This document shows, piece after piece, positions 1 to 31,032 of a stretch of 31,032 bases of DNA (position 1 is the first letter of the stretch; each line of letters begins with the position of its first letter). The stretch is from a virus, in the IMG/VR virus record IMGVR_UViG_3300027730_000096, positions 1-31,032 of that record. The stretch is one strand, 5' to 3'. The notes below the pieces were generated by a model. The model had not been told where the DNA came from and made no database searches. It saw only the letters and a program-made list of their open reading frames with translations. The translations under genes and the position numbers were made by a program.

Positions 1-211
1 TGCCGGACGCGCCAGTCACAGAAACCGTAGCCGTGCCACCCAGCACCACATCGAGCGCTGCCGCGTTGTAATTCTCCGGCACATCCCACGTGGTGTAGGC
101 GGTTCCAGAGGTCAACCCAGAGGTCAAAACAGCGCTGGTCGGCAGGGTGCCATCAGCCGTGTTGTACGTCTGGATAACGAGGTTTTTGTTGGCGGTGATG
201 CTATTGCTCAT
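1..211 (-). CDS. Virion/tail structural protein, N-terminal part only
   Basis: An open frame begins with ATG at 211 and runs off the left edge without a stop, giving 70 visible residues starting MSNSITANKNLVIQTYN. The visible part is rich in Thr, Ser, Gly and Val, as expected for a beta-structured phage tail or decoration protein. I do not recognise a named family. The ATG overlaps the TGA of the 621-residue gene upstream (TGATG), the same junction used throughout this cluster, which supports the start. It is the last gene visible in the virion operon and follows the two ejection proteins, so a tail-associated role is plausible but inferred from position only. Confidence 0.7.
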   Translation of the reverse strand, partial: MSNSITANKNLVIQTYNTADGTLPTSAVLTSGLTSGTAYTTWDVPENYNAAALDVVLGGTATVSVTGASG

Positions 212-2076
212 CAGATCTTCTCATTCGCAATTGCGAGGGCCTTGGTGATGGCCTCATCTGGAACGTTCAGCAGCGGGCTGGTCCCGTCACTATGCCTGTT
301 TTTCGCCTGCTCTGCAGCCCTAATAAGCTTTTCCGCAACAGACCCCGGATTGCCCACGCGACCACCGCTTTGGCGCCCAACGCGACCACCTGCAAACATA
401 CTGCCCTGCACGGGGGATGGCTCGGTCTTGATGATCGGGTTTTCCTCGTTGCCGACTTGGCTAAGAATATTGGTGACAGGAGGTGCCAGAGCGCCGCCCG
501 CGACGTCACCAGCGCGGCGTGCCAGCCCATATCCGTATGTAAGGTGACCGGCCACTTTTGGAGACGTTCCTGCCAGCGCCAGCGCGGCGTGAGGAACACC
601 AAAGCCCAACGATGTACCAGCGATGCCGCTAAGCGCAAGGTTCTGAATTTTATTTGCCCAGTCGGGCAGCACCTCGCGCACGGTCGCGCCCGCGATAATC
701 TCGGGTAGGTACTTGCCCGAAGGCGTGTTCCTGAGAAGGCCGAATAGGTGCTGGTTCTTGTCCTTTTGGATCGAGCGCACCAGCTTCGACATCTTGGCAG
801 CGGTTGAGCTACGCGAGCTTCCAAACTCAGCGGCAAGGTCTTTCGCGTCTTTACGGTACTGCTGCCACATATCCATCATTTTTGCATATTCAGGCTGGGC
901 ATCCGCGATGGTCTTTCGGACTGATTCAGGAACCTTCCCCATGGCCCCCTTCGCACGCGAGTGCATCAATCCGTCCATGAGATCGCTGTAGCCGACCTTC
1001 ATGTTGTGCAGGCCTGCCGCAGACATGTCGCGCCGATTGTAAAGCCGCCGCTCCATTTCGTTGAGGATATCGGCCTCGCGCGGGAAATCGTCGCTGACCC
1101 ACTCGCCAGACGGCTTTCGGTACGCCTGAAGCTCACTTGCTGCATTACCGATTGAAAGCTCAATGCCGCTCGGGTCCAACTGCTGCGTTGTCAGCCCCGC
1201 CTTGCTACGTGCAAAGTCATCGCTGATGCCCTTGCCCATCTCGTTAACGCTATCTTCCAGCATCTGCGGAAGAGCCGTATTCAAGCTTTCATCGCCCCAA
1301 GCTCCCTTAAAAAAGGCAGCGTTTGCGCCAGCATCGCCTTTGCGCGCCGTGCTCTCAATAAGGTCGAGCGCGGCCTTTGAGGATCCGGAAGTGCCACCAA
1401 GAATTCCCTTGGACAGGCCGCCTCCAAAATCAGTCACCTTGCTTGCTGCACTCATGGCTAACTGCGTCGGATCAAGCGCCGACAGCGCAGTCTCTGCCAG
1501 CTTCCCGGCCTTAGAGAGGCCTGCGGCGCGACCAGCCACACCTACAACGGGGGCGACTGAGGCAACATCCATACCGACGGCGAACGGGTCAGTGGCCAGC
1601 GTCTTCTTCAGCCCGGCGGCGCCGTCAAACAGGTCGCCATAGCGCTGGCCATATTCTTCTCGCAGGGCATTGAAAGACGCTTCGTCCTTCGCCTTTTGTG
1701 CGGGATCCTGCTCCATGAAGTAGCCAGCACCGGCAGAGAGCGCGCCCTTCCCAAGCTCGCCGAGGGCGCCAACCGTTTCAACCGGGTTCATGATGGCTTC
1801 GCCAACATCGCCGATGGTTTTAACAAAACTGCCCGGGGCTGCTGCGAGCATTCGTCCCCCGACCTCACCCCAGCCCATTTTGCCGTAATCAGGCTCCGCC
1901 TCTGGCGCGGCGGAGGCAGGGGCAGCGGATCCGGGGGTGACGCTGTTAGTGGGGACGGAAACAGATTTTGAGGAATCAGACCCATACGCCGGTAGCGCTG
2001 GGAAGCGCTTAGCTAACTCCTTGAGCCTGTCTTCAATAGGCATTTCCTTTTTCGGTATAAGCCACGAGTTTTCCAT
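211..2076 (-). CDS. Internal virion / DNA ejection protein (621 aa)
   Basis: The 621-residue product is Ala/Gly-rich and mostly helical by composition. It has a Pro/Ala/Ser linker near residues 35-62 and two weakly hydrophobic stretches (around 160-187, TDPFAVGMDVASVAPVVG, and around 480-510). These are features of proteins carried in the capsid and ejected into the envelope by podoviruses. The C-terminal 75 residues contain FAGGRVGRQSGGRVG, then a helical segment ending ITKALAIANEKI. The GG-basic motif recurs in other proteins of the window. The gene directly follows the giant transglycosylase-bearing ejection protein (TGATG junction), with GGGAGG about 10 nt upstream of its ATG. Position and composition support an ejection role; I recognise no enzymatic domain. 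Confidence 0.75.
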   Translation of the reverse strand: MENSWLIPKKEMPIEDRLKELAKRFPALPAYGSDSSKSVSVPTNSVTPGSAAPASAAPEAEPDYGKMGWGEVGGRMLAAAPGSFVKTIGDVGEAIMNPVETVGALGELGKGALSAGAGYFMEQDPAQKAKDEASFNALREEYGQRYGDLFDGAAGLKKTLATDPFAVGMDVASVAPVVGVAGRAAGLSKAGKLAETALSALDPTQLAMSAASKVTDFGGGLSKGILGGTSGSSKAALDLIESTARKGDAGANAAFFKGAWGDESLNTALPQMLEDSVNEMGKGISDDFARSKAGLTTQQLDPSGIELSIGNAASELQAYRKPSGEWVSDDFPREADILNEMERRLYNRRDMSAAGLHNMKVGYSDLMDGLMHSRAKGAMGKVPESVRKTIADAQPEYAKMMDMWQQYRKDAKDLAAEFGSSRSSTAAKMSKLVRSIQKDKNQHLFGLLRNTPSGKYLPEIIAGATVREVLPDWANKIQNLALSGIAGTSLGFGVPHAALALAGTSPKVAGHLTYGYGLARRAGDVAGGALAPPVTNILSQVGNEENPIIKTEPSPVQGSMFAGGRVGRQSGGRVGNPGSVAEKLIRAAEQAKNRHSDGTSPLLNVPDEAITKALAIANEKI

Positions 2077-5000
2077 CAGACATTACCTCCCGAGACGAAG
2101 TATCGATAAAGTTTTGGCGGGATTTCGGTTCTGCCCAGAGCTTGCTGTAAAAGGAACTGAGTTTCTTCTGGATTTCCAACGGTCATAGCCTCTTTTATAT
2201 ATCGCGAAGTCGCTGGGTTAGCCAGCAGGTCGCGTAGGTAAGCCACCTCCTGCTTGTACACACTGTCGTACAACCGATTAAACTCGGCCCCCGCAGGGAG
2301 AAGGATCTTTGACGTAGTTTGATCCGCAAAGGCATTATAGAACGACGACCGATCAACAGCGCGCTGATTGTCCACCATAAGCGTGGCCATAACCGTAGCA
2401 GCCGCAATCGGATCCTGCTCAATGTTTGGCATCATACTCGCCGCAGCAGACAGGGCGTTATAGCTGTCCTGATTGGACGCGTTGACCAAGTTGTTGGCCT
2501 GAGCAAATCTCAACTTGTCAAGAATATCTGTCTGCGTAGGCATGTCGGAGAACGCGCCTAACCCCAAGCTTTGGCTGAACAGGTTAAGTGCCTTGGTAAC
2601 CGCAGCGCGCCCAGTACCCTGAGAGCCAAAGCTTTCAAGCGGCGGCGCCCCCATAAGTGCCGAAACGGCCATCGCCTGTTCAGCGATGTTGAGGCGGTTA
2701 TCACCTGCGGTGGATCCGCCAGCTGTAACATCGTTAAGCAGTGCTGCAGAGTTGGTGATCAGATCTCGGGCATTTGGAAAACTCATCATCTTGTCTGCGC
2801 GATCCGTCGCCCCGCTGGCGCGCGGATCCCATATAACATTGGTGGGCTCAGGAGGCTGGCTAGGCGAAACTGGCAAGCCAGAGCCCCCCTCAACCCCGCG
2901 AGGAGCCGTCTGTACGGTCTGCAAAACCGAGGAGACATCGCCTGTGTTAGCGGTGCCGTTCTGGGCCGCAAGCTGCTGCCCTGCGAGGCGCAGGGTGTTA
3001 TTCAGAGCTTCGCCGCCTGCAATGGGCGCGGACGGGTTGGAGAGCCAGTCGTTGAACTGCTGCAGGCCGCCATTGGCGGTGACCACATAATTTACGCCGC
3101 CGATATCTTTTACGCTGCCAGCAACATTCTGGATATCCTGCCCACGGGTCAGTGCCTGTGTCTGTCCGATATCAGCAAGCTGCTTCTGGCGGTTCATGTA
3201 GGCCTCGGCACCGCCACCCACGCCCTCGAGGAGGGCTGTGCCGAGGAACCGGCTCTGCGATCCAGCCATCTTCCCCAGCCCCGACAGGAACGGCAGGATG
3301 ATGTTCTCTGGGCCGCCAGCCTTATCGATCATCTTCTCAAAAAAGTTCTTGCCGCCCAAGCCGGGTGCAGGCTGATCGTTGCGACCGCCATCGGGGCGGG
3401 TGTCGGTTACGTCGCGTGGCGTGATCGCCGCGTCTCCAAGCGTGCCGCCACCGCCGCCACCAGCGCCGGAGCTTTTTTCATTGGTCCATTGCTTAAACTC
3501 ACCAACGGTCATGCCTTTAAGAAACGGATTGGCCGCGATGTAGGACGCCGGAACCAGCCCTTCGATAGCTGCTCCGTCTGGGGCACCAAGCACCCTTGGG
3601 GCGGCACCTGCCCCAAGAAAATGTGCAGCATAAAGATTGCCGTTAGTTGCGGGAATTCCGGCGTTTTTAAGCTGGCGTTCGTTCTCCGCCGTCAATAGGC
3701 GGATTGCCCGCTCCTGTTGCGCCGGATCGTTCTTCCCGTCAGCAGTGAGACCGGCCTCTGGATACTTTTGCGCCAACGCGCTCCACGTCCCGTCCGTGAA
3801 CCCATAGTAGCCAGAAGCAGATGACGTGTTACTCTGAGCGTTGGGGTTATTCCCGCTCTCAGCCGCTTTGATCGCTGCGTAATAAGCCTCGCGATCTCCA
3901 GTTGCGACTGTAGGCGTCCCGGCCCCAGTACCCGCCGCCAGCCCCGGCTCCGCCCCAGCGATAGGCTCTGCAGCGTTTGCCACGTCACGCGTAAGATCAG
4001 TCTGGGCGGGATCGGCAGCAACAATTGCATCGGTAACAGGTGCGGTGGCCGAAGCTGCGCCAAGGCCGCTACGATCAAGGCGCGGCATGGGGATTGGGCG
4101 AAGGAACGCGGCAGCATCAGAGTAATTCGCGCTCGACAACCCCGGCTGCACGCCAGTAAACCGACGATCAAGAGAGACGTTGCGAAGCTCGCTGCCGGGA
4201 TAGGGAGCTACATACGGCGGCAGCGTGAGGCCGCTCTCGACCGGCTCCATCACCTCCCTCCGTGGTTCACCAATCTGAGCCCCCTGCACGCTGGCGTACG
4301 GGTTAAAGACAAGGTCTCTGCGGTCTTCTGCACGCGCTCCCACCGTGCGGGACCAAGCCGGGGGTCCGCCGACAATATAATCAGGCTGCGGGGTAGGGGT
4401 TGGATATTTTTGTGAATATTCGGTTGGACCCAAGAAGAGTTTGTCTACGGCCCGCATATAGGCGTCAGAAACGGCTCCCGGGGTGTTAGCTGCAATACGC
4501 ATGGCTGTGTCAACAGCGCTATCCTCACCTGTGGCCGCGCCGAACATCCTAGTTGCAGCATCCGGCTCCACATAGGCAGCGTTCTCCGCCTGCGCCCCCT
4601 GAACGCTAGCGTTTGGGTTAAACGGGAGTTCCCGAACACGAGGAGAAAATGGCTTCTTCTGGACCCCCTGAACGCTCGTGGGCTGGTCAAGGCGTCGATT
4701 AGTCACAATGTCGTCACTGACAAGCTGAACCGGTCTACCCGCTTCCTTTTCAGCGTTGTAAACGCTGGTGTAGTACTCCCTCCGGATGCGATCAGCATCA
4801 GCGGCGGAAAGGCCAGCCGGTGTGGCTACGGCCAAATTTGGGGGAGCGGCGCGCAACTGCCTCAGAAATTCCGCTTCAGCCGGGCTCACATAAACAGCAT
4901 TTTCCGTCTGAGCCCCCTGAACGCTGGCGTTTTGGTTAAACGGAAGCCCCTGAATACGGGCATTCCCCGTCTGATCCCCCTGAACGCTAGCGTTTTGGTT

Positions 5001-6767
5001 AAACGGAAGCCCCTGAACACGAGTGGGAGCCACATAGGCTGAATTTTCCGTCTGATCCCCCTGAACGCTAGCGTTTGGGTTAAACGAAAGCCCCTGAACA
5101 CGAGTGGGAGCCACATAGGCTGAATTTTCCGTCTGACCCCCCTGAACGCTAGCGTTTGGGTTAAACGAAAGCCCCTGAACACGGGCAGGCGCGGCTACGC
5201 CTCCCGGTGGCAAGTTCTGCGGACCCGGATCGAACAACGCGGACGCGGGCCTTCTGCGCGCATACGCCTCCAGTTCTTGCTCCAAAGTGAGGGGTTCCGG
5301 ACGGCCACCGCCTGCATACCCATGCCGCCCGGCAACGCCGCCGTTGGCCATGAACATGCCAACGATTTTTGCAAGGTCAGCAACCTTGCTCAGGCCGCTC
5401 TGGGGCTGCTGCGGATCTTTCGGCTGCAGCAATTCAGGCGTCTTCTGGGAGCCGGGTTCCTGAACGGGCACATAACCCGTATTCTGGGGGTCGTAAGGCA
5501 TGCCGCCAGCGGCAAGCCCAGAGCGGGGTGTGCCGCCGCGCGAGAAGCCATATTTTTCCCACATATCACCGGCTTTTTCGCCGGTATCGGCGAGGCTCGA
5601 TGCCATGTCCACGATGTCGGAGGCATCGGTCTGGCTCGGGCCTTGAACCGGGTCAGCGATCATAAGCTGGCCGACCGGCAAGTTCGCCTGCGGGACAAAC
5701 CCGCCAGAGCCGATCCCCGCAGAGCCCCGCCCATAAGCCCCTGCATTCGGATCCATGCCGCCAAAAAGCTGCTGCATGACCATGGTGGCGTAGTCCGTCT
5801 GCGGGGAGCCGCCATCAGCGTAGCCCTCGCCCATATGCCCCGCACTGACGTGACCGCCCATGCTCTCGGGGACGAGGCCGCCGCGCCGATAGCCGACGTC
5901 CTCGATGACCTTTCCGCCACGCTTGAGGCCAGAGAAGAACCCGGCAGGCGACGTCGTCTGAGTGGTCGAGCCGGACAGCGCACCAGTGCCCATGCCAATG
6001 TTGCCAAGGAACTGAGTGGTTTGGAACGGATAGGCGCGTTCCTGCTGGTACTGGTTGTAGAGGGCAGACTTACCGGCCTGCTCAGTCTGCTGCTCCTGCG
6101 TGCCAGCGCCGAGAAGCGCCTGACTTCCAGCCAGCGCGGCGCCCTGAGCGCCAGCACCCAACTGACCGATGCTCTGCCCGCCCTGCAACAGCCGGGCAAG
6201 GTTCGCCTGACGGGACGCAAGATCCGCGCTCTGCTGCTGCTGGGCAACGCCCTGAGCCTGCATGTAGCCCTGATTGAGCAGGTTGCCGATGGTGCTGCCC
6301 ATGCCCATCATCTGCTGCCGGTTCAGGTTGGCAGCGGCAATGCCGGACCGGTCGCCAAACCCAGCGCCTGACTGGATGGCCGTGCCAAGCGCGCCAGACA
6401 TATCCTGCCGGTTTTGCTGACCCAGAATGTCCGCCGTGCTCTGCACCACGTTTTGCAGATACGGGCTCATGTACTTGTTGGTGTCGAGTTCGCCCAGATT
6501 GGCGGGGCCCATACCCCCCAATGTCGCTGCTGCACCAGCCTGAAAATACGGCTGCGCCATGCCGGACGCCTGCCCGATCTGGCCAATTGCCGCATTTTGC
6601 GTTTCCGTCATCGGCGCAACAAAGGCACTTGGGTCGTAGGAATATGCCTGAAACGGCGTCGAGGCTACGTTTTCGGCCCTTGCGTTGACCGCGTTATAGC
6701 GAGCCAGCACCTCCGGCGGAATCTGTACGGAAGATGTGGAGGTTTGAGTTTTTCCGCCGCCAGACAT
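2076..6767 (-). CDS. Giant ejection/internal virion protein with lytic transglycosylase domain (1563 aa)
   Basis: This is the largest gene in the window. Residues 1-270 form a Gln/Ala/Gly-rich helical domain of the kind found in phage DNA-injection proteins. Residues about 283-330 and 473-490 carry GG-basic motifs (LKRGGKV, GYRRGGLV, YADGG). Residues 528-629 are four tandem copies of an Asn/Gln/Val-rich repeat, with degenerate copies up to about residue 836. Residues about 958-1100 match soluble lytic transglycosylases: the likely catalytic Glu970 lies in AAESGNNP, followed by GYYGFTDGTW and an AAHFLGAGAA motif. The C-terminal 400 residues are helical and unassigned. The inferred role is capsid-carried protein that helps DNA cross the cell wall by cutting peptidoglycan, comparable to T7 gp16. 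Its ATG overlaps the stop of the GNAT gene (TAATG). Confidence 0.88.
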   Translation of the reverse strand: MSGGGKTQTSTSSVQIPPEVLARYNAVNARAENVASTPFQAYSYDPSAFVAPMTETQNAAIGQIGQASGMAQPYFQAGAAATLGGMGPANLGELDTNKYMSPYLQNVVQSTADILGQQNRQDMSGALGTAIQSGAGFGDRSGIAAANLNRQQMMGMGSTIGNLLNQGYMQAQGVAQQQQSADLASRQANLARLLQGGQSIGQLGAGAQGAALAGSQALLGAGTQEQQTEQAGKSALYNQYQQERAYPFQTTQFLGNIGMGTGALSGSTTQTTSPAGFFSGLKRGGKVIEDVGYRRGGLVPESMGGHVSAGHMGEGYADGGSPQTDYATMVMQQLFGGMDPNAGAYGRGSAGIGSGGFVPQANLPVGQLMIADPVQGPSQTDASDIVDMASSLADTGEKAGDMWEKYGFSRGGTPRSGLAAGGMPYDPQNTGYVPVQEPGSQKTPELLQPKDPQQPQSGLSKVADLAKIVGMFMANGGVAGRHGYAGGGRPEPLTLEQELEAYARRRPASALFDPGPQNLPPGGVAAPARVQGLSFNPNASVQGGQTENSAYVAPTRVQGLSFNPNASVQGDQTENSAYVAPTRVQGLPFNQNASVQGDQTGNARIQGLPFNQNASVQGAQTENAVYVSPAEAEFLRQLRAAPPNLAVATPAGLSAADADRIRREYYTSVYNAEKEAGRPVQLVSDDIVTNRRLDQPTSVQGVQKKPFSPRVRELPFNPNASVQGAQAENAAYVEPDAATRMFGAATGEDSAVDTAMRIAANTPGAVSDAYMRAVDKLFLGPTEYSQKYPTPTPQPDYIVGGPPAWSRTVGARAEDRRDLVFNPYASVQGAQIGEPRREVMEPVESGLTLPPYVAPYPGSELRNVSLDRRFTGVQPGLSSANYSDAAAFLRPIPMPRLDRSGLGAASATAPVTDAIVAADPAQTDLTRDVANAAEPIAGAEPGLAAGTGAGTPTVATGDREAYYAAIKAAESGNNPNAQSNTSSASGYYGFTDGTWSALAQKYPEAGLTADGKNDPAQQERAIRLLTAENERQLKNAGIPATNGNLYAAHFLGAGAAPRVLGAPDGAAIEGLVPASYIAANPFLKGMTVGEFKQWTNEKSSGAGGGGGGTLGDAAITPRDVTDTRPDGGRNDQPAPGLGGKNFFEKMIDKAGGPENIILPFLSGLGKMAGSQSRFLGTALLEGVGGGAEAYMNRQKQLADIGQTQALTRGQDIQNVAGSVKDIGGVNYVVTANGGLQQFNDWLSNPSAPIAGGEALNNTLRLAGQQLAAQNGTANTGDVSSVLQTVQTAPRGVEGGSGLPVSPSQPPEPTNVIWDPRASGATDRADKMMSFPNARDLITNSAALLNDVTAGGSTAGDNRLNIAEQAMAVSALMGAPPLESFGSQGTGRAAVTKALNLFSQSLGLGAFSDMPTQTDILDKLRFAQANNLVNASNQDSYNALSAAASMMPNIEQDPIAAATVMATLMVDNQRAVDRSSFYNAFADQTTSKILLPAGAEFNRLYDSVYKQEVAYLRDLLANPATSRYIKEAMTVGNPEETQFLLQQALGRTEIPPKLYRYFVSGGNV
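4881..5186 (-). repeat. In-frame tandem repeat, 27-27-21-27 codons
   Basis: Four head-to-tail copies lie inside the giant ejection gene: 5186-5106, 5105-5025, 5024-4962 (6 codons shorter) and 4961-4881. The protein core is RVQGLxFNxNASVQG followed by xQTENxAYVxP. At DNA level the segment with CTAGCGTTTxGGTTAAACG on the plus strand is nearly identical in the copies near 4982, 5063 and 5144, so the expansion looks recent. Diverged copies of the core recur near 4601 (LPFNPNASVQG), 4676 (SVQG only) and 4287 (VFNPYASVQG). The repeat separates the N-terminal domain from the transglycosylase domain. Confidence 0.93.
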
Positions 6768-7273
6768 TATGGGATCTCGCTAGAAGGTTCACTGAGGCCG
6801 GTCTTGGCCCCATAGAGAAAATAAACGCCCGCAGGCTGCCCAAACATCCGCTCATACAAGCGGATTTTCGCTTCAGTCCGACTGTTTGAAAGCACCCCGA
6901 TGGATAGCGGAATAGCAAGCTCTTCGGATGCCGTTTTCGCAAACTCACACAGCTTGCGAGCCCGCCCACCCTTCGCATTGCGATATTCTGGCGCCACAAA
7001 CACCGCTCGTTCTTCCAGTACAGGTTCGTTACTGTACCATAGCTCTCCAAAAACCAAAAGGATGGCACCCTCAAAAGCCTCACCCGGCTTTCCAATAATC
7101 CCCACGATGCCGTTCTGCCTAGTTAGAGCGCCCCACATGGTTTTGAGGAGCTTGGAGACGTCCGGAGAGATGAATGCGTTTTCCTGCGTGGCGTCGAGCG
7201 CCAGATGCATCATGCCGTCGAGGTCTGCGGGGGTTCCTACACGAACTGCGGGGGCGTCTGCGGCGTCTGTCAT
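6767..7273 (-). CDS. GNAT-fold N-acetyltransferase-like protein (168 aa)
   Basis: The sequence fits the Gcn5-related N-acetyltransferase fold. The N-terminus RVGTPADLDGMMHLA resembles the first strand and helix. The core strand VFVAPEYRNAKGGRA (residues 91-105) is the motif A region that binds the acetyl-CoA pyrophosphate. The segment 125-145, with SRTEAKIRLYERMF, resembles motif B. Length is typical for a single GNAT domain. It lies between a YVIP-motif protein and the giant ejection protein, with AAGGA a few bases upstream of the ATG, so it is expressed with virion genes. The substrate is unknown; a virion protein or a host target are both possible. Confidence 0.8.
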   Translation of the reverse strand: MTDAADAPAVRVGTPADLDGMMHLALDATQENAFISPDVSKLLKTMWGALTRQNGIVGIIGKPGEAFEGAILLVFGELWYSNEPVLEERAVFVAPEYRNAKGGRARKLCEFAKTASEELAIPLSIGVLSNSRTEAKIRLYERMFGQPAGVYFLYGAKTGLSEPSSEIP

Positions 7274-7283
7274 GCTTTTTCCT

Positions 7284-7874
7284 TTAATCGACTTTTGGAC
7301 CCGGTAGCTTTTGCAGGGTCTTGATGGTCTTTGCCCGATACTTTTTTACAAACTCATCCAGAATCCGATGCCCATGATCGAGGTCTCCTTCCCCGATCTT
7401 CACGACATCCTCCGGAGGAATAACGTACTCTCCACCAGCGGCGACGATGGGTACCGTGTCCACCTCACCACCACCCGCCTTTGCGACGGCGGGCGCGCCG
7501 TAGGGCATATCTGTCCCCATGTCTGGAGCCCCATAGGGCATTTTGCTGAAGATGCTGTTGGCAATCTTGAACCCGGCCATGCTGTTGCCTTCGCCCATGG
7601 CCGAGATGATATCCGCCGGGATCACGTAAGATCCGGACTTCACGTGCATCGGCAGGTGGTCGGTGCGCCCCGCCACGTTGCTGTGGATCGGCCCAACATG
7701 AACCTTCCCCATGGCGCCGCCCTTGGGCCGTGCGACCTGAGCTCCTCGAGCATGGGCCTCGCGCGCCGTGCTCAGCGCAGCCGCGACGGCCTGCCCCTGC
7801 GGGCGCCCGGCATGCATCATCTCGCTGATGTTGCCGCTTATCGTTTCTTGCGAATTTCCGCGCTTAAGGGGCAT
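7284..7874 (-). CDS. Phage protein with duplicated YVIP/GEG motif (196 aa)
   Basis: The N-terminus MPLKRGNSQETISGNI and the following HAGRPQGQAVAAAL segment (22-34) match a small-protein motif common in phage virion clusters; I know no function for it. Residues 71-109 and 138-176 are an internal duplication: both contain a P-hydrophobic pair, a Gly, YVIP, about eight residues, GEG and then a short helix. Between them MPYGAP occurs twice (112-117 and 122-127). KAGGGEV at 132-138 is another GG motif of the kind found across this window. The gene ends with a basic helix. It sits 1 nt after the upstream tail gene. It is not long enough to be a tape measure protein. Confidence 0.72.
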   Translation of the reverse strand: MPLKRGNSQETISGNISEMMHAGRPQGQAVAAALSTAREAHARGAQVARPKGGAMGKVHVGPIHSNVAGRTDHLPMHVKSGSYVIPADIISAMGEGNSMAGFKIANSIFSKMPYGAPDMGTDMPYGAPAVAKAGGGEVDTVPIVAAGGEYVIPPEDVVKIGEGDLDHGHRILDEFVKKYRAKTIKTLQKLPGPKVD

Positions 7875-7875
7875 G

Positions 7876-9156
7876 TCACACCGTTAGGTTGTAGAAGGCG
7901 ATATTGCCGACGGCTACGCCCGTGCTGCCGGGGGCGGCTGTTCCTTGAACCGTGCGGGCTGCAAGCGTGTAAGTGTCGCTCACGTTAGCCAACGAGACGC
8001 CAAGCTGCAAATCCCAGTTATATCCAGTCGCGATATCGGCACGGGTCGTCGACTGGGAAGACGAGGTCGCAAAGCTCTGTTGCACGATCTGATCTGTGGA
8101 GGCAATTGTCATCGCCGTGGCAGCCGTGTCCACGTCCACCTGCCCGGCGGCGAGCGTCGTGGCCCATGAGGCGCTGGTCAAGCCGGTGGCATTCTTAACC
8201 AAAGCAAACTCATAATTTCCATTAACCAGCGGGAAACCCGTGATGGTAGACGGGATCACGATTGCGCCCAGAAAGCTTGAATTCAACCGTATGGAGATCA
8301 GGGGCACAAAGGTGGTCGTAAGGGTTGACGCGTAGGCCGTCGTCACCCGAGCGTTATACACCTGCGACGTTTGCTCGTAGCCGCCCTCGGAGATGACGCT
8401 GGAGCAGATTTGCTGCAGGACAGGCGTGCCAGTGGGGATCGACGTGGTCGTGATTTCGAACCGCAGCGGCAGGATGGCCGTGGTCATGTAGACGAACGAC
8501 TGGACGTTGGCATTATTGAAGACGTGGGCCACGTACAGCACGCCATTAACGACGAACCCGCAACGGACGGAACCTACGCCAAGCCACTCGATGTCGATGA
8601 AGAAGATCTGTGTCTTGGTCAGATCGAGCGTTACGCCGCTGGGGCCGGTGCCGTCGAATTTATCAACGTTCCATGCGCTCTTCAGCGCCTGCTGGTTTCC
8701 AGAACCGCTGGCGCTTCTGATGTTGAGTGAAACGCCGGTCGGCAGAGACGTGCCGGTCTGCTCCAGATAGATGCCGTTGGCGGTGTTGAATAGCCCGACG
8801 CGCTGCGTCAGCCCCGTCTGCTGCGCCGCCAGAGTGAAGGTCTGAAGCGTTAGCAGGCTCTTCCCGGGCTGGTACGGAAACGACCGGAACGACTGGGCTA
8901 CGGCGCTGCCTGCAGAACTGGTGCCGGGATAGAGGTTTATCGACGATTTGTCGGTCTGCCATGTCGTCGTCGCGCCCGTCCCAGACGTCGAATAGCTATA
9001 CGCCGGGTCAGCGGCATAGCGCGACTGGCTGTCGAACAGTGTGTACGGCTGAGACACCCGGAGGCGCCCGAAAGCGTCAACGGTCGTGCCGCCAAACGCG
9101 ACATAACTGGGTTTCGTGCTGGAGGATCCATACGGCGGATAAACGGTGATGGCCAT
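7876..9156 (-). CDS. Tail/virion structural protein with FGRLRVSQPYTLFD motif (426 aa)
   Basis: The product begins MAITVYPPYGS and soon carries AFGRLRVSQPYTLFDSQ, a sequence I associate with a recurrent phage structural protein family. The rest is Thr/Ser/Val-rich and beta-like, with almost no Lys. The frame is open 32 codons further upstream, but that stretch lies inside the preceding gene and has a different composition. The ATG at 9156 shares one base with the preceding TGA (TGATG), so I choose it. Position downstream of the nozzle gene and of a 137-residue beta protein suggests a distal tail component. No catalytic residues are recognised. Confidence 0.8.
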   Translation of the reverse strand: MAITVYPPYGSSSTKPSYVAFGGTTVDAFGRLRVSQPYTLFDSQSRYAADPAYSYSTSGTGATTTWQTDKSSINLYPGTSSAGSAVAQSFRSFPYQPGKSLLTLQTFTLAAQQTGLTQRVGLFNTANGIYLEQTGTSLPTGVSLNIRSASGSGNQQALKSAWNVDKFDGTGPSGVTLDLTKTQIFFIDIEWLGVGSVRCGFVVNGVLYVAHVFNNANVQSFVYMTTAILPLRFEITTTSIPTGTPVLQQICSSVISEGGYEQTSQVYNARVTTAYASTLTTTFVPLISIRLNSSFLGAIVIPSTITGFPLVNGNYEFALVKNATGLTSASWATTLAAGQVDVDTAATAMTIASTDQIVQQSFATSSSQSTTRADIATGYNWDLQLGVSLANVSDTYTLAARTVQGTAAPGSTGVAVGNIAFYNLTV

Positions 9157-9569
9157 CAGCCCTGCCCTCCGTTGAACATGACGGTCACAGTCGTTGCCGA
9201 AGCCGAGGCTTGGATCGTTCCACCAGCGCTCAACACCTGATTGCCCGTCCACTGAACGGTCGTGTTGCCCGGAATTGGGGCGCTAAAGAACAGCGCATTG
9301 CCCGCGCTCGCGCTCCCTCCAGCTGGCACCAGATAGATCGTAAAGGTCGCAGGGGCAGCCGACGTGTTGCAGATCTCGATGTCGTTCACTGTGAACTGCA
9401 GGCCCGGGTTCACGGTGTAGAGGGTCGTGGTGCCGGTCGTCATCGGAACCCGCGACAGGCTGCTGCCCTTCGTGAAGGTCAGTATGTTGTTGACGTAGTT
9501 GCCCAGCGTGTTGATCGCCACCACGCCGTTTTTCTGGGTTGTGAGGATATCGTCGAGACTGGCGGGCAT
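9156..9569 (-). CDS. Small beta-rich virion protein (137 aa)
   Basis: The N-terminal 40 residues (MPASLDDILTTQKNGVVAIN) look helical. They are followed by about 95 residues of Thr/Val/Gly-rich beta sequence, including LYTVNPGLQFTVNDIEICNT and VTVMFNGG at the end. The arrangement, a short helix for trimerisation or docking followed by a beta domain, is common in small tail or decoration proteins; I do not recognise a named family. It lies between the nozzle gene and the FGRLRV protein, with TGATG junctions on both sides. The three genes are probably translated in a coupled way and act in the same tail substructure. Confidence 0.75.
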   Translation of the reverse strand: MPASLDDILTTQKNGVVAINTLGNYVNNILTFTKGSSLSRVPMTTGTTTLYTVNPGLQFTVNDIEICNTSAAPATFTIYLVPAGGSASAGNALFFSAPIPGNTTVQWTGNQVLSAGGTIQASASATTVTVMFNGGQG

Positions 9570-11893
9570 CAGAACTTCCCATCGGGTTGCAGGCGGTACC
9601 TTATCCCACCGAGGCGCCAGAAGGTATTCAGGTCATTGCTCGAGATCTCGATGGACACGAGGCGCCCACGGAAGCGCGGCGTGATGTAGGTTGTGGCCTC
9701 TGTCAGGTTGTACGGGCCGTAGCTCGAGACCTGCCCGTCGGGGTAATCGGCCACATGGAAGGTGATGCCAACGTTGGCGTTTTGGGCCCCGTTGTAATAG
9801 CCCCACTTCATGTCGGGCCAGACCTGATCCACGAACATTTTTAGCTCGGCTTCAGACATCTGAAAGAAGCCCGTGCGGAAACTCGACGCCATCGGCTGAT
9901 CGTCGGCGTTGAGCGACACTTCGTGCTGGTAAATATACCCCGTGGGCGAGGCGCCAATCGGCTGACCGAGAACACTCTGGTCAAGCCAAGCGGACCGATC
10001 CAGCGTGCCGTAGTCCCACTGGTTGATGAGTACGTTCAGCTTCACGTAGCTGTCGTTCTCGCCGTTCACGCTGTCGTTCGACGGGTAGTACCACGCAATC
10101 TCATGGAAGCTGGAATTCACCGCCACGCGGATGTTGTCTGCGTAGTCCATATTCAGGTTCTGGAACACCACATCCCAGACCGGGCAATTCACCGGCTCGA
10201 CGCCGCTGCCAGCGAGCTTGAAGAACTGCTTCAGGCCCATCCAGTAGACGTCACCGTTGATGGCGCCAGCGGCCTTCTCCGCGACCATCCCGCACCCAGC
10301 GCCGATCTCGTTGAACTGGTAGATATAGGGCTGGCTGACGTACTGCATGGCCCAGACGCCGAGGTCGGTCCAGATCAGGCCCTGCTGCGGACCTTGGATG
10401 CCGCCGACAATGCGTGACCCCTTGGGGATGATATAAGAGCCCGCCTGATTTGTGACTTGAGGGGACCAGACATTGAAGTTGCCGATGTCGCACCAGCGCA
10501 CCAGCAGCGGCTGCTGGATACCATTATAGGTCGACCCGTAGGCGACGATCTGGCGCTGCGGCATGGCGATGAACATGCCCTGATTGACAATAGGCGCCGT
10601 GGGGATCAGAGCGGAGCTTTCGGAGCCTAGCTGCGGATCCCACTGGTAGATGCCGTTGTTGCGCGGGCAAGAGATCAGCGTCTCGCCCCAGTTGCCCAAA
10701 GACCAGTCCGTGGCGCTGCCGGTGGCGTAGCTGGTGAAGGTGAGCGTGCCACCCGAGGTGTACGCGCCTGTTTCGGTTGATGCGATTACGAGCGTGCTGG
10801 TGTTGCCCGAGAGGCTCCCCCGCGTCGAAGAAACCACGCTGAACGGGTTGATGCTGTTGTAATTTGAGGGGATCACGCCTGAAACCGTGAACTCGGACCC
10901 GGCGGGCACTTCAATCAATGCACGATTACCTGCAGTGCCGATGGTGTAAGTCACGAACCCGGCAGACGGCGTGGAGGGCTGCACGTTGACGATGGCGTAT
11001 TGACGGCCAACCGATGGGATGGTGCCGATACCAAAAGTGCCGATGCCAAACTCGCCTGTACCAAACCCGGAAGCCGACGGTGCAACGGTGTTCCCGAGGT
11101 AGTACTCGTACTGAGCGAGGCCGCTGTTAATGGAGGCAGAGCTAGCCGCCGTGGCGCTGTTGGACGCGTTGATGGTGAAGGTGTTGGCCCCCGTCACTGA
11201 CTGGATGACGTAGTTGCCCGACAGAGTGATGCCGTTAAACGTCGTGGGTACCAAGACCGGGAAGAACTGGTTTACCTGATAGTCGTGACCAGCCAGCGTG
11301 ACCGTAACGATATTGCTACCGTTCACCGTGGTGAATTGCGGGACGGCGCCGCCGTTGGATACGGTCGATGTAGCAAAAACGGGATACCCCGCAGCGTCGA
11401 CAACATCGATCCTATACGTGTCAGGATCGACATATGTGCATTGGTAGTTGCCAAACAGGACAAGGCCGCCCACGGCAATCTGCGTCTTGATGAAAACCGT
11501 GTCACCGCTCAGGATGTTGGCCTCGTCATCCACGATGGTGACGGTCGCCGACCCTGCCGTGGTCGACACCGAAACGGGCTTGTTGACCGTGTAATACTGC
11601 CCGCTGATGCCTAGAAGGGCGCCGCCGCTGTCGACCGCATACAGGCCGGTTGTCGAGCCAATTGCCAGATACGGATCCGCATAAGCGTCCTGCCACGCCC
11701 ACAAGTTTCTGGGGACGCCCGGGACGATGCCGTTGTAAAACTTGGTCCATCCGCCAAGCTTCTGGGGCAACGCCATGCCCTGCCGATCTGGCTGGAACCG
11801 GATCAGATTGCACGACGAGATCGCAGCCTCGTTCAGCGTTGGCGTCCGGTTTTGGTCGACTCCCGGAATGAGCCGCATCGTTGCGTGGCCCAT
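9569..11893 (-). CDS. Tail nozzle / packaged-DNA stabilisation protein (P22 gp10 or T7 gp12-like, 774 aa)
   Basis: The N-terminus (LIPGVDQNRTPTLNEAAISS, LPQKLGGWTKF, LWAWQDAYADPYLAIGSTTG, LYAVDSGGALLGIS) resembles the first blades of podoviral nozzle proteins that continue the tail channel below the adaptor. Three beta modules appear inserted at about 105-182, 184-258 and 312-390, each ending in a pattern like NYVIQSVTGANTFTIN. A Gly-rich segment GFGTGEFGIGTFGIG lies at 276-290. The C-terminal half has aromatic-rich propeller-like repeats (LLVRWCDIGNFNVW, IWTDLGVWAMQYV, EIAWYYPSND). It follows the two adaptor-like genes, as expected for this role. Family assignment rests on pattern and context, not on an alignment. 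Confidence 0.78.
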   Translation of the reverse strand: MGHATMRLIPGVDQNRTPTLNEAAISSCNLIRFQPDRQGMALPQKLGGWTKFYNGIVPGVPRNLWAWQDAYADPYLAIGSTTGLYAVDSGGALLGISGQYYTVNKPVSVSTTAGSATVTIVDDEANILSGDTVFIKTQIAVGGLVLFGNYQCTYVDPDTYRIDVVDAAGYPVFATSTVSNGGAVPQFTTVNGSNIVTVTLAGHDYQVNQFFPVLVPTTFNGITLSGNYVIQSVTGANTFTINASNSATAASSASINSGLAQYEYYLGNTVAPSASGFGTGEFGIGTFGIGTIPSVGRQYAIVNVQPSTPSAGFVTYTIGTAGNRALIEVPAGSEFTVSGVIPSNYNSINPFSVVSSTRGSLSGNTSTLVIASTETGAYTSGGTLTFTSYATGSATDWSLGNWGETLISCPRNNGIYQWDPQLGSESSALIPTAPIVNQGMFIAMPQRQIVAYGSTYNGIQQPLLVRWCDIGNFNVWSPQVTNQAGSYIIPKGSRIVGGIQGPQQGLIWTDLGVWAMQYVSQPYIYQFNEIGAGCGMVAEKAAGAINGDVYWMGLKQFFKLAGSGVEPVNCPVWDVVFQNLNMDYADNIRVAVNSSFHEIAWYYPSNDSVNGENDSYVKLNVLINQWDYGTLDRSAWLDQSVLGQPIGASPTGYIYQHEVSLNADDQPMASSFRTGFFQMSEAELKMFVDQVWPDMKWGYYNGAQNANVGITFHVADYPDGQVSSYGPYNLTEATTYITPRFRGRLVSIEISSNDLNTFWRLGGIRYRLQPDGKF

Positions 11894-11896
11894 GTT

Positions 11897-12646
11897 TTAG
11901 CCTCGGGTCGGAGAGGCGACGACAGCCGGGGACTGAGAGGTCCACCCGGCAGATTCGTACTTCTTGCGGGCTTCCTCCACCGTCGCCCCCTTGAGCAGCG
12001 TCTGGTACTGCGTTTCGTAGGTGACGGGCATCTGCGGATCATTGCCGCCAGCCGACGAGAAATTGCGCTGGTAGGCCGAGACATAGATCATGGACGCCAT
12101 GATGAAGAGGTCTGGCAGGTACAGGCTGATGAACGTACTGAGGTTCGTGGCCGACATGCTGGCGGGGCGCTCAGTTCCCACAATCTCGACCGTGTAAGCT
12201 GCGTCAGGGGCCGGGCCCAGATAGAAGAGATTGTCGTTGAACGGCGCGAAGTACTGCGGCACGCCTCGGTTCGCCACGGCAGACGAACCATAGACAGCGT
12301 CGAGGAATTCCTTCGTGACGGGCAGGCACGGGCTCCGCGTGGCCGCCACCCCGTCCGGGTCAACCTGACCGGCAGGGGTGATGATGTTGATCTGCTCGGT
12401 CACCACGAAGGGATACCCAGCAAGCTGCAGCCTCCTGCTCCCAGCCGTCAGCGTGAACGTCTGCGCCACGCTGGTGACGAGGAAATCAAGGTCACGATAG
12501 ATGCGGTTTTCGGCGTATGTGATCGCCTGCGGAAGCGTGACCAGAAATTCGGGGTTGGTGGGGTCCACTACGGCCATGTTGGCAATCTGGGCCACGTAGC
12601 TGGTCGTTCCAGCAACGGTGCCGTCATAGCTCAAGCCGGTGGTCAT
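11897..12646 (-). CDS. Second head-to-tail adaptor-like protein (249 aa)
   Basis: Residues 35-60 (FLVTLPQAITYAENRIYRDL) look like the N-terminal helices of phage adaptor and stopper proteins. A beta region follows (AQTFTLTAGSRRLQLAGYPF) and then a long helical part with YLPDLFIMASMIYVSAYQRN. The C-terminus is flexible. The gene lies directly before the nozzle gene (3 nt gap) and after the first adaptor and zinc-ribbon genes, fitting a ring between portal and nozzle. The overall plan resembles the 248-residue adaptor, so both may be diverged relatives of the gp4/gp11 fold. The start ATG overlaps the TGA of a possible 32-residue ORF (ATGA). Function is inferred. Confidence 0.72.
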   Translation of the reverse strand: MTTGLSYDGTVAGTTSYVAQIANMAVVDPTNPEFLVTLPQAITYAENRIYRDLDFLVTSVAQTFTLTAGSRRLQLAGYPFVVTEQINIITPAGQVDPDGVAATRSPCLPVTKEFLDAVYGSSAVANRGVPQYFAPFNDNLFYLGPAPDAAYTVEIVGTERPASMSATNLSTFISLYLPDLFIMASMIYVSAYQRNFSSAGGNDPQMPVTYETQYQTLLKGATVEEARKKYESAGWTSQSPAVVASPTRG

Positions 12647-12741
12647 GGCCTTACCCCTTTACGGTGGAAACGATCTTTTTGAGTGTTCTGCCGCCAATAT
12701 AGCCGCCCAAGCACAATTTTACCAAGTCTATGAATTCTCAT
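12643..12741 (-). CDS. Possible 32-residue basic microprotein
   Basis: A short frame from ATG at 12741 to TGA at 12643 fills almost the whole 100-nt gap between the zinc-ribbon gene and the second adaptor gene. The peptide is strongly basic (starts MRIHRLGKIVLGRLYWR, ends RKGVRP). It has a hydrophobic/aromatic start, and its TGA overlaps the next ATG in the ATGA junction used elsewhere here. It lacks a convincing Shine-Dalgarno sequence. The interval could instead simply be leader sequence: TATATT at 12702-12697 on the minus strand could be a weak -10 element, with a poor TTGGTA 18 nt upstream. Confidence 0.42.
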   Translation of the reverse strand: MRIHRLGKIVLGRLYWRQNTQKDRFHRKGVRP

Positions 12742-12746
12742 GGCGC

Positions 12747-13061
12747 TTAATCGTCAGGCGGCACGCTCAGGAACATGCTCTGAACGCTAGGCGCAGACGC
12801 CGCCACAAAATCCTGCGTACGCGGATTTGCGATTGGCACAGGATCCGCAGGGAGGACGATTGCTCGAAGCTGTGGCTGCGCCTTGTCGTAACAGGTATTG
12901 CACACCAGCAAGCGAATGTTGGCCAGAGAGGCGCCGCGCCAGTCGTACTGCCAGCGCAAGTCTACGTGATTGTGCCGAAACCCGCACCTGTCGCATATGG
13001 CGTGCGCGGCGGGGGAATTTGGATTTGTTTTGGCCCGACCGGCCTGAGACGCGTATGACAT
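12747..13061 (-). CDS. Zinc-ribbon phage protein of the virion cluster (104 aa)
   Basis: The protein has one CxxC pair at C23/C26 (ICDRCGF) and a second at C54/C57 (VCNTCYD), spaced as in a zinc ribbon. Between them lies the conserved-looking DLRWQYDWRGASLANIRLL. This is followed by QPQLRAIVLPADPVPIANPR, a block I recognise as recurrent in many phage genomes between head-tail connector genes. The function is unknown to me. A strong AGGAGGGG precedes the ATG at 13061. Its place between two adaptor-like genes suggests a connector or assembly role, but a regulatory role is possible. Confidence 0.8.
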   Translation of the reverse strand: MSYASQAGRAKTNPNSPAAHAICDRCGFRHNHVDLRWQYDWRGASLANIRLLVCNTCYDKAQPQLRAIVLPADPVPIANPRTQDFVAASAPSVQSMFLSVPPDD

Positions 13062-13073
13062 GATCCCCTCCTA

Positions 13074-13820
13074 TCAGGCCCGGAAGTAGCCAGAGAGTTG
13101 CGGGGAGATAAAATAATTCGCCGTTTCTACGTTCTGAGCCGCCGCTATCTGGTAGGCCTCATCAGCTGCTGCCTTCAGGCCAACGGCCATCTGGGGGTTC
13201 CAGATCTTGGCGAGCCGGTAGGCTAGGCCATCAGCGAACGCCTCCATCCACAAGAACGGGATGTCAGCCGTCTGGCCGTTAGCGTAGTTTGAGGTCTGCG
13301 ACTGCACGAGCCGGTAGTACTTGAGGTACTGCGCGCTGCTGCCGTCAGGCACGGGCCACAGCGTCACCTGCGGGCCGGACACGGCGGGGATTTCGCTATC
13401 ACCCGGGCCGACCATATCCGTGGGGCTGGTCAGGCGATCAAACCAATAGGCCGTCGTAAAGCCCTGCTGACGCTTGTTGGCGTAGCTCGAGTATTCCGTG
13501 CGGCTGACGGGCAGGATGATGCGGTCAATCGGAGCGCCTGCCCCGTTGTCGATGGTCACGTAGGCATCAAGGATGACCACCGTGCTAGGGTCCACGGCAT
13601 AGGTCGAGACGCCCTGAACCAGCGGAACCGTGACCAGATCAACCTTCCACAGGTTAACGCCCTGATTGCTGAAGCTCGCCAACATCATGTTGGTCGCCAT
13701 TCTGGCGGTAGTAAGGTGTTCCTGCACAATCGACGTGTTGCGTATGCCAATCTGGTTATACGCGTATAAAACTAGCTCTCCCAAGCCGGGGTTAAAATTG
13801 TAGCTGCCGCTCGTTGTCAT
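13074..13820 (-). CDS. Head-to-tail adaptor (P22 gp4 / T7 gp11-like, 248 aa)
   Basis: The N-terminus GLGELVLYAYNQIGIRN and TTARMATNMMLASFSNQGVN form paired helices typical of short-tailed phage adaptor proteins. A beta block follows (VPLVQGVSTYAVDPSTVVIL), then WPVPDGSSAQYLKYYRLVQ. A C-terminal helical part includes LWMEAFADGLAYRLAKIW. This order matches the tail accessory/adaptor family that binds the portal and seals packaged DNA. Length is somewhat above P22 gp4 and close to T7 gp11. AAGGGG lies 5 nt upstream of the ATG. It follows the lysis cassette and precedes the zinc-ribbon gene. Confidence 0.8.
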   Translation of the reverse strand: MTTSGSYNFNPGLGELVLYAYNQIGIRNTSIVQEHLTTARMATNMMLASFSNQGVNLWKVDLVTVPLVQGVSTYAVDPSTVVILDAYVTIDNGAGAPIDRIILPVSRTEYSSYANKRQQGFTTAYWFDRLTSPTDMVGPGDSEIPAVSGPQVTLWPVPDGSSAQYLKYYRLVQSQTSNYANGQTADIPFLWMEAFADGLAYRLAKIWNPQMAVGLKAAADEAYQIAAAQNVETANYFISPQLSGYFRA

Positions 13821-13840
13821 TGTGTCCCCTTAAGGCAGCG

Positions 13841-14131
13841 TTACTTCTGCCCGCTCCTGATCTGATCGATAGCTTCTCTCAAATAGCGCATATCTGTGCG
13901 AAGCTCCGTCAGCAGTGCCGTCTCATTGATCCGGTTGGTTTGCAACTCGGTCATGAGCGTGTCCAGCCTGTCGCCCTGATCGTTGACCCTAGTGTCGAGC
14001 TTCTGAATATCGTTTGCATTGGTTTGCACGCCAGATGCTAGGGTTTGCCAGCCGATGGTCAGGCCGATAATCACCGACCCGATGGTCAGGATATTGCCAA
14101 GGGAGATTTTGAGGTCGATCCATTCGGGCAT
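13841..14131 (-). CDS. Membrane-anchored coiled-coil protein, spanin-like topology (96 aa)
   Basis: A hydrophobic segment at about 14-34 (LTIGSVIIGLTIGWQTLA) is followed by about 60 residues of heptad-like helix (NDIQKLDTRVNDQGDRLDTL onward). An N-terminal anchor with a periplasmic coiled coil is the plan of inner-membrane spanins. Position at the end of the lysis cassette agrees. I did not find an overlapping lipoprotein frame for an outer-membrane spanin, so the assignment is tentative. The ATG follows the stop of the preceding holin candidate without a gap. Other phage membrane coiled-coil proteins could look the same. Confidence 0.68.
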   Translation of the reverse strand: MPEWIDLKISLGNILTIGSVIIGLTIGWQTLASGVQTNANDIQKLDTRVNDQGDRLDTLMTELQTNRINETALLTELRTDMRYLREAIDQIRSGQK

Positions 14132-14338
14132 TTAGAAAAACCGCCTCTTCTTCTTGGGCTGGATGGGCGCGTCGGTCTTAACCGATCTGCGTCCAAGAAC
14201 GAATCCGACGGCTGCGGCAAACGTTGCAAGCCCCGGCGCCCCGGCAATGCGCCACGCAAGACCGGCACCCGCAACAATCAGCGCCAGCGGCCAGTACGGG
14301 ACAAGAGGCACAAGCCAGTCGGGAATGAGGTGGTTCAC
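14132..14338 (-). CDS. Small two-helix membrane protein, holin candidate (68 aa, GTG start)
   Basis: Two hydrophobic segments (about 9-28, WLVPLVPYWPLALIVAGAG, and about 34-51, GLATFAAAVGFVLG) are followed by a basic tail ending KKKRRFF. This is the topology of class II holins. The start is taken as GTG at 14338 because it overlaps the TGA of the upstream gene (GTGA) and has GGGGTGG just upstream. An ATG 12 codons earlier lies inside the upstream gene and adds residues unlike a membrane protein start. The gene is within the lysis cassette. Whether this or the neighbouring 65-residue protein is the true holin cannot be decided here; one could be an antiholin. Confidence 0.68.
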   Translation of the reverse strand: MNHLIPDWLVPLVPYWPLALIVAGAGLAWRIAGAPGLATFAAAVGFVLGRRSVKTDAPIQPKKKRRFF

Positions 14339-14532
14339 TTCGCCCACCCCATGCGCCGGGCGATAACGTACCAAGCCTCTGTTGCAGCGCCGATGGCAAA
14401 GCCTAGCGCCACCTCCACAACGTTGAGAACGTCTGGATCCGTGGCGATGCCGCTATCCTCTGGCAACAGCCCCTTGATGACAAGCGCGCCGGAAATATAA
14501 CGCAGGGCAATACGTGCGACGACAGCGGTCAT
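14335..14532 (-). CDS. Putative phage holin (65 aa)
   Basis: The sequence starts MTAVVARIALRYISGALVIK and ends ATEAWYVIARRMGWAK. One hydrophobic segment lies near residues 4-22 and another near 37-56. The N-terminal ARIALRY and the C-terminal W-Y-ARR-GW signature resemble a family of short phage proteins annotated as putative holins (Pam3-gp28-like). That name is from memory and should be checked. The gene comes right after the endolysin, with AGAGG upstream of the ATG, and its stop overlaps the next start. Role inferred: timed permeabilisation of the inner membrane. Confidence 0.7.
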   Translation of the reverse strand: MTAVVARIALRYISGALVIKGLLPEDSGIATDPDVLNVVEVALGFAIGAATEAWYVIARRMGWAK

Positions 14533-14541
14533 GGCAACCTC

Positions 14542-15237
14542 TTATCCGAACAAGGACACAATCCAATTGTAGGCACCTACAACTACACCAGCAATGGCCA
14601 ATGCCGCAAGAACTAGCCAGCCTGCCCCACTTGGCTTGGGCTCGATCACGGTGATAGTAGGCGCATCATCCATCGCATCCAGCGCGCTGAGGAACGCATC
14701 GGCATACATGGCAATCTGACTGGCGCGGTCTGTGCCATTCACAACGCGGCGGGCCTCGCGGAAGTCAGCAGCGTCGGCCAGTTTCATGCCGGTGAACCAT
14801 CCCTCTTGCATCCCGCGCACGAGGATCAGCGCCGAGACTTCGGGAATCATCGCCTTGGACGGATCGGACACTAAATCAATGCCGAGCTTTTCGCTTGCCT
14901 TGACGTAGTTGGCGCGGTGCGTGAGCTGGACGAACCCGCGCCCGAACCAGCCGCCCGACCAATAGTCTGATTTGACCCACGGAAGCTTGCCTGACTTCCA
15001 CGCCTTGGTGAGCCGCTCCTTTGCCTTGGCATCGGTTGTCGCGAGCGTTTCGCGCACGGGCTGCATGGTGCGGGCAGTTTCGTGATATGCGGTCGCGAGT
15101 ATGTAAGCCAAGTCCCGCTCATTGCCTGAGCCGACCTTGCGCCATGCCTCAAAGATGATTTTGAATCCGTCCACTTGGGCTTGGCTGAGCGACCCGCCGA
15201 ACAAGGGCCGCACTGCCTCGAAGAACTCCGCGTTCAT
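14542..15237 (-). CDS. Endolysin, GH19-like, with C-terminal membrane anchor (231 aa)
   Basis: Residues 1-185 match the chitinase/GH19-like lysozyme fold used by many phage endolysins. AYHETARTMQPVRETL contains the candidate catalytic pair Glu53 and Glu63, and GRGFVQLTHRANY (99-111) is the substrate-cleft signature. The enzyme is expected to cut peptidoglycan glycan strands. After a short linker with Pro residues (193-204), residues 206-229 form a clear transmembrane helix (GWLVLAALAIAGVVVGAYNW), and the protein ends almost immediately. A C-terminal anchor is unlike the N-terminal SAR signal of many secreted endolysins. The ATG overlaps the stop of the preceding membrane protein (ATGA). Confidence 0.92.
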   Translation of the reverse strand: MNAEFFEAVRPLFGGSLSQAQVDGFKIIFEAWRKVGSGNERDLAYILATAYHETARTMQPVRETLATTDAKAKERLTKAWKSGKLPWVKSDYWSGGWFGRGFVQLTHRANYVKASEKLGIDLVSDPSKAMIPEVSALILVRGMQEGWFTGMKLADAADFREARRVVNGTDRASQIAMYADAFLSALDAMDDAPTITVIEPKPSGAGWLVLAALAIAGVVVGAYNWIVSLFG

Positions 15238-15470
15238 TGGTGCGTCCCTTTGCCTTTGATCCAGTTATAGACGGGTCGAAACAATACCATGACAGCCACG
15301 CCTATAGCGGCCATCGGCCAAGCCCAGTCGGGAATGCCAGCTTGCAAACAATCAAGCAGCGTTCCATCGGTGCCACCCATATCGTGGACGTCGCAGCAGG
15401 CCCGTATGGCTGGGTATATCCACTCAGCCCACTGGAAGCCTGTGCACCCGTCAATCACGGTCAGGCCCAA
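15234..15470 (-). CDS. Small membrane protein with CCxxHD motif (about 74-78 aa)
   Basis: The visible start is weak: TTG at 15470 (overlapping the upstream gene by 10 nt) or GTG at 15458 (2 nt after its stop). From the TTG, residues 7-12 are DGCTGF. Residues 24-30 are ACCDVHD and Cys41 lies at the end of the soluble half. Residues about 49-70 form one membrane helix, followed by a basic tail. CCxxHD is the active-site signature of phospholipase A2 enzymes, where His and Asp work with calcium. Here it stands in a very short protein, so the enzymatic idea is only a hypothesis. It is the first gene of the lysis cassette and is coupled to the endolysin. Confidence 0.68.
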   Translation of the reverse strand: MGLTVIDGCTGFQWAEWIYPAIRACCDVHDMGGTDGTLLDCLQAGIPDWAWPMAAIGVAVMVLFRPVYNWIKGKGTHQ

Positions 15471-15889
15471 ACACGAGCACGGCGGTTGATTACGCTGGGA
15501 TCAAACAGCCGCACGCCGTTCGGCCCCTCATACCCAGCCGGTACGCCTTCCTCGGTGATTGGCTTGAAGTCGAGGTCTTGGATGATCTGAAGCAGGTGCG
15601 TGCGCTGGAAAACATCGCCCTCTTGCGGTAGGCCGTAGGTCACCTGCTCGGCAAACTCACCGTAAGCGCGGAGATTGACGTGGTGCCCGCCGACGATGAC
15701 AGCCGGGGTTAGCTCGTTACCGTCCTCGTCGTAGGTCGCCGGGGTCTTGGTGATCGGCCCTAGCTCGTCAATGGCAACACATTCGGTCGGGGTGAGGATG
15801 TCGTCCTCATACGTGGCAAGGCCGTTCTCGACCATGCCGGTGATGAACTGTTCGCGGGTGGATGCCCATACCATGAGGTCGATGATCAT
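15461..15889 (-). CDS. Conserved-type phage protein of unknown function (142 aa)
   Basis: The product begins MIIDLMVWASTREQFITGMV, is acidic, and contains the Asp/Glu-rich TYDEDGNELTPAVIVGGHHVN and NGVRLFDPSVINRRARVWA at the end. The frame is open 31 codons further upstream, but that part overlaps the previous gene and has a skewed Arg/Ala/Gly composition. The ATG at 15889 overlaps the upstream TGA (ATGA) and is the better start. I do not recognise a family. Its position, between small tail-fibre-side genes and the lysis cassette, is compatible with a tail accessory or assembly factor. Confidence 0.7.
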   Translation of the reverse strand: MIIDLMVWASTREQFITGMVENGLATYEDDILTPTECVAIDELGPITKTPATYDEDGNELTPAVIVGGHHVNLRAYGEFAEQVTYGLPQEGDVFQRTHLLQIIQDLDFKPITEEGVPAGYEGPNGVRLFDPSVINRRARVWA

Positions 15890-16083
15890 GTTGCAGCCGC
15901 CACTTGTTCTTCCGTGAGCGGCACGGGCTTGTGCTTGTCCCACAGCCGAGCCAGCACACTGGGCGCGAGCGTCAGAGCGCACAGGGCGGCGTTCTTGGTG
16001 GCGTAAATGCCCTCAATCCATGTGCCGTCCTCCGACACGACGAACTCACCTTCGATTTCCGTGATCTTTGCGTTCTTAATCAT
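15886..16083 (-). CDS. Small unknown phage protein (65 aa)
   Basis: A 65-residue protein starting MIKNAKITEIEGEFVVSEDG, with an ATKNAALCALTLAPSVLARL helix and a flexible Ala-rich end. It has no recognisable motif. Support for it being real is the clean ATGA overlap with the next gene, a weak AGGTG upstream of the ATG, and a position in an otherwise gap-free operon. Function unknown; a small chaperone or accessory factor would fit the neighbourhood but is not shown by the sequence. Confidence 0.65.
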   Translation of the reverse strand: MIKNAKITEIEGEFVVSEDGTWIEGIYATKNAALCALTLAPSVLARLWDKHKPVPLTEEQVAAAT

Positions 16084-16104
16084 GTTGTAAGCACCTGCAC
16101 TCGC

Positions 16105-16476
16105 TTATTCTTCAGGCACGGGCTCTGGCTCAGGCGCAGGCGTCGGGACATTCCACGGCAGCGGCAACGTCACAGGCTTATCCTGCACGGTCTGGGCCGC
16201 AATGGCCGCATCGCAATCTTCGTAGGCCTTAGCGATGCCATCTTCGCCCAGCGCGTTAGCCACCCAGCCATTCACCTGATCCAGCGTGATCTGATCATAC
16301 GGCGTGTAGGGAGCGCCTGCGACATAGGTAACATCGACCGTGCCGTAAGCCGCCGCGTTGTAGGTGCCGTCCGTCGCAGAGCAGACCCACGCAATCTGGA
16401 AGACGACATCCTGCTGGCCCGCAAATTCCGGGTAAGCGGTCATCTGATTGACGGCCCAAGCGTAAGAAATTGTCAT
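16105..16476 (-). CDS. Phage protein of a DUF7936-like family (123 aa)
   Basis: The N-terminus MTISYAWAVNQMTAYPEFAG is followed by VVFQIAWVCSATDGTYNAA, GTVDVTYV and PYDQITLDQVNGWVANALG. The pattern (aromatic start, VxFxIxW, ATDGTY, then a W-V helix) recalls a widespread short phage protein that I believe is called DUF7936; the number is from memory. The tail is a Pro/Glu-rich linker. The gene overlaps the upstream 56-residue ORF by ATGA. It lies between fibre-type genes and the lysis cassette, so a tail-associated or fibre-assembly role is the best guess. Confidence 0.72.
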   Translation of the reverse strand: MTISYAWAVNQMTAYPEFAGQQDVVFQIAWVCSATDGTYNAAAYGTVDVTYVAGAPYTPYDQITLDQVNGWVANALGEDGIAKAYEDCDAAIAAQTVQDKPVTLPLPWNVPTPAPEPEPVPEE

Positions 16477-16643
16477 TCCTCAGTTTCCTTTTTGGGCGCG
16501 TTAACTTCAGCCACGGCGGCCTCCAGCTTGGCAAAGAGCGGCACGGCAGCCTTGGCACCTTGAATGCCTGTCGCCTTGACGGCGGCGTCCAGCAGCGCGC
16601 CGAGGGCCTGCACTTCGTCTTGGGTCAGGGTGAGGGTGATCAT
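16473..16643 (-). CDS. Short helical phage protein (56 aa)
   Basis: A 56-residue frame from ATG at 16643 to TGA at 16473, beginning MITLTLTQDEVQALGALLDA and ending in a charged tail KKETEE. The start pattern (short beta, then TQDEV-type helix) is common among small phage proteins near tail genes. AAGGGAC lies a few bases upstream of the ATG, and the stop overlaps the next gene's start in ATGA. It has no known function. It could assist folding of the neighbouring fibre, an inference from position only. Confidence 0.68.
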   Translation of the reverse strand: MITLTLTQDEVQALGALLDAAVKATGIQGAKAAVPLFAKLEAAVAEVNAPKKETEE

Positions 16644-16652
16644 GGTTGTCCC

Positions 16653-17765
16653 TTAGTCGTTGGTTGTCTTGGCGGAGATGTAATAAATCGTGCCGCCGAT
16701 ATCGACCTCGATGGTGCGGTTCTGCAATGTCGGGGAGACGGTGGCAACGGTGCCGAGTTTCCATGTTGCGGCCGTTCCGCCAGTGGGTGCGTCGGTCTTG
16801 AGGCTGGCGCTTTCCAGTGCGGCGTTGGCGGTGTCATCCGCAAGCCGCACGATGAGCGATGCGCTGGACCGCTTGATGGCGGGGAATGAGGAGGTAGTAC
16901 CGCCAAACTGGAGGCGGTCGAAGTTGCTTACTCCGTTGTTTGACAGGAGAATTATGCTGTCGGCTGGAGAGTACAGTCGTGAGCGGCTAGAAAACGCAAT
17001 ATATGACGTTGCACCAGCGCTAACTGCATTTGCAAACGTCGCATCGGTGGTACTAGCAATCGTCAGCGCCGTAACCAGCGCATTCTGCGCCGTTCCGGAC
17101 GATCCAGCCAAGGCGACTTGGAAGATGATGCTCCCGCCCGCGCCAGTGCCCGTGCCCTGCGAGCCGGTGATCGTGAGGTTCGCGCCTGCGGTGTTGGTGG
17201 TGCCCGCAACAACGGACTGGACGGAGAGCTTCTGGGCTACGGGTGCGGCAGCGTCAGCAGCGCCGAAACGGAGGTTGGCTGGGTCACGGCGGGTCAGCTT
17301 CAGGTCGGATGGATTTCCGAATGCAAGCTCGCCAGCAGCATTTCGCAACCACACACCAGCAGCCGCATCGGCCTGTAGGTAGCTGGTGGTTAACAGTGCG
17401 CCTTGGGCACTCATGCCACCTTGAGTGACAATCTGCCCGTCCTTGCGGACGTTAAACCTACTCGTCCCACCAACCTGCAAGTCCATCAACAGGCTCGCAG
17501 CCGCCGACGCCGTGTCCGTCGCGTTCAGCTTCAGCCCCGTGAACGTGATGGCAGCGTTGTTCCACGTCTGCGCCAAGTTTAGCACGGGCGCATCGGCGGT
17601 GATCGTCGCGCCGGACAGCGTGGTCGAGCCCAGCAGCGTCGTTGCGACAGACTGCACGGTGTACACGCTAGGCGATCCAGAGGCCTGACTGTCCGCACCA
17701 AACAGGAAGCCTGTCGTGGGCAGCGTGGTGTCGGGCGTTATGGTCTGCAGGTTAATGTCGGTCAT
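16653..17765 (-). CDS. Tail fibre-type structural protein (370 aa)
   Basis: The sequence is Ala/Thr/Ser/Gly-rich with repeating short beta motifs (TLSGATITADAPVLNLAQTW, LMDLQVGGTSRFNVRKDGQI, TGSQGTGTGAGGSIIFQVA) and a C-terminal block WKLGTVATVSPTLQNRTIEV ending YYISAKTTND. Such blocks occur in phage fibre or spike shafts, where three chains wind into a beta structure. No peptidase chaperone signature or hydrolase is recognised. It follows the larger lectin-like fibre with only a 6-nt gap. The two probably form parts of one host-recognition structure. Confidence 0.78.
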   Translation of the reverse strand: MTDINLQTITPDTTLPTTGFLFGADSQASGSPSVYTVQSVATTLLGSTTLSGATITADAPVLNLAQTWNNAAITFTGLKLNATDTASAAASLLMDLQVGGTSRFNVRKDGQIVTQGGMSAQGALLTTSYLQADAAAGVWLRNAAGELAFGNPSDLKLTRRDPANLRFGAADAAAPVAQKLSVQSVVAGTTNTAGANLTITGSQGTGTGAGGSIIFQVALAGSSGTAQNALVTALTIASTTDATFANAVSAGATSYIAFSSRSRLYSPADSIILLSNNGVSNFDRLQFGGTTSSFPAIKRSSASLIVRLADDTANAALESASLKTDAPTGGTAATWKLGTVATVSPTLQNRTIEVDIGGTIYYISAKTTND

Positions 17766-17771
17766 TTATGT

Positions 17772-19562
17772 TCACCACGTTAGGTTGTTGCCAGATCCCC
17801 AGACCAGATAGTCGCCTATGCCCCACACAAGATCATCGCCTGTTGTAAGCACCTGCAAATCGGCGTCCGTCCGGCGCGTTGGGAAGTAGGTGAGGCGTTT
17901 GATGTGGCCGTTGGTTTGTTCGATGCCAGCTTGGTTCCCAACTTGTAGGACTGTAATGCCAGAAGGCATTGCTCCTCCGTCCGGGTCCACTCCAACAGCT
18001 GCCCCATTAACGGTCGCAACATAATCGTCAGTTGTGAACGCCACGGCGACTTTATCGCTTTGACCAACAGTAAATGTGCCACCATCAACGGACGCCACAG
18101 TGCTCCCCAATGTGCGGACAAATAGCTGGCTTCCGTTGTCCAGATTGAGCGCAATTCGATTGGACGCATCATTGTAGAGCACCGCTATGCGGCGAGAAAC
18201 ACTAAGGTTAGCCGCTCGTACTTCCGCAAACAAACTACCAGCCACCGCATTATACCCAAACGCACTCGTCAGGATGCTGATCTGATCCGCAGCCCTAGTA
18301 ACCTGTGAGGCAACTGTCGGAATGTAAGAAGTTGGGAAGGAACCTGCTTCGAGTTGAGCGCCCCATACAAGCAGGTCAGCGCTATCACTTGTTCCAGTTG
18401 TGCCACGCAAAATAATCTGGGCAAATGAGCAGGTTGGCTCTGTTGTAAAAAACCTTTGCCAGTCACCTGTAATAACACACAACGTGTAGGTGTTGTTAAC
18501 TCTTAGTGCTACGGTCTTTGTACTTCCATCGGCGGTCTTAATCCAATATGAATTGGCTACAGGCACGCCTGATGGAATTGTTTGTTGTATTAAAGATTGA
18601 TCTGAAAGTGTGGCGCCTGCTCCCTTATCCAGCTGTACTCTATCGGCTGTCATTGTCCCATCAGGGGCAGTTCCGTAGTTTGCAGTTACAACTACCGTTG
18701 AACCAGTACCACCAAAGCTCTTAATCCACGCCGCTCTATCAAACTCCTGCGAACGCAACAGCAGGTTAGTTCTCTGTTCCTCAATCAGCACACCCAATGG
18801 ATCGAACGTGATGGGGTCATGGTCGATGGGAAGGGAGTACACTGCGGCGGAGGTTGTGGGGATGTAGGTGTTGGAGTGGTTGGGAGTGAGCTGTAGCTGC
18901 GCCTTGTTGAACGTAATCGTATATCCCGTTGTATTTGAGCCACCGGGAGCAACAAAGTCTCTAAGGTCAATGCCCACGCTGGCGAAAGAGCCGGGTGTAA
19001 ACGCGGGACTTGTTATTCTTTGTGGGACACCTGCTACAAAACTTGTGACTACGGGATAGTTTACGGAGCCGTCAGAAAAAACGATGGGGACATTTGCTAC
19101 CGTTGTATCACAAGTTACTTCGTAAGAAGCAACGCACGCCTTGTTGAGTGCTGAAAAATTCTGCCGGACGTAAACATACCCGTCATTCGCACTAACACTG
19201 ACACTTCCATTAACCCTTGTACCGCTATATATAGGCCCGTTTACCCAAGACGCGTTAGAAAAATCTTCACTTCGCACGAAAAAATTATGCGGCGCATACC
19301 TCAGCACCCCATCCGACCCATAGACCAGCTTCGGCGAGGGGGACGTGTACGTGAGGATGCTGTCGGGGGTGGTCGTCGCTAGGTTGCGGGAGTTGTACCC
19401 AAGGCTGTCAGCGAAGTCGAGATCCAGCGCTGCGCCGGGCAAGACCCACGCAGGTGTCGCGTCAGCCAAAAAGCCCGGAGGCGTAGACAGCGAGGTGGAG
19501 CCGTACAGGAGCCCTGCAAAGCCACCCCAAAGGCCGGGAGCATTAGTCGAAAGACCCGCCAT
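17772..19562 (-). CDS. Receptor-binding tail fibre with repeated carbohydrate-binding-like and lectin-like domains (596 aa)
   Basis: The N-terminal 80 residues are Gly/Leu-rich and end in a conserved-looking ALDLDFADSLGYNSRNLA. Two related beta modules follow. One starts NFFVRSEDFSNASW (93-106) and ends NTYIPTTSAAVYS; the other starts NLLLRSQEFDRAAWIK (about 268-283) and ends TSYIPTVASQVTRAADQ. This is the plan of phage carbohydrate-binding modules. Residues about 440-573 resemble a concanavalin-A/LamG lectin (SLFAEVRAANL, RIALNLDNGSQLFV, VAVAFTTDDYVATVNG). The protein ends in three short repeats, LVWG-LVWG-LTW. AAGGAGG precedes the ATG. Part of the gene is clearly poorer in GC than its neighbours (about 41% over 18481-18600). 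Role: binding surface sugars of the host. Confidence 0.82.
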   Translation of the reverse strand: MAGLSTNAPGLWGGFAGLLYGSTSLSTPPGFLADATPAWVLPGAALDLDFADSLGYNSRNLATTTPDSILTYTSPSPKLVYGSDGVLRYAPHNFFVRSEDFSNASWVNGPIYSGTRVNGSVSVSANDGYVYVRQNFSALNKACVASYEVTCDTTVANVPIVFSDGSVNYPVVTSFVAGVPQRITSPAFTPGSFASVGIDLRDFVAPGGSNTTGYTITFNKAQLQLTPNHSNTYIPTTSAAVYSLPIDHDPITFDPLGVLIEEQRTNLLLRSQEFDRAAWIKSFGGTGSTVVVTANYGTAPDGTMTADRVQLDKGAGATLSDQSLIQQTIPSGVPVANSYWIKTADGSTKTVALRVNNTYTLCVITGDWQRFFTTEPTCSFAQIILRGTTGTSDSADLLVWGAQLEAGSFPTSYIPTVASQVTRAADQISILTSAFGYNAVAGSLFAEVRAANLSVSRRIAVLYNDASNRIALNLDNGSQLFVRTLGSTVASVDGGTFTVGQSDKVAVAFTTDDYVATVNGAAVGVDPDGGAMPSGITVLQVGNQAGIEQTNGHIKRLTYFPTRRTDADLQVLTTGDDLVWGIGDYLVWGSGNNLTW

Positions 19563-19574
19563 TTACGAGCCTCC

Positions 19575-20225
19575 TTACGAGGGCACAACACTCGCCTGAG
19601 AGATTGTCGCCGTCACCACACCCGTGCCGCTGTTCAGCGTCACTTTCACAAACACAGGCGCGTACCCGTAATTGCCCTGCACAGTCGTCGACGCACCAAC
19701 CAGATTGGCGTCGGGATGATTGACCCACGTCACCAAGGCGGGAGCCACAGGCGAGATCAGGCTGTTGGGGTCGTCCAGCGTCTGCTGAACGGTGTAACTG
19801 ACCGATCCGCTTACCGTACACTGGATGGCCGTCATCGGCATCGCCCAGCTATCAAGCGCCACCCAAGGCGAAGACGCCACGGCATTCGTGCCCACGGTGA
19901 GCGCATTAGCTGCAGTCGCGCTGATCGTGATCGAGGTTACGGTCTTGTAATCCAGAACCGACTGGGACGTGCTGGCGTTCGTACCCGCCAAGATCTCGGA
20001 CTGGGTGCTGCCAGACCACGACGTGCCACTGATCGTAAACGTCTTGGCGCTTTCATTGCCCGTGCAGGTGATCAACACCCGCCGAGCCGTGTCCAGCGTT
20101 GCCACGCCTCCAGACGCACGAGCGCCATTCAGCGTCAGAGCGCCTGCCGACGGGGTCTGCGAGAGGCAAATCGCATTTGCAGAAGCTGCAACCAGCGGGC
20201 CCACAGTGACAGTAATCGGGCGCAT
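19575..20225 (-). CDS. Beta-rich virion structural protein (216 aa)
   Basis: Starts MRPITVTVGPLVAASANAIC and is Thr/Ser/Ala/Val-rich with almost no charge, like other virion beta proteins. It includes VLITCTGNESAKTFTISG and a region CTVSGSVSYTVQQTLDDPNS that recurs in phage head or tail decoration proteins. Its TAA lies within the Shine-Dalgarno of the large fibre gene, and its ATG shares a base with the TGA of the small basic gene upstream (TGATG). The likely role is a minor virion protein linking the head block to the fibre genes; the exact place is not shown. Confidence 0.75.
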   Translation of the reverse strand: MRPITVTVGPLVAASANAICLSQTPSAGALTLNGARASGGVATLDTARRVLITCTGNESAKTFTISGTSWSGSTQSEILAGTNASTSQSVLDYKTVTSITISATAANALTVGTNAVASSPWVALDSWAMPMTAIQCTVSGSVSYTVQQTLDDPNSLISPVAPALVTWVNHPDANLVGASTTVQGNYGYAPVFVKVTLNSGTGVVTATISQASVVPS

Positions 20226-20419
20226 CAGCGCGCTCCTTGTGAATTAGCTCTTTTCGAGGCTTTTGAGGCCCTGATATTGTCTACCGCATTCGGGTAGGGC
20301 CGTCCAGCAGAGCGGGCCATGGCCTTCGCCTGAGCCACCTGCTTAGTCGTCATGGGCTTCGATTTGTGGTCTTTAGGGAGACCCTTCTCCCAGACAGGAA
20401 TGTCCTTTTTCATGGGCAT
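20225..20419 (-). CDS. Small basic phage protein (64 aa)
   Basis: Lys/Arg/Ala-rich, starting MPMKKDIPVWEKGLPKDHKS and containing TTKQVAQAKAMARSAGRPYP and NAVDNIRASK. The AxAGRPYPNxVDN motif recurs in short phage proteins near capsid genes; no function is known to me. AAGGAAC lies upstream of the first ATG, and a second ATG two codons later is also possible. Composition suggests nucleic-acid binding or capsid-interior location, but this is inference. It is translationally coupled to the following beta protein (TGATG). Confidence 0.68.
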   Translation of the reverse strand: MPMKKDIPVWEKGLPKDHKSKPMTTKQVAQAKAMARSAGRPYPNAVDNIRASKASKRANSQGAR

Positions 20420-20420
20420 T

Positions 20421-20840
20421 TTAATGTTCCTTGTGAGAGAACAGAGGCAAGCCGCCCCAAACTGGTTTGCAATTACCGCAGGCGCACTGACCTTTTAGAT
20501 ATAAAGCCGCAAATTCCAGAAGCTCGGGGTCATCTTTAAAGTGCCCTAAACCCAGATTGCAGTTTGTGCATAAAGCCCCACGCACCATGCCCGTGGCGTG
20601 ATCGTGATCAATAACGACAAAAACAGTTTGTCCGCATATTACACATACGCCGGTTTCTCTGGCGGCGTACGCCCTATTATGCTCTTCAGGCTTGATGCCA
20701 TTAGGGAGCCTAGTCTGTTTTCTGTATTCAGACCGACACGTGCGGCACCAGCTATCCAACCCATTGGTTTTCCGCTTATGCGGTGGAAAAAATTCCAGTG
20801 TTTCCGGTTTTTGCTGCTTGCAGCGGGCACATGTTAGCAT
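20421..20840 (-). CDS. Endonuclease VII-type HNH nuclease (139 aa)
   Basis: Residues 78-95, DHDHATGMVRGALCTNCN, are the signature of the recombination endonuclease VII/HNH family. The DHDH metal-catalytic core is flanked by zinc cysteines C66/C69 and C91/C94. An N-terminal zinc ribbon (C4, C7, C32, C35) and a third CxCxxC cluster (119-124) are also present. T4 endonuclease VII resolves branched DNA before packaging; relatives act as homing or nicking enzymes. I chose ATG at 20840 because AGGTGG lies 8 nt upstream; a GTG four codons earlier lacks this. It overlaps the upstream gene by 7 nt. Its GC content is lower than most neighbours, which hints at separate acquisition. Confidence 0.87.
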   Translation of the reverse strand: MLTCARCKQQKPETLEFFPPHKRKTNGLDSWCRTCRSEYRKQTRLPNGIKPEEHNRAYAARETGVCVICGQTVFVVIDHDHATGMVRGALCTNCNLGLGHFKDDPELLEFAALYLKGQCACGNCKPVWGGLPLFSHKEH

Positions 20841-21109
20841 TCGACATCCCACCTTCTAAGCGACTTATTGATCCTGCTGTTTGGATCATTAGCCACTTTA
20901 TCAGAAGTGAGCTTATTTTTCATGCCGCACATACGTTTTTTGAAATTTTCTCGCCTTTCGGCGTCAGCATCAGATTTTTGAGCCTGTTTTGAGGTAACCG
21001 GCCTCTTGATGTCGTGCCCCGCTGCCTTCAGCGAAGCGCGCCCCTTGTCGTTCAGGCCGCCGCTGGGGTCTTTCCCTGCTGAGCGGGTCCAAGCTGGTGT
21101 CTTAGCCAT
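20834..21109 (-). CDS. DUF6321-like basic phage protein (91 aa)
   Basis: Starts MAKTPAWTRSAGKDPSGGLN, continues DKGRASLKAAGHDIKRPVTS, then RRENFKKRMCGMKNKL and ends LRRWDVEC. The order (MAKTPAWxR..GK.PxGGLNxKGRxS, then RRxxFxxRMxGM, then LRxWxC) is that of a short phage protein family that I recall as DUF6321, of unknown function. It is strongly basic. It lies just after a terminator and overlaps the endonuclease VII gene by 7 nt. A DNA-binding role would fit its charge but is not shown. Confidence 0.82.
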   Translation of the reverse strand: MAKTPAWTRSAGKDPSGGLNDKGRASLKAAGHDIKRPVTSKQAQKSDADAERRENFKKRMCGMKNKLTSDKVANDPNSRINKSLRRWDVEC

Positions 21110-21120
21110 GATGCCCTCGG

Positions 21121-21149
21121 GAAAGAAAAGAGTGGGGCCGAAGCCCCAC
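21121..21149 (-). terminator. Intrinsic terminator after the capsid unit
   Basis: Read on the minus strand, GTGGGGC-TTCG-GCCCCAC forms a 7-bp stem with a stable UUCG tetraloop and is followed by TCTTTTCTTTC. It lies between the basic GGR gene and the DUF6321-like gene. The U-tract is interrupted by two C, so some read-through is expected. That would be needed to reach the downstream tail genes unless they have another promoter. Confidence 0.82.
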
Positions 21150-21152
21150 CAC

Positions 21153-21449
21153 TTAGTTCATCTGGATCTTGCGCCCGGCGGGGGCGGTACCCGAAGCAGC
21201 CGAAGACAGCGGGTTCATGTTGGAGCCCGTGCGGCCACCCGACTTGCGAGCCGTGCGCCCACCGTGCTTCTTGGCGGCCATGCCGTCAGCCTTGCCGACA
21301 GTCTTGCCACCGTGCTTACGCTCTTCGGCAGCGTCGTTCACCTTGCTCTGGTAGGTGTAACGCTGGTTCTTGTGAGCGAGATCCTGCTCATATTCCTTAG
21401 TGCCAACAGTGGCTTCGCCACCCGTAGCACGACCCTTGCGACCCTTCAT
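21153..21449 (-). CDS. Basic GGR-motif protein following the capsid genes (98 aa)
   Basis: Very rich in Lys, Arg, Gly and Ala. It starts MKGRKGRATGGEATVGTKEY and has an acidic/basic helical stretch (YEQDLAHKNQRYTYQSKVND). It then carries KHGGKTVGK, KKHGGRTARKSGGRTGSN and ends AGRKIQMN. TARKSGGRT is close to MARKSGGRT and LARKSGGRA in the 404-residue protein at 26153-27367. AGGAGG lies 5 nt upstream of the ATG. It is the last gene before a terminator in the capsid unit. A role inside the capsid, such as contacting DNA or other GG-motif proteins, is a hypothesis. Confidence 0.78.
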   Translation of the reverse strand: MKGRKGRATGGEATVGTKEYEQDLAHKNQRYTYQSKVNDAAEERKHGGKTVGKADGMAAKKHGGRTARKSGGRTGSNMNPLSSAASGTAPAGRKIQMN

Positions 21450-21465
21450 ATGATCCTCCTACGGA

Positions 21466-21924
21466 TTACGGGGCATTGATGGCTTGGACATAACGAACGA
21501 CAAGCGTGCCGACACCGCCGGTACCGCCGCTCGAGAGAACGAAGATGCGAACGTCGCTCGAACCTACGTTGATCCACTTGCCGGTCCGTGTTGCATCGGT
21601 ACCCGGAGAGAGATTGGACAGACCAATCGCCTGCGGGCCAGTAGCCGCACTGACAAGCTCAGTCGCAGTGGCAGAGGTGCCAACGCTAACAGTGGCCGAG
21701 CTTGCCCAGCCAGTGCTCGCCAGCACGTCAATGCCAACGATAAGGCTGTAAGCCGGGACGACGACACCCGTAGCGAGGGCGGTTGTCGACCCCGCCTGAG
21801 TGACCGACTGGGCCTGAGCCATCACAACGTAGCCGGTGTCGGCCACGTCCTGCCCGAGCGTAGTGCCCGAGGTATTCAGGATCGGACCCGAAATAAGAGG
21901 GCCGGTAAAATGAGAAGCACCCAT
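21466..21924 (-). CDS. Small virion protein downstream of the capsid gene (152 aa)
   Basis: Starts MGASHFTGPLISGPILNTSG, a pattern I associate with small virion proteins encoded next to the major capsid protein in many phages. The middle (AYSLIVGIDVLASTGWASSA) and the end (GTLVVRYVQAIN) are beta-rich and low in charge. It could be a decoration or head-surface protein. AAAGGAAAAG precedes the ATG, and it lies in the four-gene capsid unit between the capsid gene and the GGR protein. It has no enzymatic motif. Confidence 0.75.
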   Translation of the reverse strand: MGASHFTGPLISGPILNTSGTTLGQDVADTGYVVMAQAQSVTQAGSTTALATGVVVPAYSLIVGIDVLASTGWASSATVSVGTSATATELVSAATGPQAIGLSNLSPGTDATRTGKWINVGSSDVRIFVLSSGGTGGVGTLVVRYVQAINAP

Positions 21925-21943
21925 TGGCTTTTCCTTTCATTGT

Positions 21944-21966
21944 GGCCCCCCCTCGAAAGAGGGGCC
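21944..21966 (-). other. G/C-rich RNA hairpin after the capsid gene
   Basis: In the 52-nt gap after the major capsid gene, the minus strand carries CCCCTC-TTTC-GAGGGG with flanking GG and GGGCC that can extend the stem across a G bulge. No U-tract follows (next bases ACAATGAAAGG), so it is not a standard terminator. It may stabilise the 3' end of capsid mRNA or lower translation downstream. Confidence 0.5.
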
Positions 21967-21976
21967 TTGGCCCAGA

Positions 21977-22888
21977 TTAAGACGGGAGCGAGCCCCAGAT
22001 AGCGCGCCAATTGTAGTAGCCAAACGAGTAGCGCTCGTAACCCTTCACCAGAAGGTTGTCGGTCACGAAGTCCACCTGCATGTCCGTCTCGAACTTGATG
22101 CGTTCCATGTACGACAGGCCGTCGATGTTGGTCAGCAGGAACCAGTTGCGCGACGAGGTCAGGAAGTCGTTAGTGAGGAACCCTTCCGGCAGACCGCCGC
22201 TGGTGCCCTTGATCGCGTTCACGTCGTTGTCCGCAGTGCCCGGGCGCAGTTCCGTCTGGGTGAGGCGGATGGCAACCGGCTCAAGCTGCGGGGGAACGAC
22301 GAGCTTGCGGGCACGCGCGAAGACCTTCAGACCAGCCTGATCCTTGAAGCTCGTACGAACCGAGATCATGCCGTTCAGCAGGGTGGCTTCGTTCAGGTCC
22401 ACGTCAACCGACGGACGGTTGGCAACAGTGCCGCCGTCAATCGGGTGGGCGGTGCTGATCAGAGACACGCCATCACCGCCAACGCTGTTGTTGTACGTGG
22501 TGGCCGTGTTCAGGATCGACGCGCCGTAGATTTCCTTGGTCTGCTGGAAGCTCTCGATCAGACCGAGGTTCGACGGGTGGAACTGGGTCTTGTAGAGGTT
22601 GTCATCAATCGCCTTGCGAGTGATGGCATAGCCCAGACCGATTTCCACGTGTTCCTGATTGTACACGTAGCGTTCGCCAGCGCCGTTGTCGAAAGCGGTC
22701 TGGCCGCCCTCGGTCTTCAGCTGCGCGAGGCCGAGGTACCGCATTTCGGCGGTACGCTCGAGAGCCATCTTGCTGTCGTGCTTGGTGAAGATCTTGTCGT
22801 ACTGAGATGGGATCATCTCGTACTTGCCCTCAACGCCCCGCAGACCGGGGAGGAGAAGGTCTTTGATTGCTGAAAGATTAACAGCCAT
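21977..22888 (-). CDS. Major capsid protein, Mu gpT-like HK97 fold (303 aa)
   Basis: The protein matches the Mu-type major head subunit family. An N-terminal arm has LLLPGLRGVEGKYEMIPSQY. An E-loop-like region follows (GERYVYNQEHVEIGLGYAIT). The hallmark RKLVVPPQLEPVA (194-206) comes before NDVNAIKG (221-228), WFLLTNIDGL and a C-terminal RYSFGYYNWRAIWGS. Length is typical. A good AAGGAG lies 9 nt upstream of the ATG. The gene is preceded by a decoration-like gene and by scaffold and co-chaperonin genes, the usual head context. No prohead protease fusion or delta domain is apparent, in keeping with a separate scaffold gene. Confidence 0.93.
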   Translation of the reverse strand: MAVNLSAIKDLLLPGLRGVEGKYEMIPSQYDKIFTKHDSKMALERTAEMRYLGLAQLKTEGGQTAFDNGAGERYVYNQEHVEIGLGYAITRKAIDDNLYKTQFHPSNLGLIESFQQTKEIYGASILNTATTYNNSVGGDGVSLISTAHPIDGGTVANRPSVDVDLNEATLLNGMISVRTSFKDQAGLKVFARARKLVVPPQLEPVAIRLTQTELRPGTADNDVNAIKGTSGGLPEGFLTNDFLTSSRNWFLLTNIDGLSYMERIKFETDMQVDFVTDNLLVKGYERYSFGYYNWRAIWGSLPS

Positions 22889-22901
22889 TTTAACCTACTC
22901 C

Positions 22902-23861
22902 TTAAATGCCGTTGAAGTTACGCGGCATGGCGTTGTTGAAGCCAACAACGATGCTGTTGTAACCCGTGGTGGGATCGTTGCCGTTGACGCTCACCAGCGG
23001 GCTGGTCTGGCCCGGGGTGTAGTTGGCGAGGGACACGACACGGAACGGCAGGTAAGCATTGCTGGCGGTGCCAGCCGACGCGTTTGCAATCAGCGAGTAC
23101 TGATCAGCAAACATGGTGGACTGACCGCTGGCAGTGTTGCCATTGGTTTCGCCGGTAGCAGTGCTGTCGTTCCAGTTGAAGCTGATGTTCTGGCCGACCG
23201 CAGTGAGCCCCACAGCGGTGGCCGTGGTGTTCGAGTTGCCGGTCTGGATGATGAACTGAGCATTCGGGTCGCTGATGACATAAGCCAGCACGTCGCCGTT
23301 CGCATCGGAGCCGGGCCAGTAGGGCGACCAAACGGTGCGCTTCTGCGAGGTCGACAGGTACTTGCAGCCAACGAAGATGCCAGCGACCGGCACGAACACG
23401 GTAACCACCGGGGTGGAAGCCGAAGACGTGGCGGCAGTGGTCGTGGTGCTCTGGACAACGGCGGTCGTCGAGGTCGACGAGATGACCGTGAAGGCACCAT
23501 TCGGAACGCCAGTAGCGTTCGACACGACGATGGTCGAGCCAATCGGGGGAGCCCAATTAGTCGAGGCAAAGGTCGGAATATTTGCAGTGGCGCTCGAGAT
23601 CGCAGTGAACGTGATCGTCATAGCGCCCGTCGCCACGGTGGCGATACCAGTTGCCGAAACGGTCAGCGTCACGGGGCCGGTCGCCTGCGTGATGTACCCG
23701 GTGCCAACGCCGGTAGCACCAGCTACCTGCATGACGGGGTCGCCAGAGAAAATCGGGGTCGTATTCGCAGTAGCAATAGCGGCGGATACCTGCTCGAACG
23801 TCGGCGCAGCACCGGTGCCCTTGTACTGATCGAACCCAAACGGAGCGAAGGTATTCGCCAT
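22902..23861 (-). CDS. Virion protein upstream of the capsid gene, probable head decoration (319 aa)
   Basis: Residues 1-58 (MANTFAPFGFDQYKGTGAAP, IFSGDPVMQVAG) and 158 onward (VAGIFVGCKYLSTSQKRTVW, SPYWPGSDANGDVLAYVISD, AQFIIQTG) match a structural protein type encoded beside phage capsid genes. Residues about 61-157 are a Thr/Ser/Val-rich beta insertion (TLTVSATGIATVATGAMTIT, GSTIVVSNATGVPNGAFTVI). Its style resembles the extra modules of the 774-residue nozzle protein, so it may be an exchangeable surface domain. The gene is first in the promoter-terminator-bounded capsid unit. AAGG lies upstream of the ATG. The decoration role is inferred. Confidence 0.8.
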   Translation of the reverse strand: MANTFAPFGFDQYKGTGAAPTFEQVSAAIATANTTPIFSGDPVMQVAGATGVGTGYITQATGPVTLTVSATGIATVATGAMTITFTAISSATANIPTFASTNWAPPIGSTIVVSNATGVPNGAFTVISSTSTTAVVQSTTTTAATSSASTPVVTVFVPVAGIFVGCKYLSTSQKRTVWSPYWPGSDANGDVLAYVISDPNAQFIIQTGNSNTTATAVGLTAVGQNISFNWNDSTATGETNGNTASGQSTMFADQYSLIANASAGTASNAYLPFRVVSLANYTPGQTSPLVSVNGNDPTTGYNSIVVGFNNAMPRNFNGI

Positions 23862-23960
23862 GGGATTTACCTTTTCAGGGGGTGGCTTCGATCATCGCAC
23901 ACCGGGGCGATCTGAAACCGGGTTATCAAACTTCCCACGCCGAGGGGAAGGATTAACCGA

Positions 23961-23988
23961 ATTAACCCTGAATGGGTTATGTTGTCAA
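23961..23988 (-). promoter_or_regulatory. Sigma70-type promoter for the capsid unit
   Basis: On the minus strand a perfect -35 TTGACA (23988-23983) is followed after 16 nt by GTTAAT (23966-23961), a 4/6 match to TATAAT. It starts right after a terminator and about 100 nt before the first capsid-unit ATG. The position supports a promoter more than the -10 score alone does. Confidence 0.68.
23963..23979. promoter_or_regulatory. Inverted repeat overlapping the promoter, possible operator
   Basis: TAACCC-N5-GGGTTA is a perfect 6-bp inverted repeat lying across the spacer and -10 of the capsid promoter. GGTTAAT on the minus strand occurs again 9 nt further downstream. A dimeric regulator could bind here, or it may be a weak hairpin. 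No regulator gene is present in the window. Confidence 0.45.
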
Positions 23989-23997
23989 CACACGCAG

Positions 23998-24022
23998 AAA
24001 AAAGGCCCGCCGAAGCGGGCCC
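23998..24022 (-). terminator. Strong intrinsic terminator before the capsid unit
   Basis: On the minus strand GGCCCGC-TTCG-GCGGGCC forms a 7-bp GC stem with a UUCG loop, directly followed by TTTTTT. It closes the scaffold/co-chaperonin transcript 25 nt after the stop of the 177-residue gene. The capsid promoter begins 10 nt downstream. Confidence 0.93.
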
Positions 24023-24046
24023 ATTAGAGCGAGGATGGTGGAAGGG

Positions 24047-24580
24047 TCAGTCCTCGGGGATCGGGATCGGCTCAAAGGCCTTTTTCACCTTGATCAGCGG
24101 AGCGTCTTTGTTGCTGCGCTCAAACTGACCAGCCGGGGCGTCGTTAAGCTGCTGCTCCTTCACGCGGACCTGATCTCGAGCAGCCTTCTTTTCCTTCAGG
24201 CGGATCTCGTCGGTGATCTCCTTCGGACGCTCCATCAGCATCATGCCCTTGCGCAGGATGATGTCGTCACCGGCATAACCAATCGGCATCATCTCGGGGT
24301 GACGAGATGCGGGCACGGGCTCCCAGCCAGAGCGGCGGAGCGCCACCTGATACGACGGATCCTCCTGCCCGAAGACGGTGAACCGCTTCCACTCGTAGGT
24401 CCAACCGTCGGGAATGCTGTTGGCGTCGACCCAAAAGTCATCGGTGCCATCCTCGAGATCGCCGCCGTGCTGGCGGATCTCATCGGCGCGCTTTTTTGCG
24501 GACTGAAGAGACGACAGACGGGTCTTTTTCGTGTCCGACATCGGCTTCACAATCTTTGCTTCTTCCATATCTCTCTCCAT
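24047..24580 (-). CDS. Head-associated phage protein of unknown function (177 aa)
   Basis: A mostly charged protein with LSSLQSAKKRADEIRQHGGD near the N-terminus, then GWTYEWKRFTVFGQEDPSYQ and GWEPVPASRHPEM, and IILRKGMMLMERPKEIT. The GWEPVPA and GxxLMERP pattern recurs in small proteins encoded between scaffold and capsid genes; its function is unknown to me. The first ATG shares a base with the scaffold TGA (TGATG). A second ATG four codons later has GGAGAGAG in front of it and could be used instead. The strong terminator follows directly. Confidence 0.75.
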   Translation of the reverse strand: MERDMEEAKIVKPMSDTKKTRLSSLQSAKKRADEIRQHGGDLEDGTDDFWVDANSIPDGWTYEWKRFTVFGQEDPSYQVALRRSGWEPVPASRHPEMMPIGYAGDDIILRKGMMLMERPKEITDEIRLKEKKAARDQVRVKEQQLNDAPAGQFERSNKDAPLIKVKKAFEPIPIPED

Positions 24581-25467
24581 CAGTTCATGCGCCCTTCGCG
24601 CTTCAAGTCGCGCATATTCCGCGCATACTCTTCTGGGGTCATGCCCATCATTGAGGCCATCTCGCGCTGCTCTGCGCTCAAGCGGACAACATTGGGGCGG
24701 CTTCCATCGCCATTCATGCTGGCACGGGTCACAGGGGCAATGGCTGGAGCCGCACGGCGCTGATGCTTCGAAGCTCCCCCCTGATCAGCCGACCGGGGCA
24801 CGCCAAGGGTGCCCTCGACGTGATCGAAATAGTCATCGCTGTCCGGGGCAATGCCATCCGCCACCGCAAGTTCGTGAGCGGCTAGCATTTTGCGATTGAG
24901 CTTCTGGTCACGGACGAACTCAGGATGCTCGCGCACCCACGAAGCCGACCGAGGCGTTAGCTGGGCCGCAAAAACCTCGACGGGATCACCGGCATAGGGC
25001 TGCTGCTGAACCGGCCGCTTCTGCTGCTTCTGCTGGCCCTCCATGGCGTCACGACCCTGCTCGATCACGTTGGCCTTCACAGCCAGATCGTTCATGCGGT
25101 CGTTGATCTCTGCCACCATGGCGTAATTGCCCTGAGACATAGCCTCGGCATACTGAGACCGAAGCATGACGCGTTCGCTGTTCACCATCTCCAGAGCGCT
25201 CGAGAGCATCTGGCGCTGGTTATCCTCGACCTCACGGGTCATCAGATGGGCCTGCGCTGCCTGCTGCTGAGCCCTGCGCTCTGCTTCCACGCGAGCCTGA
25301 CGCTCACGCTCGAGGCTGACCTTCAGTTCCTTGATGCCATCCCCGGGGGAAAGCTCGGGCTTGCCTTCTGACGCCTTATCGTCGGCCAGAACGATATCCT
25401 GCTCCTTTTCAGGTGCAGCGTCGTCCTTCAGCACAATTTCAATGTCGCCTTCGTTTTTATCGGACAC
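24580..25467 (-). CDS. Capsid scaffolding protein (295 aa, GTG start)
   Basis: The N-terminal 45 residues are acidic and disordered. Residues about 46-150 form a long Glu/Arg/Gln coiled coil (ELKVSLERERQARVEAERRA and following), with a Gln-rich linker near 144-158. A C-terminal helical part ends SAEQREMASMMGMTPEEYAR, a signature I see in phage scaffolds. Scaffolds direct assembly of capsid protein into the prohead and then leave. The start is GTG at 25467 with AGGAGAGG a few bases upstream. Its place between the co-chaperonin and capsid genes supports the call. No protease motif is seen. Confidence 0.86.
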   Translation of the reverse strand: MSDKNEGDIEIVLKDDAAPEKEQDIVLADDKASEGKPELSPGDGIKELKVSLERERQARVEAERRAQQQAAQAHLMTREVEDNQRQMLSSALEMVNSERVMLRSQYAEAMSQGNYAMVAEINDRMNDLAVKANVIEQGRDAMEGQQKQQKRPVQQQPYAGDPVEVFAAQLTPRSASWVREHPEFVRDQKLNRKMLAAHELAVADGIAPDSDDYFDHVEGTLGVPRSADQGGASKHQRRAAPAIAPVTRASMNGDGSRPNVVRLSAEQREMASMMGMTPEEYARNMRDLKREGRMN

Positions 25468-25477
25468 GAGCCTCTCC

Positions 25478-25876
25478 TCAGAAAATCAAATCGGGGTGCG
25501 ATGCCTTGCCGTAGATGCGGACATCTTCCAGCAACCGGCAATTCACGCCATTAACGACCAGTGTTGCGCCATCCGAGGCGCGGAAACCAACCCAGTCGCC
25601 CGCCTTGACCTGAACGCCGCCAAACCACTCGCTGTCGGTAAATGCACCGGGGCCAACCTTCAGCACGTAGCCAACCTTCCCCTGATATAGGTCTTCGTCG
25701 CGAACTTTATCAGTCAGGTAGATGCCGCCCTTGGTCTTTTCGGGGCGCACATAAATTGCGACCAGCACCTTCGGGCCAAACAGGTCGAAGCCGGAAATGT
25801 TTCCAACCCTGTCGACGATGTCCTTTGCGGGATCCTCGTCGTGATACATCGAAGTGATAGGCACGTTTCTCTCCAT
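25478..25876 (-). CDS. GroES-like co-chaperonin encoded by the phage (132 aa)
   Basis: Residues 35-122 match the Cpn10/GroES fold. GPKVLVAIYVRPEKTKGGIY contains the first strand and the KTxGGI mobile-loop start, with IYL where GroES has the hydrophobic tripeptide that docks on GroEL. VLKVGPGAF and VKAGDWVGF are the usual strands around the roof loop. RLLEDVRIYGK is the closing strand. It is longer than host GroES (97 residues) because of an N-terminal extension of about 30 residues. The ATG at 25876 shares a base with the upstream TGA. Phage co-chaperonins such as T4 gp31 help the host chaperonin fold capsid protein. The position two genes before the capsid unit suggests the same job. Confidence 0.88.
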   Translation of the reverse strand: MERNVPITSMYHDEDPAKDIVDRVGNISGFDLFGPKVLVAIYVRPEKTKGGIYLTDKVRDEDLYQGKVGYVLKVGPGAFTDSEWFGGVQVKAGDWVGFRASDGATLVVNGVNCRLLEDVRIYGKASHPDLIF

Positions 25877-26061
25877 CAACGTTTTAAGACATTCTCACGT
25901 GCTGCCTCGAGCAAGGTCAGCGCCATGCGCAACCCCTCGATCTGCCCTGTGAGTTTTTTGTAGTCCTGCATGTCAGCCAGCAGGCCAGCGCAGACGCTGT
26001 CACGAAGCGCCTCGATATTCTGCTCGATGAGCTTCTGAAGCTCCGAAACAAGCCTCTCCAT
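25876..26061 (-). CDS. Short helical protein (61 aa)
   Basis: A 61-residue, almost wholly helical peptide (MERLVSELQKLIEQNIEALR, GQIEGLRMALTLLEAARENV) with heptad spacing of Leu/Ile, likely a coiled-coil oligomer. GGAGAGA precedes the ATG, and the TGA overlaps the co-chaperonin start. No family is recognised. It could be a small head-assembly factor; the coupling to the co-chaperonin is the only functional hint. Confidence 0.72.
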   Translation of the reverse strand: MERLVSELQKLIEQNIEALRDSVCAGLLADMQDYKKLTGQIEGLRMALTLLEAARENVLKR

Positions 26062-26088
26062 ACTCTCTCCGTCTCTCCATATTTGGTT

Positions 26089-26122
26089 GGGGGCGAGGCT
26101 CTGGAGAGAAAACCCCGCCCCC
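26089..26122 (-). other. Long GC-rich hairpin in an intergenic gap
   Basis: In the 91-nt gap between the 404-residue gene and the 61-residue gene, the minus strand reads GGGGGCGGGG, a 14-nt loop, then CCTCGCCCCC. This allows a 10-bp stem with one G-U pair. No U-tract follows, so it is not a classical terminator. A read-through-prone terminator, mRNA stabiliser or processing site are possible. Confidence 0.62.
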
Positions 26123-26152
26123 GTAACACGTCAGAGCATGACCACTGACGCG

Positions 26153-27367
26153 TTAATTCCTGCTTTTCTGGATCTCGGTCTTCTCAAGCCGACCGAGGCC
26201 GCTACCGGCGCCCGCGTCCATGTCCTTGTACGAACGATAGACGCCATGCCCGGCACGCCCGCCAGACTTGCGCGCAAGCGGGCCCATAGCCGGGGGAGGG
26301 ACGCCGAGACCCGGAGGAAGGGTGCCTCCCATGAGGCCGGGAGGCAACCCCATGGGAGGCATACCAGCGCCGCCAGCCATCGGAGGGGCGACAGGCATAG
26401 GCGGACGCGGCATCGGGCCGGGGAGCCCCATCGGAGGAGGCATGCCCTCCGGATGCTTTTCACCGGCAATGATGTTGATGTGGATGTTGGTCTTGCCCTT
26501 GGTGCGACCGCCGCTCTTGCGAGCCATCCGGCCACCAGTCGGGCGCGTGCCGCCGTCGTAATTGGCTTCGGCCTTGCCACCCTTCTTCTTCCCCATCGCC
26601 ATAGCCATCGGCGAGAGCATCTTGGGGTCTTTCACGGCCATGGCGACCGGGCTCATGTAGTCCATGGGGCCGCCGTCCTTTTTGCCCGCACGCCCGCCAC
26701 ACGCCTTGCAGGTGCAGCCCTTGTCGTGCTTGGCCATCTCGGCCTTGATGAGCTTCTTGTCCATGGCGGCATCCTCATGGATCTTGCCGCCCTTTTTGTA
26801 GCCGCCGGTATGGGGGTAGCCACGCTCTTCGTTGGCTTCCTTCAGGTCGCGGTTCATCAGGCTGTCGGCGGTCAGGGCCTTGCCACCATCCTTGCGGTTG
26901 GTGCGGCCACCGCGCTTCTCAGGCGCGAACGGGCGATCAGTCGGCAGCTGATCGAGCATGCGCTCGCGGCGCGGCATCGGCATTGGCGGCTTCGCAGTGC
27001 CACGGTTAAGGCGCGGCCTCGGAACCGGAGCATTTTCGGCTTCATCTGCTTCGATGATGCGGCGAATTTTGGCCTCGCGGGCCATCCGAGCAGCCTCTTC
27101 GGGACCAAACTCAGGCGTGCCCATCTCGCCGCCGTAGTTCTTGCCCTTGCGCGGCTTCTTACCGGCATGCTGGGCGCCATTCGCACCCTCGACCTTGCCG
27201 CCCTGCTTGAACGCACGACGCGATATCGGGCGCATGCCCACCTTCGCGTTGGTGTTCATCGTGGGCTCGGTCCAGCCGGACGCGTCAACGCTCCCCTTGG
27301 TGGGAGCAGCACGACCCTGCGCCTTCTCCTTCATAGCCTTGCGGGCCGTTTTTGCCATTTCGCTCAT
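26153..27367 (-). CDS. Very basic Gly-Lys/Arg motif-array protein (404 aa)
   Basis: This low-complexity, strongly basic protein contains about ten GG-basic motifs. Examples are FKQGGKV, KRGGRTNRKDGGKA, GYKKGGKI, CKACGGRAGKKDGGP, KKKGGKA, TGGRMARKSGGRTKGKTN and LARKSGGRAG. A DKGCTCKACGG patch near the middle could bind metal. A Met/Pro/Gly-rich stretch (MPPPMGLPGPMPRPPMP and more) separates the last two motifs. KGKTNIHINIIAGEK is the only clearly beta-like piece. AGGAG precedes the ATG. The same motifs occur in six or more other proteins here. I cannot assign a function; DNA condensation or a hub for GG-tagged proteins inside the head are hypotheses. Confidence 0.8.
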   Translation of the reverse strand: MSEMAKTARKAMKEKAQGRAAPTKGSVDASGWTEPTMNTNAKVGMRPISRRAFKQGGKVEGANGAQHAGKKPRKGKNYGGEMGTPEFGPEEAARMAREAKIRRIIEADEAENAPVPRPRLNRGTAKPPMPMPRRERMLDQLPTDRPFAPEKRGGRTNRKDGGKALTADSLMNRDLKEANEERGYPHTGGYKKGGKIHEDAAMDKKLIKAEMAKHDKGCTCKACGGRAGKKDGGPMDYMSPVAMAVKDPKMLSPMAMAMGKKKGGKAEANYDGGTRPTGGRMARKSGGRTKGKTNIHINIIAGEKHPEGMPPPMGLPGPMPRPPMPVAPPMAGGAGMPPMGLPPGLMGGTLPPGLGVPPPAMGPLARKSGGRAGHGVYRSYKDMDAGAGSGLGRLEKTEIQKSRN

Positions 27368-27388
27368 TCGAGCATGCTCCTAGCTAGG

Positions 27389-29467
27389 TTACGGGCGTCC
27401 CCGTTTAAGCTGCCTTGCGATTTTCACGGCATTCTGGACAGCATCAGTGCCGAATTTCGTGTCCCCAGCCACTTTTCCACCTTTAGCATAGATTTCGCCT
27501 GTTATAATCCGCTTCAAAGCGTCTTCAGGCGCAATTCCATGCACGGCAGCGCGTGAAGCTATGTGATCAGCAAGCATTTCGATCTTGGGAGCACCGATTG
27601 GAGAGGTAACACCGGTAGAACCAGAGCCAGCGCCCCACAAACGCCCCTGCGCAGGCACAGATTGCAGACCAACCTGAGCAGCAATTCGATTTTTGAACCA
27701 TGGCGCGACCTGCTGGTACTCGGGCATTTTCATCGAAACGCCCGGGTCGGAGCTTGTCCGCGTGTCGCCCATGCCAAGGATGCGGGTAAAGTGCGCGTCG
27801 GGCACCGGCAATGTAGTTTGAAATCCTGTCTGAGGCACGCCAGACGCCGGAATGTAGGTCGGCACTTTTGGAGTGCCCATGTCTACCTTGCCGCTCTGAA
27901 GAAAACTCTTCATCGGTCCGGAATGCGCGGTAGGATGGTACATGTGGCCAACGACATCGCGAATATCTTCGGGGAAATCAGCCCCACGCCTGCTTACCGG
28001 AAGCCCGGCATACTTTTCAAAATCACCAAAACGACCCTTGCCAGCGAGGTAATATGCCGCCATGCCGCGATTAATCTCGGTTGGCACCTCAGACCCGGGG
28101 CTCGCCATGCCCGTCAGCGTGTTTTGCATGATAAACCGCCTCTTAGCCTCTTCGGGGCCAAGTTCAAGCTCCATGGCCCGGTAAAGAGGGTTCATAACGT
28201 ACCACGCATCCATGCCATGGCGCAGGACCTGATGCTTTCCGGCCTCGTCAAGAATATCGATCAGGCGCTGCTCGTTCTTTTTATTTATAATCTTTTCGGT
28301 GGCCGCAGACCCCTTCGGGTTGGGGGCCATGGCGAGGCTGGGCTCCATATTTCCCACGCGGTTTTCAGCCATGTCGTAAAGATCAGCGCGGGTAACGTTG
28401 AAAAGCTTCTTCAGGTTTGGGCTTTCAGGGGCAACGCGAGAGGCGGCTTCAGCCGCCATCTGCCTTGGGTTGCCGTAAATGCCGGGATATTCGTATCCAA
28501 TAGGATCTTTAACCGTAGTGCGGCCAAAGCCACCACCGCCGCTAGGCGGCTTGCGCCCAGACGGGGTCATGCGGTTATAAATATAAGACCGCTCAACATC
28601 GCTTAGCTTGTGGAAGTCGGCTAATTTTTCGAGGTTGAACCGGTAGCCTTGCTCCTGCGCCGCCCGCGTAAATGGTGCAGCAATGTTATCGACAAGCCCT
28701 CGGAATAGATCGGATGGCTCGCCGGAGCTTCCTTGAAGCCGTGCGCGAGCGCTCTGTCCACCCACGACTTTTTTGAGGTAGTCTTTTGCATCTGTGAGAT
28801 CCCCATTCGTGCGGGCCATAAAACGTTCAGGCATATTAGCAGCCTGACCGATGGCCGCAATGTCATCGACAAATTTATCGTGCTCTTCATCGGGCCCAAA
28901 ATGGGAGAACTTTGCTGCCTTACCATCCCGAGTGAACGTAAGGTCGCGGCCACGAGCGGACGCTTCCTTCATGATGCTCATGCGCTCAGCAGGCGACAGC
29001 GTCTTGCCGTTGCCGAGAAGCAGGGTCGGCGTGCCGGACTGAAGATCAACTTCCGGGTGGTGGATTGAATGCACTGCCGCATCCTGCAACATCCCAAACC
29101 CAAGGGCCGAAGCCAGCCGCTTTGCCTTTTGGGGGGTCATGTTGGGGGCGTCAATGGTAAACGAAGGCTCTGGTTCCCCCAGCCACGTCCCCGTCACAGG
29201 CGTGATCGTGTAGTCACGGACGCCAAAATGCTTGGCCACGAAGTCTCGCACGCTTTTGCCATCAAGGATCTGCAACGCTGAGCGCGACACCGCGTCAATG
29301 TTTTCCTGATTGATAGTTTTGCCTGAGATCTGGCCGTAATTAACGCCGGGCTTGGGCGAAACCTGCGCTGCCGGGACGTTTTCCCTTGAAAATGTCTCAG
29401 CCAGCTTCGACGGCTTGAACGACTTGGCCGCAGAAAGCGCCTGAGAAATTTTATTGTCGTCGTCCAT
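27389..29467 (-). CDS. Large unknown virion-region protein with GG-tag C-terminus (692 aa)
   Basis: The N-terminal part contains KRLASALGFGMLQDAAVHSI, then GKTLSPAERMSIMKEAS and LTFTRDGKAAKFSHFGPD. This order resembles an accessory domain I have seen in large phage polyvalent proteins. Residues 220-560 are mixed helical with TFSG-type linkers and many Pro/Gly. No catalytic motif is recognised. The last 33 residues are YAKGGKVAGDTKFGTDAVQN followed by AVKIARQLKRGRP, closely parallel to the end of the neighbouring gene. The ATG shares a base with the upstream TAA (TAATG). It lies upstream of the scaffold, so it may be a protein carried in the head. Confidence 0.75.
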   Translation of the reverse strand: MDDDNKISQALSAAKSFKPSKLAETFSRENVPAAQVSPKPGVNYGQISGKTINQENIDAVSRSALQILDGKSVRDFVAKHFGVRDYTITPVTGTWLGEPEPSFTIDAPNMTPQKAKRLASALGFGMLQDAAVHSIHHPEVDLQSGTPTLLLGNGKTLSPAERMSIMKEASARGRDLTFTRDGKAAKFSHFGPDEEHDKFVDDIAAIGQAANMPERFMARTNGDLTDAKDYLKKVVGGQSARARLQGSSGEPSDLFRGLVDNIAAPFTRAAQEQGYRFNLEKLADFHKLSDVERSYIYNRMTPSGRKPPSGGGGFGRTTVKDPIGYEYPGIYGNPRQMAAEAASRVAPESPNLKKLFNVTRADLYDMAENRVGNMEPSLAMAPNPKGSAATEKIINKKNEQRLIDILDEAGKHQVLRHGMDAWYVMNPLYRAMELELGPEEAKRRFIMQNTLTGMASPGSEVPTEINRGMAAYYLAGKGRFGDFEKYAGLPVSRRGADFPEDIRDVVGHMYHPTAHSGPMKSFLQSGKVDMGTPKVPTYIPASGVPQTGFQTTLPVPDAHFTRILGMGDTRTSSDPGVSMKMPEYQQVAPWFKNRIAAQVGLQSVPAQGRLWGAGSGSTGVTSPIGAPKIEMLADHIASRAAVHGIAPEDALKRIITGEIYAKGGKVAGDTKFGTDAVQNAVKIARQLKRGRP

Positions 29468-31032
29468 TACCGCCTCGTGAGGTTGCGGGCCAGCGCCATG
29501 GCTTTGTGTACCATAGGATTGTCGTTTAGAGCCATACCGCCGCGCTTGTACATCGGAAGGCCCTTCTTGACGGCGTCCCGCATGCCGTCGGTGATTTCGA
29601 GGGCGTGCCCCTTGTAGCCCTCAGTATCGTCGCCACCCGACGCAGACGGCAGCGCGTGCGAGAACATTTGCACCCCGGGATGATCAGGGTCTAGGCTCTT
29701 GGCCAGCTTGTTCATCTGGGTCGGCAGGATCTGATCGTAGAACGACTTCATGCCGCTCCCCTGCTCCCCGTCGAGGCCGTACATATCGGCATTCGCCTGC
29801 CCGGGGGAGAGCACCAGCTTGTTGTAGCCGCCGTTTACCGCCTCGGTGAGCGCATGCTTGAGCGCGAGGCTAGTCCATCCCTGCGTTGAATTGACAAAGG
29901 GGCCCTGCGGCGGCTTGTCGGGGCCAGACGGACCATTAGCGCTTGTATCCTGAAATCCGTGCTTGCGCCCTGCCTGCGCCCAGTCAGACTGGATCTCCTC
30001 GACGTGCAGGGCTCGCGGGGCCTTGTAGCCCTTCATCACATTGTTGCGCCAACCCTTAGCGCGGGACAGGTTCTGCGCCTCTTCCTTGGTGATGGTTCCT
30101 TTGCTCAGCGCCAAATCAGCGGCGCCACTGCCCCAGTTGGCGGGCTCAGATCCGAGGGACTGGGTGAGACCGGGGTCGGACAGCATCTTCTCGACTGTTC
30201 GATCATGCGCCTCTAGGTCGGGTGGCTCGATGCGGTCGCCCATGCGGATGTGCGCCACCACATTCTTGTGGCCGGGCCAGTGCTTTTGCTCCCTGAAACT
30301 GTAGCTGGTCTCGGGTATCTTCAGCAGGTGCTCCCGGTAATTGACGCTCCCGGGCAGGGTGTAATCCTCGAACTGAGCGGGCTGCTCAGCGTCGGGATCG
30401 GATGCGTCGTAGCTGGAGTGGTCTTCGCTCAGCAGCTTATCCACACCGATGTTGGGCATCTTTCTGTAGAAGTGCTGGAAGAGTTCCTCCGAGGTCACGC
30501 TGGGCTTGCCCGAGAACGCCTCGTCGAAGCCTGACTGGGTGAACTCCTCGGGCTTGACGCCCGCCTTTGCCAGCATGGCGCGCATCTGCTGCGGGGAGCC
30601 CTTCTTCTGGCTCAACTGCCGCGCAGCTTCGGCGCCACGAGAGTAGAAATTCTTGAAATTGACGACCCGCTCAGGCAATTTTCCGGTTGCGCCACCGTCG
30701 GCATAGCCAATGCTGCCCCCATCAGCCTTATGAGCCTCAGTTTCGAGCCCCGGAAAGCCCATGGCGCTCATGATCTGCGCCACGGGATGGGTGGAAACGT
30801 GGTTTGGCTCGATTTTGCCGCCGGTTGCAGCGTGCTGCATGGCCTGCATCACGTCCTGATGCGTGGTTTCCTCGTCCCCGGCCTTATCCCACACCGCATG
30901 ATGCGCGTCCGCAAGCGGCTTCCACTGCCAATCCTCGAGGTTCTTGGTCTTGGGGTCGGTGTAACCGCCAAGAAGGCCCCCGCCTGCCTTCCCGGGGCGA
31001 TACGCCTTTGCGGTCAGGAGGGCCTTGCGGGT
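29467..31032 (-). CDS. Polyvalent-protein-like large protein, 5' end outside the window (522 visible aa)
   Basis: The frame is open to the right edge, so the N-terminus is missing; a GTG at 30894 is internal and not a start. Visible residues 1-46 include KAYRPGKAGGGLLGG. GG motifs follow (ADGGSIGYADGGATG near residue 125). Around 338-346 is RALHVEEIQSDWAQAGRKHG, then GWTSLALKHALTEAVNGGYN with LVLSPG and SFYDQILPTQMNKLAK. These blocks are hallmarks of an uncharacterised domain in large phage polyvalent proteins. The end is KRGGMALNDNP then AMALARNLTRR. Its function is unknown. It may be injected with DNA or belong to the virion interior. Confidence 0.78.
   Translation of the reverse strand, partial: TRKALLTAKAYRPGKAGGGLLGGYTDPKTKNLEDWQWKPLADAHHAVWDKAGDEETTHQDVMQAMQHAATGGKIEPNHVSTHPVAQIMSAMGFPGLETEAHKADGGSIGYADGGATGKLPERVVNFKNFYSRGAEAARQLSQKKGSPQQMRAMLAKAGVKPEEFTQSGFDEAFSGKPSVTSEELFQHFYRKMPNIGVDKLLSEDHSSYDASDPDAEQPAQFEDYTLPGSVNYREHLLKIPETSYSFREQKHWPGHKNVVAHIRMGDRIEPPDLEAHDRTVEKMLSDPGLTQSLGSEPANWGSGAADLALSKGTITKEEAQNLSRAKGWRNNVMKGYKAPRALHVEEIQSDWAQAGRKHGFQDTSANGPSGPDKPPQGPFVNSTQGWTSLALKHALTEAVNGGYNKLVLSPGQANADMYGLDGEQGSGMKSFYDQILPTQMNKLAKSLDPDHPGVQMFSHALPSASGGDDTEGYKGHALEITDGMRDAVKKGLPMYKRGGMALNDNPMVHKAMALARNLTRR

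Follow-up and report, generated by a model that had tools for sequence, protein, structure and literature searches.

To our knowledge, the entry of large multi-domain effectors into phage heads has been worked out for few phages. Described precedents include an N-terminal signal in T4, propeptides in giant phages and C-terminal regions of single proteins (PMC9026906, PMC7411985, PMC5512222). The T4 capsid-targeting sequence (CTS) is an N-terminal peptide of about 10–20 residues that is removed by the prohead protease; the ADP-ribosyltransferase Alt carries it, as do the internal proteins (PMC9026906, PMC7411985). For the propeptide of the SPN3US protease gp245 and the C-terminal region of the N4 virion RNA polymerase, a requirement in head entry has been proposed or reported (PMC7411985, PMC5512222). 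The phage polyvalent proteins (Iyer et al., 2017) are regarded in PMC5512222 as likely packaged, and a term search of its main text found no GG motif or C-terminal tag. Encapsulin targeting peptides are C-terminal, hydrophobic and basic, modular and placed behind a flexible linker (PMC7925596).

The window analyzed here, i.e. the whole stretch of 31,032 nucleotides, comprises positions 1 to 31,032 of the IMG/VR record IMGVR_UViG_3300027730_000096. Genes were called with a custom script and compared with those of 19 related phage genomes from a widespread group of uncultured phages. By cargo we mean the large multi-domain proteins encoded between the portal and the array gene. The following features, all on the minus strand, are considered:

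211–2076, minus strand: internal virion or ejection-type protein, a distant relative of phiM5 gp31
214–396, minus strand: C-terminal module of the 211–2076 protein (residues 561–621), a GG-basic pair followed by predicted helices ending ITKALAIANEKI
2076–6767, minus strand: transglycosylase or DNA-ejection-type protein (phrog_4067, phrog_4287) with many GG sites at residues 281–490
7284–7874, minus strand: phrog_2423-type protein with GG sites, from a family of 19 (10 profile hits vs 2.6)
21153–21449, minus strand: small basic protein matching the strict GG-basic motif three times, from a family of 11 (27 profile hits vs 2.6)
21977–22888, minus strand: major capsid protein, with 86–93% identity among the best 80 IMG/VR relatives
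26153–27367, minus strand: array protein with 15 GG sites, net charge +36 and 15% Gly, from a family of 20
27389–29467, minus strand: cargo-type protein, whose syntenic counterpart is the G014 20139–22280 protein
27392–27490, minus strand: C-terminal tag of the 27389–29467 protein (residues 660–692), YAKGGKV..VQNAVKIARQLKRGRP
29467–31032, minus strand: cargo-type protein with its 5' end off the contig, a relative of MW202675.1 42531–45074 within the portal–array interval
29470–29550, minus strand: C-terminal tag of the 29467–31032 protein (residues 495–521), YKRGG..VHKAMALARNLTRR

The initial annotation had proposed that a GG-basic motif of the form [KRA]xGG[KRV] acts as a common tag on at least seven virion-region proteins that share no other similarity. 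The idea of a common tag is supported in altered form, as a predicted amphipathic C-terminal helix that frequently follows a GG hinge; the GG motif itself is less informative. The supposed lack of other similarity was wrong for the proteins at 211–2076, 27389–29467 and 29467–31032, all three of which have the C-terminal helix pattern in common. This amphipathic pattern, [VI][DE][RK]A[LM]x[LIV][TA][RS], agrees with the column counts of 48 tags and was sought in the last 45 residues of each protein.

In the first set, from which the pattern had been built, it occurs in 27 of 45 cargo proteins, 10 of 17 proteins of the 211–2076 type and 7 of 1347 others, and shuffled C-ends are expected to yield 0.11 of 45 and 0.23 of 17 matches for the first two classes. 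Some of the 18 cargo genes without the pattern end at the GG or carry a close variant, and others show nothing alike. The pattern was then frozen and applied to held-out loci, of which 109 of 160 were kept (20 lay on first-set contigs and 31 were shorter than 6000 bases) and from which proteins cut at the 3' end were left out. There, it is found in 22 of 34 distinct cargo C-ends and 11 of 1104 C-ends of other proteins, two of the 11 being also of the 211–2076 type. For the 211–2076 type itself it is found in 19 of 20, a count that is not fully independent, since L082 carries a 211–2076 protein identical to that of the window and L084 one that is 97% alike. Within cargo of at least 300 residues, the tag occupies 24 of 37 C-ends vs 12 of 685 non-terminal windows. 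For five first-set and four distant genomes, reading stopped at 60,000 bases, and for one genome at 40,000 of 40,038; the cargo genes of G009 were assigned by hand because its contig appears permuted.

The tag is conserved at the protein level on bodies that are otherwise different. It is present in 14 of 20 cargo clusters whose pre-tag regions are mutually dissimilar at E 1e-3, and in five of six such clusters of the 211–2076 type, a partly hand-picked set. Two cases are the 27389–29467 protein and its G014 counterpart, which match each other at E 1e-4 only over their final 33 residues (76%), and the 211–2076 protein, which matches L086/L087 at 88% over the last 67 residues only. Bodies have been swapped while the tags have stayed. 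The tags have a helical moment of 0.48 (0.32 when shuffled) and a net charge of +1.9, and 31 of the 48 cargo tags are preceded by a GG at a distance of no more than about 22 residues. The two structure models, both of low confidence (mean pLDDT 55 and 57), show pLDDT values under 50 around the GG and a helix after it; in that of 29467–31032 the predicted tag helix spans residues 507–517, but the last 30 residues are below pLDDT 50.

The GG motif is likewise real for the family as a whole. Across the 36 window proteins there are 18 sites vs 3.6 expected from composition shuffles, and most of this excess lies in 26153–27367 (8 vs 0.64) and 21153–21449 (3 vs 0.19), the only window proteins clearly above composition. 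All strings quoted earlier are found in their named proteins, and the strict pattern occurs in five of the seven, being absent from 211–2076 and 7284–7874; in 29467–31032 the match is ATGGK, which is none of the quoted strings. The three further listed proteins with the pattern have p = 0.021, 0.18 and 0.22, and so a motif common to all seven is not proven by the window alone. Two proteins that had not been listed (6767–7273 and 19575–20225) contain it as well, with one site each. A profile trained on the array protein alone matches 100 sites elsewhere in this phage and its relatives vs 21.6 expected, mostly in capsid-region genes. A composition artefact is thereby rejected for the family, but may account for single window proteins. 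Of these matches, 19 fall outside nine listed families, ten of them in cargo or large ejection-type proteins and at least five in proteins not recognizable as virion parts. Two flavors can be distinguished: a more acidic one within cargo, to which the YADGG of the earlier list belongs, and a [KR]xGG[KR]-like one in the array protein, the small basic proteins and the C-ends. Neither the GG motif nor the C-terminal tag was found described in titles and abstract starts of the open-licence PMC literature.

ART-PolyVal and InPase domains, which are typical of polyvalent proteins, occur in large portal-adjacent relatives of the cargo: one, MW202675.1 40315–42534, combines ART-PolyVal, M15 and GNAT, a polyvalent-type set, and three others have an InPase domain. 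The ART domain is a parallel to T4 Alt, itself an ADP-ribosyltransferase (PMC9026906, PMC7411985). For the two cargo proteins of the window, Pfam gave no match at the family cut-off, NCBIfam gave none for 29467–31032, and a fold search of the model of the latter against the PDB returned nothing at E <= 0.001, the best hit being an acetyltransferase (E 0.013). The 2076–6767 transglycosylase protein and its neighbor at 211–2076 are reminiscent of podophage ejection proteins (T7 gp14–16, P22 gp7/16/20 type). The neighbor is 26% identical to phiM5 gp31 over 72% of the query (E 1e-6), and the database record of gp31 notes its detection in the phage particle; gp31 ends in KKKKGGE without a helix. 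However, 211–2076 has no confident fold or sequence match among solved structures: a fold search of its model against the PDB gave nothing at E <= 0.001, and a PDB sequence search with its family gave a single weak match (E 0.095).

The tag is best read as working like T4 CTSs or encapsulin targeting peptides while belonging to neither. Like the CTS (PMC9026906, PMC7411985), it is a short terminal peptide on otherwise different proteins, which here would be packaged. The CTS, however, is N-terminal and cleaved off, whereas our tag is C-terminal, seldom matches other stretches of the proteins that carry it, often follows a GG hinge and has no known cleavage. The SPN3US gp245 and N4 RNA polymerase signals are one long region in one protein per phage; here, a tag of 10–15 residues occurs on many proteins. 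The C-terminal position, the hydrophobic and basic character and the modularity agree with encapsulin targeting peptides, and the nearby GG in 31 of 48 tags, with flexibility predicted in the two low-confidence models, may correspond to their linker of 10–20 residues. The encapsulin GSL core is absent, the tag is predicted to be helical and a phage head filled with DNA would take the place of the encapsulin shell.

We tentatively favor a two-part code, in which a GG hinge and a C-terminal helix would bring ejection proteins and a varying cargo into the head, a reading to which we give a little less than an even chance. The first part would be the hinge, mostly outside the annotated domains of multi-domain cargo. 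The second would be an amphipathic helix of 10–15 residues, which the GG segment often holds at a distance from the rest of the protein and which would bind a partner that hardly changes (the capsid protein, the scaffold or the portal) during prohead assembly. The capsid protein, for which a PDB sequence search gave no match, differs little among its best 80 relatives while the cargo varies; tag sequences vary even within one genome, and so a single receptor is not proven. Packaging of the tagged proteins is plausible, and different cargo and ejection proteins would be taken up and, at delivery, accompany the DNA. Bodies would be exchanged at or near GG junctions, the C-terminal tag keeping each new body packable. 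Somewhat more hesitantly, we consider it possible that this constitutes an undescribed, encapsulin-like address tag for the capsid, by which effector bodies recombined at GG junctions would be packaged immediately and be injected together with the DNA. If so, a short shared C-terminal tag would let packaged effectors be picked from sequence alone, provide a portable address for putting proteins into laboratory phage heads and explain how related phages swap cargo without packaging loss.

The placement of the GG sites also fits a different and, in our view, unlikely reading, in which the GG is only a flexible interdomain hinge and the basic C-terminal helix has its role after delivery, in membrane contact, in assembling a channel or in DNA binding, its conservation reflecting this later function and not loading. 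Motif sites in seven proteins lie outside Pfam domains in 32 cases and inside in one, and the ends of shared segments fall near motif sites in 93 of 519 cases vs 42.2 expected. An amphipathic, basic tag would suit a helix with a post-delivery role, and five positively charged C-terminal residues of T7 gp16 are required for infectivity (PMC8954989). Yet the residues around the GG, as captured by the array-trained profile, are more specific than those of a generic linker, motif GG is more enriched at segment ends than non-motif GG (z 8.5 vs 4.2), and a single delivery-side action explains less easily why one tag sits on very different bodies.

We consider it improbable that the array protein instead lies at the center of the system, acting as a probably disordered polycation that condenses DNA or gathers GG-bearing proteins. 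All 20 family members have 10–16 motifs, 13–18% Gly and a net charge of +27 to +60, which is compatible with DNA condensation as judged from composition, and HTVC027P, 023Pt_psg01 and DSL-LC04 encode small basic GG proteins in the portal–GroES interval. (What the HTVC027P transcriptome paper, PMC12753301, says on structural proteins was of no help here.) The hub role envisaged by the initial annotation found no support across 16 genomes, as array motif number does not rise with cargo gene number (rho -0.52), total length (-0.37) or motifs (-0.28), and array length scarcely follows cargo length (+0.15). Moreover, the array protein lacks the helix tag, and the motifs within cargo are more acidic. 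Pfam, PHROGs and NCBIfam returned nothing for it, a PDB sequence search one weak match (E 0.074) and a search of bacterial genomes two metagenome-bin contigs. RGG/RG-box nucleic-acid-binding proteins have clustered RGG triplets; 26153–27367 has one RGG among its 15 GG sites, and we rejected this assignment.

We also consider it improbable that the GG sites are cleavage sites at which a cargo polyprotein is cut in the prohead or the new host to free single domains: InPase starts 9 residues past a GG in three related proteins, sites 51, 290, 555 and 735 of MW202675.1 40315–42534 are no more than 15 residues away from the edge of a GNAT, M15 or ART domain, and P1 DdrB is processed before packaging (PMC5512222), but no protease was identified for this, the array protein would be split into about 15 pieces and the GG surroundings range from acidic to basic.

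In 12 distant capsid relatives, which do have GG-basic proteins, the tag pattern matches 3 of 965 proteins, all of at most 84 residues and none of them cargo from the portal side; the pattern is absent from a cargo-like gene in MW202545. In phiM5, DC33, HMO-2011, HTVC010P, RHph_TM3_14A and CF418P1, it matches 4 of 374 proteins, none annotated as an internal virion protein and one a 646-residue protein annotated as a methylase.

Within the group, identical tag residues are encoded by different codons in 866 of 1258 pairs (0.69 vs 0.68 under independent choice), and synonymous sites within the tags are saturated. The codon differences show that tag sharing does not stem from recent DNA copying overall, and recent copying of DNA 3' ends was rejected as a general explanation. 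As an exception, the window and G014 have nearly identical tag codons, which points to a recent event in this pair.

In the window, a virus record of 31,032 bases, gene calling with our own script yielded 34 genes, all on the minus strand, and the proteins matched virion structural, capsid, transglycosylase, ejection and GroES families. The GG strings quoted in the initial annotation are present in these proteins. Its assignment of the pattern [KRA]xGG[KRV] to seven named proteins holds except for two, from which the pattern is absent, and it is also found in two others that were not named. In total, the window contains 18 such sites against 3.6 expected from shuffles, the bulk of them in the array protein (26153-27367, with many GG sites) and the protein at 21153-21449.

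For comparison, we assembled a panel of 20 genomes, mostly metagenomic contigs: the window, the related phage MW202675.1, whose record is complete at 61 kb, and 18 IMG/VR contigs, with 1409 proteins called by the same script. In MW202675.1, a looser motif occurs at 33 sites on the virion side (18.5 expected) and at 5 elsewhere (5.2 expected). A position profile trained on the array family only (370 GG sites) gave 100 matches in all other families of the panel, compared with 21.6 expected from shuffles in which every GG was held in place; 81 of these fall in nine families with at least two matches each. Among the remaining 19, ten lie in large ejection-type proteins or in cargo, as we call the large, variable proteins encoded between the portal and array genes, and at least five in proteins without a recognizable virion role.

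Matches to the array-trained profile by family (coordinates refer to the window, minus strand)
21153-21449 type: 27 matches, 2.6 expected
Cargo (27389-29467 and 29467-31032 in the window): 16 matches, 2.6 expected
7284-7874 type: 10 matches, 2.6 expected
Transglycosylase family (2076-6767): 8 matches, 1.6 expected
211-2076 position (internal virion/ejection-type), three families summed: 14 matches, 0.7 expected
Two small families: 6 matches

The frequency of [YF]xxGG per 1000 residues is 3.92 for the array family, 1.69 for cargo and 1.46 for the transglycosylase family, versus 0.15 elsewhere, where some of the 39 occurrences lie within unclustered large virion-type proteins.

A second feature, absent from the initial annotation, is an amphipathic stretch at the C-terminus of many cargo proteins (e.g. 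VDRALAVTRRFTK, VQNAVKIARQLKRGRP and VHKAMALARNLTRR), summarized as [VI][DE][RK]A[LM]x[LIV][TA][RS] from column counts of 48 tags. A pattern derived from a first set matches 27 of 45 cargo proteins there, being absent from the other 18, together with 10 of 17 proteins of the 211-2076 type and 7 of 1347 others; shuffled C-termini would give 0.11 of the 45 and 0.23 of the 17. Since this pattern was made by eye, it was frozen and then run on 109 further loci as a held-out test. Counting distinct C-termini, it was found in 22/34 cargo proteins, 19/20 of the 211-2076 type and 11/1104 others, two of these eleven also being of the 211-2076 type (raw counts 23/35, 29/30 and 18/1450). The tag occurs in 14 of 20 cargo clusters, whose regions preceding it are mutually dissimilar, and in five of six clusters of the 211-2076 type; tags differ even within one genome.

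Where tag residues are identical across genomes, their codons differ in 866 of 1258 cases (0.69, versus 0.68 for independent choice); judged from these sequences, the DNA of the tags has drifted and the protein sequence has been retained. The bodies in front can be exchanged with the tag retained: the match between 27389-29467 and its counterpart in genome G014 is confined to the last 33 residues (76%), and that between the 211-2076 protein and two further loci (L086/L087) to the last 67 (88%). Upstream of the tag, a GG is found no more than about 22 residues away in 31 of 48 tagged cargo proteins. The helical moment of the tags is 0.48, compared with 0.32 for shuffles, and in two low-confidence models (211-2076 and 29467-31032) the GG falls in a stretch with pLDDT <50, followed by a helix. 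In the former model, block means for the helices after the GG are 53-69; the tag-side helix of the latter is itself below pLDDT 50.

We propose that the tag could serve as a loading address for cargo: the GG hinge would release a basic amphipathic helix, which would dock on a near-constant inner partner while the prohead assembles. The capsid protein would be the first candidate for this partner, given its 86-93% identity across the best 80 relatives. We infer the presence of proteins of this group in virions from family context and from the particle detection of phiM5 gp31 stated in its record. The tag would work like the T4 capsid targeting sequence, described as N-terminal and ~10 residues long (PMC9026906), and like encapsulin targeting peptides, described as C-terminal after linkers of 10-20 residues (PMC7925596), although the tested features exclude membership in either system. 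For individual phage proteins, C-terminal parts have also been put forward as signals for entry into the head, namely for SPN3US gp245 (PMC7411985) and the N4 RNA polymerase (PMC5512222).

The array protein is strongly basic and has few aromatic residues. Its earlier casting as a hub found no backing, as its motif number does not track cargo load. In the window, it contains a C-x-C-K-x-C-x-G-like cluster (CTCKACGG) that may bind metal, with similar clusters in MW202675.1, G009 and G018. A GAGSGxGRLEK block at its C-terminus is duplicated in G005, G006, G009, G012 and G019, and a small protein (L247:12243-12500) from Planktothrix phage Pag-Yong1 ends similarly (GQGSGVGRLKRSK).

Cargo relatives carry ART-PolyVal, Peptidase M15, GNAT and InPase domains, and packaging of phage polyvalent proteins has been considered likely (PMC5512222). 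Across seven proteins that have Pfam domains, motif sites fall once within a domain versus 32 times outside, nine of the latter at most 15 residues from an annotated domain edge. Ends of segments shared among cargo proteins lie within 10 residues of a motif in 93 of 519 cases (42.2 expected), these ends being mutually non-independent; for non-motif GG, the count is 83 (53.3 expected). These non-independent ends suggest that GG may mark spots of past body exchange. Separately, residues 44-99 of 29467-31032 form a further shared module, also containing GG sites, which reappears at about residues 275-330 of InPase-bearing cargo proteins. Two annotations in the MW202675.1 record seem misleading: 45116-47812, labelled 'type I restriction enzyme', contains the tag and an InPase domain, and 47829-48977, labelled 'yenB', is the array protein. 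Inside the window protein 7284-7874, an element resembling D-x-[LV]-P-[MI]-x-V-x-x-G-[SE]-Y-V-I-P is present twice, and a GG-bearing protein of 023Pt_psg01 (49423-50802) ends with a similar one.

We also surveyed named phage records, some cultured and some metagenomic, with capsid proteins 31-42% identical. None of these distant relatives has tagged portal-side cargo, and the pattern matches 3 of their 965 proteins, all three short; as a cargo feature, the helix tag was seen in this comparison only in the window's own group. Small basic proteins with GG-basic motifs are encoded between the portal and GroES genes (HTVC027P, 023Pt_psg01, DSL-LC04) and beyond the capsid gene (MW202545, Pag-Yong1, DSL-LC04). 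Because it is present in relatives that have no tagged portal-side cargo, the GG-basic motif seems older and more widespread than the helix tag. The GroES-like gene next to the scaffold gene (25478-25879 in the window) was recognized in 8 of 12 distant capsid relatives. Finally, Limnohabitans phage DC33 (PQ492659.1) is classed as Inoviridae, yet its record spans 39 kb with 52 annotated genes.

Follow-up and report, generated by a model that had tools for sequence, protein, structure and literature searches.

Why should two adjacent large proteins of one phage, different over most of their length, end in much the same way? The question is raised by a 31-kb IMG/VR record, analysed here in full (31,032 nucleotides, the window), which covers late genes of a tailed phage, encoded on the minus strand. 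The C-terminal tails pointed out by the earlier note in the two proteins, here called P1 and P2, are indeed present, P1 ending YKRGGMALNDNPMVHKAMALARNLTRR and P2 AKGGKVAGDTKFGTDAVQNAVKIARQLKRGRP, and so is the related end, PDEAITKALAIANEKI, attributed to a 621-residue protein of the same phage. The bodies of P1 and P2 differ, as had been stated: BLASTP between the two gives nothing significant (best E 3.5), and neither has a Pfam domain above threshold; their genes overlap by a few bases. The distance between the GG pair and the terminal helix, given as 10-18 residues, is by measurement 8 in P1 and 12 in P2. Helices at the N-termini had been missed: P2 begins MDDDNKISQALSAAKSFKPSK, of the same helix type as the C-terminal tags, and the complete start of P1, as found in the relative L025, reads MKKITRKALLTAKAYRPGKAGGG. 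All features are located in Table 1.

Table 1. Proteins and terminal tags in the window (positions on the 31,032-nucleotide stretch).
Feature	Position	Strand	Remarks
P1, polyvalent-slot protein	29467..31032	-	cut by window edge; 770 aa in relative L025
P1 N-terminal tag TRKALLTAKAYRPGKAGGG	30976..31032	-	cut by window edge
P1 C-terminal tag: YKRGG hinge and helix VHKAMALARNLTRR (29470-29511)	29470..29550	-	kept in L006, L021, L024, L025
P2, second polyvalent-slot protein	27389..29467	-	692 aa; body replaced in relatives
P2 N-terminal tag KISQALSAAKSFKPSK	29405..29452	-	PSSM match; variants in relatives
P2 C-terminal tag: AKGG hinge and helix VQNAVKIARQLKRGRP (27392-27439)	27392..27487	-	main P2 similarity among L025, L006, L024
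P3, basic KGG-rich protein	26153..27367	-	directly after cargo slot, also in relatives
621-aa ejection/internal virion protein	211..2076	-	tblastn E 1e-6 to phiM5 gp31
Ejection C-terminal tail GGR...T..LL..PDEAITKALAIANEKI, residues 571-621	214..366	-	two predicted helices

Within the window alone the case for a likeness between the P1 and P2 tails is weak, barely above chance, and becomes strong only with relatives: the best ungapped 14-mer is reached by 18 of 1000 shuffles, and the pair ranks 8th among 465 window tail pairs, seven others scoring equal or higher. Close relatives came from direct searches; a portal alignment led to 66 loci in viral contigs, to one more in a bacterial metagenome bin and to one complete circular genome, MW202675, whose coat protein is 87.5% identical. 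Where the sequence reaches far enough downstream, most loci have one to three large variable genes behind the portal gene and, next to these, P3, which is highly basic and contains many (K/R)xGG repeats; in L050 and L067 P3 directly follows the portal. The variable interval, or cargo slot, is located between the portal and the P3, GroES, scaffold and coat genes, that is, among virion genes. Since no large genes occupy the portal interval in the distant isolates HTVC027P, 023Pt_psg01, DSL-LC04, QDWS535 and Pag-Yong1, the slot is apparently an expansion that belongs to this clade; a P3-type gene between portal and GroES was likewise not seen in the distant isolates examined. The annotation of DSL-LC04 includes a 'Pam1 adaptor protein', which suggests Pam1-like podoviruses as a tentative classification. 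The tags occur in short-tailed phages that form a large and little-studied group.

Slot proteins range from about 450 to 2100 residues and carry, at their start and end, a short helix, often adjoining GG, with consensus [VI]-x-x-A-[LMV]-x-[LIA]-[AT]-[RK] (N-terminal examples: MKKITRRALLTAKAYRPGKASGG, MNNDRAKAIRSALLTAYNVGKAGGG and MADTVKRALDLVSGY; C-terminal examples: GGLIVDKAMALARNLTRR, GGPVEGDVVRRALNLTRQARS, DDTVAKALRLTAQRGR and GGAVANHAINLAREINSS). A regular expression, devised after examples had been seen and applied to a slot set that included some late genes, finds 19 matches in the first 45 residues, against a shuffle mean of 0.84, and 15 in the last 45, against 0.54; at control gene ends it finds 0 of 46 and 0 of 45. 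A position-specific matrix was fixed beforehand from eight examples, all of them from the window lineage or MW202675, and applied to 20 other, non-redundant slot proteins: in 11 of the 20 the top match along the full sequence falls no more than 40 residues from an end (1.8 expected, P = 1e-7, an optimistic value because the loci are related but counted as independent, and because several held-out proteins share sequence, up to 27% of 6-mers, with MW202675). Late genes of the same loci, used as control, feature no excess, with 6 terminal matches out of 40 against 9.4 expected. A terminal score of at least 9 bits is reached by 10 of 20 slot proteins, versus 2 of 95 late genes of the same loci and 1 of 129 unrelated phage genes.

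The tag is not universal: no clear copy was recognized at one end of the slot proteins of L027, L028, L030, L051 and L065 (C-end), and the motif was not clearly found in the distant isolates HTVC023P, CRP-901, phiM5, Caulobacter phage RW and MW202796. Internal copies adjacent to GG are not significantly enriched overall among slot proteins. The only clear internal array is that of the 2121-residue L058 protein, which has an N-terminal tag, four internal ones, of which three come immediately behind GG, and a variant at the C-terminus; the internal tags lie at module junctions, and a pattern derived from L058 itself gives five matches, against 0 of 300 shuffles. It is as if every module of this protein bore its own label, a feature of a single protein and not a general rule.

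Comparison among relatives separates ends from middles. Whether homologues lack the tail, a point raised in the earlier note, could be answered: they keep it, also in cases where everything else in the protein has been exchanged. P1 varies in length (673, 770, 834 and 1093 residues) with N and C ends the same in all, and its C-terminal tag is constant in L006, L021, L024 and L025 while the preceding sequence varies. For P2, the L025 protein, 100% identical to that of the window, matches its counterparts most strongly over the last 23-33 residues (L025/L006, E 8e-10; L025/L024, E 2e-6); about 20 N-terminal residues give the second-best similarity among L025, L006 and L024, with tag variants ISRAINAAKK in L006 and L021 and ISQAIAAARN in L024, and the bodies share weak segments at most (E 0.001 for L025/L024, 1e-5 for L006/L024). 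Similarly, the slot proteins of L043 (1419 residues) and L044 (1683 residues) have both ends in common, those of L057 and L058 the C end. At the nucleotide level, the P1 C-terminal tag, VxKAMALARNLTRR, features six synonymous changes and one changed residue between L025 and L024; the N-terminal tag of P1 follows the same pattern, and the P1 tags are thus under constraint at the protein level. The P2 C-terminal tag differs between the same loci by one synonymous and ten non-synonymous changes, the core of the motif being kept.

As for the middles, Pfam analysis of 23 slot proteins recognized ART-PolyVal in six members (1.9e-37) and InPase in three (3.5e-50), along with LPD23, M15 peptidase, GNAT, cell-wall hydrolase and GP88; matches to DarB-like antirestriction and to minor head protein came from PHROGs. 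A domain common to slot proteins of other phages, marked by HVEEIQSDW, is found in the body of P1. As a group, slot proteins combine several disparate activities per polypeptide, as polyvalent proteins do; their domains are those of the polyvalent proteins for which packaging and injection have been predicted (Iyer et al. 2017, PMC5512222).

The third tailed protein of the window is a distant homologue, over 72% of the query, of phiM5 gp31, annotated as an internal virion protein and detected in the particle proteome; this homology places it among the internal virion, or ejection, proteins. Its tail, with consensus GGR...T..LL..PDexIxKALxxAnxxI, is longer than the P1 and P2 tags and is the most conserved part of the protein: of 12 related records searched, 7 match in the C-terminal part and nowhere else. 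In IMG/VR viral contigs, at least 80 loci contain a DNA pattern for PDExIxKALxxA; among the matches listed, 67 of 80 lie within 12 residues of a stop, and these 67 consist of 59 tails, 7 copies of a recurrent 108-residue ORF lacking the tail and 1 short ORF. The bodies of 61 longer proteins matching the pattern form seven clusters without BLAST links; their tails form one. In an alignment of 34 proteins every invariant column falls within the tail: most of them were picked by the PD-I-KAL-A pattern, the GG, T and LL columns being outside that selection, and eight sequences found without the pattern feature the same columns. Constant throughout are T, L, D, A, L and A. In several tail-bearing proteins a transglycosylase or endolysin domain immediately precedes the tail. 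The tail is absent from phiM5 gp31, which ends KREAEKKKKGGE, and is not general to the family; among isolate phages, tblastn with tail sequences found it in MW202675 only, and the L083 genome search was empty.

A matrix trained solely on ejection tails finds its best match at the ends of 10 of 26 slot proteins (2.4 expected, P = 4e-5), while 6 of 40 late genes, versus 9.4 expected, do so in the control; a related terminal helix is thus present in three protein families of one phage.

In the AF2 model of the ejection protein, a body made of helices (between residues of about 240 and 470, pLDDT is mostly above 80) is followed by a disordered linker (484-575) and by two helices, 577-604 and 608-620, with pLDDT of about 62-79: the tail is predicted to sit on a disordered tether. 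The terminal helices of P1 (2-13 and 755-769) are modelled beside disordered stretches and, the confidence being low, the model supports only the absence of a firm anchoring to the body. Foldseek gave no match with E<0.001 for either model, and PDB sequence searches with coat and portal gave none. Several of the best, non-significant Foldseek matches of P1 are acyltransferase-like.

Since middles are swapped while ends stay, and since the ejection protein ends alike, the tag is probably an address label. We favour, with moderate confidence, a virion-incorporation signal, similar to capsid-targeting ones, borne by exchangeable cargo and by the ejection protein. Modular helical end tags would recruit exchangeable polyvalent cargo while the head is being assembled, most likely by attaching to a single constant part of it, be it portal, scaffold, coat or the neighbouring P3, the last being a speculative candidate; GG stretches would give the tag a flexible hinge to its body, the ejection protein would bear a longer, two-helix form of the same address, and the cargo would exit with the DNA at infection. 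Packaging, binding partner and delivery are inferred. The C-terminal sorting or packaging signal proposed by the earlier note stands, in our judgement, as the best explanation as far as its role is concerned; its restriction to the C-terminus does not, the helix being also N-terminal and, in L058, internal.

The main rival to a packaging tag is a signal for ejection or docking. As an ejection or translocation signal, the tag would engage the portal or the ejection conduit and let the cargo thread out together with the DNA, playing no part in head assembly. The longest and most conserved version is indeed found on the ejection protein, cargo genes adjoin the portal, and tags are terminal and predicted to be flexible; however, a single leader would suffice where two ends are tagged, and the terminal signals known on such cargo, those of T4 and of phage P1 DarB, work in packaging; we regard this role as unlikely. 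Rather more doubtful is a docking or oligomerisation helix, which would hold cargo proteins together, or fasten them to the ejection protein or P3, in the interest of stability or stoichiometry, and would not itself be the address: within a single phage one helix type recurs on P1, P2 and the ejection protein, and L058 has repeated copies within one protein, but the tags of one phage are not especially alike and the partner is a candidate only.

The ends might also matter as DNA, either as recombination anchors or as translation-coupling or ribosome-binding sequences, the peptides being of little importance. Near-identical DNA is found at the ends of swapped genes (97% for P2 of L025 and L006, 100% for the second gene of L043 and L044), and the P1/P2 overlap would fit as well. 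DNA that is identical at some junctions shows that tag ends double as recombination flanks. Recombination flanking, however, cannot explain the likeness of different genes and of opposite ends: the same helix is encoded with different DNA in different genes, at opposite ends and in unrelated phages, and the P1 tag has changed mostly at synonymous sites. The P2 tail, moreover, ends 21 bases before P3, and thus need not hold the P3 ribosome site. Taken as the whole explanation, a DNA-level feature is improbable.

Non-specific binding of a basic tail to packaged DNA, suggested by tags that finish rich in R and K (TRR, KRGRP) and by the basic nature of P3, seems very improbable, since charge is not the conserved feature, as the constant residues of the ejection tail indicate, and many N-terminal tags are hardly basic. 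Chance resemblance of alanine-rich helices, which the window-only P1/P2 comparison and the lack of overall enrichment of internal copies would allow, is refuted by the shuffle, held-out and cross-family controls.

The packaging tag may be part of something broader. We put forward, tentatively and with less conviction than the signal itself, a general transferable address, in which one head component would read the helix at either end, and sometimes at each module boundary, of exchangeable anti-host cargo and of the ejection protein, and any protein gaining the helix would become virion cargo. How phages choose the effectors loaded with their DNA is largely unknown; if true, such an address would give polyvalent proteins their first consensus delivery tag, none having been found described in keyword searches of the open-access literature. 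A recognizable terminal tag would allow injected cargo to be predicted from sequence in many uncultured phages and would help to find new anti-defence enzymes, and the address hypothesis is open to simple fusions.

Among known systems, the internal virion protein phiM5 gp31 resembles its 621-residue homologue in the window, but not in having a C-terminal tail. The capsid-targeting sequence of T4 internal proteins is a short terminal address of head cargo (Mullaney and Black, as reported in PMC9024508). It is N-terminal only, unlike the tags described here, with which it is compared by description; according to the held-out test, slot proteins too have a short peptide at a terminus, and are putative head cargo. 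The T4 sequence is cleaved by the prohead protease, a step for which we claim no counterpart. Slot proteins resemble polyvalent proteins (Iyer et al. 2017, PMC5512222) in having ART-PolyVal, InPase, LPD23, M15, GNAT and DarB-like bodies encoded among virion genes, though P1 and P2 of the window, unlike those proteins, have no Pfam domain themselves; a terminal peptide or GG hinge common to polyvalent proteins was not found described in PMC5512222. Among systems studied by experiment, phage P1 DarB comes closest: it is polyvalent, its gene adjoins that of the portal, and its N-terminal 30 residues suffice to bring a reporter into the head, no consensus having been found among the N-termini of the packaged Dar proteins (PMC9024508). 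Phage P1 Dar proteins give no significant match to the tag matrix, the best N-terminal score being that of DarB (5.1, reached by 15 of 500 shuffles) and those of the other Dar N-termini 0.9 or below. As in DarB, a terminal peptide is found here on a large polyvalent protein whose gene lies beside the portal; unlike in the Dar proteins, the helix is found at both ends and is common to several families.

Helices resembling the tag, the short terminal helix proposed as a virion-incorporation signal, recur within the polyvalent protein of L058, a portal-bearing relative locus, where [IV]xxA[LMF]xVVRxLP is found at residues 7, 506, 755, 1248 and 1565, three of the copies being immediately preceded by GG: from its sequence, this protein looks as if every module had a tag to itself.

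Features of the late region and of the relative locus
Feature	Position	Strand	Match or character
1563-aa protein	2076-6767	minus	transglycosylase, phrog_4067 (7e-20)
196-aa protein	7284-7874	minus	phrog_2423 at N-terminus
Smaller basic protein	21153-21449	minus	(K/R)xGG(R/K) repeat-rich
Short ORF, MERLVSELQKLIEQNIEALRDSV...	about 25880-26080	minus	
P3, basic	26153-27367	minus	(K/R)xGG(R/K) repeat-rich
L058 polyvalent protein, 2121 aa	2140-8505 of L058		

The two repeat-rich basic proteins share the motif ARKSGGR. In relatives the larger, P3, lies directly after the cargo slot; its end, YRSYKDMDAGAGSGLGRLEKTEI, is conserved, and it is a possible head protein binding DNA or the tag. The 1563-aa protein, whose N-terminus also matches phrog_4287 (DNA ejection protein), has GG motifs at several places, but neither of its ends carries the tag. 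In the 196-aa protein, an alanine-rich helix, AVAAALSTAREA, precedes KGG and is weakly similar to the tag (score against the tag matrix, 8.3). By eye, the short ORF resembles the 60-70 aa proteins that distant isolates encode in the interval from portal to GroES, and the cysteine/histidine pattern at 20421-20852 (minus), among the late genes and likewise judged by eye, is probably that of an HNH/endonuclease VII-like nuclease.

For the body of P1, a large protein of the cargo slot (29467-31032, minus), the top Foldseek matches include several acyltransferase-like structures (NAT10, TmcA, EsaI), none of them significant.

The tail of the 621-aa ejection protein, longer than the tag and related to it, is widespread in environmental viral contigs (L100-L178), but tail queries of the isolate-phage collection found it only in the record MW202675, the complete circular genome of a relative; the phage group carrying this tail is thus hardly represented in culture.
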